In this document: piece after piece, positions 1-64,000 of the stretch
How the letters are laid out: the number at the start of each line of letters is the position of its first letter
Position numbering within the stretch: position 1 is the first letter of the stretch
The notes under the pieces: generated by a model
The model's input: the letters and a program-made list of their open reading frames with translations, nothing else
Told to the model about the DNA's origin: nothing
Databases searched by the model: none
Translations under genes and position numbers: made by a program
DNA from: Ligula intestinalis
Taxonomy: Eukaryota > Platyhelminthes > Cestoda > Diphyllobothriidea > Diphyllobothriidae
Direction of reading: 5' to 3'
Assembly: GCA_036362985.1 (NCBI GenBank)
Contig: JAYGXS010000003.1
Coordinates: forward strand, 70,555,989-70,619,988
Length of the DNA stretch: 64,000 bases

Positions 1-407
1 GTCGCCATTCACACCCATGTCACATGTGAGCGTGAGAATTCTTGCCTGTCCCTTTGAGAAGCCAGTGTATAAATGGCACGCTAGGAATAAAACACCGCCA
101 CACGAGCGTATTAACTGTGCTTTACCTTTAGAATAAGGAGAAAGTGAGGTGAAAGGATGAGCTCGAGGGACAGTACGGCTAAGCCGTTGAGATGTTCCTC
201 AAGTTAAAACCCTACAAACGCAAAGAATCACTGCCCTTTAGAAAAAGGTGGGCGCAGCACCGCGTGATTGAGGACTTTTTCGCTGAAGCCGAAAAAAACT
301 GGGCAAAATAACTTATTTTTAAAACATGATTGTCCTAGCTTTTCTTGTGACTGCCCTGCACAATGCCGTCCCACTCGCGAAATATGGTTCTGTCTTGTCT
401 AGCCTAT
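1..407. other. left flank, no gene recognised
   Basis: Unannotated sequence before the gypsy insertion. No long frame or familiar repeat was seen. Confidence 0.4.
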
Positions 408-412
408 CTCTC
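408..412. repeat. target site duplication of gypsy element (left)
   Basis: The 5-bp word ctctc directly precedes the TG of the left LTR and recurs at 4603-4607 directly after the CA of the right LTR. This is the length expected for Ty3/gypsy integration and marks the element ends exactly. Confidence 0.85.
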
Positions 413-665
413 TGTCGTGATTGGGAGATAGTCGCGTTATTTAGTACACAATAGCCGAATAGTCGAGAAGTATGAGAAGTCGAGTACCCTAGAATTGGGC
501 TTTACTCATCTTATAATTGTCGTACACGAACTAAAAAAGGAATAAAGAGCGGTAAGGATTATATAGGCAAACATCAAGCGTTCGTAGGGAGGCAGGGGTG
601 AATGTTAATCAACCAGAATGAGCGAAAAGGGGGTGAACGAGTGTCAGATTAGTATTAACACCACA
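413..665 (-). repeat. 3' LTR of gypsy element (element is on the minus strand)
   Basis: This 253-bp block begins TG and ends CA. It matches 4351-4602 with only two substitutions and a one-base change in an A run, by direct reading. In element sense it is the downstream LTR, and a purine-rich tract (GGGGAGAA, complement of 666-673) lies directly next to it as a polypurine-tract candidate. It carries its own copy of the 18-nt self-complementary segment (501-518). Confidence 0.9.
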
Positions 666-677
666 TTCTCCCCGGCC
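666..677 (-). other. polypurine tract candidate
   Basis: The complement reads GGCCGGGGAGAA and directly abuts the 3' LTR, where plus-strand DNA synthesis is primed in LTR retrotransposons. The purine block is short and interrupted, so this is a positional call. Confidence 0.5.
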
Positions 678-757
678 AACAAAAAAGGGCATAATGTTCA
701 CAAATCTACTCTAGAGTTTGAGCGGGATAAATCCTAAGCATCTCGGTTGCGAAGGCA

Positions 758-3700
758 CTATGGATGGACACGTTGTTGTTGTTTTATTAACGTCTCCAGG
801 TTATGCTCATGTGGGTCGTCTTCATTATGGCCATGATCAGGCGTTGTTACGCCTTGGTTGTCAGTACAGGCGGTGTTGTTTTCCAGTTCGGCCTTGGGTG
901 ATTGGTGAGGCGGAGGTGGAACGGAATTTTCGACTAAGGGAGTGGACGTCTCCTGATGATGATCACTGAGATCCTTTTCACCTCTAGGAGCAAGTAGTCG
1001 AACAGATACTGTCTCTTCTCTGCCATCGTCGAATCGTATATGAGCGTACTGAGGGTTGCACTGGAGTAGATCAACTTCCTCACTGAGCGGGTCATATTTG
1101 GACTGTTGGTTACTCTTCTTCAATAGGACTCGACCAGGGGAAGAGAGCCACATAGGAAGAGTGGTTCCAGTGGTTGATCTCCGATTATAGGCAAACATTC
1201 TTTCATGTGGCGTCACGTTAGTGGCGGTACATAAAAGTGATCTGATGGAGTGAAGAGCGTCCAAGAGGACGGATTCCCAGTGTGTTACAGGCAAATTTCT
1301 AGATTTCAAAGCAAGCAGAATGGTCTTCCACAAAGTTTGGTTCAGACGTTCAACTTGTCCGTTTCCTTGGGGATTATACGGAGTTGTCCTACTCGTCGCC
1401 ACCCCCCTATTATGGAGAAATTGTTGTACGTCGTTCGACATAAATGAGGATCCTCGATCGGTGTGTACGTATGAAGGAGTTCCGAAGATGGCAAAGAGTT
1501 GGCATAAACATTTAATAATGGTTTCTGCAGATTGATCGGAACAGGCGAATCCAAACGGGAAACGGGAGTATTCATCAATAATCGTCAGCAGATAACGATT
1601 GCGGGTCACAGACGGAAGTGGACCCTTAAAGTCGAGTGACAGCCGCTCGAAGGGTTGAGTGGCCTTTATTAGCTGACCTTGTGTTTTGAAGAAACGGGGT
1701 TTGACTTCACAACACGTTGGACATCTTGTAACAACATTACGAATCTCTTCCATCGAAAAGGGTAGATTTCTAGCCCGGACAAAGTGTGATAACCGAGAGA
1801 TCCCAGGATGGCACAGAGATGCGTGTAGTTCCTTCAGATTGACATCCGTTAGCATGGCGCCACAACAACTACGGGAAAGGGTATCAGCTGCACGGTTTTC
1901 TTTGCCAGGTCTGTAAATAATGTCAAACTTGAATGGCGATAATTCCAATCTCCAGCGTTCAATCTTTTCATTCTTCACCTTCCCTTTTTGTTGATTACCA
2001 TAGATAAAAGCAACAGAACGTTGATCTGTAATTAGTTTAAAATGATTGCAGAGAAGAAAATGTTTCCATTTACGTATGGATTCCACTACGGCATACGCTT
2101 CTTTCTCGACCGCAGAATGGTGTCGCTCGTTTGGTGATAAACTACGCGAAAAAAATGCTACTGGTCGACCATTCTGATTCAGTGTGGCAGCAATGGCGAC
2201 GTCTGATGCGTCAGTCTCAACAACCAATGGGATATTATATTGGACGGTAGCGATCGTGGCTTTCGCAAGTTCTTCCTTAAGTGCTTCAAATGTTTCAAGT
2301 ACTTCTGGTGGTAGAGGAAAAGTTTTGTTGTGGATAAGCAGATGGATCTTATCTGAAAAGTGGGATATCCACTGCGAATAGTAAGCGAACAATCCAACGG
2401 CTCGTTGCTGTGACTTTATATCGTTTGGAGCAGCCATCTCACGCAAGGGTTTCAGACGATCTGGATCCGGTCTGATGTTACCTTTGGACACTTCGTAACC
2501 AAGAAGCTTTATTTTATGGGAAGCGATGACGCTTTTTGCTTCATTGAAAGTGAGTCCATATTTTGCGGCAACGTCGAGGAATTTTTGAAGGTTTGAATTG
2601 TGTTCTGTGATGCCGTTTCCACAAATGGTGATATTGTCCACATAAACAAATACATCCTTAAGGTGTTCACGTGTAATTATATCATCAATGGTTCGTTGGA
2701 AACAGGCAACTCCGTTGGTGACCCCAAACGGGATTCGACAAAATTGATACAAACGTCCACAAGCTTCTAAGGCAGTGTATGGTCTTTCGTCTGCCCGGAT
2801 AGGTATCTGGTGATACGCGCTCTTGAGATCAAGAGTGCTATAGGTGTCGTAGTTGGCAATATTTTCAATCATTTCGTCTATCTTGGGAGATGGATAGGCA
2901 TCGAGTAGAGTGTATTTGTTGATCGTCTGGCTATAATCAACAACCATTCGCCTTTTGTGATTTTCAGTGGCTACCACCAGGACTTGGGCTCGCCAGGGGG
3001 AGGAAGAAGGCTCAATTACTCCATCAGCCAAAAAATGACGAATTTCTTCCTGAATAAACCTTTCATCAACGTTAGTGTGTCGACGAGATTTTGTTGCGAT
3101 AGGCTTACAGTCCGGGGTTAGATTAGGAAATAAGCAGGGAGGTTCGACGCAGGCGGAAGCAACAGAACAGGGTGAGAATGTAGGTTTAGGTCCACCAAAA
3201 GGAATTTCGACGCTTCTATGTAAGCGAAGAAAGTCATGGCCAAGTAATATTTTGGCACATAAACTTGGCAAGATCGATAGTCTCAACTTTTCGTAGACGA
3301 CACCTTTGTATTTAATGGAGGCGAAAACATGTCCCTGTGTGGCGCTCGTTAAAGCGGTAGTAGCCATAGATATTTTGGTGCGAGAGTGGTGGATTTTCCA
3401 ATTATTTTTGAGTACTACCGAGGACGAGACGTAGCTCTCCGAGCTACCTGTGTCTATTAAGGCTTCGAAGTTAGCCCCATTGATCTGTAGTACAACTACT
3501 GCACTTGAAAGGCAGTCTGGTGCAGTAGCCGATGCGATGGCGGAAATAGTGGGGTGGGTAGAGGAAAGGATCCTTCTGTTTCGCGATGTCATACAAACCT
3601 TTTGGAAGTGTCCCTTTTTGCCGCATCCTTTACACAACACGTCGCGTGCGGGGCACTTCGAACGAGGGTGTTTGTCATACCCACAAAAGAAACATTTATT

Positions 3701-4327
3701 GTACGACGAACTGGAAGCCGTGATGTCCGCAGATTTGTTAGGACTGCACGGAGTTTCGCGCACCTCAGTGGTGACAGTGAATGAGGTTGTTGGAGGATTT
3801 TGATAGGATAAAGACTGTTTTTCGGCCAATTCCAGAGATCTTGCTCGATCGAACGCTGTTTGAAAATCCAGGGTTTTCTGTTCCAGCAGTCTTTGTCGAA
3901 TTTGGTTAGATAAGAGACCACTAATAAAGGCATCTCTTATGGCGTCATCCCGGTTTTGTTGTGCAGTAACTGCTTTGAACTCACAGTCTTTAGCCAGAGA
4001 CTTCAGTTTCTGAGCAAACTGATCGAGAGTTTGTCCACCCTCTTGTTTACAGGTCGCCAGAAGGTGGCGGGCGAAGACCTCGTTTTTAGGTGTTGAATAT
4101 AACTCCTTCAGCGCCTTAATTGCATCTTCGTAAGCGGTGCATTCGTTGATGTACTCCCAAACGGTCGGAGAGACGTAGTTGGTCAGGACACTCAATTTGT
4201 TTGGCTTTAAGCTTTCGATAGTTGTCATAAAGTTCTCGAATGTGCAGAACCAGTGATTCCATTGTTTGGAAGCGTCCGGAGCATTCGGATCCACATCAAA
4301 TCGTTCTGGTTTGAGGAGTCGGTCCAT
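758..4327 (-). CDS. Gag-Pol polyprotein of Ty3/gypsy retrotransposon
   Basis: One uninterrupted frame of 1189 residues. The N-terminal 170 residues look like a gypsy Gag. Two CCHC zinc knuckles follow (C212, C215, H220, C225, then C232, C235, H240, C245). The protease carries DTGS at 292-295. Reverse transcriptase spans about 440-620, with motif A Asp near 500 and motif C reading YVDN at 562-565 instead of the usual YxDD. RNase H begins near 702, with its first Asp at 706. Integrase has an HHCC zinc-binding stretch (about 835-873) and a DDE core at D899, D957 and E993 with the canonical 35-residue spacing. Gag and Pol are fused with no frameshift. The start follows the 5' LTR by only 23 bases. 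The frame is intact, so the element may still be active, subject to the YVDN change. Confidence 0.93.
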   Translation of the reverse strand: MDRLLKPERFDVDPNAPDASKQWNHWFCTFENFMTTIESLKPNKLSVLTNYVSPTVWEYINECTAYEDAIKALKELYSTPKNEVFARHLLATCKQEGGQTLDQFAQKLKSLAKDCEFKAVTAQQNRDDAIRDAFISGLLSNQIRQRLLEQKTLDFQTAFDRARSLELAEKQSLSYQNPPTTSFTVTTEVRETPCSPNKSADITASSSSYNKCFFCGYDKHPRSKCPARDVLCKGCGKKGHFQKVCMTSRNRRILSSTHPTISAIASATAPDCLSSAVVVLQINGANFEALIDTGSSESYVSSSVVLKNNWKIHHSRTKISMATTALTSATQGHVFASIKYKGVVYEKLRLSILPSLCAKILLGHDFLRLHRSVEIPFGGPKPTFSPCSVASACVEPPCLFPNLTPDCKPIATKSRRHTNVDERFIQEEIRHFLADGVIEPSSSPWRAQVLVVATENHKRRMVVDYSQTINKYTLLDAYPSPKIDEMIENIANYDTYSTLDLKSAYHQIPIRADERPYTALEACGRLYQFCRIPFGVTNGVACFQRTIDDIITREHLKDVFVYVDNITICGNGITEHNSNLQKFLDVAAKYGLTFNEAKSVIASHKIKLLGYEVSKGNIRPDPDRLKPLREMAAPNDIKSQQRAVGLFAYYSQWISHFSDKIHLLIHNKTFPLPPEVLETFEALKEELAKATIATVQYNIPLVVETDASDVAIAATLNQNGRPVAFFSRSLSPNERHHSAVEKEAYAVVESIRKWKHFLLCNHFKLITDQRSVAFIYGNQQKGKVKNEKIERWRLELSPFKFDIIYRPGKENRAADTLSRSCCGAMLTDVNLKELHASLCHPGISRLSHFVRARNLPFSMEEIRNVVTRCPTCCEVKPRFFKTQGQLIKATQPFERLSLDFKGPLPSVTRNRYLLTIIDEYSRFPFGFACSDQSAETIIKCLCQLFAIFGTPSYVHTDRGSSFMSNDVQQFLHNRGVATSRTTPYNPQGNGQVERLNQTLWKTILLALKSRNLPVTHWESVLLDALHSIRSLLCTATNVTPHERMFAYNRRSTTGTTLPMWLSSPGRVLLKKSNQQSKYDPLSEEVDLLQCNPQYAHIRFDDGREETVSVRLLAPRGEKDLSDHHQETSTPLVENSVPPPPHQSPKAELENNTACTDNQGVTTPDHGHNEDDPHEHNLETLIKQQQRVHP

Positions 4328-4331
4328 TCTG

Positions 4332-4349
4332 AATTATAAGATGAGTAAA
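4332..4349 (-). promoter_or_regulatory. putative self-primer binding site next to 5' LTR
   Basis: One base inside the 5' LTR, 18 bases are the exact reverse complement of LTR positions 4439-4456 (and 501-518). A fold-back of the 5' end of the element RNA onto this site would place a primer where minus-strand synthesis should start, as in Tf1-type self-priming. No TGG-initiated tRNA complement is present. The mechanism is inferred; the complementarity is directly visible. Confidence 0.55.
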
Positions 4350-4350
4350 T

Positions 4351-4602
4351 TGTCGTGATTGGGAGATAGTCGCGTTATTTAGTACACAATAGCCGAATAG
4401 TCGAGAAGAATGAGAAGTCGAGTACCCTAGAATTGGGCTTTACTCATCTTATAATTGTCGTACACGAACTAAAAAGGAATAAAGAGCGGTAAGGATTATA
4501 TAGGCAAACATCAAGCGTTCGTAGGGAGGCAGGGGTGAATGTTAATCAACAAGAATGAGCGAAAAGGGGGTGAACGAGTGTCAGATTAGTATTAACACCA
4601 CA
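4351..4602 (-). repeat. 5' LTR of gypsy element
   Basis: This 252-bp TG...CA repeat is the upstream LTR in element sense. In that sense it carries a TATATAA box (complement of 4496-4502). About 46 nt downstream comes the segment complementary to the putative primer site (complement of 4439-4456), so the segment would lie near the 5' end of the transcript. Confidence 0.9.
4496..4502 (-). promoter_or_regulatory. TATA box in gypsy LTR
   Basis: The minus strand reads TATATAA inside the 5' LTR, and the same word is in the other LTR. It is a reasonable core promoter for the genomic RNA; the start site cannot be read from sequence. Confidence 0.5.
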
Positions 4603-4607
4603 CTCTC
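4603..4607. repeat. target site duplication of gypsy element (right)
   Basis: Second copy of ctctc, directly after the CA of the right LTR; pairs with 408-412. Confidence 0.85.
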
Positions 4608-5700
4608 CAACGACAGTTGCCAGACACTGTGGTTTTTCACTTCTTCAAAATCATAAAGAACGTTTTCTAGACCTGCTTTTGGCCGATGTCCTCCCGATCG
4701 TTTCCAACGAGGCAGAAGTCATGAAACGAATTGTAATTGTCCAGTCTGTTTCAGCAGTCCTTGGACGACTCAAAATCTCTTCACAGTTCCGCCCCTGGTG
4801 TTGACTGTAGCTTTTGCAGTAGATTGCACCTTTCAACTCGAAGGGGTTTTCCATGCAACACTAAACGACATTATCCCTTTTATGTTCCTCATCTATGCGC
4901 ACACGATGCCCCGCAAATGGGTCACGTGGTAGACGCGCTGGAAAAATACGAGACCAGCTCAGGACACAACAGGCGTTATTTGGGGGGGGGGGGTTGCACC
5001 CGTAAAGAATGCCACATGTAGGGAAGGGAGGTGTGGTGGCATATCCAGACGCAGGCTCAAGCCGCGCCAGCCACCTGCGCCCGATTCTACCTTCGGTCTT
5101 CTTGACTTGTTCGTGACACTGGGCCCTGGAATGTAGGGAAGAGATAGAGAGAGGGAGAGTGTGGTGGATGCTGCGAACTTCTGTTATCACTAGAAACTAA
5201 TTCGCGTGCAAATCACCGTCCCAGCGTCTACCGTGTTGTGGGACATACGGTGAACATCTTGGGAAAATGGACAGTTGACCTGTAATTTCAGCAAAAAGAC
5301 ATGTTTTTCGTTTTCTCGCATCGATAGGTGTGGAATCAGGACTGAAAAGCTCCCCTTTATTCTGTCATTTGAAATCAGGTTTTGAGTTTTTGAGTAAATA
5401 ATGTAGCTCACCTATTGCTTAGCCGAACCGCTGCCAACTTTGTTACATATATGGTTTCTTTGTGAATAATGTGTCATTTAATACGCCTTCATCGTCTACC
5501 ATATTTTTGATAAGTTCCTTGTTTTCGTCATGGGTGGGCGTCCAGCAGCGGTTGTTTTTCATCGAACCCGTTTCTGGTAGTTTTTCCTGTTTTGGTACCG
5601 CCTTACCGTCGTAGCCTGCTGATTATTTGTCGGTGTTCGGGTTGCATGCCTGTTTATTCACCCATATATTTCGTAGTGCTTCCGCCTAATTGGGTGACTT
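4608..5700. other. intergenic, no gene recognised
   Basis: A long G run lies near 4981-4992. Short frames here show no domain or motif that I recognise. Confidence 0.3.
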
Positions 5701-5774
5701 TCTGTTATGCACCAGGGGCTGACATCTCGAATGGCTTATAGTTATTCCAGTAGGCCATACTTCACCAACCAGGA

Positions 5775-5900
5775 TTAGATAGGATTGTCTAGACAAATAG
5801 TATTGTCAGTAAAGACAAGGGAGACTGGAATGGCCATTTCCGGCTTATTAGCCGTCGTCAGGCAGTCATACCCAGGCTCGGGACAAGTGGGTTCCGTAAG
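5775..5900 (-). repeat. SINE tail-like repeat fragment
   Basis: On the minus strand this tract matches plus-strand 18750-18840. Both contain a 'ctgayga(c/t)ggctaa(t/a)aagcc' core followed by a related stretch ending near 'ctttgtc'. At 18.75 kb it lies downstream of a tRNA-derived head, so this copy is probably a headless 3' part of the same family. Confidence 0.5.
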
Positions 5901-6049
5901 CGGTTGGTGAACGTTCATCAATAGGACTGTCAATAGGATCCTATGTTTCAACTCTCCGGCAAGATCACTTTTATTTTTTTTCAAACGCACATAGGCTCGT
6001 TCTGGTTGGCCCTTTAAAAGGAGCCGTTTTGGTATAACCACGCGCCAGC

Positions 6050-7045
6050 TTGACTGTTATGGCCGTAAACACTTATTTCAAGCTCGGTCCTATATCTTAA
6101 AAGGTCCATCAAAGGCACTACCCGTTTTCCTGTGCGCTGGAAATTTCCGCCTGCTTTACTGTCTGCTCAAATCGTTATTGCCCGCCTCTAGATGTTTTCC
6201 ATCAAAACATCTTCGCTTATGGTTCAATTTTCTTAACCTCACACGCAATTCTACGTCAGTATTTACGTGATTTTTTTCTCCTTTGCGTTCGCACTCAAAA
6301 CCTACAGGATGTGGAGCTGACCTGACCTCTATCTATTTGGTTGCCGCCCGTTGCAGTTGCAAAGCTAGCTGCGAACCGTTTCTCTCCCTCTTTTTCTATC
6401 TCGAGGACATTCAGCTAAAGGGCAAGCGTGGTTGGAAAAATTAGGAGGCTTGGGAAATTCGCATTCTATGCCTCACTTCCATTAATTCAAAAATGTTTTC
6501 GATACGCATTACGGAGGATGTACGGCGTTAGTTCGATCTATTGAGTTCTTCCAGCTCTTTTGAGGCCCTAAGGCACACGTTATTCGATAATTTTTCAAGT
6601 TAAATTGAAGTACTACTGCTTGTTGAAACTAGCCCGAATACGAAAGTTGGGTCTTAAATTGCCATTTAGACACCGGCAAGGAAACACTTGACAAATCTGG
6701 CGGTCAAACTCGAGCAAATCATAGACACGACAAGGTAGTCGAACCGGTTAAACTATTCCACTTTTCGTTGGATGCTCCTGTCAGCCTAAATAGCGTCAGG
6801 CGGGTGCATTAACTCCTATTAAAATGTGAGTAAAGGACCAGCTAAGCTGAGTGTTCTTTCCGTAAAGGCAAAGCCTTCTGCTTGTCAATCAGCAATTGTA
6901 AACCACAAGTATTTGCTACCTACGCCTGAAGCTTCAACTGCTGAACGGTAACTTTTCTTCTATTAACTCAGTGTTCTGTTTTGCTAAGCTCACTGCCTTT
7001 GTCTGCAACCTTTCCCATACCTTCACTTATACATTTTCGTTTTAG
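6050..7045. other. region upstream of CBL
   Basis: No frame of interest was seen. Promoter elements and any 5' untranslated exon of CBL would be expected here but cannot be placed by eye. A pyrimidine-rich run ending in TTTTAG (to 7045) resembles a 3' splice site. Confidence 0.35.
7031..7045 (+). promoter_or_regulatory. possible 3' splice acceptor before CBL start
   Basis: A T-rich tract ends in TTTTAG 36 bases before the CBL ATG. The AG is also part of an in-frame TAG. If used, the first exon would be untranslated or would add residues upstream of the chosen Met. Positional inference only. Confidence 0.35.
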
Positions 7046-7081
7046 GGTTTTCTGACCCCTGTCTCAATCCCATGCGTCTTC

Positions 7082-9175
7082 ATGAGCAGTGACAGTTTTC
7101 CTTCGGCATCTCCATCTCACCTCAATATGCGTTCTCGATTCAGTGGTAGTGTGAGCAATGCTAACACTTCTGTCCCCTCAGCGTCTTCTACATCTGCCAA
7201 CCGCCTTGTTCTGTTACGACCTGACAAAAAGGTCATCGATGAGGTGTACAAGAGGCTGGAAAAGCTTGTACGTCTCTGTCAGCATCCTAGACTCCAGCTA
7301 CGCAACAGTCCGCCCTACCTGCTCGAAATACTTCCTGATATGTACGAGAAGCTAAAGGCTATAATCACAGCCTACAGCAGCACACTCGATGAGCTCTTCA
7401 ATACCCTCTACTTCCAAGTCTTTCTTAATAATCTCATCAATAAGTGCAAATCAACCTCGAAGCTCTTCAAGGAGGCCAAGGAACTGATGTATGATGAGCA
7501 CTCGGAGTATCGACGAAAACTGACCAAAAACTCGCTGGTATTTTCGCACATCCTCAAAGACCTGGAGGCACTCTACCCCAACAACCATTTTTCACCCGAA
7601 AACTTCCGTATAACCAAGAGAGAGGCCGCGGAATGGTGGCGAAGTCATTTCGACTATAGCCCCATCGTGCCTTGGCAGTTGTTTCAGGCGGCACTGTCAG
7701 AAAGTTTTCACATTGACTGCAGATCTGAGTTCCGTGCCCTGCAGAATACCATCGACCTCACGTGCAATGACTATGTCTCAGTGTTCGAGTTTGACGTGTT
7801 TGTGCGCCTTTTCCAGCCCTGGAACAATGTCATTGAGACCTGGAAGGCCCTGGCCATTCTCCATGCCGGCTACATGGCCTTTATGACCTATGACGAGGTG
7901 AAAGCCGTACTCAAGCGATTTCGTCATCACCCTGGTCCGGGCAGTTACGTCTATCGGTTGTCCTGTACTAAACTTGGCCAATGGGCCATTGGCTACATTA
8001 CGCAAGATCGTCGCATCCTTCAAACCATCATTCAAAACAAGTCACTTGCACAGGCCCTCATTGACGGTGAACGGGAGGGGTTTTACCTTTATCCCAACGG
8101 AACCCCCAGTCAGTCCTCCATCTTGTCCTCACTGGTGGAGAACCTGCCACAGACACACTTGCGTGTATCTCAGGAGCAGTACCAACTCTACTGTAAGATG
8201 GGCTCCACTTTCGAGTTGTGCAAGATTTGCACCGAAAACAACAAGAATGTACAACTGGAACCCTGTGGCCATCTGCTTTGCAAGAGTTGTTTAATTAGTT
8301 GTCAGGGTTCTGGTACCGGCCAGACTTGCCCCTTTTGCCGCCTAGAGATAAAAAGTATTGAGGAGATCATACTGGATCCGTATTTGCCGGATGAAGATGC
8401 AACAGAATCATCTCGCGAGTTATCCAACGACCATTCTCAAGAACTGGATCCCCCAGATGAGGGACAAAGTCACGATGGAGTCAAGCTCCCCTTTGTCACT
8501 CAATCCACGACCACCACCCGCCTCCAACGCTCGGCCTCCCAACGGACCCCAGCGACCTCCTACGATGACGGTTTCCTCACTACTTCGGCGGTTGATTCCG
8601 TAGCTTCGCCTGCCACCCCTGCCGTCACGGGAGCTAACACCACTCGAGGTGGTTCCCTCGATCAGCTGCTACGGATGTCTGCCTCGTCCAGTAATATCGT
8701 CGCGTCGCGGCCCCAACCGACGGGTGAGTTTGATTCTCATCAGTCGTCGCCCCAGGCTGCAACCACACCTCCACCAGTACCACCGCACAGCAGACCACTA
8801 ATACAGCATGCTGGTACACTGGATAGAGCCGCGCCACTAACACCAACCCACCCCGGTTCCGATACTGTGCACTTCCCTCACAGTAGCACCGTCTCCGCAC
8901 TGAGTGATGCTGGGGATAATATTGATGACCTGCCCTCACCTCCCCCTGTTCCTCTAGTGGCCACAGAAACTCAAGCAGGGCTGGAAAGTAGCTGTGGAAA
9001 GAAGGCGTCTGCGAAGCAACTGCTTCTCAGGGAGGATGTCAAGGCAGCGGATGGCCCCCCAATGACGGAGGAGGTGGCGCAACAGCTGCTAGAAATAACC
9101 AAGGGTGACTGCGATATGGCTGCCCGGATTTGGAGTGGATTTGTTCCTCGATCATCGATTGGTTTGACCAAATGA
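7082..9175 (+). CDS. CBL: CBL family E3 ubiquitin-protein ligase
   Basis: A 697-residue single-exon frame. CBL proteins bind phosphotyrosine on activated receptor kinases and ubiquitinate them for endocytosis. Residues 45-350 form the tyrosine-kinase-binding region: four-helix bundle, EF-hand-like part (about 175-265) and divergent SH2 fold. R292 and G304 correspond to human R294 and G306. The linker keeps both tyrosines (Y367, Y370). The RING spans 380-419 with all ligands (C380, C383, C395, H397, C400, C403, C416, C419). A Ser/Thr-rich tail has proline clusters at 562-572 and 619-624, and a UBA-like end covers 661-690. The E2-contacting Trp of human CBL (W408) is Cys407 here. The ATG at 7082 is the first after an in-frame TAG at 7043-7045. 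The tail is shorter than in human CBL (906 residues). Confidence 0.95.
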   Translation: MSSDSFPSASPSHLNMRSRFSGSVSNANTSVPSASSTSANRLVLLRPDKKVIDEVYKRLEKLVRLCQHPRLQLRNSPPYLLEILPDMYEKLKAIITAYSSTLDELFNTLYFQVFLNNLINKCKSTSKLFKEAKELMYDEHSEYRRKLTKNSLVFSHILKDLEALYPNNHFSPENFRITKREAAEWWRSHFDYSPIVPWQLFQAALSESFHIDCRSEFRALQNTIDLTCNDYVSVFEFDVFVRLFQPWNNVIETWKALAILHAGYMAFMTYDEVKAVLKRFRHHPGPGSYVYRLSCTKLGQWAIGYITQDRRILQTIIQNKSLAQALIDGEREGFYLYPNGTPSQSSILSSLVENLPQTHLRVSQEQYQLYCKMGSTFELCKICTENNKNVQLEPCGHLLCKSCLISCQGSGTGQTCPFCRLEIKSIEEIILDPYLPDEDATESSRELSNDHSQELDPPDEGQSHDGVKLPFVTQSTTTTRLQRSASQRTPATSYDDGFLTTSAVDSVASPATPAVTGANTTRGGSLDQLLRMSASSSNIVASRPQPTGEFDSHQSSPQAATTPPPVPPHSRPLIQHAGTLDRAAPLTPTHPGSDTVHFPHSSTVSALSDAGDNIDDLPSPPPVPLVATETQAGLESSCGKKASAKQLLLREDVKAADGPPMTEEVAQQLLEITKGDCDMAARIWSGFVPRSSIGLTK

Positions 9176-9506
9176 TTTCACCCCGACCCTTCCTTCCTGC
9201 GTCTGTCTGTGTGTCTGTCCTTATGTTTCCATATTTGTTCTGTCGGACCGTAACACTTCGAGTCACCATCTTATCTCTTCTCCTCCGCCGTTCGGCGTCT
9301 TTCCTTTTTTTTCCACATACTCTCCCCCCGATTTTGGACTAATTAATATATAATATTGGGACTCGGCGTGTGTGTGAAAGACATGCGTCTGTGGCCTTTG
9401 CTGTACCGAAAGATACTACTACTTCGAGCCCTGCTTTATGGACAAACCATTCTGTTCAAAGATCTTTTTTATTTTTTTAGGTCAGTTAGCCTATATATTT
9501 TATTTC

Positions 9507-9512
9507 AATAAA
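9507..9512 (+). terminator. polyadenylation signal of CBL
   Basis: AATAAA lies 332 bases after the CBL stop in a T-rich 3' untranslated region. No poly(A) tract follows it in the genome, which argues against a young retrocopy. Confidence 0.6.
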
Positions 9513-9640
9513 TAGTATGTGTAGAGTGCGCCCTGTATTTATTATTCACATGGACCCCCGGTTTACAGTTCGTTATTATCGTAGGCAGACCTACCGTCCT
9601 TTTTCGAGCTTTTGCTGTTTGCGTGCTAAAAGTGTACACT

Positions 9641-10405
9641 GAGAAGAAGAAGACGACTCCATCGCTGGGACAATATTTTTATTCGTCTGAAGTTTCGAGG
9701 TCCGGCGCGGATTCATCATCAGAGGCGTAACCAGATAGCAATAGCAGATACGGGTAGCGAGTGCACAGGAGTTTGCAGTATTTATAGGATACAGTAATGA
9801 CTGAAAACATATAAGGACAACTAACGATAATTGCCTTCTTGCACGTTAACAGTTTTTTGAACGGCATGCGGGCTCTGACCTGCTGACTTTTATTCGCGTG
9901 GTGGACTGGGACGTGATGATTGCTCGGCCATCTGGCCCTCCGATGTTTGCGTAGGATGACGCGGTGGCCTGTCCGTTCCCCAAGTGGTGACTTGCTTCGG
10001 TCAAATTGTGTATGAACACCGAACATGGATTGGGCAAATCGCTGCACTTGTTGATGGACCATGACTCAAGTAATTATCGGCTCACCCGATTTTCACCTCT
10101 TGCGGTATTTCGGCCTCATCAAATTTGAATGTTTGGCTGGGTCTTGTCGAATGAGCCGCCACTTGAGAATTGGTATCATTTCGCAGCACTGCGGCCGCGT
10201 AGTCGGCTGTCCGCGTCTTGAGAAGTCTGCCAGTTTCTCCGACATAGTTGCTTTGACCGCAACTGCATTAGATCCTGTAGACGACTCCAGGAGTTTCTTG
10301 CCGTGGCAGTGGGTCTTTCAGTGTCATTATCTGACGCCTTGTGGTTGCCTCCGGTCTGTGTGCGACTCCAGTGTACACTGTTTACCTTTAAACGTAGTAG
10401 TTTGA
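9641..10405 (-). mobile_element. Penelope-like element, lineage A, 5'-truncated copy
   Basis: The minus strand reads the end of a PLE polyprotein followed by its 3' terminal repeat. A GIY-YIG endonuclease signature (VVYRI, then CGQSNYVGETGR) lies at about 10290-10190, broken by an in-frame TAA at 10268-10270. A downstream tract shared with copies at 35860-36393 and 38531-39105 includes a CTATAAATA box. A hammerhead-like motif (9685-9726) and an AATAAA-type end close to GTCTTCTTC follow. GIY-YIG fused to reverse transcriptase is the hallmark of Penelope elements. The reverse transcriptase itself is not in this copy. Confidence 0.78.
9685..9726 (-). ncRNA. hammerhead-ribozyme-like motif (PLE lineage A)
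   Basis: Minus strand: GCCT, CTGATGA, a stem-II-like segment with UCC/GGA pairing, GAAAC, TTC, AGAC. Stem I can pair U-A, C-G and G-C around one mismatch, and the cleavage triplet position is UUC. This matches the order of a type I hammerhead with a minimal stem III. Activity is unknown. Confidence 0.5.
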
Positions 10406-10892
10406 ATGTCTATCCTGGGTATCCAGAGGGTTTCAAGTTCGGAGCGATTTAGTAAACAAAAAATTGACAGCACTTTTTTGGCAATAATCTCTTCGCTCAT
10501 TTTAGTTGAGTCACAGTATGGCAGACCCGCTGGTCTCCTGGCATGTTGTCTAATTCAATTTCTTTCCCCTCCTACAAGGCACACCAATAGTTAACTGAGA
10601 CCTTATTTCCGTTGTGCTTCCAAGAGAATTAAGCAGCTAACTAGGTCCCGTGGTATCTGGACGAGGGGGGCTGGGGTGGGGAATTTTGAAACTTCAGCTT
10701 TATGCAAGGGTAACGCGTTAATTTCCTTTTACGGTCATTAAAGCTTGGATGCGTCGGTACTCCCCCGTTGACAATTTTATGGTCAACTTACTTTAAAATT
10801 CTGAAGTCGTGTACCAAATTACTACGCGACATCAGACATTTTTGATGAAAATTGGGAATAGAAGTGAATATGCGAGTTCCAGGAACCAGTTC
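10406..10892. other. no gene recognised
   Basis: May hold decayed upstream PLE sequence next to the copy ending at 10405. No motif was recognised. Confidence 0.25.
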
Positions 10893-10929
10893 AGAAGAAG
10901 AAGATGCGACCACTAGAACAGGCGTTTTA

Positions 10930-10975
10930 TTTTCCTGACGTTTCGGATTCTGTCGGGAATCCTTAATCATAGGTA
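10930..10975 (-). ncRNA. degenerate hammerhead-like motif, lineage B left arm
   Basis: Minus strand has a perfect 6-bp stem II (GGATTC with GAATCC), then GAAACGTCAGG. The first core block reads ATGATTAA where CTGATGAT would be expected, so this copy is probably inactive. Confidence 0.4.
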
Positions 10976-11174
10976 ATGGTAGGACAGTCTGAGTCATGCG
11001 CAGATAGGGCTGAAACATGCACAGATTGCACGGTATTTAAATTTCATAGCGGTCATCCGGCTACAAGAGTGGCTAATTATAGTACGCACGCAGATGACCG
11101 CTACTAACGGTTAATACCATGCAATCTGTGCACGCTTCATCCCTATCTGCGCATTACTCAGACTATGCTGCCAT

Positions 11175-11216
11175 TACATATGCTTAAGGATTCCCGATGG
11201 AATCGGAAACGTCAGG
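11175..11216 (+). ncRNA. degenerate hammerhead-like motif, lineage B right arm
   Basis: Plus-strand partner of the left-arm motif: GGATTC, six-base loop, GAATCG, GAAACGTCAGG. The first core block is eroded. Confidence 0.35.
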
Positions 11217-11255
11217 AAAATAAAATTCTTGTTCCAGTGATCGCATCTTCTTCTA

Positions 11256-11971
11256 AAAAGTGTAAAGTGCGTATTATTTAAAACTGGTCTTTGTTGCATT
11301 TAGTCCGGCCAACGGATGTGTTTTGCTTCATGAGGAAATTCAAACAAACCAGCTCGTAAGATCTTCGCTAGCGGGGATGGGCCCTGACTCGACGCAACGC
11401 GTCAGATGCAACACAATAACGAAATTTCTGTAGTTCTATTGGCCCAGGCACCCATATCAACCTTGAGTCTACGCCCATAAAGGCTCGAGTAGACTGACTT
11501 ACTCTAAGCTAGCGACTAATTTCTGAGGAAATTAAACATTCGGCAAACATATTTTTCAGTAATTAATTATAGGGTCTGCACAATAGTGAAATTATGGGAG
11601 GTGGACAGAACTTATAAATGCCTTACGGTGAAAAGTTTCTGCTCTCATACTGCCCACATGACGAGGTCGGCATTTCGAGGCCACTGGGAATGGGAGAATT
11701 AGGGTAGGCTGTGAACAATGTTCATGGGTCGAGTTCGCCGAATTTACTTCTCACGTTTAACGTGGGAATATTCGCAGAGGTTAGAATTCAAAGCTGGCAC
11801 TGGGGTGTGGATAGGGGTTGTCGGAGGCAAGAGTAATCGTCCACTACAGAAGGTTTCCCAAGTTAAAAGTCAGGTAAGACCAATTAGGTTTGACAGTATA
11901 CTGTAGGAAACGAGCTAACAAAGGGATCAGCAGAAACAAATCCTTTGATGTGTGTGTGCTCTGTGCCTCTA
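11256..11971. other. no gene recognised
   Basis: Non-coding by eye. No match to the other repeats in this window was seen. Confidence 0.25.
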
Positions 11972-12365
11972 TCGCAGGGGGTTAAGTGTGGTTAACCCAG
12001 CAACTGCGATCTTCAGACCATGGTTACCTAGTGCAGCGAGAAGTCGATGAAGGCCAGAGTAGTAGGAAGAGTTTATTGTGTGCACAAAGGAAAGAAGAAT
12101 AGATGGAAGAAGTTTGACTTGGGAGAACTCAACCATCCAGAAGATTGACCGGGTCCCAAGTGCCAGTTTTGAGAGCAGTCAGGCCAGTAGACAGAGAGGA
12201 AGAGCGTTCATTGGCTAGGTCGGCCTGTGATTGGTTGGACACCATGCGGGTGTACAGCGTGTGGGTGGTCCATGTCTCGCGGCAGGAGGTCTGACGACCG
12301 CAACGACCTTGAGGTCTAGACAGATTGAGGTCACGACAGGAAGGGCAGGCATCGTGCGGGCAACG
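11972..12365 (-). repeat. short interspersed repeat family M, copy 1
   Basis: Best read on the minus strand. The terminal stem-loop tract is at the left (about 11972-12020) with GATCGCAG pairing to CTGCGAT around TTAACC/GGTTAA. The body matches copies at 15525-15920 and 25985-26485 (shared stretches near 'cctcaatctgtctagacctcaagg'). No RNA polymerase III boxes or protein frame were recognised, so class is unresolved. Confidence 0.7.
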
Positions 12366-12459
12366 ACCAACTACACCTCTGCGCAGGCTTGCGGGATCCG
12401 GTGACGCCCTCCATTCAATAAGGAAATGGTTCTCTTCGGTTGGCTCGAGTTCTCACGAT

Positions 12460-12640
12460 AGTAGCTTGATCTGGAGACGGGTGTAGGCGACCGGTGCATG
12501 GGCACTCGTCGGTGGCGGTGAGTCTTGACACATGCTGGCCTGCGCGGAGTGAGTCATATGCAGCATGCAGCTAGTCGGCCAATGCCGCGGGCGGCAGCGC
12601 AAAGCCTGACAGCAAAGAAAACGTGTCACCGAAGGGACTG
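12460..12640 (+). repeat. repeat block shared with 62640-62780
   Basis: A tract with 'ggtgcatg', 'ggcggtgag' and 'gagtgagtc' recurs in the same orientation at about 62690-62770. It may be another body segment of family M. Confidence 0.4.
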
Positions 12641-12869
12641 ATTTCAGGACCGTCATAGGGGCGGGGGGGGGCTGGGTTACTCAATTATAGGCCGAGCCCC
12701 CTGCAGCTGTGTTATGCAGCGACAGAACATCTGCGAAAGGCACGTGTCCCGGCTTTTGGATAGTGCCTATGCTGTCAAGGTGGTGTATTAGGCAATTGCC
12801 ATATAGAACATAAATCCCCAGCAACCACCTTAGCTTACTTAATTGTACTTGTTACGGCTGTGATCATGT

Positions 12870-13470
12870 CTGATCTAGCTGGCCTCGATGATGTCACCGA
12901 CGATACCTCTCCATGCGTGATGATTGGTGGCAGCAGATCTTGAGAGCTCTACCCACTCTTTTCTCCAGCGCCGGAGACCGAATACTGAAGGTCCAAGAAC
13001 CACTTTCATGTCCTGACGGACTGAGTCGAGCCAGGTTTTGAATTGACGCCCTTTTTGGACGTTCCCATTTAGGTAACGGTTTCAAGCGGAGGGCAGTAGC
13101 ACTGAGCTACTGAGGTTGACGACGAAGAACGTGTCCAAACCACCTCAGTCGTTGTTCCTGAATAGAGTGGGATATCCTTGTGATTTTGTCGCTGCAAGTG
13201 CGGACTGCCTCGTGTGAGACGAAGTCGGTGTATTTCACTCGAAGGATACTCCTCAAGCTGTAGTGGTAAGACTTCCAGCTTCTGTTTACCTTCCACGCCC
13301 ATAGCCCAACATTCGCATGCGTATAGAAGAACGGACCGTACACATGTACGGTGCACGCGGATCTTTGTGGCGATAGAAATATCGCATTGGATCCGTAAGC
13401 GCTTCGAAGGCTGGAGAAAACTCCTCGTGCTGCGTTAATTCGGAAGAGAATGCCGTCTTCTGTGCTTGCT
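12870..13470 (-). pseudogene. RTE-like LINE reverse transcriptase, C-terminal remnant
   Basis: Minus-strand frames together give the end of a non-LTR reverse transcriptase: an N-terminal 'INAARGVFSSLRSA' stretch, a Leu-Leu-Tyr-Ala-Cys-Glu-Cys-Trp motif, 'ILRVKYTDFVSHE' and 'RLRWFGHVLRR'. The last part lies in another frame (12894-13085). At least two frameshifts break it, and the catalytic YxDD box lies upstream and is absent. The RTE-like label rests on the RWFGHVLRR-type ending. Confidence 0.75.
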
Positions 13471-14146
13471 TGAAAGTATGATGTGCTGTGGCAAGATTTA
13501 AAGCAGCTGTCTATTATCAAGCAGGCTGTCAGACTGTTGTTCTAAAAATGAACTATATTTTTTTGTTTTGGGTGCACCAAAGTACAAGTTAAAAAAACCC
13601 GCTAGCGCCTCGGGCGTTATATCGAGGACAAGTTGCTATCTCGACATCAGAATGATTACCCAAATCACAAGTCTGAGAAGACTGAATAAATTCGCACAAC
13701 TTTACTGCTCAAGAAGATTGACAGTAGCTGCTGCAAGCACCGCATACAGAAATCAGTCGAGTCGGTGTGAAAGTGTCTATGCGCGCAGGCCTAGCAAAGT
13801 TTCCAGCCATCAGCCAATAAGGAAAGGGTGTAGCTGTTGGCGTCAAAGCTCTTGAAAAATCGATTAACTGCAGACGAAGGTGTGTCGAAAACGGGGGGTG
13901 CACAAGTACACGAGCGCACAGAGGTAAGAGGATGTGTCAGCACTGGGCGCGCGGACAGACAAAAGTTTTGGCGGATGAGAAGGAGGTGAATACGCGCAGC
14001 ACTACCGAATTCTTGCTGACACAGTAACACCCATTGGAATCTGAGTGTCTTCTGCCTGACTCTTCAGCCCACCTGGTTTGTCGTCTATCTGCGAGGATTT
14101 GAATGTATATCGCAGTCGCTTTAATTAATTAGGGAAGGCTCTCGAT
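13471..14146. other. no gene recognised
   Basis: Short frames only; nothing familiar. Confidence 0.25.
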
Positions 14147-14450
14147 GCTGCGACCTTCAGGCCCGGTTCTGTAGGGGAAGAGAAGTGAGATGCCAGGGGG
14201 AAGAAATGGTTTATTCTGTGCGGAAGTAGTGAAGAAAAGGTGGGAGGGGATTGACTGTCGGAGGAGCGCACGTATTGCCGCGTCCGAAGTGTGTGAGCGC
14301 GGGAGTCTTCATAAGCGCCCCCAGCGAGGTCGTGTGCGAGTCAGCCTCAGGCAGGTGATTGGCCAAACGGGATTGGCGTTGGCCTACACGTGAGCGCGTG
14401 CTACTAGTTGCGAGGAACGAAGGGTTGAGCATTGGACGTGGCCTTCGGCC
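14147..14450 (-). repeat. family M, copy 2
   Basis: Starts with the 'gcgaccttcaggcccggttc' end and continues with the 'gaagagaagtgag' and 'tttattctgtgcgg' stretches typical of the family. The outer half of the hairpin is lost. Confidence 0.6.
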
Positions 14451-14499
14451 ACTTAATGCACATAGTTAGTGTGGAGCGTGTATGGTCTGACGTCCGCCC

Positions 14500-14576
14500 T
14501 GCAATACGATTCTGTTGGTACGGGTCTGAATATGTCTCTGATGATGAATCCGCGACGGATCGGTGGCATACGAAGT
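14500..14576 (+). repeat. PLE lineage A fragment with start of hammerhead core
   Basis: Contains GTCT, CTGATGATGAATCCGCG (14534-14554) as in lineage A copies, then diverges. It ends in atacgaagt (14568-14576), which recurs at 15167-15175 just before the missing second half of the motif. Confidence 0.5.
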
Positions 14577-14857
14577 AGTCCGGCTGGATAATAGATGATA
14601 GAACGTATCCTTATAGCTTTAAACTAGTAAATATGATAAGGTGAAGAAGGCCAGCGTTTAAGGAATATTTTAATTAAGTGTAGAAGGAGTACACTATGAG
14701 GGATGGGTAGGTGACTTCCAGACAAGTGCAGTCCAGCCAAGAGTGGGCCGGAATCAGAGTCGCATTCCGGCGGGTGTAGTCGACGGGTCCGGATGTCTAA
14801 AACCAGCCATGAGGTTCCCGGTTCCGGGAGTGTCTTTCCATAAGCAATCCTCGCAAT

Positions 14858-15017
14858 AAGGTCCTTTATCCTTTATCCTTTACCCCCTTATCTGCGCATG
14901 TCTCAGACCTGTTTACGATTACCTATGACTAAGGATTCCCGACAGAATCCGAAACGTCAGGCAAATAAAAAAATCTTGTTCCAGTGATCGCATCTTCGTC
15001 TTCTGAAGGTCCTTTAT
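14858..15017 (+). mobile_element. short PLE lineage B insertion with 12-bp target duplication
   Basis: The word aaggtcctttat occurs at 14858-14869 and 15006-15017. Between them is a 5'-truncated lineage B end: an eroded core, stem GGATTC/GAATCC, GAAACGTCAGG, AATAAA and the CTTCGTCTTC terminus. The left junction carries extra cctttat units, as if synthesis stuttered there. Confidence 0.65.
14928..14962 (+). ncRNA. hammerhead-like motif, lineage B solo copy
   Basis: Perfect 6-bp stem II (GGATTC/GAATCC), then GAAAC, GTC, AGGC. The 5' core reads ATGACTAA instead of CTGATGAT, so catalysis is doubtful. Confidence 0.4.
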
Positions 15018-15166
15018 GGACCGGCCTTGAAACGTATTTGGCAAGTTAAGACAGACAGAGGGTGACCTTGACTGTAGGTTTGCCACCCTCAAATGCGCGT
15101 GCTGTTGGATGCGAGAGCCAAAAACGTGGCCTACACCAGCCGCGTGCGAGGAAAGTATGACTTAGA

Positions 15167-15245
15167 ATACGAAGTCACTACAGAGCTCGAAACGTCAGGC
15201 AAATAAAAGTATTGTCCAAGTAACTGTGTCATCTTCTTCACGATT
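15167..15245 (+). repeat. PLE lineage A 3' end fragment
   Basis: Begins atacgaagt, then CGAAACGTCAGGC, AATAAA and a CATCTTCTTC terminus. It looks like the second half of the element whose first half ends at 14576. Confidence 0.5.
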
Positions 15246-15524
15246 CTGTTGTTGTCGTTGCCTTCTGTCCCCTGGAAAGAACGAAGACATGTCGGTACAG
15301 TGACTGCAACTACATGGGAAGGAGGGGAAGTTGGGTAAAGGTGACGTGTATGGTGCCTAAACAGTACACAGGAACAGGAAAGTCCGGCCCACTTATAATA
15401 GGTCATCTTACGATGAAATTCAGGGAGGGTAAACATTCCTGTCTTAAAATTAATACTAGGATGAAATTCAAGTGCAACTTTAACCTGCACCCTGACCTTA
15501 CCTTAAGCCTGTAGTGGTCATTGC

Positions 15525-15920
15525 CTGCCCGATGCCTGGCCTTCATATCGTGACCTCAATCCGTCTAGACCTCAAGGTCGTGGCGGCCGCCAGACTTACT
15601 GGCGCGCGTGACGGGGACCGCCCACTTCGATGTCCACCCACACACTGTCCAATCAATCACAGGCTGACCTAGCCAATGAACACACTATCCCTCTGTCTAC
15701 TGGCCTGACTGCTCTCAAACTGGAACTTGGACCGTGGCTGGCTCTCCTACTGGTCGTAAGCTCTCCAAGTCAAATCACTGTTCATCTATTCTCCTTTCCT
15801 CTGTGTACACAATATACTCTTCCTAACACTCCGGTCTTTCGAAGACTGCTTCTCTACTAAGTAACCATGGTCTGAAGATAGCAGTTGTTGGGTTTAACTC
15901 ACTTAACCCCCTGCGATCTT
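15525..15920 (+). repeat. family M, copy 3
   Basis: One of the best-preserved copies. The body matches copies 1 and 7. The right end shows GTACACAATATACTCTTCC, then a stem-loop (about 15875-15917) in which GGGTTTAA pairs with TTAACCCC inside a GATAGCAG/CTGCGATC outer stem. Confidence 0.75.
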
Positions 15921-16004
15921 GGTGACATTCCGACGTGATCGGTCTACAGTTAGCACGACCCCAAAACCAAATCGTGAACATAATTCTGAACCTAACACCC
16001 ATTT

Positions 16005-16570
16005 TAATCTCAACCCTAACCCTTAACTTAACCCTCACAGTAATCTTAAAATTAATGACTCTAGCATTTGACGCAAAGCCACACGCGTATATGTTAAGTG
16101 TCGCCCGTTCCGCTGATCAGTTCAGGCGACCCTAAAGTTATCCTTAAGAAAAACTGGAAGAAAGTTGTTCCCCGATTGCACGAAGGATCCATCGGCGACA
16201 CGACAAGTGAATTTGAAGCCAATTAAAGTGGAAGGAACCATACCGGGCTGCCAGAAGTTTAAGTCGAGGCAAGACGTGAACTGAAAGGTAAGCTCATGAG
16301 GACAGGTGTGTTTAAAGCAGAGGATCCCGCATGTTTAAAAGGTCTCAGCTGCCTCTAAAACGACGAGATAATTATGTATCCATCTGCCTCCAAGAGACGC
16401 CCGACGGGCGCACTTTCCATAATCACTTGCAGTATGCGAGCCGACCGCCATTTGTTCCATTTCGTCCATCCTACGCTGACAAAAGTACTGTTGTGTGGGC
16501 GGGCTGTGTGGTTTATCACTTCTTAAATTTAAAAAATATGTGACAGTACGTGTTCGGCGTCACTGCGTTG
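16005..16570 (+). repeat. direct repeat unit R2, copy 1
   Basis: Matches 17455-17995 in the same orientation over about 550 bp. It begins with a telomere-like stretch (aaccctaacccttaac) and continues through 'ggcgacacg' and 'gccaattaa' to 'gtcactgcgttga'. No coding frame; nature unknown. Confidence 0.7.
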
Positions 16571-17454
16571 ACGGTAACCTTACTCTTAACCCTAGCCCAA
16601 ACTTACGCTTACAATTAGCAAAGCCGAAAACCAAATCGTTAACATAATCCCGAATCCAAGACCAAATGTTATCTCTAGCTGAACGAGTTTGAAATTCTTC
16701 ATGGCCCTCCTCCAGCGAAAATTCTGTCCGACCTTCCTAGGATTGTTCCCCTCTTACGAAAGTTAGCTTCCTTCCTCTTGGCCACTAGTCCGTGAATCAC
16801 TTCCACCAAGAATGCTGCCACCCTCCCCTATTGACCCCGTTGAGTCGAATGCACACTGGTACCGAAACTATCCCCGGCCTTCGTTTGGCTCATTTGCTTT
16901 TAATCACTTTTCTCATAATACTGCCGGACCACCCAACCCCGCTGCCTCAAGAGACAATTCTTTCGACTTGTCAAGATGAAGATTCGTGAAATGGCTTTGT
17001 GTCGGAGAGCCAGTTGTCCGTTCCCTCCGCTTCTTGACCCAGTCAACCGCGGCTGCTGCCGGAACCACTCGAAACCCCCCTTTTTGCTGAGACAATTATG
17101 GGCCTCTGTACACGAAAACCCCTCTTTCCGCGCACTGTTTCAGACCCATCGGATGCCACATGAACAGTCTTTTGAAGTCAAATAAAAGCAGCTGTCACTC
17201 GCTCGCTCCCACTGAAACCCGCTTGCTCTACCAAGACTTGTTTCACCCTGCGTGGCGATGTTGAACGTGCGCTGTTTCCTTGTCTAGAGTCAGGCTATTT
17301 GGCCGACTCCCGTTGCTTTTGTCTGTGAGTATCCACTGTTGAGGATTGTGCATTGTTTGTTTACTAGTAAGGTACTATCAGTATCATTGGGATTGAAGGT
17401 AGGCGTTATTGCTAGATACAGAGTCAGAGAAATCGAGGAACAAAAACGTCCCCT
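16571..17454. other. spacer between R2 repeats
   Basis: The first 100 bp resemble 15940-16050 ('aaaaccaaatcgt', 'aacataat'), so the repeat unit may start earlier than annotated. The rest is unrecognised. Confidence 0.3.
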
Positions 17455-17995
17455 CTCACCTCAACCCTAACCCTTAACTTAGCCCTCACAATAATCTTAA
17501 GCTAATATTTTTGGCATTTAGTGCATGATGGGTGTTTTCCTTTCCCCTGATCTGCTTAGGCAGCCCTACGCGTAATGCTTCCGGAAAATTGTAAGAAAGT
17601 TGTTTCTCCCGATTGCATGAATGATTAATCGGCGACACGGCGTTTGAATTTGAAGCCAATTAACGTGGAAAGAACCATACCGGGCTGTCAGATGTTTCAG
17701 CCAAAGCAAGACGTGAACTGAAGGGTTAGCTCCTGAGGGCAGGTGTGGTTGAAGCAGAGAATCCTCCGTGTTTGACAGGGCCCAGCTGCGCTTGACACGT
17801 CGAGATACTAATGTGTCCGTCCGACTACAGGCCCAGTTTCCATAATCCCTGGCAGTAAATGAGCCGACCACCATCTGTTCTGTTTCGTCCACCCTACGCC
17901 GACAAAAGTACTAATATGTAGTCAGTATGCATGGTTTACCGCTTCTAAAATTAGAAAAGGTGTGGCAATACGTGGTCGGTGTCACTGCGTTGATT
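17455..17995 (+). repeat. direct repeat unit R2, copy 2
   Basis: Second copy of the 16005-16570 unit, with the same telomere-like start and many point differences, so the duplication is not recent. Confidence 0.7.
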
Positions 17996-18254
17996 AATCG
18001 GACCTTCGCCTGCAAAACCTTGAGCGCCCACGTTATCTTGTCCGTTGTGTCGCAGCCGCGAGAGGTCGAAGTCTGCACCGTTTCCTGAATGGCTGCAGGC
18101 AAAAAATGACCTGTCCTGACTTCCTGTAATTTCGCAGGTGCAAGCACAAGCACACACACAAGAGAACGTTTTCCGCCTTCTATTCAATTACCTAGACCTC
18201 GCATATTTTCATCCATTGAGAATTTATGTGTATATATTTCAGTTGATCCAATCG

Positions 18255-18395
18255 TTAAAAACTCGCGGCTTCGGTGGGAGTCGAACCCACACTACAGGGA
18301 AGATTTTTGCGCAACCGACGCTCCACCATTGAGTTAGGAGGTTCACCTTGAGCCATGAGGTAAATCACACTTGGGTTGATTTTCTTGCCTAAATC
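18255..18395 (-). repeat. tRNA-derived SINE head, minus copy
   Basis: The minus strand reads a box A-like TAACTCAATGG and a perfect box B GGTTCGACTCC (complement of 18277-18287) within a tRNA-sized segment. It matches the plus-strand copy at 18569-18730 at DNA and spurious-frame level. The cloverleaf is imperfect and the anticodon is unclear, so it is a SINE head rather than a tRNA gene. A plus-oriented scrap of the SINE body (18397-18424) lies beside it. Confidence 0.65.
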
Positions 18396-18568
18396 GGCTG
18401 CGAGCTTTTCGCAAATGGGTCGACTGAAATTATTAAAAGCTGCCAAACCTTTAATAATTATTGTTAGACTAGTTTCCTATCCGGTGGACTCTAGATGATT
18501 ACTTAGAAAATCCTGCCTGGTAGTCAGCCTACTGCATCCGTACTGGTAGATTCCATACGAGCGGTAGA

Positions 18569-18840
18569 ATGGGCAAGCAAATGAACCCAAGTCTGATTAG
18601 ATTCACGGCTAGCGGTGAGCCTTCTAACTCAACGGTAGAGCTTTGGCAGCGCAAAAGCCTTCCCTGTTGTGTGGGTTCGACTTCCATCGAGGCTGCGAGT
18701 TTTTCACAATTGGGTCAACCGAGTGATTATCTCGGGTTATCCACCCCCGGGATTGTTTATGAGTGTCTGATGATGGCTAAAAAGCCAGAAATTGCCATTC
18801 CGGTCCCCCTAGTCTTTGTCGTTTCCACTCTATATATACG
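18569..18840 (+). repeat. tRNA-derived SINE, plus copy with tail
   Basis: Box A-like TAACTCAACGG (18625-18635) and box B-like GGTTCGACTTCC (about 18674-18685) are spaced as in tRNA genes. The segment continues into a tail (18750-18840) that also occurs at 5775-5900 on the other strand. Confidence 0.65.
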
Positions 18841-18849
18841 TGGAGCTTT

Positions 18850-19610
18850 TTCGTGCATTATCAAAAGGTGCAATCTAATACTTCATCTATACCTACTTTA
18901 ATTGGTGATCTCATCCAGTGATATTATAGTGGTTACTTGGAATCGATCATTAAAATAATCATTCGGACTATTTTACCATAGAAATTTGCATTTTTTGTTT
19001 TTTTGTAAGGGAAAACAATTTAACAACTTGCTGTCATCTCAAACAAAACACCCGTTCAGAGTAATAATCAAAAACAGGGGAGCATAATTTTATTTAATCC
19101 GGAAAAGATGTATATTCAGGCTGTAGCGACCCCCTTTCTTAGTCATGCTTTCTTCGCGACCTGTTCGATGCAAGTCCAATGTCCTGTTATTAGTTCTGCA
19201 AAAATACAGTCGCTATGTAGACAATAACAGGTTCGCTTGGGTGTAAAGAAAATAGCTTTCGTAATTAACTCGGACAGTCATCAAATATCATCGACATAAC
19301 TCGGTTATTAAAGCTTAGAAACGGTTTTACGGCAGGCCCTTCTTGTTTGCTTCATATTATGGCTTACCCGAGGCTGCGCATAAATCTTGACTAAACCTTG
19401 AAAGGATGCGGCTTAACGGCTCCTGTACAGTTAAGTTTTGGCCCACACAAATAGCAAGTGGTTGCCAACGCCTTCTAGAAACGAAATTCGTACAAGGGAC
19501 CTTGCTGTCATCTGGAGTTCCTTAGGCATTAATTACAGTCGATTCTTTATCTGATGAAACGTCACCCGGAATTCTGAAATGTGTTTTCGATTCCAACATA
19601 TTCATTACGA
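18850..19610. other. no gene recognised
   Basis: AT-rich. A 35-bp tract starting tgtagcgacccc (19128) recurs at 20751; otherwise empty. Confidence 0.25.
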
Positions 19611-20745
19611 TAGATAGATAGATAGAGAACTTTATTTTGATGGTAATATCAAACTTGCAGCAAAAAATGGCTCCATTCACGGAGAGCAAAAGCTAAAATA
19701 AATTAAGAGGGCCAAAAAGCTCAAGAGCAAACGGTCAAATATCACAAAAAACTCAAAGTAAGTAATCGACACAGTTACCACATCAGCTATGGAATCAGGT
19801 CTGCCTTTAGCTTCTCAATTTCCGTTTCTTCACACGTGAGGAATCGTGCTAAGAATGGGAGTACCGAGTTCTGGTAGGCCGATGTACGACATGTCATGTG
19901 ACAGAAGTTTCGGCGCGTCGTACGAGAAAACTTCGCAAACATTAGTTCGGAGTGGAGAGGGTGAGCGTCCTCACTATGAATAAGGTCCACGAAATTCTGG
20001 ACCGATTTGAAATGTCGCTGAATTATAAGGTCAGCTAAAAAAATAGGAATAACCGGCAGCTGAAGAGAGCATGCGGAGAATACGTTTAATAATAAGCAAG
20101 CATTTCTTGAGTAATGCTGGAAAAGTAACTGGAGAGCAGTAGAGAATGAGAGGGAGGATACAAGCATCTATAAAACGCCAGATGAGGACCAGCGGGGTGC
20201 AATATGAACGCAAGCGGCGGATATAATATAAAATTTTGCGGATTTTAATAAAAAGGTCTTCAATATGAAGAGTAAATGAGAACTTGGAGGCTATTGTTAC
20301 ACCGAGGTATCGGAAGAAGGATACCTTGTTGGGCAGAAAGTCAATGGTTTCAGGACTGGAGGAGGGTCGCAGCCTAAAGATACACTGGACTGACTTCCGC
20401 TCATTAAGTAAAAGGCCATTGTCTGACGACCATACTGTGACATGGTCCAGTCCATCCTTCAGTGTTTGGAGATGGGTCTGGCTTTTGAGAGGATGGCCGA
20501 CAACCATGTCGTCAGCATATTTGACAAACAAACATGCGTTTGGAGATCGTGGTCATCAGTATGGAGGGAAAAAATGAGGGGATAATATAGACCCCTGCAG
20601 AACTCCACAAATGTTGGGAATGATCGTGGATTTTCGCTTCCTGCTCTGAAGGAATTGGTTGCGGGAAGTAAAATAGTCCCCATGCCAAGAGACGGTCCAG
20701 CCCGGAGAGCTGTATGCAGAAGTTTTATTAAGAAGAAGATTGCAC
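19611..20745 (-). mobile_element. 5'-truncated LINE (family B) with reverse transcriptase remnant
   Basis: Minus-strand frames give a non-LTR reverse transcriptase: 'GVLQGSILSPHFF' ahead of the catalytic FVKYADD box (near 20520-20531), then 'NGLLLNERKS', 'FFRYLGVTIASKF' and the C-terminal 'RILRMLSSAAG' region. At least two frame breaks are present (near 20570 and 20040). The 3' end carries a simple (TATC)n tail, seen as gatagatagata at 19611-19627. A second copy is at 35640-37155. Confidence 0.8.
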
Positions 20746-20750
20746 GGGAT

Positions 20751-22350
20751 TGTAGCGACCCCGTTTCTTAGTCATGCTTTCCTCGGACGCTGCTTGGACT
20801 AGGTCAGGTCTGGCGTGACCACCACGCGTCCGCAAGACACCATAGTCAAGGCCTCCGTTCAAGGTCACTCCTGTCTGGCTTTCTGAAGGTGGTCTAGTCT
20901 CACTAGCCAACCACTTCTCAAGGTTAGACCAGTGCCCGAGATGCGGACGCTTTGTTTACGCTCATTCACGTCCAGAGCCGACAACTCACTGTTCGGTTGC
21001 AGACTCTCTGGACTCCGGCTCATTCATGGCTGGCCTGCACTCGTCTGGAAGTCACTTGTCCTATTGCTTACGTACTACGCTTGTTCCTACCTTAGTAAAT
21101 TCTCCCTGACACTATGGCCTTTCACGCCTTATCCTATTCCACTAGCTTATACATGTTGGGATAGGTTCTATTGTCTATTATCTGACTGGACCACATCATA
21201 TCCCACAAGGCCATCAGTTTTGAAGGCTGCAAATGATTCAATCTGAAGAACAACCTTGCTGATACCGTTTGATTTTGGAGAATATTTTTATACAGAAACT
21301 AAAGAGAAGCTCCAACCTTGATCCTCTCATGCTCATGTGTGTGAGCTAAAAGTTTACCCCCAGCATCCTAATAAACCAGGCTCTTTTCTGGCTCATGTAG
21401 GAGTTTTGCACTCAATGAGAGATTACTTTGTCACTGTCGGTCACACAATATAGGCAACTTGAGGACATGTCGAGCTATCTTGGATTATAATGGAGTTCGC
21501 TCTTTGTACTGGTTAAGCACCACAAGCTCCACGACTTTCCATTCGCTTTTCGGGCCCAGATCGCTACGCTTGACTGTTTGACATGGTGGATAGCTCTGCT
21601 TCAATAACCACTCCCGACTTTGAAGGACTTTAACCTACCTTAACCTTTATTAACTAAGAAAGACTGATTTGGTATGTTAAGTGGATCCAGGGCAACTAAA
21701 TCCACCACAAGGAGCTAGAGAGAGAGAGATGAAACAGAAGTGTAGCTCAGATCGCATTCTGGCGGCTCGAAATATTAAAGTATCTCGAGTTCCAGTCACT
21801 TATCTTCTGCCACCCCACCACGTTTAATTTCTGTTTTCAGGTTTTTAAAAGTCCATTGAAGTAGGTTCTAAAAGGAGATGCAAGTAGATGACTCAACCGT
21901 GTTACATCTGGGTTGTCGGTGTTGACCTCGCGCGAGCAAGCGAGCGAGCTCGCGCGCAATGAGAGTTTTAGGTGCACTGCATTCGTTGTAGTGAGTAATG
22001 CGCTGAATTGCCATAAGCATTCATTCTGCCTCAGCTTCGGTCTCCCCCCCTTCACTGCCCTTTCCCACAAGAGCTGAATGGAGATGCCAGTAGCTGACGG
22101 GGCATGAGGTTCCGGCTGACGCGTGTCACTGCAACAGTTAAAGCATTCAGGCAGCAACGCGTTAAATCAACTAATTAGGTTCCAATTTGTTCTGGCATTT
22201 GCTCCGGCGTCCGTCATCTCGGCGGCTTAGTCATGTCACCTTACAGTCCGTTTCACACTGACTGCAAATTTATCGTCAGGACCGTGCGGAACTAGGCTGT
22301 AACATAACGAGGGCTCGAAGCCAAGCAGCGCTGTATCGATTGTTGATCAG
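20751..22350. other. no gene recognised
   Basis: Begins with the tgtagcgacccc tract shared with 19128. Several modest frames are present but none carries a known motif. Simple (AG)n runs lie near 21715-21730. Confidence 0.25.
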
Positions 22351-22359
22351 CTGAAAGCG

Positions 22360-22650
22360 GACAGGCAAAGCTTCCTTATAGACATCACTGCAGTAACAAA
22401 AAACCCCAGGTTTGTGTAATAAAAGACCGATGGTACAAGGAGGTTGATGGGTGGAGTATACCAGCGGGAAGGAAAGTAAATTATAAATCAATAAAAATGT
22501 ATCAAACTAAACTGTAAAATAAATAATAACCAAAGAAATAAACCAAACTTTATATTCAACTACAACTAAATATGCATAGTGAACTACGGTGATGTTTATG
22601 AAGAACTCTTATCGAGGAATTAAGGTTAAAAAAGCGTATTGGTTGCCACT
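22360..22650. repeat. interspersed repeat S, copy 1
   Basis: The tract around 22371-22485 matches 37168-37280 ('ttccttat', 'cagtaacaaaaa', 'gggaaggaaa'). A later piece (22575-22610, 'aactacggtgatg') matches 39348-39385. Class unknown. Confidence 0.45.
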
Positions 22651-22654
22651 ACGA

Positions 22655-22960
22655 ACTTCAGGCCCGGTTCCTCAGGAGATGAAAGAGAAGTCATCGGAGG
22701 GCCAAAGTGGTAGGCTGAGTTTTTCCGTACCGAATGATTGGTGAATAAATAGGCGGAGATTTGACTCTCAGACGAGCGCACGTCCGCAGGCTAGCGGGCA
22801 TGTGTTTGAAGTGCCGACCTGACGACAGTCACCGCACTGAGATCTTTGTGGGTTGGCCTTGAGAATCAATGACCAGGCAGATTGAGCCTAGCCTACTAAT
22901 GCTGGCATCTCACTGGACGGACTGAGGTCAACCTACTAAATGCGGTTTCTCGCTAAGTCG
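22655..22960 (-). repeat. family M, copy 4 (degenerate)
   Basis: Starts 'cttcaggcccggttcctcagg' with the 'agagaagtcat' and 'ggtaggct' stretches. The hairpin is largely lost. Confidence 0.55.
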
Positions 22961-23049
22961 GCAGCCATCCAATAGATAGGTGAAGGCTTGTCATCACGAG
23001 ACGTCATGCCTAAAGTACCGAGGAGGGATTTTGCGCTAGTGTGCCACTA

Positions 23050-23505
23050 GAACATTAGCGGTGAACACAATTCAGACAGAGTAGAAGCCTACACATATGC
23101 TGGGGGCCAAAATATTCAACGGCGGACTTGTAGTGACCAGCTCGCGTCAAAGTGAATTCCGCTTGAATCACACGACTGCGGTTTTCGATGTCTGCGAACA
23201 GCCAATCGCAGATGCCACAAAGCTGGTCCTTAGCACAGCGACGAATAGCAAGCCTGCATGCGTGAATGCTTGCTCTGTCCCCTGGCCTGGCTGCTGTCAA
23301 ACTGGCACCTGGACCCGGCTGGCCTTGCTAGCTGATTGTGTGCTCCCAAGTCAACTTTCTTCCATCTCTTATTCGTTCATCTGTGTACACAATGTAGAGT
23401 TCCCAACACCCTGGCTTCCACCGACCTCTTCTTTTCTAAGTCCCCATGGTCTGAAGATCACAGTTGCTAGGTTTTAGCTTGCATAGCTCCCTGCGATAGA
23501 TCCTC
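23050..23505 (+). repeat. family M, copy 5
   Basis: The right end shows the GTACACAATGTAGAG motif, 'ccatggtctgaagatcacag' and a CTGCGAT terminus. The body differs from the copy 1/3/7 subtype. Confidence 0.6.
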
Positions 23506-23510
23506 ATTCG

Positions 23511-24084
23511 CCCAGAGACGCCTGCAGAGAGGGTCTATGGTAACTGTGCACAGAGCATCCTGTACATTATTTGGCTTCAGTAAAAGCTTTTCCAATCTAG
23601 CATTTGCTCCCCGACGTTAGGCTAAAGAATTGTTGTCTGTCGACCAATGTAGCATCCAAGCTGGGAAGGCCGGGGAGCTTTCGGCAGACAGGAATAGGGA
23701 TCAAAGGTTCGGGATGAGGTTGAGGAGCCTCACGAAAGATATCTCCTAAAAGTGCATCAATTTCACCAAATGAGGAAGCGGATTTGTCGTGGAACGGATT
23801 CATGGCAATAAGTGAGGAGGTAATGGTACGAAAAACGTTTATTGAGAATTATCGAACGAGCAATAAATTTTAGGACGAAGAAAATGTAGAAAACGGAAGG
23901 ACTTATCGATCACAGGAGCGAAGTGGAGATTGTTCAAGGTAAACCGTGGTGACTCAGCCTGAATAACGAAAACTGAACTTGACAACCAGGGATACGAATT
24001 AAAACAAAAGTGGGTCGGGACGGTTCATTACACCACCACACTTTTCGACAGACGCAGCAACGTGGCAGCCTGCTTGTTAGCGGG
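23511..24084. other. no gene recognised
   Basis: No frame or repeat recognised. Confidence 0.25.
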
Positions 24085-24592
24085 CCCAGTGACGCGCTCA
24101 CTCGAAGGCATTGTGGTGGTCCTTTCTGCCTGATGCCCACCTAACTCTTGACGTCACAGACATGGTCACTCAGAGCAAAACCTTGCATGGATGTACTCTT
24201 AGACGTGCCTCCGACGGGACACCAACTGGGGCGCGAGACATGGACCGCCCACTCGGTGTCTGCATCGCGCCGTCCAACCAATCACATTCAAGGCCGCGAG
24301 ACAGAGCGAGGACTCGATTACTGACGCTAGAACTCACTTGGCCTTCTGCCCCTTCGCGGGGCGGACGCGCCGCCGCTGCTCTCACTCATGGCTCTCACGG
24401 TCAAAGGTACGCCAGACCGAGTCAACCTTCCTATGAACTATTCTTCAACTCATTCTGTAAACAATATATTGTTCCTACTCCTCTGCCTTTCCAAGTCTTC
24501 TCTCATCTTCTAAGGAACCTGGCCTGGAAGATCGCAGCCGTTAGAGTTAAACATTCGTAAACTTAACACCCTTGCGATAGCATCATCGATGT
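24085..24592 (+). repeat. family M, copy 6
   Basis: Its body matches copy 17 (62840-63310, opposite strand), including a spurious shared peptide 'SFLPDA'. It ends in the common tract (GTAAACAATATATTG, 'cctggcctggaagatcgcag', TGCGATAG). It represents a second body subtype. Confidence 0.65.
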
Positions 24593-25984
24593 CCTTTGTC
24601 CTAATCAAAGAAATCATTCGATTCATCCTTCAAGAATTATGCTAAACTTTTAGTGAGTGTGTCCTGGTTGGGACACGCTGCCGATTTCTTTTAATTTTCA
24701 GGAGTCCCTTTTGCAGATTGCTGGAGTTTTTGTTTGGACATCAGTATAAGTATCTCGGAACTGCAAATTACCTTGTGCTAAATTCTACAGGATGTATCTA
24801 TTCCTCTGCCCTAGCTTTTGCCCTAACCAACCACAACCCCAAGGCTAATTATCACAGCTGACTCATGGTTCCTTCGCCAGCCAAGTTTGCGGTCACGCAA
24901 ACTATCTGCGCTCATGACTGCCCGCCTCTCGCTCCTTGTCAAGCCACCCGCATTTTCCACCTCTCGGTTGAGCGAAGCCTCGCCTAGCCCCTGACCCAGC
25001 GAGTTTGACGCCACTGTATACCTTCTCCTGATTGGTTGCAGGACATGTCTCGGCACCCTGTAAGCCGTGTGCACAGGCACAGGACGCTGCGTGCAACACC
25101 CTTACCGTTGAGTCCTTTTGTTAGCTCCTCTCTTTCAGTACATTGACCTACCTAATTGGTCTTGCCTGACTCTTGACTTGGCGCATCTTCTGTAGTCGAA
25201 ATTCACCCCTTTCGACAGAGCTATTGCTGATTTACCAAATCCCAGTCCTCTGGCCAACTTCCTAACTGTTTGGTGAGGATTTGCATGGAATCAATAGTTA
25301 AGACGCTCCTCATCGATGCCTCACTTCCACCCAGAGCGCAGAGCGTCTGACCTACCGAAGACGCCTTGCCTGAACGGGCAAACCAGCTTGAACTTATTCT
25401 TTCACCAATAAGATCTTCGCTGTAAACAACGCAAATGTTTATGGAGACTCCCAATGTTTTGACTCCTGCCTTAAACTCAAAAAAGGTCTCGTAAGTGTTA
25501 ATTGTTGGCGGTCTACCACTCACGTTTTCTTGAGCTGAAAATAATAAAAATAACAGCATTATTTTAAATTATAAAAAAATTCTGCAAGCGTTCAGCTAGA
25601 GGAATAATATGGAGTATAATATGAATACAGTGCAGCCTGAGGTGATGAGCAGCCCCATCTACGAGAATTTCAGGTAGCGAGCGAACCACTCACAGAAGCT
25701 GGGTTTTGATTGACGAACCATCGCTCATTTAACGAGTTGTCAGTGCGTATGCACCTGTGTGTGTTACCGCTTCAATCCCGGGTCACGGCAAATCCTCTTT
25801 TTGTGCTTCCTATACGGGCCGCGTAATAGATACGCTGGACCATCGTGGGGGGTGACTGGTCAAGGTCCGACAAGCGTTATTCAGGCTGCCCTTCCATCAG
25901 AAATGCCGAACATGTGGGGAGGCGTGGTGGCTTCGGCTTCGCCAATCGTTTGCGTCCGATCCCGCCTCCGGTCTTCGTGACTCT
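24593..25984. other. no gene recognised
   Basis: Several short frames, none with a familiar motif. Confidence 0.25.
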
Positions 25985-26485
25985 GTAGTGGGCCGTTGCC
26001 TGTCTATGTCTGGCTTTCCCGCCGTGGCCTCAATCTGTCTGGAGATCAAGGTCTTTGCAGTCGCTAGACTTACTAGCGCGCGTGACGTGGACCACAGACA
26101 CGCTGTCCGCCCACACGCTATCCAACCAATCACATGCCAACCTAGCCAATGAATTCGCTTTCTCTGTCTCCTGGCCTAACTACTCTCAGTCACTTGGTAT
26201 GTGGCTGGCCCTCCTGCTGGTTGTAGGCTCGCCAAGTCAGACTTCCTCCATCTATTCTCCTCTTCTTTGTGTACACATTATATTCTTTCTACTACTCTGT
26301 AGTTTATCGACTTTTCTTCGGCACTAAGTCAGTCAGTATCAGTCAGTATATTTGGAGTAAATGACCGAAGCCCTTAAAAATTCCACTGAGCCCTTAAAAA
26401 CTCCAAAAGTAACTCCAAAAAGTAACCATGGTCTGAAGATCGCAGTTGCTGGGTTCAGCTCACTTAACTCCCTGCGATATTGGTG
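25985..26485 (+). repeat. family M, copy 7, with internal insertion
   Basis: Same subtype as copies 1 and 3, but about 90 bp at 26332-26418 split the common end. The inserted DNA contains short repeated words (cagtcagtat; cccttaaaaa). Confidence 0.65.
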
Positions 26486-27234
26486 ACCCCAACGTGATCT
26501 AAACTCTCAACCTCTGATCTGGCTGAGCTCAATCAACATCCAACCTCCCTCAACTTCGACTGATTTTTTTTCTTGTGTCATCCCTGTGACCATGAAATGG
26601 AGAACGTCATCACCAACACCTTGTCGCGAAGCAAGAGTGAGATGCTCAATTGCTCACAGCCCGTCGACCCAGGCTTTGGTTTCTTCCCATCCCGAAGAGG
26701 TGTTCTTGCTTTGAGTGCCCATGTCCTCAACTCCTTTCTAAACTCTGCTTCTTCTACAGTCAACGGTATGCCTTCCTCCTTCAACTCAACCAACACTGAC
26801 ATAGCATACGGAGTTGCCGTAGAGGTTCAACGCAGCCAACATGGCTGTCTCACACGTAGTCGAAGCACCAATCTCCTACACGACTCACGCATTACAGTAC
26901 GGAAACTCATGCGATTCACAACGGTCTCATCAACCTGGCTCACATAAGCCAGCTAAATCAACACCAAATCCTCAAACGCTACCGTTGGTACGTACCTCCT
27001 TCCCTATCCTTTACTAATCTCCCTTTGTTTGTTTCCTTTCCTTTCTCTACCATTGGCATTGGTCCTGCCTTCGGCGTTCATTACCGCCGCCTTCGGTCTT
27101 GCTGGGGGGGGGGGGGAAGTACTGTGGGAGCCTGTCGCTATAGACTCACGCTGTTTGATTTTGTTAGCCGCGCACTCGGCAACCATCGCGCGAGACAGGG
27201 ACTCCCCCACTGGTATCTGTCCTTGGCGTTCACC
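26486..27234. other. no gene recognised
   Basis: A 14-base G run lies at about 27104-27117. The 124-residue frame here has no recognisable domain. Confidence 0.25.
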
Positions 27235-27542
27235 AATCACCATCAAGGCCATCAGATAGAAAAAAGCCTTCGGTGACTGACGTTGGAGTTACTCGGCCTT
27301 TCGCCTGGGCTCCAGAAGGACGCGACACTGCAGTGCTCTCTCACGGTCCTGTTGGTCGAACTCAACTCCAGGCCAAGTCAACCACCTTTCTACGGACTAT
27401 TCTCCTACTTGTTCTGTACAGAATATAACCTTCTCCTGCTCTGCTTCCCCAAGACTTCTCTATCTTCTCCTAAGGAACTGGGCCTGGAAGATCGCAGTAG
27501 TTAGGCTTTAACCGGCGTAGCCTTAACTCTTTTGCGATAACT
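27235..27542 (+). repeat. family M, copy 8
   Basis: Ends with TGTACAGAATATAACC, 'ctgggcctggaagatcgcag' and TTGCGATAA. The body is closest to copy 6. Confidence 0.6.
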
Positions 27543-27774
27543 CGGTCTTGACACCGGACAGGGGTGTAGTCGATGCAATGTAAATCTAATTTCACTTAAA
27601 ACGAGCTCATGCACAAGTCGCCGTCCCTGAGCCACCGTGTTTGGAAAGTACGTTGGACATAATCGAAACCGATAGTCAAACTGTTTGCCGTCGCTCCCAG
27701 GGCGTGAGTCCTCGGTGGCTTGCAGCCAATCAGTGAGCTGGTGTAGTTTGATTGGCTACAAGCTCTCGCGAGGC

Positions 27775-28124
27775 TGCTGCTGCTAAAGCTCGTACCTGCG
27801 CATCCTCCACAGATGCAAAACGATTTATTGTCAGAAAGTAAAGTCATCACAGTCAAGTTTCTTCCTCCCAATACTATTCCACTCCTACAACTCATGGACC
27901 AGAAGATCATTTCCAACTATCTGAACCTCTGCGTGAGGGCCTTGTTGGCGAGGTTTATTGATATGATGAACAGTACAGAGCTGATGCTCAGAGAATTTTT
28001 GAAGGAGCACTTCAATATCCTGGGTGTCTTACGTTTGATCGATAAGACCTGGGAGCAAGTGACATGGAGGACTCTTAACTCTGCATGGCGAAACCTGTGG
28101 CTTGAGGGTGTCCTTGTAGAATTC
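27775..28124 (+). pseudogene. Tigger/pogo-type transposase remnant, first part
   Basis: The frame at 27813-28127 resembles the end of the DDE domain of Tigger transposases: 'VKFLPPNTIPLLQLMDQ', then 'LREFLKEHFNIL' and 'VTWRTLNSAWRNLW'. The normal DNAPxHP motif with the second catalytic Asp is eroded to 'LVPAHPP' upstream. The frame stops where a family M repeat begins, and the protein resumes at 28466. Confidence 0.8.
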
Positions 28125-28465
28125 TAAGCAGTGAGTGTGCTCAGAGCAATACAATTATCACGCCCGGTCCATTATGGGAAGAGAAGGATTGTGACCAGGA
28201 GGAGTTGTTTATAGTGTGCCGAAACTCAGTAATGGTCTGAAGTCCCGATACACGGCTGACCCGGGCCCTGCACACATGCATGCCGGCTAGCGTGCTATGG
28301 GCGTAAATACATAAGCGTCATGTGAGAGTGAGTCACTAACCGCTTGGTAATCGTCCTAGCCAAAAGCAGTCTACGGAACCCGTGATTGGCTGTACTAGAA
28401 GCAGATAGTGGAACGCAATCACGTGACGGTTTGCAAGCATGGCACCGGCGCTACATCTCTAAGCG
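28125..28465 (-). repeat. family M, copy 9, inserted in Tigger remnant
   Basis: A 341-bp insertion bounded by agaattc on both sides (28118-28124 and 28466-28472). It carries the 'cgcccggtccattatgggaagag' version of the common end. This gives exact boundaries and a 7-bp target duplication for the family. Confidence 0.7.
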
Positions 28466-28915
28466 AGAATTCGAAGGTTGAGGTCTTGCATCTGCACAAT
28501 TGGATGACCTGGAAGTCCATCTACCAGATGATATTGCTATTCTGGGGTGGATTTTGCGTCTGAGGTTGAATGCTGTTGAGGTGCAGGAGTGAATGCAGGA
28601 ACACTCTGATGAACTGACCACGGAGGAATTCATGGAACTTCAAGAGGAGCTGAATCAATAAAAATTAACGAGAGCTCTCATCAGGAGAGGAAGAGGCAAG
28701 GGTGGATTCCGCCTCTGCCATTGAGATCGGGGAAATGTTGGGAATGTTTGAAAAGGTGAACGCATTCTTGGAAAAGCATCACCCTGATAAAACAGGGACT
28801 GCACGACTTATGAACTTGTTCAATGACAGTTTTCTGCCTCGTTTCAGGGACATCCTCAGACGAGGACAACAGCAATCTGTATACTTCATAAAATTCTTGC
28901 CTGCCTCTGTGTAAA
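28466..28915 (+). pseudogene. Tigger/pogo-type transposase remnant, second part
   Basis: Continuation after the insertion: 'ELTTEEFMELQEEL' in one frame, then 'AIEIGEMLGMFEKVNAFLEKHHPDKT' and 'FNDSFLPRFRDILRR' in another, to a TAA at 28912-28914. This is the C-terminal tail that follows the DDE domain in Tigger elements. At least two stops or frameshifts are present. Confidence 0.75.
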
Positions 28916-29509
28916 CATCCATTATCATTGGTGGATGGCATCTGTTTTTATGTCGATCACGGATTTTGGGCACACAAAAACGCGCGCAAGCAGGGCATGC
29001 GCTCCTGTCCGTGTATTAGTCCCCCGCACCGCCCCCCTTTCGCGCGCCAGTCTGTACGTAGATCACAGGGGACAGTGCTGTTGTCACTGTATCTGTTTTT
29101 CCCCCTTTATACTTGATAGCATTCAGCTGTTTCAGACTCGCGATTGACACTTGACGTGACAGCCGGATGTGAATACGCCACGGGGGATGGGTGGGTGTGG
29201 GGAAGGGGTTTCATACTCACTGACCTAAACCCCTTGATCTACTATCATTTGGACCCCCCCTTTGCTTACGTGTATGTTGTCGCGGGCTAGCTTTTAGATT
29301 AGATTGAATGGCCTTCCACATAAATCCCTACACGTTCATTCTAACCTTTACAAACTATCATTATGGACAACACTGATGCCGTCAGAAATGTTCTGAACAC
29401 AAACAACCCGAAAACGATGATAGGCCGGTGACTGCAGGAAACGTTGTGAACTTACTTCTTTTCTACCCAATGTTATTTTGTTCAGAATGATAACCTATTT
29501 GTAGGTTCT
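28916..29509. other. no gene recognised
   Basis: No feature recognised between the Tigger and Helitron remnants. Confidence 0.25.
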
Positions 29510-31850
29510 ACCTCATTAGGCAGAAAAGGAATTAAAGCAGCCGCGAGAACAGAAGTTCAGACGATGGAACAGAAGAGATTTTCCAATGTTGAAAGAAGTT
29601 CGCAAGAAACACAAGCAGAAAGATGACTTTGCCTGGAGAATAATGCTATGCGTCAGCGATATCGACGCTCCTAAGAAACCGAATATCAAATGCTGCAAAG
29701 AAGACACAAAGATACGATTTGCCATTAAACTAATCACTCCCAAGAAACCGAAGAGCAAATGCTCCACCGAAGGCACGAAGACGCTATTCGCCATCAAACT
29801 AATCGCTCCCAAAAACTGAAGTCCAAACTCTGCAAAGAAGAGAGCTAGGTAGGATAAGAGATTCGCAACGTCGGCAAAACGAATTACCTAGACCTAGAAG
29901 TGCACGTCTGGCTATACAAGCATCACAAAGAGCGGATCAACGGCCCACCGATGCTGGAAACTCAAGTTCGCAACCACTTAACATACGGTTTGGCAACCCT
30001 GGCCCGTGAATTGCTTCCACAAATGCTCACGTAGGGAACAAAGCCTCACTCAATTACAACCCAAGTCCTGGTTATGCGGGAGATGCAAATATTTCCATTG
30101 GGAAGATGGTGGAAGTTTGCGGGCATTGTCAGACGAAAAAATGGACTGGTGAAACAAACGGCATGTGGTGTTCCAACGGCAAAGTTCTCCTGCATAACTT
30201 CCCCCATCCACCAGAAATACTCCAAACATTGCTTGCTGGTGATACCGATGACTCGAAAAAGTTTCTCTCAAACATTAGGAAGCAAAACGGGGCGTTTCAA
30301 ATGACCTTTTTTTGTGCCAACATTGTTCATAAGATTGGATTTATGCCAATCTTCAAGGTGGAAGGCCAAGTTTGCGACCGGATTGGATCGTTACTACCTC
30401 CTCCTGATGGCGAGCCGAAATTTCTACAGATATACTTCGTAGAATACATCAACCTGCAGGCTCAAAAATGATCCTGAGTGTACCCAGACTTGAAGCATTA
30501 CATAATATCGTCCCTTCAAGACATGCTAAACTAACGCAACAGCTAAGTTAACAGTTTCAAGTCTGCCTTGGAGACGCACGCTTCCATTGACCTAACTATT
30601 ACCATAGATGCCGATCAAAGTCCTCGTGGAGAACATTAACGAAGATTTAATGCTCCCACATGTAACGAGGTGGCCGTCATCATGCAAGAAACACAGCGTG
30701 GCAACAGGGATATTGTCTTGAGAAGGAGAGACGATAAACTGCAAAGGATATATGAGACACACCGTTCATACGACGCTTTGCAATACCCTCTCATGCATGT
30801 TAATGGTGAAGACGGTTACCACTTCAACTAGGCATCCATAAAACAGTCAGTTGTAAAGCCTCTACTCATATCCCTTTATGATTCGAGAACGATCTTACAA
30901 CCTACTTTGCCGTTTAAAAGCGTTGATCCTTCAACTTGCTGTTGATATGTTTGCCAAAATGGAAACAGAACGACTTTTTCTATTTTCGCACACATCAGAA
31001 AGAACTTCGCGTGGACAACTACATCCACCTTAGAGGCAATATCCTTGCTGATGATGGTGATAATGCTGGTCGCGATCAACTTTTCATCTTGCTGTCAAGC
31101 CACACTGGGTCTCCTCGCTATATGCATGAGAAAACTCAAGATGTGTTGGTTTACGTTAGACATTTTGGACGCCCGGATCTATTCATTACGTTAACCTGCA
31201 ACCCATCATGGCCTGAAATGACTGATGAGCTGCTCCCCGGTCAAATGCCAAAGGATCGCCATGATTTTTCCGCGCGGGTATTCGAGCTTAAGTTGAAATC
31301 CATGATGAAACTCATCAGCAAATTCAAAATTTTCGGTGAAGTTCAGTGTCATATGTACACTGTCAATTGGCTAAAGAGAGGACTGCCCCACGCTCACATT
31401 TTGGTTTGGCTAAAGGAAAAATTGCACTCTTCTGATGTCGAAAAAATCATTTGCGCAGAGTTGCCTGACCGGTCCGTTGACCCTGTTCTGCTTGAAACGA
31501 TCAAAACTCAAATGGGGCATGATCCATGTGGTCAGATAAATCCGAAAAGTCCTTGCATGAAGGATGGTTAATGTACCAAGAGATATTTCAAGCGATTCCT
31601 TGGTTCAACTCAGACTGATGGCGATGGTTACCCTCTCTACAGAAGGCGACAACCTGAGATTGGCTGACTCGAAGCAGTTATCAATGGAAGGCGAACCGGT
31701 GGGGGTGGTAATTGATAACCGTTGGATTGTGCCGTATTGTCTCCTACTGTAAAAAGCATTCAACGCCCACATCAACGTTGAATTTTGCAACTCAGCGAAG
31801 TCCATCAAGTACGTCTGCAAGTACATCAACAAAGGTTCTGCCCCCCCCCC
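29510..31850 (+). pseudogene. Helitron Rep/helicase protein remnant (N-terminal and Rep part)
   Basis: Decayed plus-strand Helitron protein read through several frames. 29590-29820: degenerate repeats of an RSQETEEQ-type unit. 30100-30470: 'CGHCQTKKWTGE' and 'GAFQMTFFCANIVHKIGFMPIFKVEGQ'. 30690-30830: 'DIVLRRRDDKLQRIYETHRSYDALQYPLMHVNGEDGYHFN'-type block, partly seen. 30936-31571 (best open part, 211 residues): 'GRPDLFITLTCNPSWPE' and the metal-binding HxH in 'LPHAHIL'. 31700-31850: 'IDNRWIVPY' and '[10 protein letters not shown]', the two-tyrosine motif of Helitron Rep. The sequence breaks at a C run (about 31841-31850), and no helicase domain was recognised beyond it. Confidence 0.85.
29650..29820 (+). 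repeat. tandem repeat in Helitron N-terminal region
   Basis: About two and a half copies of a roughly 69-bp unit beginning 'cgctccc(c/t)aagaaacc'. They encode the charged RSQETEEQ-like repeats known from Helitron-type proteins. Confidence 0.6.
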
Positions 31851-33767
31851 TTAACGTAGTTCCATTACTGGCAACGCCACATGTTCTTCATCACAAATAG
31901 GGAGTTTAAAGTATTTACATATATTTCCCTAATTAAACTGAACCGAACATAATTATTTAAGAGGTTCTCAAATGCGGTTTACCTACATAAGGGACACCAA
32001 CATGTAAGGAAGCACAAGGCGAAGCCGGGCTTCCACGCTAGATGTCAATACATGCGTTCTTTGGAATGATACAGAGGAGACGAGCAAGTAAAAGCGAACC
32101 ACATTGAGGTCCCAGTGCGGTTAAATGCACAGGAAGAGAGAGCCTGTCTAACTCAGAGGTGGATTCTCCTTCCACATTGCAATCTCGCCTTCTCTCTATC
32201 ATCGCCCTCAAGCCAACGAAGAATCTTTATAGGGTCAAGTATTAAGGAATACGGTAAAAACATCTTTAATAATTACATATTTTCTAATTAAATAGTAAAA
32301 TTCCATGTTTCTATTTTTTGAGAGTTGAATGGATTTATTGTATGTTCATTATTTTAGATGGGCGAAATTCCTTTCACAAGATGAACGTTTAACATAACGA
32401 GCGCGGTGCCGGCACGGATTAAATTCGTTAACTGGGGCTCCACTTTTCATCAAATAAATATAACACGATACACTTTTGAATATCTGAAAACCTTAAAAAC
32501 TTATGGGCCACTCCCAGATAGGTACTTCCATGGGGAGCTGGCACTTAATCAGATATCCACTGTGTTCAAATAGGTTGGATAGTAGACTTAGCAAGACAAG
32601 GCCAGCCAGGCAAAATAGTGACTACTAACCACTATTTTATGGAGATGCAATGGAATTTTGTGAGGAGGTACTGCGCTTCCTTTTCATATTTATTAACCTG
32701 TGGTTGATTTTAAAAGGATCTATTTGAGGCATCTCATTTTTTCCTAACGAAACTGCTGTGGCTTACATGTCCCTTAGAAGTCTTCGTGATGACACCTACA
32801 TCGATGCGTTTTTAGAAATATGGTCATTGCTATCGCTATTTTCACCAAGAGAAATTATGTGGGGAATGAAGGACTGTTAAGTATCAGACCCATCATTTAC
32901 AGGCCTTTTAATTGAATGTTAAACCGTAAGCTTAGAGTCCAACAACGTCAAAGCAAATCACAAAAATAGCTCCATTGCAGATTGTGCCTTTGGCAACGTT
33001 AGTTTACCGTTTTAGGTAGAGCGCGCGTTGTAAAAAAATAAGGGTGGTTTTGCAAAAGCGTGATTATGAGATGTTACAAATCGGGTTTGTCTGTAAAGTA
33101 TTTTTTCTGCTCAGAATATCCGTTGGCTGGGAAGCTAGGACTAGAAGAAAATGACCCTCGCGCAACTTAATGGTTTTAATCGCTCCCAGGGTAATGGTGG
33201 CTTGGTGTAATACCGAAGCTGAATGATTCACCAACGAGAGGCGAAAACGTGGGAAACAGATCGAATTAGCAATCTGCGGTTGAAAAACGTTTTGCGGTAT
33301 ATCAGGAATAGAGTAAAATTAAACCAGTGTAGGAATTATAAGAACGTAAAGCAGACTATTTCTATCAGAATATACGACAAACTTCAAGAGTAAAATGGAC
33401 TATTTTGTCATTTAAAAAATAAAGTATGACAAAAATGCAGGAGATGCTTCAGTTTTATGTCATCAGATGGAAAATTTTTTTTCTGATTCGTACGAAGCTA
33501 ATTAGATGGTTTATAATTACATTTTGTGAGAATTGGGTCCAACCGAACGATTGCTTGCTACTTACTTATTTAACCATATTTTCAATTAAGAAGAAGAAAT
33601 GTGTTAGAAAAGTCGATAATTCATAACGCGCATTTTCACTAACCGATCCATTTCGGTGCGATTGCCCAAGCCACCTGTCTTGAAACGAAATCCGTCAACC
33701 TCTACGAATCACATGCCAATAGATGCTAACTGTTGTAAATTTATGCCAAAGCAGAGATCTCACCACA
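31851..33767. other. no gene recognised
   Basis: AT-rich. May contain the decayed rest of the Helitron, but no helicase motif could be read. Confidence 0.3.
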
Positions 33768-33804
33768 TATGTAGAAAAGGCAGTTTGTGAATCGATTGTT
33801 TATT

Positions 33805-33848
33805 ATGTGAATTTTCGAAGCTGGAGACCCCACTTCGTCTTCAGATGT
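33805..33848 (-). ncRNA. hammerhead-like motif, lineage D 3' repeat
   Basis: Minus strand: CTGAAGA (33844-33838), one extra base, stem II GAAG/CTTC around a longer loop, GAAA, then AATTC with a self-complementary AATT in the stem III position and TTC as triplet. Stem I pairing is weak in this copy. Confidence 0.45.
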
Positions 33849-33954
33849 AGAGAAAGGTTAATGCAGAAAACAGCTAACAGTTAACATCTAAAAATCGTAG
33901 GAAAATTGATAATGTCGTGGCGTGGCGCTTACGCCAGTACCCTGTTGTAGTGTT

Positions 33955-34640
33955 TTTCATTCTGTTCGGATTGGTTTGCGTCTCGCCCATTTCAGCTTGA
34001 GGCTTTGGTATGACGATGCAAACTCGGTGTACCTGTTGATGCATTGCGCGTCTGAATGCATAGCTTCGAGAACTTCGTGGCCTTTCTTGTATGGACAAGA
34101 GCCAACAATGCGGGTTTCGTCCCATGCAAATTGGTGTCCAGTTTCCAATGTGTGCATGGCGACTTCAGACAAGTGGTATCGCCCCTTTACCGCTCGTTGA
34201 TGTTCGCGTAAGCGTGTGGAAGATGATCTTCCTGTCTGTCCGCAATAAAATGTGTTGTAGCCGTCACAAGGGATCTTTTAGGTGACTTCTTTTCTGCCCA
34301 AGTAATCAACCCTATCCTTGGGATATACGAGTTGATTTCGTAGAGTATTCGTCGGTTTGTGCGCCACATGGATTTGATGTTTCCTCAGGTGTCTTTCAAC
34401 GAGTTCAGGCACGTTCTTAATATATGGAAGCTTTCGGAATCTTCTTGGATTGGGCACCTGATTGGGACAATCTAGTACCTCTTTATTGTGTTTTGGCTGT
34501 TGTCGTCTTATGCATCGGCGCACGAACTGTTTGGGGTAGCCGCTTTGTGAAAACAATTTGACCAGGTAATTTAGTTCGGCTTGGTAGAGTTCAGGGCTAG
34601 AACAACTTGCCACGCCACGGCATTATCGATTTTCCTTCGA
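33955..34640 (-). pseudogene. PLE GIY-YIG endonuclease C-terminal remnant
   Basis: The minus-strand frame from about 34613 runs through '[18 protein letters not shown]' and '[12 protein letters not shown]', hits an in-frame TAA just before the GIY-YIG block, and continues in the same frame with 'GYNTFYCGQTGRSS' and 'HQRAVKGRYHLSEVAMHTLETGHQF' to 'SYQSLK'. GIY-YIG nicks target DNA in Penelope retroelements. The reverse transcriptase domain is missing (5' truncation). The single stop appears to replace the conserved Tyr of the YKIPC stretch. Confidence 0.82.
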
Positions 34641-34686
34641 TTTTCAAATATTAAATGTTAGCTGTTTTTTGCATTCACTTTTCTCT

Positions 34687-34730
34687 ACGTCTGAATACGA
34701 AGTGGGGTCTCCAGCTTCTAAAATTCACAT
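34687..34730 (+). ncRNA. hammerhead-like motif, lineage D inverted repeat
   Basis: Plus-strand partner of 33805-33848: CTGAATA, extra C, GAAG/CTTC stem, then TAAAATTC. The GAAA block is mutated to TAAA, so this copy should be inactive. Stem I (ACGT with ACAT) pairs better here. Confidence 0.4.
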
Positions 34731-34768
34731 AATAAATAATCGTTTCCCAAAGTGCCTTTTCTGCATAA

Positions 34769-35639
34769 TTATACTTCTTGGGATGCCAATTTTCCAATTA
34801 CGCCTTTGTATGAGTCTCCAAGGGAGAACACGACAAGAAGAGCGTAAAGCAGAAGTCCTTTAGCGTACTAAGGACAACATAATTAAGGCAACAAACGCGT
34901 GTACAGCATGTCCATCTGGCCAATCAGATACTGTCGTGGCACGAGTAACGACATGATTGGCTTGTGACTCCATGGCTAGCTTGTCAGAGTCTTAGCTTGG
35001 CCGCAGCTTTAAATTTTAAATGATTGATTAATTGATTGATTTGCAGTTTGCATTTGCCGCGTGTATTCGGATCAATAGCCTGCCATAAGCGCGGCTCGCT
35101 GCCTGCCTGTTCGCGTGTCTGTAACGTCTGCTCCTAGCACCCACGACTCTTATTCGCGAAGCATGAGGCAGCGCGGAGTTTGGCGTTCCGTCTCCGCACA
35201 CACAGCCCAGTCTTAGCAAGGTACTACCGTTGGTACCTTGAACCTTGATGGCTAAGTTCATACCGGCCTAAAAATAGTAAGCCTGTAATTTGAGGGAAAG
35301 GTACTAACCACCGCCCTAAGTCAGCTGACAGTTTACGTTCTTTGTAGCGGATTCACCTCAGGCTAGGCGCGCAGTCCTCCTTATAATGGAGCGTCGCCTT
35401 GGAATGCGACACAAACACACACAGACGCACATGCCCCAGTTAGCATATCGGGCGCACAGATAGCGCAATGGACTGACCGTAGAATCACAATCCAACAACC
35501 GGCAGGCCGGTCGGCGCGGCCATTGCGTCGTCAGACGATGCCTCGCTCAGGGCACGTTAACTACGCCATTCATTTGGGTAGGGGGTAAGTCAAGCTAAAA
35601 CCTTTTTGGAACATAAGCGAATGCCGCTTGAGAGGTAGG
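34769..35639. other. no gene recognised
   Basis: No frame or repeat recognised. Short 'attgatt' repeats occur near 35022-35040. Confidence 0.25.
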
Positions 35640-35852
35640 TGCGGCTTTATTTTAAATGTTAACATCAAAATTTTCAGCGAAACACGGCCCCATTCACGGT
35701 GAGCAGGGGATAAGGTAAGGTAAAAGGTCATAGAATACTCAAGGTTTAAATTTTTACATGATGTGCACATCTGTTAGTGAGACAGGTCAGCTTTTAACTT
35801 TTGAATTTCCATTTCTTCGCAGGGGAGGCAACGTGCTAGGAATGGGAGTATA

Positions 35853-36400
35853 AAGGACAATCGAACATGCGAGTCCCAGGAAGTGGCCTCACATGGCCAA
35901 CCATTCAACTTTGATGAGGCCGAAATGCTCGCACGAGGTGACAATCGGGTGATTCATGCTTCATGGGCCCCCAACCCATAAACAACTGCAGCGATTAGCC
36001 CGATCCATATTTGGTGCTCAGACTCGAGTTCACCAAAGTAAATCTCCGCTTGGGGAACGCACAAGCCACCGCGTCATCCTACGCCAAAATCGGAGGGTCA
36101 GATGGCCGAGCGATCATCATGCCCGAGTCCACCATGCGGGATCAAAAAGTTCAGCAGGTCAAAGCCCGCATGCTGTTCAAAAAACTACCAACATGCAAGA
36201 AGGCAAGTTCCGTTAATTTTCGTTGTATGTTTGCATTAATGACTGTATCCTATAAATACTGCAAACTCCTGTGCATACGCTATCCGTATCTGCTACTGCT
36301 CTCTGGTTATGTCTCTGAGGATGAATCCGCGATGGACCTAGAAACGTCAGGCGAATAAACGTATTGTCTCAGTGATCGAGTCGTCTTCTTCTCAGAGTAT
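35853..36400 (+). mobile_element. PLE lineage A insertion inside LINE family B
   Basis: Bounded by gagtata on each side (about 35853-35859 and 36394-36400). The 534-bp insert is the 5'-truncated 3' end of the element also seen at 9641-10405, with TATAAATA, a hammerhead-like motif (36311-36352), AATAAA and the GTCGTCTTCTTC terminus. The uninterrupted LINE sequence is provided by the other copy at 19611-20745. Confidence 0.75.
36311..36352 (+). ncRNA. hammerhead-like motif, lineage A
   Basis: GTCT, CTGAGGA, a stem-II-like segment with TCC/GGA, then GAAAC, GTC, AGGC. Stem I GTCT/AGGC forms four pairs (one G-U). It keeps the CUGANGA and GAAA blocks and a GUC cleavage triplet. It is the best stem I of lineage A in this window. 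Confidence 0.55.
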
Positions 36401-37159
36401 AGAGCGCTGATATGTGATTTAAGGCAAGCCATATGACAGAAGCTTCGACACAGACTTCGCAGTCATTAGTTCAGAGTGGAGAGGGTGAGCGACCTCACTG
36501 AAGATGCGATCAGCAAAATCCCTGATCGTTTTAAAGTGTCTCTGTGTTGTAATATCACCTAAAATATAGGAAACGCCGGCAGCTGAAGAGAGCATTCGGA
36601 GGATACGTTTAAAATAACTAGGTCTTTTTAAAGTAAGACTGGAAAAACTGGAGAGCAGTAAACAATGAAACGGAGAACGCAAGCATGTATAACTCGCCAG
36701 ATTAGGGCCTGCGGTGTGCGATCTGAACGCAAACGGTGGATAAAATATAAAAATGTTTACAGATTTTAATAAGAGAGCCTTCAATATGAAGAGTAAATGA
36801 GAGGTTAGATGCCAGAGTAAGACCAAGATACCCGAAAGAGGATACCTTACTGGGTAGCATATCAGTGGATTCAAGACTGGGAGAGGGTTGCAATCTAAAA
36901 ACACACTGGATTGACTTCTGGTCACAAAGTAGGTCGCCATTTGCTGACGACTATACTGAGACCTGATCCAGGCCATCTTTTAGTATGTGAAGGTGTATCT
37001 GACTTTTGAAAGAATGACCAACAACCGTATCATCAGCAATTCGAATAAACAACTGTTCGCTCGGCAATCGTAGGTCATCAGTTTGCGGAGGATGAAGAGG
37101 TGAGTAGAAAATTTAGACGCTTGGATAACTCCACAGTTGTTGGGATTGCAAGCTGTCAT

Positions 37160-37310
37160 TGCTCAACAGAGGTAAAGATTCCTTATCGACATAACCACAG
37201 TAACAAAAACCAAGGGGTTGTGTACTGCAGGGCCGGCGGTACAAGGGTTAATATAGGTGGGACATATCAGGGGGAAGGAAAAATATAGAGTGTATAAAAT
37301 TAGTAAATAA
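37160..37310. repeat. interspersed repeat S, copy 2
   Basis: Matches 22371-22485. It lies directly upstream (in element sense) of the LINE family B copy. Confidence 0.45.
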
Positions 37311-37604
37311 TGGGCACAAGTATTCAAAAAAAACTAATGGCTTCAGTAGCTTATGTAGCCTCACTCATTGATCCCTACAACCTGCATGTTTTCCTACGAA
37401 AACGGTGGTTATCGGGTTTTATGGGTGGGGAATTGGGACACGCAGTGGAATATACTTTAATAAATGCTAAATGCATTTTTTACTGTATTTAGAAGTGTTG
37501 TTGATTTATATCTGTAGCTTTTCCTAAGCTGTATTATCATTGAACTTATTGCGGAAAAACCCGTTTATCCAATGGCAGGTTTTTTGAATTTCCCGAAAAA
37601 TTGA

Positions 37605-37735
37605 AATTATGGTTGGGAGGTCGTCTACTTCAACTAACTTGTGGTTCAACTTACCGTTCTAGAGTTAGATTAATATAGTACACGGCGCGAAGCACCGCGC
37701 ACACCTTCAATTTTTATGCGGAACAACCTGCTCCC
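37605..37735 (+). repeat. direct repeat with 39950-40080, copy 1
   Basis: Shared stretches include 'ggtcgtctacttcaa', 'cttaccgt' and 'gcgaagcaccgc' in the same order. Non-coding; class unknown. Confidence 0.55.
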
Positions 37736-38530
37736 AGCGGCTGCGCGAAGTAACTTCGACTACATTTTTTCAATTTACAATTACTTCTAAAAGTTTCATT
37801 CTCTGCCTATACTGTTTCCCCGCTCCACAAAATTCTATAGCCATCATTTTGCAGGACAAAATGCTGGGACTAAGGGTATATGAGTGGGTCTACATAAGCT
37901 ACTTTTGCCAACCTAATTAATAGCAACGAAAAAACGTGCGATCATTAAAAATAAACTACAAATAAGTATCAGCGAAGCGAAAACAATTGAGTTAACCGCC
38001 GCGACATAAATAAGAGCAAATCAGTAGCCACTGGAAAGAATAACAATTATGAACCATGAACTCAGCAAATATTACCCACGATTTGGCCAAAATTAATTAA
38101 CCAACATGGAGGTGAACAGCGCTATCCACGAGCCTATGCGATCAGTTGATTTGCAAACATACTAGATAGTAGCAGCGAAATGTACGCGAATGCGTTAATT
38201 TATAAAGCAGGAAAAAGGACGTAGTCTCTTTTTGCAAATAAAGTAAGCATTATTTCAAGAATCTGGTATCCTTTGACGCTGTAGCCAGTCGTAAGGCTTA
38301 CGTCAAATCCCACTGAAAACAACAACTGGTCTAGTATGTTAATATTAAACAAGGAATGGATAATAAACGAGGAACAAACCTTAAAATGGATGCAGTTAGT
38401 CGAAAACAAGGGAGTCGGCCAAATATCGCCTGACTTAGACAGGGGAACGATGCATGTCCGATAACGCCACACGTGTGTAGGGCGAAGCCAGACCTCGAGG
38501 AGCATGTGTGGTGGGAGAAGGGACGACCGA
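37736..38530. other. no gene recognised
   Basis: AT-rich, nothing recognised. Confidence 0.25.
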
Positions 38531-39105
38531 GAAGAAGACTCGATCGCTGGAACAATACGTTTGCTCGACTGACGTTTCGACATTCGTCGCGGATTCATCA
38601 TCAGAGGCATGAGTAAGAAACAGTGGCAGAAACGGGTGAGGTATGCACAGACTTCTGGAGTATTTATAGGATGCAGTCATTACTGCAAACATACAGTGAC
38701 AATTAGCGTTAATTGCCTTTTTCCGCGTGGGTAGTTTGTCGAACGGCACGCGGGCTCTGACCTGTTGAAGTTTCATCACGGGCGGTGGGCTCGGGCGTGA
38801 TGATTGCTCGGCTGCCTGGCTCTCCGGTTTTGGCGTAAGACGATGTGGTGGCCTGCCCGTTCCTCAAGTGACGAGTTGCTTTGTCCAAATGGAGTCTCAG
38901 AACTGAATATGGATTGGGCAAATCGTTGCAACGATTTGTGCAACGGTGCGTTTCAGTGGCCCTCAGCGCAGTCGTGTCTATCTTGTATGCGAGGGGAATT
39001 GGGTCAAGGGTGTTAAAGTCCCCAGGCACAAACAGCTCTTTTTCGAGGCAGTGTTCAATGAACAAGAGAAGGCGGCGGATAGGATTGTTCGGTCTTCAGG
39101 TTAGC
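38531..39105 (-). mobile_element. PLE lineage A, third copy, 5'-truncated
   Basis: Minus-strand match to 9641-10200 and 35860-36393. It holds the region after the GIY-YIG block ('CNDLPNPYSVLRL'), a CTATAAATA box, a hammerhead-like motif and the AGTCTTCTTC terminus. Confidence 0.72.
38567..38608 (-). ncRNA. hammerhead-like motif, lineage A third copy
   Basis: Minus strand: GCCT, CTGATGA, a variable stem II segment, GAAAC, GTC, AGTC. Both core blocks are intact. Stem I has one mismatch. Confidence 0.5.
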
Positions 39106-39949
39106 AAGTTGAAGCAGCTGCCTCTTGAGGTAGCGGGAAGACCGACAGCATTGTAGGGGGGGGGGGGAAAGGGAATTTAAAAATAGGACGGGCAGCATCG
39201 TTGGGGAAGGGTAAAAATCGTAAGCTGCTCAGAAAAATTTCACCGGAGATGAACCTCGAGAATTCCAATTTGTTCAACCAAAGATAAAAAAGATAATGTT
39301 AGTGAAATATACAACGAAATAAGCAGATAGTTGGTTTTGCTAAATGAAACTACGGTGATGCTTAGAAGGAACTCTTACCTCGACATATTTCAGGGAAAAG
39401 TATTTACTGATTTCCTGCAGCCTAAGCTAGACGAATATGTTCCGTAAAATGTTCTCCCTATCGTTGCATCGCGTCTACGCATAAACTTCACACCAGCCAC
39501 AGACAAATAAGGTTCATTTTAGTACATACAGAAAGCAAATTGGTCATCAACGGATTCCAGTTAAAAATCAAGCTCTTCTGTAGGTCTTGATAACATGCCA
39601 AATAAGTACGGCAGCAGATATCGAGTTTTTGTTCCGGTGAACGTGAACCTCCCAACACGTTAAATATCCCTGATAATAGCCAGCAAAAGTCTGAGGCAGT
39701 GGCTCAAGAAAAAATGTTCAGGACTTCGAACCCCGAGATTTCCATGCTTGAAGGTAAGGGTGAGATCCTAGCTTAGGTCCCAGAAATTGTTTAAATAAGC
39801 TTATGTTTTCGCAACAAGGTGATGTGCTAAAAAATAAGCACAGAAATTTACAGTTATTTATTTATTTCTTATAGTTTATTGGATAAGACAAATTTCAGTA
39901 TTTTTACTTGCTTTAACTTCATAGATTATTGGGTTCCTTGATACTCCTG
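39106..39949. other. no gene; part of repeat S
   Basis: A G run lies at about 39157-39168. The tract 39348-39385 matches repeat S at 22575-22610. Otherwise AT-rich and unrecognised. Confidence 0.3.
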
Positions 39950-40080
39950 AAAGAAATGATGGTTAGGAGGTGGTCTACTTCAAAGTACATGGGGTCCGGC
40001 TTACCGTCCTGGAGCTAGCTTGTTATAATTCGCGACGCGAAGCACCGCAAACACCTTTAATTTACATGCGCAACAACTTT
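39950..40080 (+). repeat. direct repeat with 37605-37735, copy 2
   Basis: Second copy of the 130-bp tract, clearly diverged. Confidence 0.55.
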
Positions 40081-41019
40081 ACGTAAGTTTGGTTTACCTA
40101 TCTTATTTATATCAAAGTTCAATTTTCAGTTTAGTTTTCAGCTAATTATTATGTTCACTATTTTACTGTTGGTTTTCGATTATTTTTAAAGTTAAGTCAG
40201 TTTAACTTAGTTAAGGTGGCGTTTTTAGTTAGATGATTTTAGTTTTATTTAGTTATTTTCTAATTTATTCATTTCCCAATATTTGCATATTTGCACATTT
40301 TAATAATGGCGTACCTTTTTTGTTGACAAACATCAGGGCATTTAAATACTTATTTCTACTTTTTATACTTTTATAAACTTTATTTCTTTTTTATGTTTCC
40401 TTTCTTTTGTATTGCCCAGAAGGATTGCATTACAAAAGGCTGTCGCTTTCGCGTGCTGACCTGGGACCCAAACTAGGATTACCCCCGCAATAAAAAAAAC
40501 GTATTGACAACGGACGTATTATGTGCCGCCTGCTCGAGATCTACAAATTGGAAAGAAAACTCTCTCGATGAAACTGTGCGTGTGTGGTAGGAAGCTCCAC
40601 CTGATCCCTGCCATCGCATCGCCTGCCTTTCCCTTGGAGCCTAGTCTGCTCAAGGTCACCCGTAGTCACCATGAATCTTTTTGGTCGAAAGCCACTTTAA
40701 CTGATTTCATCCGTTCTACACTCAACCGATGGATTGACTTCGGCACAGATTTATGGGCGTTCTCGCAGTCCCTTCTGTGTCTCATTTGAAGATATCGGCC
40801 TTCGGATATTGTAACTGTTAGGAGGGCCCAACAATCGCGCCGTCCTCAATGCAGGCTAAGAAAGACGGAACACGCGAGACCGCCGCTGACCAGGTTCTGA
40901 GGTCACGTATGAAAAGGGCCAGGAAAAGATGCATGCACGTGCTTGAATCACCAAGGGCGCGACTGGTCACCGAAGGACATGATGACTGGAGGCATGACGG
41001 CCGCCTGTAGAGGTCACTC
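40081..41019. other. no gene recognised
   Basis: Very AT-rich to about 40450, then mixed. The last 200 bp may extend the left arm of the inverted repeat that follows. Confidence 0.25.
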
Positions 41020-42110
41020 ATGGAGAGCCAATGGGGAACAATGAATACTGACCTTTAATATGCTGCCACCGCTGAAGGCGGTCACTCTGTGCTGGAGACG
41101 CTGCCGACGACCCGAGACTCTGCTGTCGAGGCGAGACCGACCACCGAAGACAAGCTGCTGGACACACACGAAATAGATCTGATGTACTGGTGCAAATGAA
41201 TGTAAAGTACTATCGGTTATCCTGTTCTGCCTTCTGTTCCTCACACGTAACTGGGGGACATAGCCGGTGTTGGCACAGGAACACACTGGGTTAAAACAGT
41301 AGCCCACACCACTTGATATGGCAATCCCAACCCAGCTCTTCTTCTTCTTCTACATCAAAAAACAGGTAACACCAAAAAAACTCTTTTCCCTAGATGTAAA
41401 TTGACACATACCACACATGCTGTGACCTTAGTAGCACCACAGCTGACTGAGGCAGCAGCTCTGTACCCAAGGACTATCCACTATGGTGCTTTCTGTCTAC
41501 TCCTGCTTACCGGAACTGGGCCCAATTCCTGTGGTGGTGGTTTTCCGTGTGCCCCACATTCAGGTAGCACAGGGGGAGGGGAGTGATTTGCACATGATTA
41601 AGTTTAAAGGGATAGTGAACTTGTGTGGAATCTACCGCAATCTCTTCTGCTCCTTATCTGGGCTCGATTTCATGAAAAAGTCGAGAAGACCGGAAGTGGG
41701 TGAGGCGCAGGTAGCTGGCACGACCAGAACCGCCCCTAGGCGTGCCGCCAAACTTGGCTTGGATCCCACGAAGAAAGAGCAGTCACTGCATTGTGACCTT
41801 CAGTCCACCTGTTATAGCCGAGTGTGTTCCTGTGTCAACACCGTTTATGTCTCCCAATTACGTGTTAGGAAGAGAAGGCAGAACAGGCTAGCAGATAGTA
41901 CTTTTCTGTTACTAGTTCTGCATGTACGTCAACGTTGTCTTCTGCTGTCGGATGCTCATCTGGGCCAACAGCACGTCTTATCACTAGCAGCAGAGATCTC
42001 GGGTCGTCGGCAACGTTTCAAGCACCAGAGTGGCGGCCTTCAGCTGTGGCAGCATATTTAAGGGCCATTAGCCATAGCTTCCCATTGGCTCTCCATGAGT
42101 GGCAGTGCGG
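41020..42110. repeat. large inverted repeat with about 300-bp arms
   Basis: 41020-41320 is the reverse complement, with divergence, of about 41800-42110. In both, the arms give peptides of the type 'VCSCxNTxYVxQLRVRxRRQNR' (minus on the left, plus on the right), which shows the match but is not evidence of a real protein. The spacer of about 480 bp is unrecognised. It could be a foldback element or two copies of one repeat inserted in opposite orientation. Confidence 0.65.
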
Positions 42111-42234
42111 ACGCTCGCTAACGCGCGCCGGTGCATCTGTCCTCAGCGTGACCTCATTGATAGCAGCAACTCGGCCCCGGGGCAGTCTCGCTCATGCGTG
42201 CCTCCTTTGTCCTGGCCTAATGTCCGATTTTTGA

Positions 42235-42609
42235 AGCTAGCTTGTAACTGCATGAACCGGCCGTCAGTAAGGTCCGTTTGTTCTGGTACGTTCAGGATTG
42301 CTCGAGTGATAACTCGCGCCCGGGCTGTCCCAACACCACCAGTCAGCTAATCAACTTAAATACATAGCAGACTGACTGCGCAGTCTAAGCTATTCCGTCA
42401 TTTGGCCACTTTGAAGCCACGGCTTTAGTGCATCGTCAGGTAGTTTACAATTAGGAAAATGTGCTAAGACCTCGACCTCACTTCTCATTTCCATTCTCGG
42501 GCCCCAGCCACTGTTCGAGCCGGTCAGTGGACAAGGTGTGGATGCAGCTGCTGGTATATCTACCGTGGGGGAGGATGTATTGGTGAAAAAGTAAACCTTA
42601 GTCACTCCG
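42235..42609. other. no gene recognised
   Basis: Nothing recognised. Confidence 0.25.
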
Positions 42610-42830
42610 ATCTTCAGGCCCGGTTCTTTTTGAAAAGAGAAGAGGTGAGACGCCAACTAGAAGGGTTTATTCTGCACAGAAGGTGTAAAGAGTAGGTACG
42701 AGGAATTTGCCTCTCGTATGAGTGCAGTCTGTTCTCTAACGGGTCATCATCTTAAGTTTTAGAGCGAAGACATTCATCGCAGTCAGGCCCTTTGTGAGTC
42801 GGGCTTGAAGGTGATTGGCGAGACTAGGGG
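42610..42830 (-). repeat. family M, copy 10
   Basis: Begins 'cgatcttcaggcccggttc' and contains 'gggtttattctgcacagaagg'. The hairpin outer part is lost. Confidence 0.55.
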
Positions 42831-44934
42831 GGAGGTATGTCTAATGAACTCATCTACGCATTTTACGTAAAATAACTGCCTCCCCCCAAAAACGCAAGGA
42901 ATTCCCATAGATGGGGATGAGCGGCTCATATCTTCCATGTGGTAGAGTGCAAGAGGTAACGATAAGAAGTAGCCGTTGCAGTTTGACTCTCAGAAATCCG
43001 TGCACAAGCACATCCTGGGCTGAATGTACAATCTGGATGCATTCTTCCAAGCCAAGGTGCTTGGCACCTCGTGATATTCTCAGAATCGGATTAAAAATGC
43101 CGCAGAGGAGTCACATGGAGAGGGAGTCGGCCATCACGCTTACCTGTTGCACGAGAGGTATCGTTTGAAAACATGCTTTCTGTGATGTTTGGCATGGTCG
43201 TGTGTGTGTGATTTAGGCATTGGTGGGAAGAGAGTGAGGCCGACACTCGGCGCCTTTTTCTCCTCACTATAATAAATCTGAATGCGCTTGAATCTATCAC
43301 GGTGCGCTAAAAGCCGTGGCTTGGAGGGTTTGCCAATTGACGGGACAACTCGGGCCCCCTACGTTGCTGCTCCTCTTGTATGCGTGTGTTTTGTGTGTGC
43401 GTATGGGAGGAGAGGGAGGACTGAGATTCAGGCTGCAATGGCTCCCTCTTAATGTGGCCTTTATGGCGCTTCCGCGAAGGCGGGAGCATACCTAGCGAGT
43501 TGGCTGATTCAAGTGTGTGCATGTTAAGTGATCACCGCGCCAGCCATCTATACCCTCCCTCATCCCCGGTCTTATTGACTTTGTCTTCACACCTGATGCG
43601 GAGGTGGGAATGGCGAGCGAGCGGGTAGATACTGCGCGAGTCTGCCTAAACTCCTGTTTTCTCTCGTGCCAGTTCTCTGCGTTGCTCCTGCTTGCTGTCA
43701 CTTTCGTATTGCTTGCCCAGCTCACCTTAGTGTCTGTTGCGGCTTGCTTCAGCGTCTGCTGCGGCTGTTGAATCACGTGGTGCCCATCGTCGAAATCGAA
43801 CGGGGAACTGTCGGTGGGGAGGAGGAGAGCGATGCTGCGATATAGGAGGTTCTTATGGAGACCCGTGTGGCCTAATTGGTCCACCAGTGAGCGAATGTGC
43901 GGACAGCTGAAGCGGGTGCAGGTGCGCCGAGTGATTGGTCCGCATCGGGCACTGGTTCGCCAATCTCTGCCTGATGGATTCGCAAATGACCGATCAGGCC
44001 GATGCGCGATGTGTGTGTGCTTGTGAGGTGGAAATGTGCGCAGGATGGATTAGCGGCTATACATTCAGGTGTGAGTGTGAAGTTGACGCTGGTGGTCGTG
44101 TGGTAGATGGCCAACAAATGCTGTCCCTTTCCACAGCGACCACCAGCGTCATCCGTTTTTGCCGGCGGCTGTTCCCACTTGCTGACCTGAAGACCACTTG
44201 ACCAATCTTCAGTCGCACACACGTACGCACACAGCTTGCATCCCGCGTGCCCAACTGATCATGGTTTCTCAAAAGCCACTTGAACAGGCCAAGCCGCGGC
44301 CACGCGTCAGGGGGCCTCTACAGGCAACATCCCTTAGGATAATTGCAAAACACCCATCACACTCCACTTTAATTCGCTTGACAATCCTGTAAAAGCAGCT
44401 GCCATTATCAAAACACTCAGTCGACACTTTCGGGCACGAGTGGACGCAGTAAGTTCCAGCCCTGGCTTCGCCAGTGGCTACTGCTATCTTAGACAGCAAT
44501 GCCTCTTGCTTTCAACCTGGGATTTGACCTGCTGATTGTAGTGATCCGAGTACCACGACGACTTAAACCGCTACGGTCGCGTTGGTGGAGGGAGAATTAC
44601 TAGTGCGGGACATGGAAGATTTATCGCGCATACGAAGTGTATTAGGATTGTTGGTATTGCGGTGAGCTTCACAATACAAAAGTTCCTTTAAACAAAAGCT
44701 ACTCAGAGATATGGCGCACGTTAGCTCTTTCAGCGATGAACTACGATATAATATATTCCAGTGAAAATCAAAAACGCGCTGCAATATCAAAAATTGACTA
44801 ACCATGTTCTGAAAAATAAAACGGACCTGCAACATGAGTGACTTATAGAAGCCGTCAGGAAAGTGATTATACGACAGAAGCAGCATGTCAGAATGACTCA
44901 CACAATGCCTGCTCTGGGCTCTTGGGACAATTCC
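42831..44934. other. no gene recognised
   Basis: Several frames of 60-130 residues on both strands, none with a known motif. A short perfect inverted repeat is at 44085-44098 and 44137-44150. Confidence 0.25.
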
Positions 44935-45200
44935 CGCATTGATGAACACTCGCGATTCCACCCGGCAGGGTGCGGACGCAGGCAGCGTCCCTGACCGCTG
45001 TGCGGACCGCACGCTCTCACACGGCCCTCATGCTCGAACACCATGTGAGACCGTGTGGCAACTTCCTCTTTACTCTTCTGTACGGAAAACATTGTTCCTA
45101 CCAATCTGGCTTTCCCATGACTTCTCGCATCTCTTAAGGAACCGGGCCTGAAGATCGCAGCTGCCAGGGTTTAACTCACTTTATCGCCTGCGATAGGCCG
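44935..45200 (+). repeat. family M, copy 11
   Basis: The common end is well kept: 'ttctcgcatctcttaaggaaccgggcctgaagatcgcag' (in part), then GGGTTTAACTCACTTTAT and CCTGCGATAG. Confidence 0.6.
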
Positions 45201-46004
45201 ATTGAGTGTGGCGTAAGATGAAGGCTAGTGAGATTGTTGTACTTGCATGCGATTTAGCATACCTTCAGTTTCTTCGTCGCCTACCGGAAGAACGGCAGTG
45301 GAAACCTAGCTTGCTCCCTCACCCCCTACGCTTGAGGTCAGTCAATTCACTTAAACTTACTAATATGATGACTAAGATGCCATTGTAGTCACATTGCGGG
45401 CTGTGAGAAGAATCAGGCAAGCAGTTAGAACAGTGCTATGTCACTGTCAGTTCTCATAGAAGAAAAGCTAATTAAGTAAAGGAAGAGAAGGGTGATTCGA
45501 ATAGAAGACCCCATGGCATGTTCCTAAACCCGGCCTGATATTCTCACGTCTATCAAGTCCTAAACTTTCCATTACCGTCGTGTTGTTGGTTTTATATTTC
45601 ATTTGCTAGACATGCTTAAGGTTTAACTTAGGTTTTCTAATCTGTGGTTTACCCGAACACAGATGTCATGCATCATATACTGGTTTGACCACAATTTTGG
45701 TATTGCGGAACAGTGCTGCCGGTGTTTGGGACTCAAAGGCGTGACTCTTTCACGTATCAAAATCGAGATCCAGAAATTGTGTTATTTGTAGCTCTTTAGA
45801 CTTTAAAATAGCGCCCGGCCAACGACGTACTGTCCAACTTACCGTATCCTTGCTCTCCGTGCATTTAAGAGTTCTGTTACCGTTTAGGCCCCCTTTAAGC
45901 GATCTCTAAAAACCAATAGCCTTGGATCTTGATTCAGGTAGCAGGGATAGACATTTCAGGTCAAATACGAAGGATATACAACAAGGCGGTTTAAAGCAGT
46001 GCTA
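45201..46004. other. no gene recognised
   Basis: Nothing recognised. Confidence 0.25.
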
Positions 46005-46368
46005 GCGGGCTTGTCGTTACTAGCTCCTTACGAAGTGCATATGTGAACGCTCTTCCTGACTATATCAAGTCGAAATGCACTTTGGGAATGCTCACTGCTG
46101 CCGGCCTCTGTAATAGCCAATCACAGGCCACCTCCCACAGGACCTCATATGACGACTGCCGAGCAAACATCACTTCAGACACCGTCCGCTGACTTGCGGT
46201 TGTGCGGCCGTCTGAAAGTCAATATCTTACTGCCTATTCTCCCATTTATTTTGTACAAAATATACTCTTCCTATCATTCTGGCCTTCCCGTATCTTTTTC
46301 TTCTTCTCGAGGGACCGCGCCCGAAGATCACATTTGCCTAGGTTAAAATCACTTAACCCCCTGCGAGA
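46005..46368 (+). repeat. family M, copy 12
   Basis: Third body subtype, marked by 'ccaatcacaggccacctc' and 'gacgactgccgagcaaac', shared with copies 13-15. The hairpin end is at about 46325-46366. Confidence 0.65.
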
Positions 46369-48605
46369 GCCTCTCAAACAAGTTCCTCAGCATTTCATTA
46401 AATTATCCTTGGAGATTTGCTGATAAAGACGGATAAGGCGGGTAGCCGCTTCTGGCTTGGTAACATTTTCCGTGAGCCGTGCTTGTATTTCAGTCCGAGA
46501 ATGCGAGAGATTTGACTCTAAAGTAGTCACCGCGATGGAGAGCTGAAGCCAACTGCGCTTTAGTCCCCTGTGATACACACTAAGGCCTTTTTTGGTTGCA
46601 ACCCGATGCATTCATACTGATAGCAGTGCACGCGCCTTTCTGCAACTCTGAACAGTGTATACTCGAGACACGGTCAAAATCACATTAACAGTCAGCTTTA
46701 TGCCTCCTGTTATTAGACTAGGGTGGCACATTCAACGTGCGTATTTCTGTACATTTTAATTTGACTCCTTGAGCTAGAGCTGTGCTCAGTTGCCTCCTGG
46801 CAAAACTTGTTTAACCCTCAATGAGCATACCGTTTCTTTTGCTTAGGTACGGTTACCCACTGTTTTCTCACAGTGCACTCAGGTGTTACAGTCACATGTG
46901 CACGGCTCGGCATCCTCCGCCCCCCAAACAAAGCTGAGTTTGGTTCACGTTGAGAGTGCCACCGGTGTTGTCGAGAGTTCGTACATTTTTACAAACTAAT
47001 TGAACGCATGTGCTCATTGGAGGCGCTAAATAGATTAAAATTCACATCGTTTCGATTGCACTGTAAGCAGTAAGTCCCACCTGTACAACTTCTATCGATT
47101 TCAAAGGCGAACAGGACCTTAAACCAACTATCGCTTTCCTCCGTCTAAATTTTACCAATCGCGAAGGCGGGTGGGAGCGCAGGCCGTGGATGAGTCTTGT
47201 CGAAAACATACTGAAAGAACCGATTAATACGCTAATCATTGAAGTCGCTCCAAGTGGTATTGGCGTGCTTATTTGAGCCTCAGTGTATAGTTCATCGAGG
47301 CTTTACAAGGCAGGGGTTTCTGTCACGTGCATGACTGCAAATCCCCAACCTACAAAGGAATTCTCTTTCCAAGGTTAATTGATTTAATTTTTTAATAAAT
47401 TTAATTTTGCTACCTCAGTTGAGGCTGAATACAGGCAGGCAAATAATAGGATCAGTATCGTCGGTTGTTGTGAGACAATCATACTCAGGGTGGTTCTACT
47501 TAGACATTTTTTGACGGGGGTCGAATATTGCCATTACGAGTGGAGGCCTCAAACGCGGCTCAACTGACAAACATCAAACAAATGAGGAATTTACTGCAGG
47601 AAGTTTGATCTATGGGGGTGGGAGTGGTAACTAGTGTGACAATGTACGGTTTAAATAAGGGAACGTCGTGAATATGGAGCATGACTTTTAAGTGCGCCAG
47701 TTTAGTTACGAAGCAGCGGACAATTTTGAAAACCGTGTGTCTAAGAAACTGCCATAAAATGTCTAATGAAGCGCTAGCGACCAGGTTAAGTCAGGTCAGG
47801 TGTTTTAAGAGAAATATAAGTAATTAACTTTGAGCTCCCTCTTGGTACAGAACACTAAATGAACAAGTTCCCGAAACTATAGCCAATGGAAAATGACCAT
47901 TTATATCAAATATTAAAAACGAAAAATTGGCGAACATACGTTTGTTTTCAACAATGTTACTTCAGTTCCTTTAATTTATATTGAAGTGTAACCAAGTAAA
48001 ATATGCATACAGAAGAAAAATGCTTGTGGGTGCAGAGGTTCGGCTTTCGTTACCTGATTATTAGATTATTCATTAAATTAATTAATGATTGTTCAATACT
48101 TGATCTGCACGTCCTACTAAAGAATCACATCGTCTTTCTGGGTTTCATTGCAGATCGATTTTTCATGGGGCGCCAACGCGCCTATCGAAAACAATCTCAG
48201 CATTAATGCCGAAAACAAATGACTAATTGGAGCCGCATTATAGGTCCCTGTCCCAGTTCTTTTTGTTCCACTTAAAGTTGAGCGTCATATTTCCACACTG
48301 CAGTGCTGTCACAAAATACTTGAATCAACAAAGAGCATATTTATGCCGACCGAAAAAGCGTCAGTTGGTTGCTGTTTATACTAAATTAAACTATGTTTAG
48401 CTAAACCCTGTGCATTTTTTACTCGAGGACTGTATATTTTAGCCTGGAGTTTTTTGGTTTGATTGCTAGCTTGTACTGCTGTAAAGAGAGAGTTAAAAGT
48501 TAGGAAAATGAGTTTTACATATTTTGCATCTTCTAAAGGATTAAATTATGGTTGTTTTTGACATCGCGCTTTTCAGCCGTTTTGTTGGCTATCGTATAAA
48601 TTCAG
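46369..48605. other. no gene recognised
   Basis: No recognisable coding sequence or repeat copy. Confidence 0.25.
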
Positions 48606-48810
48606 CGCACTCTGGAAAATCATGTCAAAATTGGGAGTTCCGGAACAATTACCTCCGATCGTAAGACAATTTAGGACTCGTGTCACAGACAAGGAGGCAC
48701 TCGCCAAACGAGTGTTCGCAGAGACCAACGGGGAGAGGCAGGGCTGCCTACCCGCCCACACTCGCTTCTGTCTCATATTCGCTGCTATGCTGATAGACGC
48801 TTAGGGTGAA
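48606..48810 (+). pseudogene. RTE-like LINE reverse transcriptase fragment
   Basis: The plus-strand frame 'ALWKIMSKLGVPEQLPPIVRQF' leads to 'ETNGERQGCLPAHTRFCLIFAAMLIDA', the fingers/palm stretch (usually N-G-x-x-Q-G-C-x-x-x-P) just before the catalytic YxDD block of RTE-like elements. Ends at a stop; too short to function. Confidence 0.65.
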
Positions 48811-51629
48811 AAGCCGCCGTGGAACAACATAAACTACCGAGCCGCCGAGAATATCTGTCACACAAAAGTACATTCGAGAATATTCACGATCAACGCCTAT
48901 GGCCTAATTTTGTCGGAATGACTGCGTGCTTAACACTAAAACGGAAAAGGACATGCAGTAGAGTGTGGCCACATTCTTTTCCGGCTGCTAAACTTTGGTC
49001 TGACCACAACCAACCGTTGTCAAACGGGGACTGCAGTGTCAGCTGAACTTGCTTCACATTAGCCGACAAATTTGCGTAGCGGCATGGGGTGCCTCTATAC
49101 ACCCTTTTCTGCGACTGCCTTTGATGATGGTTTCGAGAGAGAATCCGAAAATTTGGGCCAATATATTACTAGTTCCAGCGATCGCATCTTCTCCTTCTAA
49201 ACTGCTTCCTGGAATTGGATTATTAGCTCCTCTCAGGCGTGTCAATGCCAGTAATACTTATGTGGAGGACAGATGCTTGGCAAAGAAACAAAAAAGGATA
49301 AGTGTCACGCAATCACCAAAACTCCGTTCCAAGTGTTCCACAGTTCTGAATAGTCAGAAAAAGGAACGCGAAACCTCCTTCGACTGTCAGGGGTGTCGAT
49401 GTTACGCAACCTACATGACTCTACTAAGGTGATCGCAAATCAGGAGTGGCCAACTCTTCGGATGAAGGAAGAAGGAACGCACAGAGTTTCAGTCTCATTA
49501 CTATTGTCAGTCCTTTCACTTTGGGCTGAATCATCTTTATTAGATTTTCTCTCCTGTGTGTTGAGGTTGCAGTGTCAGCTTAAAATAATTTGCCTGGTCC
49601 TGTCAACGCGATATCATTCATTCTGACTGCGATATGAGCACTTTGAATACTTGCAGATGAAGATAGAAAAAAATGCCGGAGCCAGGCACATTGTCGTCAC
49701 CTCTCAGAACAAACAGCAGGGCAAAGGTAGTTTAATTGAAGGAGAATATGTACCCTATGCTCCAACATTCTGTCGTACGAAGTCGGTGTTATTAGACATC
49801 TTGTGAGTGGAAAAATAGAAAAGGCATTGAAGAAAATTTGTAGACTTACAGTATTGCGACTCCTGCAAGCAACTTGTGTAAGTTTGTAAAGGTTTGATTA
49901 TTTCTCCCATACCAGCGAGAAAGCATTTACGAAAACTTATAAATAATAATCCGCAACATCAGGCACATTAAGTACCTCAAAGAATTATAAGAAGAACTAA
50001 GTGGTTGTTTAAAAAAATATTTTTCGATAATTTCCAAGTTGTGAAGGCATCAAAAATAGCTATAAATAAGAACAATGAATTCAGATATTTTGTTGAGTAT
50101 AAAACTTAAAGCAACGACTTTCTTTCTATAAAAAAACTTGTCTTCAGTCAAAATATTTTGCATACATGGTAATGAGTTGATAACTAGTTATTTAATATCA
50201 CGGAATAAAGTCTTTTTTCATTTGGCTAGTTTTCGGTGACTTCATTGATAAGTTGATAAATTGCGCTTCTGTTCGACTTTTACATCAAAACTTTTAAAAT
50301 AAGATATAACTAAACAGCAGTAACAGAAAAAACGAGCTTTTGAATATAACTTCCTATGCTGATGGTCATGTAGATCAAATGTGGAAATGCTTCAAAACAG
50401 CACACCACATTTTAGAGCATAAAACATGTCTGATAGATAAAATGCATATTGTTATACCTAAGATTAAAAAAACTTTTCATAATAGGTTACCTCTTTAAAA
50501 ACGTGCTTTTATTGGATATTAAGCTAACGAAATTTTGTGTAAATTAACTTTTTCTAGGGTAACGTCACAGTGAAATTGGAGACTTTTGACAATTTCTTTA
50601 ATTTACCAGAAGAAAAACGATCAAATTTGACTGGAGATGAAAGAACCTACCTTTCTCTTCATAACAGATTGCTTTTCGCTTAAAGGCTTTTATTCCACGA
50701 CCCGTAATAAGCGTGCAAATGCAGAAAAAACAGTCTATATATGTGACCATTTTTTAAAATACTTATTATTCTTCTGTCAGTTCCGTTTCTAAATAACGCT
50801 TGAACGGAACTTCTTGTTTACAAAAAGTATATTTATACCTGACCTAAATGCAAGGAGGCCTTCTTTAATTCTCCTTCGCGGTAACATGTATGACAAGGTT
50901 TGGTTATGAGCAAGGTCAGCTGTGAGGTTTAAAGAAAACGGACGAGACGTTTTTGTTACTGTATTTTGTGCAAAATATTCAGAGAATAGCGAAATATTAT
51001 TTTTATAACTTTTATTGCTGCTTGTTTCAGAAAAAAATGCGATTCCTTAAACCTCGCTTCACTTCCATTTGACCAACTTCTCACAAAATTTCCCAGTTCT
51101 GGAAAGTATTATTACTCCACCTTTTTTACTTATAATGAAATTCTTCCACAGCGCAATGTATATTAGAAGAAAGTTTGATTCTGTCTTTCGTTATAGCATA
51201 GGGAATTCCTTTAGCATAAACTTACTCATTATTTAGCCAAAATGAGTGCATTTTTCCCCTCATTAATTTTAACTTAGAGAGCAGTTTCCAAAAATAAAGC
51301 CCTTCTTATTATTTAATCCACTCAGTTGATCAAAATAACCTGTCCATACATACGCTAAACTACCAAGTTAAATTTCGTCATGAAAGTTGTTTGCAGGACT
51401 CGCAGGACTGTACCTGTAACGTGATAAAGAGTGGTTGAATGTGTTTACCGCGGCCGCTATATAGCCACAAACCAAAGCACATAAATCGAAACAAAACAGC
51501 AAAAAACGGCATTTAATAAATAAGAGGTATTTGAATAAACCGGCAAACCCAAGTTTGTGACAGCCCAGGAACCAGCGGGAGGAATAAATAAAGTGCATAT
51601 GGCAGTAATTGAAGTACATTTCATTGCTT
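48811..51629. other. no gene recognised; AT-rich core 49.6-51.6 kb
   Basis: At 49125-49200 a diverged PLE lineage B end is visible (TTGATGATGGTTTC, GAATCCGAAA, GATCGCATCTTCTCC). The AT-rich remainder shows no frame over 90 residues and no familiar repeat. Confidence 0.35.
49118..49200 (+). repeat. diverged PLE lineage B end with near-complete hammerhead-like core
   Basis: GCCT, then TTGATGA, an extra T, GGTTTC/GAATCC stem II (one mismatch) and GAAA. It differs from the canonical 5' core only at the first base, and so shows what the eroded lineage B cores probably once were. Confidence 0.5.
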
Positions 51630-51683
51630 CATCCCCGGAAGAGGAGTAAGAAGAGACGATTTCTGGGACCGAAGTTTATTTTG

Positions 51684-51723
51684 GCTGACGTTTCAAAAGA
51701 GTGCTCGCCTCCATCGTCAGAGC
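51684..51723 (-). ncRNA. hammerhead-like motif, lineage C left arm
   Basis: Minus strand: GCT, CTGACGA, extra T, GGAGG with CTTTT as stem II (wobble pairs), GAAAC, GTC, AGC. Core blocks intact and stem I is 3 bp. Confidence 0.55.
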
Positions 51724-52176
51724 GTGGTGTCTGTACTCCTGTTCGCGTCAGATGAATGTGTCTGACCAGTAGCTTTGCCTAATGCCTATGTGTCAATCGA
51801 TTACACCAATCGATTTTCGTGGCTGTTTGAATTGAGCGCGCTAGAAAGTTCGTCCTAGACTGGCACACTAAAGAGAGCCATGGACCTTCATCCCGTCTAC
51901 CAAGCGCTCCGCAAAAGGCTAACATTAGCTCAGAACGGAGCAATAGGTCGGGCGGAGAGAGATGAGCAGGACCGACAGCCGGCAGCCACGACCAAAGAGA
52001 GTGGAAACGCTCACGAGACAGAAAAGACTTGACACAGCTCATGAAGCCGCCCGTGAGGGCGCGAGCAATTCAAGCGGCCACAAAAATCGATCGGTGCAAT
52101 CGATTGACACATGGGCATTAGGCAAAGCTACTGGCCGGACACATTCATCTGACGCGGACAGGAGTTCAGACATCAC

Positions 52177-52216
52177 GCTCTGATGATGGAAGCGAGCACT
52201 CTTTTGAAACGTCAGC
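52177..52216 (+). ncRNA. hammerhead-like motif, lineage C right arm
   Basis: Plus strand: GCT, CTGATGA (52180-52186), extra T, GGAAG/CTTTT stem II, GAAAC (52206-52210), GTC, AGC. Compared with the left arm, A-to-G changes in stem II keep pairing by wobble. ACGT between GAAA and the cleavage site is self-complementary, as needed for dimer-type minimal stem III. Confidence 0.58.
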
Positions 52217-52273
52217 CAAAATACACTTCGGTCCAAGAAATCGTCTCTTCTTCTTCTTCCTCTTCCGGGGATG

Positions 52274-52744
52274 ACGAAAGGAATATTTTATCTGGACCTC
52301 AAATTTTTTCAGCATTCCAGTATTCCAGCATAATTTTGCACCTTTTCGGCGGTGCCGCACTGATTTAAATCGCAAAAAGAAGGGATTTTGCCACTAAGCA
52401 AATAGTTCCGAAGACGACCTGGTGTGCCAGTGTCGAAAATTTACAATACATTTTGTTCGTGTTTCCCGAAGAATCTCTTCTATCAAAGTTCTACAACTTT
52501 TCATCACTGCATATCCTATTTCTCCACACACAAAACCACTAATAACACTGGTCCCATACAACCGAATGCTAGGGCTTGGCGTACACAAAGTGCACTACTC
52601 AAACTACCTTTGCTAACGACAGAATTGAAAAGCTAGTAACAGGGGTAAGTGCACTATATTCAGACTGGGTACGGCGAGGACGCCAGGCCGGTGCATGGGG
52701 CAGCGTTGCCTTCAGGAAGGTGATTTATCGATTAACTGTTGGGA
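52274..52744. other. no gene recognised
   Basis: Nothing recognised. Confidence 0.25.
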
Positions 52745-54190
52745 CATAGAGAGCCGTGACTGACTGGCCACTTTAACGGGTATCTGCTTGCCAAGCGGAA
52801 CACGAATGTGGGGGCGTTACGGTTCTACTGAATTTGAACGAAACGTCCGAAGCTGACTAGGGCATGTGTATGAGATCCAAGTAGTGTTGTGGCCAGCTTG
52901 CGTGGGCGGCGTTAGGTCTCTAAGGCCCGTACGATAACGTGGTAAAGTCTGAGAATTGATAAAGTGCATGGCCAATACCTGGTGTCCAATAAGGACTGGC
53001 GGCTTCTGTCGCTACATCACTATTCACTGGTGTTGAGTTGTTCAGGAGGCCAAACCTATACAACAGGGATTTTTCAGTCGAAATGAAAAGCACACTGCAT
53101 TTCCGAAAGTCCTCTGCTACCTGGAAATTTAAACGGACCCGGATTGGCTTTCAAATCATTTCAAAATACCTCTTCAGGGAAACTGAAAGCCATCTGCTCA
53201 AATTCTGCAATTCATATGCATAGGATAAATTACTCCACTCTAAACAATGTAAACATTGAAAATTACTATTTTGTTTATCTGTTAGGTAACCCCGGCATGA
53301 CTTTGCAAGAAGAGATGCACTCAAGCGCCCATAGTCTATCAGTCGTTTGAATGCATCTGAAGCCAAATAGTCTGCAACTTCAAGACCCATTTGGTTTTGC
53401 ATTCAAGAAGTTAATAAACCAGGAATTAATAAAATTCTATCTTAACTTAACAGCAGTTAACATTCTCTGTGACATGGAGTTTGCCTAGCATAAATCAAAG
53501 AATTATAAGAAGTGTACGAGTCATGCGCCTTTTCACTTTCTGCACACCAATTCCGAGAACACAGCACACATCGGCAAGATCCTCGCGCTGAAAGTGTATC
53601 TCCTTACACAAGTAAACTATGCTCACTTTGCCAATTAAAATAAAACGGAAGACGCAATGGATTAGGGTACATATGACAATTTACTTTTTGACATTGGTTA
53701 CGAGCGAGTGAAAAATAGAGAGTCCAAGGCAAGTCTATTATCACTTCAAACTAACTCGCGCGTAAGTCACTGCGTTCATTTTCCATCTGCTTGTGGTGGA
53801 CATCGTCGGAATCGACGATCGAACTGCAGTGCCTAGCTCCACACGAAGTGCGCTTGTGAAAGGTCGTTGGGAAAAGATCAGGTCAAAGTGCATTTTGGGC
53901 ATGCTTGCCGCTTCCGTCCCCTGGAAGAGCCAATCACAGGCCGACTCACACAGGACCTTATGTGACGACTGCCGACCAGAAATGACTTCAGACGCCGCCC
54001 GCTGGCTTGCGGTTGTGCGGTAGTGTGATAGTCAGTTTTTTTACTGCCCATTCTCCAATTTATTCTGTACAGAATATACTCTTCCTAACAGTCTGACCTT
54101 CCCATGACTTCTCTCTTCTCCTAAGGAACCGGGCCTGGAGGATCGCAGCCGTTAAGGGTTAACCTTATTTGCCTTAACACTCTGCGATAA
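52745..54190 (+). repeat. tandem duplication, unit 1
   Basis: About 1.45 kb whose order of landmarks ('gactgactggcc', 'gggggcgttacgg', 'ctacatcactattca', 'tttttcagtcga', then a family M copy) is repeated at 54432-55945. Many differences, so the duplication is old. Confidence 0.7.
53800..54190 (+). repeat. family M, copy 13 (inside tandem unit 1)
   Basis: Same subtype as copy 12. The common end (TGTACAGAATATACTCTTCC; 'aggaaccgggcctggaggatcgcag'; CTGCGATAA) is well kept. Confidence 0.65.
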
Positions 54191-54544
54191 AACTGTCGGT
54201 AGGTATAGCAATCTTCCGCAACATCCCTCTCAAATACCTGAGCCCGTTGGCATGACGAAATCAAGAAAACAGGTGGCAGTTGCCTGTTCTTTCCGCCGAC
54301 GCCCTTAAGTGCATGGGGGGTCCCCACCACCTTAACGACTATAATCCTGCGGGAGTCACCGCGTTGCTTCAGCTTGCCGCGGCTCATGGTGGATATCGCC
54401 GAGAGCAATGGTCGAACTGTCCGGACACTAGATAGCCGTTACTGACTGGCCCGCCTGGCCACTTCAGCGGGTCTCTGCGTTCCAGGCAATAAACGACTAT
54501 GGGGGCGTTACGGTCCTACTGAATTTGTACAATGTTATTGCCGA

Positions 54545-54690
54545 ATAAATGAAAAGGTTCGCGCTCCAGGTATCTGCATGGATAAGGAAGAAGCATTGTC
54601 GAGCACCGGACCAATAGGTTTATTGTCCTGAGCTTTCGAACTCTTGCATAAAATGTTATTTGCTTCTCTAAACACAGCAAAAAAACGGCT
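54545..54690 (-). repeat. possible PLE end fragment (lineage E)
   Basis: Minus strand reads GAGTTCGAAAGCTCAGGAC, then AATAAA and a terminus with GCTTCTTCC. This echoes the GAAA-palindrome-NUC-AGG, AATAAA, CTTCTTC order of the other PLE ends, but no CUGANGA block was found. It is absent from unit 1 of the duplication, so it inserted later. Confidence 0.4.
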
Positions 54691-55559
54691 GTAGCCGTGC
54701 AAACTAGTTGACTAGGTTATGTGTATGAAATCCAAATAGTTTTGTTGCCAGCTTGCGTAGGCGGTATCGGGTCTCTGAGGCGCGGTAAACTCGGAGAGTT
54801 GATAAAGTACAAGGCCAAAATTTGGTGCCAAATAAGGAGATATAACCACTGTCACTACATCACTATTCATTGATGTTTAGTTCTTCAGGAGGTCAAACTT
54901 ATACAACGTGGATTTTTCAGTCGAATCGAAAAATACAGTGCATTTACCAGTGTCCCCTCCTGCGTGGAAGCTATGTGGACATTTAAAATTACGTTTTTGC
55001 TGAAATTAAAGGTTGCTCAGGCACGGCTTTGGACGAAGAGATACGTTCCAGTGTCCGTAATGCATCATTCACTAAAATACATCTTACTTGGTCCTGAAGT
55101 CAAATCTTCCGTGACCTAAAGGCCCATTTGTTTTGCATTCAAGAAGAGCTCGATCTGATAAAGTTAATAAACCATAACTTGCTAGAATGCGAACTTTACT
55201 TGACAGCAGTTAGTATTTTTTGTGACAAGGTGTTTGCCCGGTTTAAATCCTAGAATTTGAAGAACGTTACGAGCTGTGTTTTTCTATTTCTGTACACCAA
55301 TTCAGAGAACACAACACACCCCCGTGAGACCCTGTCCCCGAAGTTGTCTCTCCTTAGGCGACTCAATTATGCTCGCTTTTCCTGTTAAAAAATGGAAGTC
55401 ACAATGGATTAAAGTACATATGACAATTCAAATTCCTGGCACTGGGTACGGGCAAGTGAAAGAAGAGAAAGCCTACGAAAATCTTTCATCACTTAAAACT
55501 AACCCACGGGCAAGCCATTGCGTTCGTTTTCGACCTGCCCGTGGTGGAAATCTTCGGAA

Positions 55560-55935
55560 TCCACGGTCGAACTGTTGTGACTAGCTCCACATGAAATGCG
55601 CTTGTGAACGATGGGTGTGACTAGCTCAAGTCTAAGTGCATTTTAGGAAAGCTTGCTGCTTCCGTTTTCTGCAAACAGCCAATCACAGGCAGACTCACAC
55701 ATGACCTCATGTGACGACTGTCGAGCAGACATGACTTCAGATGCCATCCACTGGTTTTCGGTTGTGCGGTCGTCGGTTGGTCCATTTCCTATTGCCTTTT
55801 CTCCCCTTTTTTATGTACAGAATATATTATACCTCCACTCTGGCCTTACCATGACTTCTCTCTCCTTTTAAGGAGCTGGTCCCGGAAAATCGCAGCTGCT
55901 AGGGTTATCCGTATTTATCTTAACACCTCTATATA
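55560..55935 (+). repeat. family M, copy 14 (inside tandem unit 2)
   Basis: Counterpart of copy 13. The terminal stem-loop is eroded (CTATAT in place of CTGCGAT). Confidence 0.6.
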
Positions 55936-55950
55936 AAGGCACGGTTCTTT

Positions 55951-56861
55951 CTTCCTAATAAATGCCTTTCCGTCTGATCTGATCTGGATTGCAGTTTTCC
56001 GCAGTACCCTTCTCACATACCTGAGCATGGTGACAAGACAAAATCAATAAAAACGTTGTCAGTGGCTCGGGTCTTTCTACCTAAACAGTGATTATGCGTC
56101 TGATTTGAGCAGGTTCACGATTATAGAATCATAGGCGGCCTTGAATGACGCAAAAAAATCTTCGCATTTTTTGGGATCGCTTATCCTTCTTTTATTTGGC
56201 TTGACCTTGCAATCCGCCCACGTAACCATTGCCGCACCAGACGGCGACTTCTAACGGTCGTTTTATTTGCGTCTGAACTGTGATTTACATATATCAGTAT
56301 CAGTATTAGTATATTGAGGGCATGTAGGAAAAATTCCTTTGAGTGCCCTATTTGTACATATGTGCACTGGTAGCAAAAAATTGTTGCTTAGACTGTTGGC
56401 GAGGCCAGGTGTCCTGTGTCATAGGATGAAAATAGGAGCAGACAGTGAAAAAACTCCTCAGGGATTTTTAGGAGAAAAACTGTCGCCATTGTGGGAGTAA
56501 TGCCTGGGATTTAGGAGAAAAAAAGGGGGTTCCTACTAGGGGCGCATTGCAAAGGTTCCCAGGATCATCACCTTGTGGAAGCCACGTCCTGATTCTTCCT
56601 TGCTGATTGCAGAGTCCGCCAACGGAACTGGAAAAACAGAGGCATCCGTCCAGATCGTCGACAGTCCGCTTTGGGTCGAACCAAGGGTGAATATTTAGGC
56701 CGTCAGGTCTGGCTGATAAGATCGCCAGCGGGTAATCACGGTACGCAGATAGACAAGTAGGGTAGACCGCGGAGACCTTCGCATAAGGCTATGCGTGGGA
56801 GGGCGTTATAAACAGCAAACGTGAATGGATATAAAAACTAATACTACTGAAAAATTGAAAG
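55951..56861. other. no gene recognised
   Basis: Nothing recognised before the LINE 3' end. Confidence 0.25.
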
Positions 56862-56906
56862 TATTATTATTATTGCAAATTGTCTGTTACGATCCATCGT
56901 GCACTG

Positions 56907-57653
56907 CTATATCGATCCAATTTTTCGCTGAAAACCCTCTAGCGATTCCGATATAACAACGTCCTGAGGAAGCGCATTACACGCTCTGACCACCCTTTTT
57001 GAAAAGAAGTGTTTCCGAGCGTCCAGCCTGGCTCGAGTCACCTTTAATTTGAGAGGATGACCCCTCAGATTCGTGGTCGTTGCGAATTCGAAAAAATCCC
57101 CTGATATAGGACAGCAGTCTTGAAGACGTAATACGCGGAATGCTAGTATCAGGTCCCCCCGAAGCTGCCCGTAGCACAGAGGGAAGTGGTTGAGATTCGA
57201 CAGCCGTGTTTCATAAGGCTGCGAGCCCTGCCCCATAACAAGTTTGGTTGCGCACCGTTGTACCTTTTCCAGGATGTTGATGTCTTTCCTGGCCCAGGGT
57301 CTCCAAGCTTGGATAGCGGATTCTAAGTGCGGTCGTACGAAGGTTCCGAAGACTTTTGTGAAGCACTCTTCATTGAAGGTAGAAAAAGCTCGTTTGAAGA
57401 GGTATAGGATCGACATCGCGGACTTGGCTACCTTTGTGCAATGCAGGGAGGGTTTAAGCGAGGGCGTGATCCAGACTCCCAAGTCTTTCTGGGCGTTCAC
57501 TTCCTTCAATGGTATGTCATTCATTTGGTAAGCCGTGCCGTTTGAAGAACTGGATTTGCCAACTCGAATGGTGGTGCACTTGCTCTCATTGAACGGTAAG
57601 AGCCAGTCCGCCGACCATTTTTGAAGTCTATTTAAATTTTCCTGTAAGTGCAT
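56907..57653 (-). pseudogene. CR1-like LINE reverse transcriptase, C-terminal part
   Basis: Frame of 248 residues beginning 'MHLQENLNRLQKWSADWLLPFNE', which in intact elements follows the ADD box. It continues with 'KDLGVWI' and 'FVRPHLESAIQAW' to the thumb/C-terminal domain. It is out of frame with the preceding reverse transcriptase part because of the deletion at their junction. Confidence 0.8.
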
Positions 57654-57657
57654 TTCG

Positions 57658-58863
57658 TCAGCCGCAGTTCGACAGTTGGACAGTTTTCGAGCGACCGATT
57701 AGGAAGCTTTTTATCCACGTAAGGAGCCTACCCCTTACTCCTATGCGGCTGACTTTATGAGGGAGGCGGTGGTGTGGCACGCTTTCGAAAGCCTTTTTGA
57801 ATTCAATATAGACAACATGCACTGAGTTTCCACTATCGACTGCCTCAGTCCACCGTTCTAAACGGTAGAGCAAGTTTGTAACGCAGGACCTACCTCTACG
57901 AAAACCATGCTGAGCATCCGATAGCAGATGGTTTTGTTCCAGGAACTGCATAAGTTGTTGCTTGATAACGCTTTCCATGATTTTGCAACAGATTGCAGTA
58001 AGGCTGACTGGTCGGTAGTTATTCGCTGAGACCCGGCTTCCCCCCTTGTATAGCAGCGTAATCCTCGCGGATTTCCAATCTACTGGTAGGCATCCGGTTT
58101 CGAAGGAGGTTTGGAAGAGCATATAGAGTGGTTTGGCCAACTCATTGACGAGCTCCTTCAAAATCTTGGCTGGTACGTCGTCGGGACCTGGTGACTTCGA
58201 TTCTTTTAACCTTAAGGGTTCCTTAAGAACAACCGCCTCGGGAAATTTGACAGTCTCAACTATTGTATCCGCTTCGGTGTCGTCGGTGGGGTGATCGTAT
58301 GCCGTTTCCTTTGTGAAGACTGATCGGAAAAATTTCGAAAGATGATCAGCCTTTGCTTCATCATCTATCAAGTCTCTCCCCTCAGCGGTCCTCAGCAGGG
58401 GGATCGGATCCTTGTTTTTGGTACTCTGCCTGAGGTAACTGTAAAACAGCTTGGGGTTCACTGTGGCCCGGTTTAGCAAGTCTGCTTCGAAAGCCCATCT
58501 TGTTTTGAGAATAAGACCATTGACCCGGTTTCTCTGAGTTTTGTAGGCACTGACAGATGCAAGAGTCCTGTCTGCTAGCATTTTTTCCACAGCTTCCGCT
58601 TTTTGTTCACTTCTATTTTTAAGGCCTGCGTAAGCCATCGCGGTCAAGTGTTCACCTTTTTTCGCGAAATTGGACAGTGGTTGTCGATGAGTCTGTGCAG
58701 TGTGGTCCGGAACGCTTCCCAGTCCGCAGTTATGTTTCCAGAAAATAGAGTTTCCCAATCGGCGTGCGTGAGTTCGGTCTTCATTCGATCGAAATCGCCT
58801 CGCCAAATATTTCGTCTTGCTGTTGAGGGTGTCTCCGGTATTGAAAATAACGAGTGCTCCCAT
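57658..58863 (-). pseudogene. CR1-like LINE reverse transcriptase, N-terminal part
   Basis: The real homologous part starts near residue 90 ('MLADRTLASVSAYKTQ'); before that the frame is a shifted reading. It contains 'SPGPDDVPAKILKEL', 'WKSARITLLYKGGS', 'NYRPVSLTAICCKIMESVI' and 'QHGFRRGRSCVTNLL'. Motif A reads 'YIEFKKAFESVPH', with Glu where catalytic Asp is expected. The frame ends directly at the junction where the GVPQGS and ADD region is missing, so it cannot encode an active enzyme. Confidence 0.85.
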
Positions 58864-59513
58864 AGCAGTACAACATGGTCGCTTTTACCTAGTGGTGGCA
58901 GACATGACACTTCGTCGATGCTGTCCTGCGATTTCATGAGAACGAGGTCCAGACAGTTGGACTGTTGGCCATCGCGCATCCTTGTCGGAAAAAAGACGTG
59001 TTGCGTGAGAAATAACTTCAGAGTCATGCTCAGAAGGCAGCTGTCGAAGGTTAAATCGGAGCTAGGTGCGCAGGCCGCACCCCAGTCGATGTGAGGCGCG
59101 TTAAAGTCCCCCACAATCAGGATGTCCGATCGTGCAGTAATCTTTTCCAGCTCCTCTAGCAAGGAGGCATCCACTACTGGCTCTCTTCTCGGTGGTCGGT
59201 AGAGTGTCAGTACATCGAGGTTGGGTGCACCTGGTACTTTAATGGACAGCCAGATGGCCTCGGAAGTACGCGCCAGTTTATCCGTTTTGTCTAAAACTGT
59301 GAGTCCATTTTTCACGTATGTTGCTACGCCACCGCCTTGACGACCTTCTCTGTCTTTTCTGAACAGTTGATAGCCAGGCATGGATACCTCGCCGTCGGCT
59401 ACCTGTTCAGACAGCCAAGTTTCCGTTATTGAAACTATATCTGGTGATAATTCAAAGGCATGAATCTTCAGCTCGTCAAGCTTTGAAAGCATACTCTGTC
59501 CATTTGTGTACAT
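58644..59513 (-). pseudogene. CR1-like LINE apurinic-type endonuclease domain
   Basis: 289-residue frame of the exonuclease-endonuclease-phosphatase fold: 'SITETWL' (catalytic Glu), 'GGGVATYV', 'LYRPP', 'IVGDFNAPHIDW' and 'KSDHVVL' (catalytic Asp-His). These domains nick target DNA for target-primed reverse transcription. The fold looks complete, but the frame ends at a TGA followed in the same frame by 'PRWLTQAL', showing that the stop is a mutation. Confidence 0.88.
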
Positions 59514-59583
59514 GAAAGTTAACTTTCTTTTTGCTCGAGAATTGGTTACATTACAGTTAGGCTCTCCCCACCCCTTTCCGGGT

Positions 59584-59815
59584 CGACTGTGCGGTCATCC
59601 GGGGAGGATCTTTCCTGAGGGAGAACAGTGGACGCTGGATCACTTGGTTGTTGTAAATAACCAAATGTTTTTCCCCTTCGTTCTGCCTCTGTATGTTTTT
59701 CGATTGGACTCAATCCTCCCCCTACTGAGCCGACTGTGTGGTTATCCGGAACGGACCTATCCAAGGTGAGAACAATGGACGTTGAATCACTTGGTTGTTG
59801 TAAATAACCAAGTGC
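59584..59815 (-). repeat. two tandem units in LINE 5' region, each with a hairpin
   Basis: Segments starting at 59584 and 59731 (period about 147 bp) share 'cgactgtg(c/t)ggt(c/t)atccgg', 'gagaaca(g/a)tgga' and the palindrome CACTTGGTT...AACCAAGTG (59641-59667 with one mismatch; 59788-59814 perfect 9-bp arms). Repeated 5' units often carry LINE promoters; that role is inferred. Confidence 0.65.
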
Positions 59816-59924
59816 AGCTTATTCGTCTCGACGAGAACTACGTCCTCATCGTCGTCAAATCAGTTTTGGTGGTGGTGACATGAGTGACCCAGTGTAAAGT
59901 GGTAAGCGTTCCGCAGTTGACACT

Positions 59925-60200
59925 ATCTCTGGGGCTCAATTAAGCTAAATCCTGGCAACTGCGATCTTCAGGCCAGGTTCCTTAGGAAGAAGAAAGTCAT
60001 AGGAAGGCCAGAGTGGTAGGCAGTAGAATATTGACGGTCAGACGACCGCACAAACGCAAGCCAGTGGATGGCATCTGAAGTGAAGTCTGCTCCGCTGTCG
60101 TCACATGAGGTTTTGTGTGAGTCGGCCTGTGAGTGGCTCTTCCAGAGGACGGAAGTATCAAGCATTCACAAGTGCACTTCGACTTGAGCTAGTCACGACA
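59925..60200 (-). repeat. family M, copy 15
   Basis: Subtype of copies 12-14, opposite strand ('gacgaccgcac', 'gtcacatgagg', 'ggctcttccagaggacgg'). A further 30-bp tract ('agctagtcact') is duplicated at 60188 and 60229. Confidence 0.65.
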
Positions 60201-60582
60201 AGCAAACACAAGTACGCTTCGTGTGGAGCTAGTCACTACAACACCACTATGTCTCCATGATAGCGCTCTTATCCGAAGTCTGTCGTTCTGTCCAGTGCTC
60301 GAACAATGGCTTGTTAAAATCTGGGTGCTCATTAACGTGCAGTCAACGGAACAGTATTTAACTCTCCTGGTGACCGCCTGTTGGCTTTCAGTCAAAGTCG
60401 AGGCTGAGGAAGTGGCAGTGATCATTCCAACCGTCGGAATTGTGTATCAGCTTGGACACAACCACTTCTTCTCTGTGTCGTCTCCAGACTAGTCCAGCAG
60501 CTACCCGTAGCGCGATGGGTAGTGCACTCATGGAAGCCGCAGGTGTTGGTTGGGAGCAGGTGTTCCGCTCAGGTATCGCGGG

Positions 60583-60760
60583 GGGTTAAGTAAGTTCAAC
60601 CTAGAAACTACGATCTTCAGACTCCGGTTCCGTAGAAGAAGAGATGTCATGGGGGACAGAGTGGTACGACAAGTATATTCTGCACAGAAGGAATGAAGAA
60701 TAGGTAGTGTGACAGCTGTCCCAGTGTCCTCACATGCCCGCCAGGCTTAACCTAGTGGCT
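60583..60760 (-). repeat. family M, copy 16
   Basis: Short copy starting at the stem-loop end ('ggggggttaagtaagttcaacc', 'cgatcttcag') and truncated after about 180 bp. Confidence 0.55.
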
Positions 60761-61252
60761 GATCTAGTGTCTCCTTTTTCCCCTGTGTCTGAACGGCCGC
60801 GACAGCCCCGTTAACTAACAGACGCTCTAACAAAACACGGCCGCCCCAGACTTGGCCTCAGCATAGTCAAGGCCACATCTGCAGGCGGCGCTTACTAAGC
60901 GCGCATCGGCCAGCCTGCTTTCTCACCCATAGTTCTTTATGTTCATGTTCTCCTGACTGGCCCTTTGACCTGCCCAACCAGACACCCTAAACACACTCCG
61001 GCGTTCTGACACGAACAATAGAAAACGCTTACACAACACACCACTGCTACCTTGTTCACAGAACGTTTGCATTACAACACACCCCTTCTGACAAGCTCCC
61101 AGACGGACGTTTTTATCTCTCGCAAGCAAACAGTCTATTCACGGCAACTTTAATAATAATATGTTTATTATGCCAGTTTTCAGGCAATTGTAAAGAGTTG
61201 GTAATGCACCTCTTGGGCGCCTTCCAACACCTCGAAGATCGGAAAAAACCTA
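60761..61252. other. no gene recognised
   Basis: Nothing recognised. Confidence 0.25.
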
Positions 61253-61338
61253 AAACAAACTCCCTATGTTGCAGCCAGTATTGGTTTTGTTTCAGGGTTT
61301 TTGTTTTGTCAATACTGGGCGAGATAGGGAGTTTGTTT
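61253..61338. repeat. inverted repeat with 30-bp arms
   Basis: 61253-61283 pairs with 61310-61338: AAACAAACTCCCTAT and CAGTATTG match exactly, with a 6-7 base mismatched bulge between. The loop is about 26 bases. It could form a strong hairpin in DNA or RNA. Confidence 0.7.
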
Positions 61339-61589
61339 CAAGTGAAACAAACCTGCCTTCAAAGGTATGATACAAACGGAATAAATGTACAGTTGTAAGC
61401 TGAGTTGACTCATCAGCAGGAGACCTGTTTCATATCTTTTAAAAACATTAGTTCGAGACGGAGAGGGTTGGCACAAGAACACAGTGTTCTCAGTCTTCCT
61501 TCAATGGTTGTCGGCAAAAGTTGCGCGCTATCGGCTGAAGGGTTAGCAGACTGCGGGCTGCTGCTTCAGCAGCATTATCTTCAGCATGA

Positions 61590-62480
61590 AGCCTGGCGGG
61601 GGTCAAAGTCCACGAACGCCATCAGGGTGAAAGAGAGATTCCACCGAGTCAGCACCCAAACTTCGTGAAAGTTGTCCTGAATGTAGAAAACTAGTTATAG
61701 CTCTCTTAAACATAGGGTAGTTTTGCTGGGATTTAATACTTTTGGGCAGCTTATTCCAGATTGATATGGCGTTTACTGAAAAGAATTGCCGGTACTTAAC
61801 TGTACGTGCCATAGGAAAAAATAAAAATACATCTCGATGACTGGTGCGTCGAGAGTGCTCAAGCTACCTTATTGTACTAAGAGGATTAAAGGTTTGACCA
61901 TTCAAAAGTTTAAACAGAAAAAATAGACCCTTCTGCAATCGACGAAGCCATAGGGGATCCAGCTTTATAAGTTCACACCTATGTTGGTAGGCTAAGTTAC
62001 GGTGTTCTGTAGTGAAAACTCTTCTAGTGAAGAAGTGCTGCACCGACTCTATTTTCTTCCGTTCACTAGTGCGCAGAAGACTGAATAGGGGCGAGCAGTA
62101 TTCAAGACAAGGTCTCACGTACATATTATAAAGGCCAGTTCTAACCTTGATAGTCTTAAAATTTCTAAGGATAGATCCGGTGGTTCGGCGTGCTTTCGAG
62201 ACTATCAGGGCACAGTGCTCTGACAAATTGAGACTATTAGAGTAGGATATGCCCAAATCCTTGATAACTCCTGGGACATTTAGTTCGTGGCCGTCAATGC
62301 TTAATTCCGGTTAATGATCGTCGCCAACAACCATAACGGAACATTTGTGCCATGAAAGGGTGAGGCGCCATGTGCAACACCACTGGGCGAAGGCATGAAG
62401 ATCCTTTTTTATCAGCTCGAGCACGATGTTGCGATCTGCCGGGTACGAATAAATTTGGCCCTAACATTTGACTGCCTCCT
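61590..62480 (-). pseudogene. LINE reverse transcriptase C-terminal remnant
   Basis: Minus-strand frames join into the part after the catalytic box: 'NIVLELIKKDLHAFAQWCCTWRLTLSWHKC', a TAA, 'DGHELNVPGVIKDLGISYSNSLNL', 'VRPCLEYCSPLF' and 'NAISIWNKLPKSI'. At least one stop and one frameshift. It resembles CR1/Jockey-group tails and is a different family from the element at 56862-59870. 5'-truncated. Confidence 0.78.
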
Positions 62481-62639
62481 CCTATCAGACGGAATACTCA
62501 TAGTGTAGTGGTCATAGTAGATCACACATCCTTTACCGCTACAGTAGACATACGTGAACCATCGGAGCACCTGTCCATCCCTCAGGGCAGCTTGACCCGA
62601 AGTGCCGGTCCGACGACAGTCATCGCGTTGAGGCCCTTG

Positions 62640-62780
62640 CGAGTTGGCCTTGAATGCTGATTGGCTGGATGGATTGGCTAGGCAGCCGGGCGTAGGCAGC
62701 CGGTGCATGTGCACCCGTTGGCGGCGGTGAGCCGTCACGTGATGATCGTCAGTGCTGAGTGAGTCTCCACACAGTTTCGC
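62640..62780 (+). repeat. repeat block shared with 12460-12640
   Basis: Second copy of the 'ggtgcatg', 'ggcggtgag', 'gagtgagtc' tract. Confidence 0.4.
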
Positions 62781-62839
62781 GGAGGAAGGAGACGGTTACT
62801 ACTGTATCTGTTGACATCAAAAGGGGTGTTAAGACCACT

Positions 62840-63310
62840 ACAGTTCAACCCTAACGACTGCGATCTTCCAGGCCCGGTTCCTTAGGAGATAAGAGAAGTC
62901 TTGGGAAACCAGAGCTGCTGGAAAATTGTATTCTGTACAGAATAAAAAGGAGAATAGTTAGCAGAAGGTTTGACTCGATCTGGATTTCCCTCGACCGTGA
63001 GAGCCGTGTGAGAGAGCAGTGGTAGTGCGTCCGCCCCGCGAGGGGGCAGAATGCCAAGTAAGTCTAGCGTCAGTCATTCTCGAACGACCACCGAATCATC
63101 TTTCGGCCTCGCTGGCTTGATGGTGATTGGATGGACCGCACGAAGGTAGACATTGGTGTGGGCGGTGAATGTCTCATGCGCCAGTTTGCGTCTGGTCGGA
63201 GGCAGGCCGAAAATTACATTCGCACAAGGGCCTGCTCTGAGTGATCTTGTCTGTGACGTCAAGAGATAGGCAAGCGTCTGGCAGAAATGACCACTACACT
63301 GATTCCACGG
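62840..63310 (-). repeat. family M, copy 17
   Basis: Starts with the stem-loop end ('gcgatcttccaggcccggttc') and has 'ttctgtacagaataaa'. The body matches copy 6 on the opposite strand. Confidence 0.62.
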
Positions 63311-64000
63311 CGACCCAGGCAACATGGTCTATGCTGATGCGGACATTGAAGGTGCCAAGGGCATTCAACTTGTCTGCCTTCAGCACCGACGTTAGGAGTA
63401 CGTGCAGGTATTCAAAGAATTTATTTCAAGCACCGTCGGGTCTGGTCCTTGTGGGCTGGGGCAAAGGCGATGAGATTGGTAGCAAACTGTCTCCCCTGAA
63501 TAATCAGAGCCAGAATCATCCGACGGTCCTTGTTGCCCTGCAGCATAAAAGGCAAAGGCAGATGAGAGGATGGCAAATTCGCACTTATTCTCGAGCGAAC
63601 AGCACTTTCTGCAATTCCGACCGGTTGCTCCACGGACTGTCCGGGCTGCCAGAGTAAACAGAATCACTCCAGGGGCCTGTAGGGTGGGGTGTAGGGAATA
63701 GAGACGGCAGGTATTTGGTCAGTTTGTTGTTTTTACTGTGAGTTTTGTGTCTGAAAGCCACGGGCTGTTTGCAGAATATGTTTTTAGCACTGTCACAAGT
63801 TGCTGTGTTGACCAGAAATCAAATGTCAGGGAAAACGGTTTTGATAGAGAGAGAGAGAGATTTACTGCCAGAAATTAGACAGTACAAAGGCCATGTTTTG
63901 AATCAACTGCCAGCTGCGTCTGCACGCCAAGTGTGTCTGCTGCTACGATGCCCTGAGTGAGGAGTGTGTCCTTAGCCAATTAGGTGGCACGGCGCACATC
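63311..64000. other. right end, no gene recognised
   Basis: Overlapping frames of 70-138 residues on both strands carry no recognisable motif. A (GA)n run lies at 63848-63862. Confidence 0.3.

Follow-up and report, generated by a model that had tools for sequence, protein, structure and literature searches.

Hammerhead-type motifs across the start of the open reading frame in Penelope-like elements of one genome

Hammerheads of Penelope-like elements (PLEs) are, as such, already known. Minimal type I forms, possibly dimeric in action, have been placed in the pseudo-LTRs of these elements by Cervera and De la Pena 2014 and Lunse et al. 2017 (both as cited in PMC7761336 and PMC6155905), and their role is termed a mystery in a review (PMC7761336). 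In PAc, a Poseidon PLE of Anolis, a minimal hammerhead lies at the junction of the pLTR and the ORF; the ORF begins at stem II and the cut falls 26 nt 3' of its start codon (PMC11167929). The same report describes both target strands being cut and extended, two reverse transcriptase (RT) start sites which account for the genomic tail, a hammerhead that is cleaved only with protein present, and cleavage-dead mutants in which insertion in vitro is unaffected (PMC11167929). Natural U3-A8 core variants of the hammerhead were described by Perreault et al. 2011 (PMC3088659).

The window analysed here is a stretch of 64,000 nt, for which an initial annotation had proposed six hammerhead-like motifs belonging to several PLE lineages. 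A pattern search of the window placed all six within a few bases of their annotated positions. The pattern CTGANGA-N(6-30)-GAAANNTC gave six matches, exactly these motifs, four of them on the minus strand; 100 shuffles of the window gave a mean of 0.23 and a maximum of 3. At least six additional sites were found, three of which belong to an A3-U8 lineage. The A3-U8 and U3-A8 lineages, the head-to-head arrangement and the link of an extra base to the ORF frame had no place in the annotation. The features of the window are the following.

9689..9722, minus strand: family A hammerhead motif with a C3-G8 core, its AUG at A9-U-G10.1 and a decayed stem III (ACTT); R1 E 3.6e-06
36315..36348, plus strand: family A hammerhead motif, stem II partly decayed; R1 E 1.6e-05
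38571..38604, minus strand: family A hammerhead motif; R1 E 8.1e-08
51687..51720, minus strand: family B hammerhead motif forming the left arm in a head-to-head pair; R1 E 7.8e-10
52180..52213, plus strand: family B hammerhead motif, right arm, with the ORF start MEASTLLKRQPK.. from codon 3; R1 E 2.2e-10
33809..33844, minus strand: family C hammerhead-like motif that has lost most of stem I, with AATT as stem III; no R1 match
34691..34726, plus strand: second family C motif, degraded, opposite arm; no R1 match
10937..10970, minus strand: A3-U8 core hammerhead motif (ATGATTA), AUG = A3U4G5; R1 E 4.8e-13
11180..11213, plus strand: A3-U8 lineage motif with A6 mutated, opposite arm of the 10937..10970 pair; R1 E 1.2e-05
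14925..14958, plus strand: A3-U8 core hammerhead motif (ATGACTA), top R1 score in the window; R1 E 5e-14
15157..15196, plus strand: A3-U8-like degenerate copy in which the stem II loop is longer; R1 E 0.0007
49113..49162, plus strand: degenerate copy, covariance-model match, coordinates with flanks; R1 E 1.4e-05
10896..11254, no strand: A3-U8 lineage head-to-head unit, arms 10896-11057 and 11093-11254
51638..52262, no strand: family B head-to-head unit, arms 51638-51841 and 52059-52262
33768..34767, no strand: family C head-to-head unit, arms 33768-33926 and 34609-34767
10085..10267, minus strand: GIY-YIG endonuclease fragment (PLE) upstream of a family A motif, 78% identity over 54 aa to the tapeworm PLE protein P0039; no Pfam hit of its own
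33960..34277, minus strand: 106-aa endonuclease-like PLE C-terminal fragment upstream of a family C motif; the fragment gave no relevant Pfam hit by itself and shows 36% identity to PLE protein P0007 across 104 aa
36249..36260, plus strand: TATA-box-like CCTATAAATACT, 5' of a family A motif, by pattern search
9777-9788 and 38659-38670, both minus strand: TATA-box-like CCTATAAATACT of the other two family A copies

The finer claims of the annotation stood in part. An AATAAA had been noted 3' of every motif; it follows four of the six (9685, 33805, 36311 and 51684) and is missing at 38567 and 52177; the family A AATAAA is read as coding sequence (..A-N-K..). The self-complementary four-base stem III holds for five motifs and fails in the 9685 copy. 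Stem II, which had been said to pair in spite of its sequence differences, does so fully in the family C copy only: the family A stem is bulged, forming 2+4 pairs where genomic copies are well kept and showing further damage in the window, and the family B stem has probably decayed from a 6-bp stem found elsewhere in the genome. Stem I pairs imperfectly in the majority of window copies, the 33805 copy retaining the innermost pair only. A search with the Rfam models, named in the annotation as a check, gave no hammerhead match with Rfam 15, either in the window (at the gathering cut-off and at E up to 10) or in 10 of the 90 loci (E up to 10). The TATA-box-like CCTATAAATACT matched the window three times and 100 shuffles not at all; its three copies are homologous, hence non-independent, and it is a possible pLTR promoter element of family A.

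Truncation and decay have left most of the window copies as relics, and the PLE coding sequence still present in the window consists of endonuclease fragments only. In the genomic copy L047/L111, an ORF that one stop divides into two pieces runs from the motif through RT motifs (identified by reading) and reaches the start of the endonuclease before a run of N; downstream no second motif was seen, with the run of N in between. The 462-aa piece of this ORF had no Pfam hit at 0.01. Its relatives, at up to 69-87% identity, carry RVT_1 or PF28514, and in one of them, P0039, both RVT_1 and GIY-YIG were detected slightly below their curated cut-offs. The arrangement by which a PLE is recognised, one ORF with a PLE-type RT and a C-terminal GIY-YIG endonuclease, was thereby found. 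The nearest named relatives of the genome are Schistocephalus, Sparganum and Spirometra tapeworms. A classification as metazoan retrozymes was not supported, no direct repeats of at least 40 nt being present in 33000-39000 or 9000-12000; it is also disfavoured by the divergent orientation of 33 of 40 close neighbours among the matches listed.

The motif sits at the start of the PLE ORF, and the N-terminal frame is common to all readable cases. Codons 1-3 correspond to C3U4G5, A6N7G8 and A9-x-G10.1, and the ORF starts at one of these three in-frame codons within the hammerhead motif; in the A3-U8 lineage the AUG is A3U4G5, within the catalytic core. Since codons 1-3 share this frame, the base inserted after A9, often the U of an AUG, maintains the PLE reading frame. 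Among 120 protein relatives listed, 19 contain KRQ within the first 40 aa. Thousands of PLE copies in the genome carry a hammerhead-type fold that overlaps the beginning of the element's protein gene.

The core order CUGANGA ... GAAA ... NUH is present in the patterns of both window and genome. Genome-wide, the C3-G8 pattern gave 10,322 matches (151 with the reversed-pattern control), the A3-U8 pattern with fixed gap 3,646 (control 6) and the U3-A8 pattern 1,001 (control 21), compared with 260 and 221 for the single changes A3/G8 and C3/U8; these five combinations are the ones covered by the pair counts. With base 8 free and base 3 set to A, C or T, 15,545 matches were obtained (control 112). 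The search patterns fixed GAAACGTC, so that conservation of that block is imposed. A variable-gap A3-U8 count of 4,242 (control 157) was set aside for the fixed-gap count because it includes false registers (1157389 and 8499158 are examples), in which C3-G8 copies belonging to the 37-nt family are read two codons in. Another hammerhead-like sequence, D-type (5823-5861, minus strand; 18767-18805, plus strand), has 2,035 matches in the whole genome (control 0) and was set aside as a hammerhead candidate, since the listed copies are too similar for a test of covariation and the innermost stem I pair is mismatched on inspection. A motif scan of viral contigs yielded 20 stretches, close to a rough estimate of chance expectation.

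Among 100 matches listed, the first in contig order, from the search with base 8 free, bases 3 and 8 were C-G in 56, A-U in 28, U-A in 6, U-G in 2 and mismatched in 8, so that pair 3-8 is Watson-Crick in 90, with two U-G in addition. In the A3-U8 and U3-A8 lineages the two bases are exchanged jointly. The single change C3/A8 accounts for six of these 100 matches, equal to U3-A8, perhaps through CpG decay; the A3-U8 lineage may represent a single evolutionary event, in which case its copies are non-independent. Stems I and II were evaluated in an alignment of 33 rows chosen from the 90 loci, pair 3-8 excluded. Their covariation score was 0.599, compared with 0.267 (sd 0.025) after shuffling, and none of 500 shuffles scored as high; slid versions of the alignment scored 0.201 at most. 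Pairing amounted to 87.2% (69.4% shuffled), and in 8 of the 9 pairs both partners varied. The both-side-change and pair-type counts were less extreme than the score, being reached by 14 and 59 of 500 shuffles respectively. With 20 cluster representatives 174 of 200 cells were paired (mean 136.6 and maximum 149 in 2000 shuffles), a figure which includes pair 3-8, imposed by the search pattern. By inspection, stem III is a 4-nt palindrome only (ACGT, AATT), and a stem III helix would therefore require a dimer. CUGAYG is complementary to CGUCAG, and predicted folds of the free monomer often favour that hairpin.

The interpretation of the initial annotation, that these are hammerhead-type motifs of several PLE lineages, is supported by the covariation of stems I and II and of core pair 3-8, by the linkage to the PLE ORF start and by the endonuclease fragments adjoining the family A and C copies. 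Three other explanations were considered. That the blocks form one long plain hairpin, CUGAYG/CGUCAG plus stem II, serving as a protein- or RT-binding site and no ribozyme, appears very improbable. This helix occurs in the monomer folds of several of 10 copies folded and is paired in 84.3% of alignment cells; however, both-side changes were found at none of its pairs, base 8 pairs with the fixed C in only 18 of 33 rows, and among the 100 matches listed G8 is found in 59 whereas pair 3-8 is Watson-Crick in 90. As an inactive fold, the hairpin could possibly have a minor or regulatory role. It is scarcely credible that the conservation reflects the N-terminus of the PLE protein (M..KRQ..) alone, with hammerhead likeness as a by-product. 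The shared frame, the common motif lengths of 34 and 37 nt, three apart among the matches listed, and the recurrence of KRQ in relatives would fit such a constraint, but in stem I the 5' strand, although located beyond the ORF, covaries with the 3' strand, and in Thr codon 2 the silent third base pairs with, and tracks, base 3 in 39 of 43 cases among the matches listed.

Somewhat less improbable, and still unlikely, is that the ribozymes descend from an active ancestor and have ceased to work in the present host, the copies being neutral relics. The many core and stem lesions of the window copies agree with this, as does the published insertion of a PLE in vitro without cleavage (PMC11167929). 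Against it, three Watson-Crick forms of pair 3-8 together with varied, intact stems II argue that the fold was preserved as the lineages separated.

Close genomic neighbours are head-to-head (divergent) in 33 of 40 cases among the matches listed, counted over 98 rows after exclusion of two rows nested in others. With a relaxed motif, adjacent motifs in the 3-kb loci were divergent in 12 cases, convergent in 5 and on the same strand in 7, a weaker divergent bias. Four of the 12 divergent pairs have an exact target-site duplication with no simple repeat, and each of these four has one short and one long tail. Two more have AT-repeat matches, with tails of 42/81 and 81-101/50; one GAA-repeat match and one match within the element were set aside, and in four no duplication of at least 9 bp was found. 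The ends of the A3-U8 lineage lie 44-51 nt (12 of 26) or 79-91 nt (10 of 26) after the predicted cleavage site, the remaining four at 21, 22, 55 and 59 nt. Insertion ends with an optional tail of 30-40 nt, a feature of PLEs, were thus observed. A homology-based measure, which omitted motifs not of 34 nt and gave no end for L037, L083, L091, L099 and L107, assigned two long tails to each of the U3-A8 pairs L088/L089 and L096/L097 and one long and one short tail to L103/L104 and L105/L106; for L028/L029 it gave 48 and 48, versus 42/81 by AT-repeat match. Fetched copies nearly always extend beyond the cleavage site, bearing in mind that copies starting at the cut would evade the search patterns.

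On the sequence evidence we consider it very probable that these PLEs carry minimal type I hammerhead motifs across the 5' end of their own ORF, together with the following scheme of cleavage and insertion. In RNA spanning two element copies the cut would fall at C17, some 28 nt inside the ORF; the palindromic 4-nt stem III (ACGU) makes action as dimers probable. The start codon would thereby be severed from the ORF, so that the uncleaved RNA would be the mRNA. The cleaved RNA, perhaps re-ligated, may act as template; because copies extend past the cleavage site, the template would be uncleaved or re-joined there. Insertion would proceed by target-primed reverse transcription from two start sites, located roughly 43 and 82 nt beyond the point of cleavage, and both target strands would often prime, giving head-to-head pairs within one 12-14 bp duplication.

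A more specific proposal, which joins a core-borne AUG with compensating change, cleavage as a switch between mRNA and template, and a division of labour between the two start sites, is put forward tentatively and as rather doubtful. In the A3-U8 lineage, the largest non-canonical one, the change of C3 to A would make the AUG and that of G8 to U would preserve pair 3-8, start codon position and core chemistry evolving jointly. Dimerisation or the element's protein would perhaps open the switch, against the competing CUGAYG/CGUCAG hairpin. In two-strand insertion the RT start sites would be divided between the strands, leaving one short and one long tail per pair.

The genome, in which matches to the motif exceed 15,000 over many lineages, with three Watson-Crick forms of pair 3-8 and three AUG places, amounts to a natural mutagenesis experiment. 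Its variation implies that selection kept the fold, and it puts the predicted cleavage where translation would be disabled. The motifs offer concrete RNAs for testing, and the head-to-head insertions resemble a genomic counterpart of the two-strand priming of PAc in vitro.

The motifs resemble PAc, as described in PMC11167929, in having a hammerhead-type motif at the ORF start, a predicted cut within the ORF and, in the proposed scheme, use of two strands and two RT start sites. They differ from it in the many lineages within one genome, the natural A-U and U-A core pairs and the AUG at any of three in-frame codons including A3U4G5; also, some head-to-head pairs have unequal tails, whereas the PAc start site is strand-independent in vitro (PMC11167929). 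The minimal type I form is shared with the minimal, possibly dimeric PLE hammerheads of Cervera and De la Pena 2014 and Lunse et al. 2017; against what citing papers say of these, the A3-U8 core with built-in AUG may be a new variant. Metazoan retrozymes likewise carry a type I hammerhead in a mobile element, but are described as short non-coding tandem repeats (PMC7229834), whereas the present elements are coding PLEs whose close copies are mostly inverted. The compensated exchange of C3-G8 has its likeness in Perreault et al. 2011, the accessible text of which names U3-A8 and does not mention A3-U8 (PMC3088659).

All six hammerhead-like motifs proposed in the initial annotation are present, the pattern CTGANGA-N(6-30)-GAAANNTC having exactly six matches in the window (mean 0.23, maximum 3, in 100 shuffles), and their parts follow the proposed order of stem I, CUGANGA, one base, stem II, GAAA, 4-base stem III, NUC and stem I. 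Despite this correct order the single copies are damaged, and the pairing described for them is retained only in part: stem II is impaired in the copies of Penelope-like element (PLE) lineages A (9685, 36311, 38567) and B (51684, 52177), and stem I is almost gone at 33805 (lineage C). Stem III is self-complementary in five of the six, AATAAA follows four rather than every one, and four lie on the minus strand. A covariance model built on 33 copies from a different contig found 10 window sites at E <= 7e-4, five of them among these motifs (33805 was missed) and five others at 10929, 11172, 14917, 15155 and 49113; since the training copies come from the same repeat families, these matches represent recognition, not independent proof. 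The Rfam hammerhead models, the proposed check, gave zero matches in the window or in 10 genomic loci, at E up to 10. A second hammerhead-like repeat, of CTGATGACGGCTAATAAGCCAGAAATGGCCATTCC type, lies at 5823-5861 (minus) and 18767-18805 (plus), its pattern having 2,035 genomic matches versus 0 for the control.

Over the 644-Mb assembly the hammerhead pattern has 10,322 matches versus 151 for the reversed pattern. Covariation was scored on 33 chosen rows from 90 loci, using nine pairs of stems I and II and excluding core pair 3-8. Paired cells amounted to 87.2% versus 69.4% after shuffling, and the covariation score was 0.599 (shuffled 0.267, sd 0.025; equalled in 0 of 500 shuffles; slid alignments <= 0.201), so that the covariance support sought across genomic copies was found. 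Both-sided changes occur at eight of the nine pairs, which 14 of 500 shuffles match. The score rises to 0.660 with 3-8 included, a pair that the search patterns impose. CUGAYG may also pair with the complementary CGUCAG, possibly as an inactive form competing with the ribozyme, and ViennaRNA often predicts this fold for monomers (10 copies); the rival helix, however, has zero double changes in the 33 rows, and base 8 disrupts it in 15 of them.

The hammerhead core itself varies at pair 3-8. With base 3 as A, C or T and base 8 free, 15,545 genomic matches were obtained (control 112). The 100 listed comprise C-G 56, A-U 28, U-A 6, U-G 2, C/A 6, A/G 1 and A/A 1. Fixed-gap counts over the whole genome, covering two exchanged pairs and two single changes, were 3,646 for A3-U8 (control 6), 1,001 for U3-A8 (21), 260 for the single change A3/G8 (12) and 221 for C3/U8 (7). 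Among the 100 listed, C3/A8 is as frequent as U3-A8 (6 each), so single changes cannot be called rare where the U-A form is concerned. At least two core-pair exchanges, to A-U and to U-A, are indicated, copies of one lineage not being independent. The window holds three A3-U8 motifs:

10937-10970, A3-U8 motif
11180-11213, A3-U8 motif with A6 mutated
14925-14958, A3-U8 motif

Most A3-U8 copies among the matches listed read ATGAYTAAGGATTC..GAATCC GAAACGTC.

The motif is read in the frame C3U4G5 (codon 1), A6N7G8 (codon 2) and A9-x-G10.1 (codon 3), and the inserted base between A9 and stem II (U 47, A 31, C 20 and G 2 of 100 listed) preserves the ORF frame. At least one AUG occurs among these codons in 89 of the 100 copies listed, a description rather than a test, since the pattern almost rules out AUG in other frames. 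In the A3-U8 lineage the AUG is A3U4G5, codons 2 and 3 usually being without one. Where codon 2 is ACN, its silent third base is Watson-Crick with base 3 in 39 of 43 matches listed. AAA CGT CAG, the 3' core, encodes KRQ, and the PLE ORF therefore shares nucleotides of its first dozen codons with the ribozyme-like motif. KRQ falls within the first 40 residues of 19 of the 120 protein relatives listed, e.g. MMDSSRNPKRQANKALVPAIVSSSS.

In one copy (L047) the ORF begins at the motif and, by reading, runs across PLE reverse transcriptase (RT) motifs with a single stop at codon 463, beyond which lie more RT motifs and the endonuclease start, then an N run. The same copy, as locus L111 (contig C1, from ~1197370), has the longest ORF among the PLE copies fetched, with a long N run inside the endonuclease. 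In the window the lineage A motif is preceded by an endonuclease fragment that matches a tapeworm PLE protein at 78% identity across 54 aa, and the lineage C motif by one that matches another such protein at 36% across 104 aa. Penelope elements make up ~10% of the genome in S. proliferum and S. erinaceieuropaei (available portion of PMC8166898). Other features were recorded in the window and near PLE copies elsewhere:

758-4333, minus, 1191-aa single ORF, retrotransposon gag-pol-like; by reading, it has motifs of a protease, an RT, an RNase H and an integrase
56907-59594, minus, non-LTR retrotransposon ORFs, endonuclease and RT (by reading)
7046-9175, plus, uninterrupted 709-aa ORF beside PLE fragments, with a RING finger and the N-terminal domains of CBL, 85% identical to Schistocephalus solidus and Sparganum proliferum proteins, which makes a related (diphyllobothriidean) tapeworm the most likely host; an intronless CBL gene or a retrocopy
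L057:174-253 and L090:1013-1093, loci near PLE copies, tRNA-like matches over the Rfam gathering score; tRNA genes or tRNA-derived repeats

Three PLE lineages of the window form head-to-head inverted pairs with hammerheads outward (A3-U8 at 10896-11254, B at 51638-52262 and C at 33768-34767), an arrangement also common over the genome. Among the matches listed (three sets of 100, 98 and 100 places), neighbours within 2.5 kb are divergent, minus then plus, in 33 of 40 cases (convergent 3, same-strand 4), and those beyond it in 46 of 255; a relaxed motif count within fetched loci gave 12 of 24 divergent. Four divergent pairs have exact 12-14 bp flanking duplications and unequal tails, the tail being the stretch between cleavage site and insertion end:

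860031, tails of 83 and 45 nt
632071, tails of 43 and 81 nt
2017389, tails of 42 and 81 nt
3169608, tails of 44 and 84 nt

Ends of the A3-U8 lineage mostly lie at 44-51 nt (12 of 26) and 79-91 nt (10 of 26), and all six pairs with both ends measured combine a short-class with a long-class tail; two of four U3-A8 pairs have unequal tails and two have two long ones. Two-strand priming is the natural reading, since PAc, an Anolis PLE of Poseidon type, has both strands cut and extended and has two RT start sites (PMC11167929, in part). These sites would be used unequally in the head-to-head pairs.

PLE hammerheads, minimal and perhaps dimeric, are already known (reviews PMC6155905 and PMC7761336, in the parts available), and U3-A8 is the natural exchange named in the accessible text of Perreault 2011 (PMC3088659). 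'A3-U8' was not found among the matches listed in a full-text literature search that did not extend to the two papers of greatest relevance. To the extent covered, the new features are the A3-U8 core, its service as start codon, three core pairs within one genome and unequal-tailed head-to-head pairs.

The RNA would be cleaved at C17, probably as a dimer, which would take the AUG off the ORF and could switch the transcript from use as mRNA to use as template or back. That PAc RNA with a dead ribozyme was inserted normally in vitro (PMC11167929, in part) speaks against the ribozyme being necessary for insertion. In PAc, by the same source, the ORF starts at stem II and its start codon lies 26 nt upstream of the cut; similarly, the ORF here overlaps the motif, and in the 34-nt motif the predicted cut falls after ORF nt 28, counted from an A9-U-G start.
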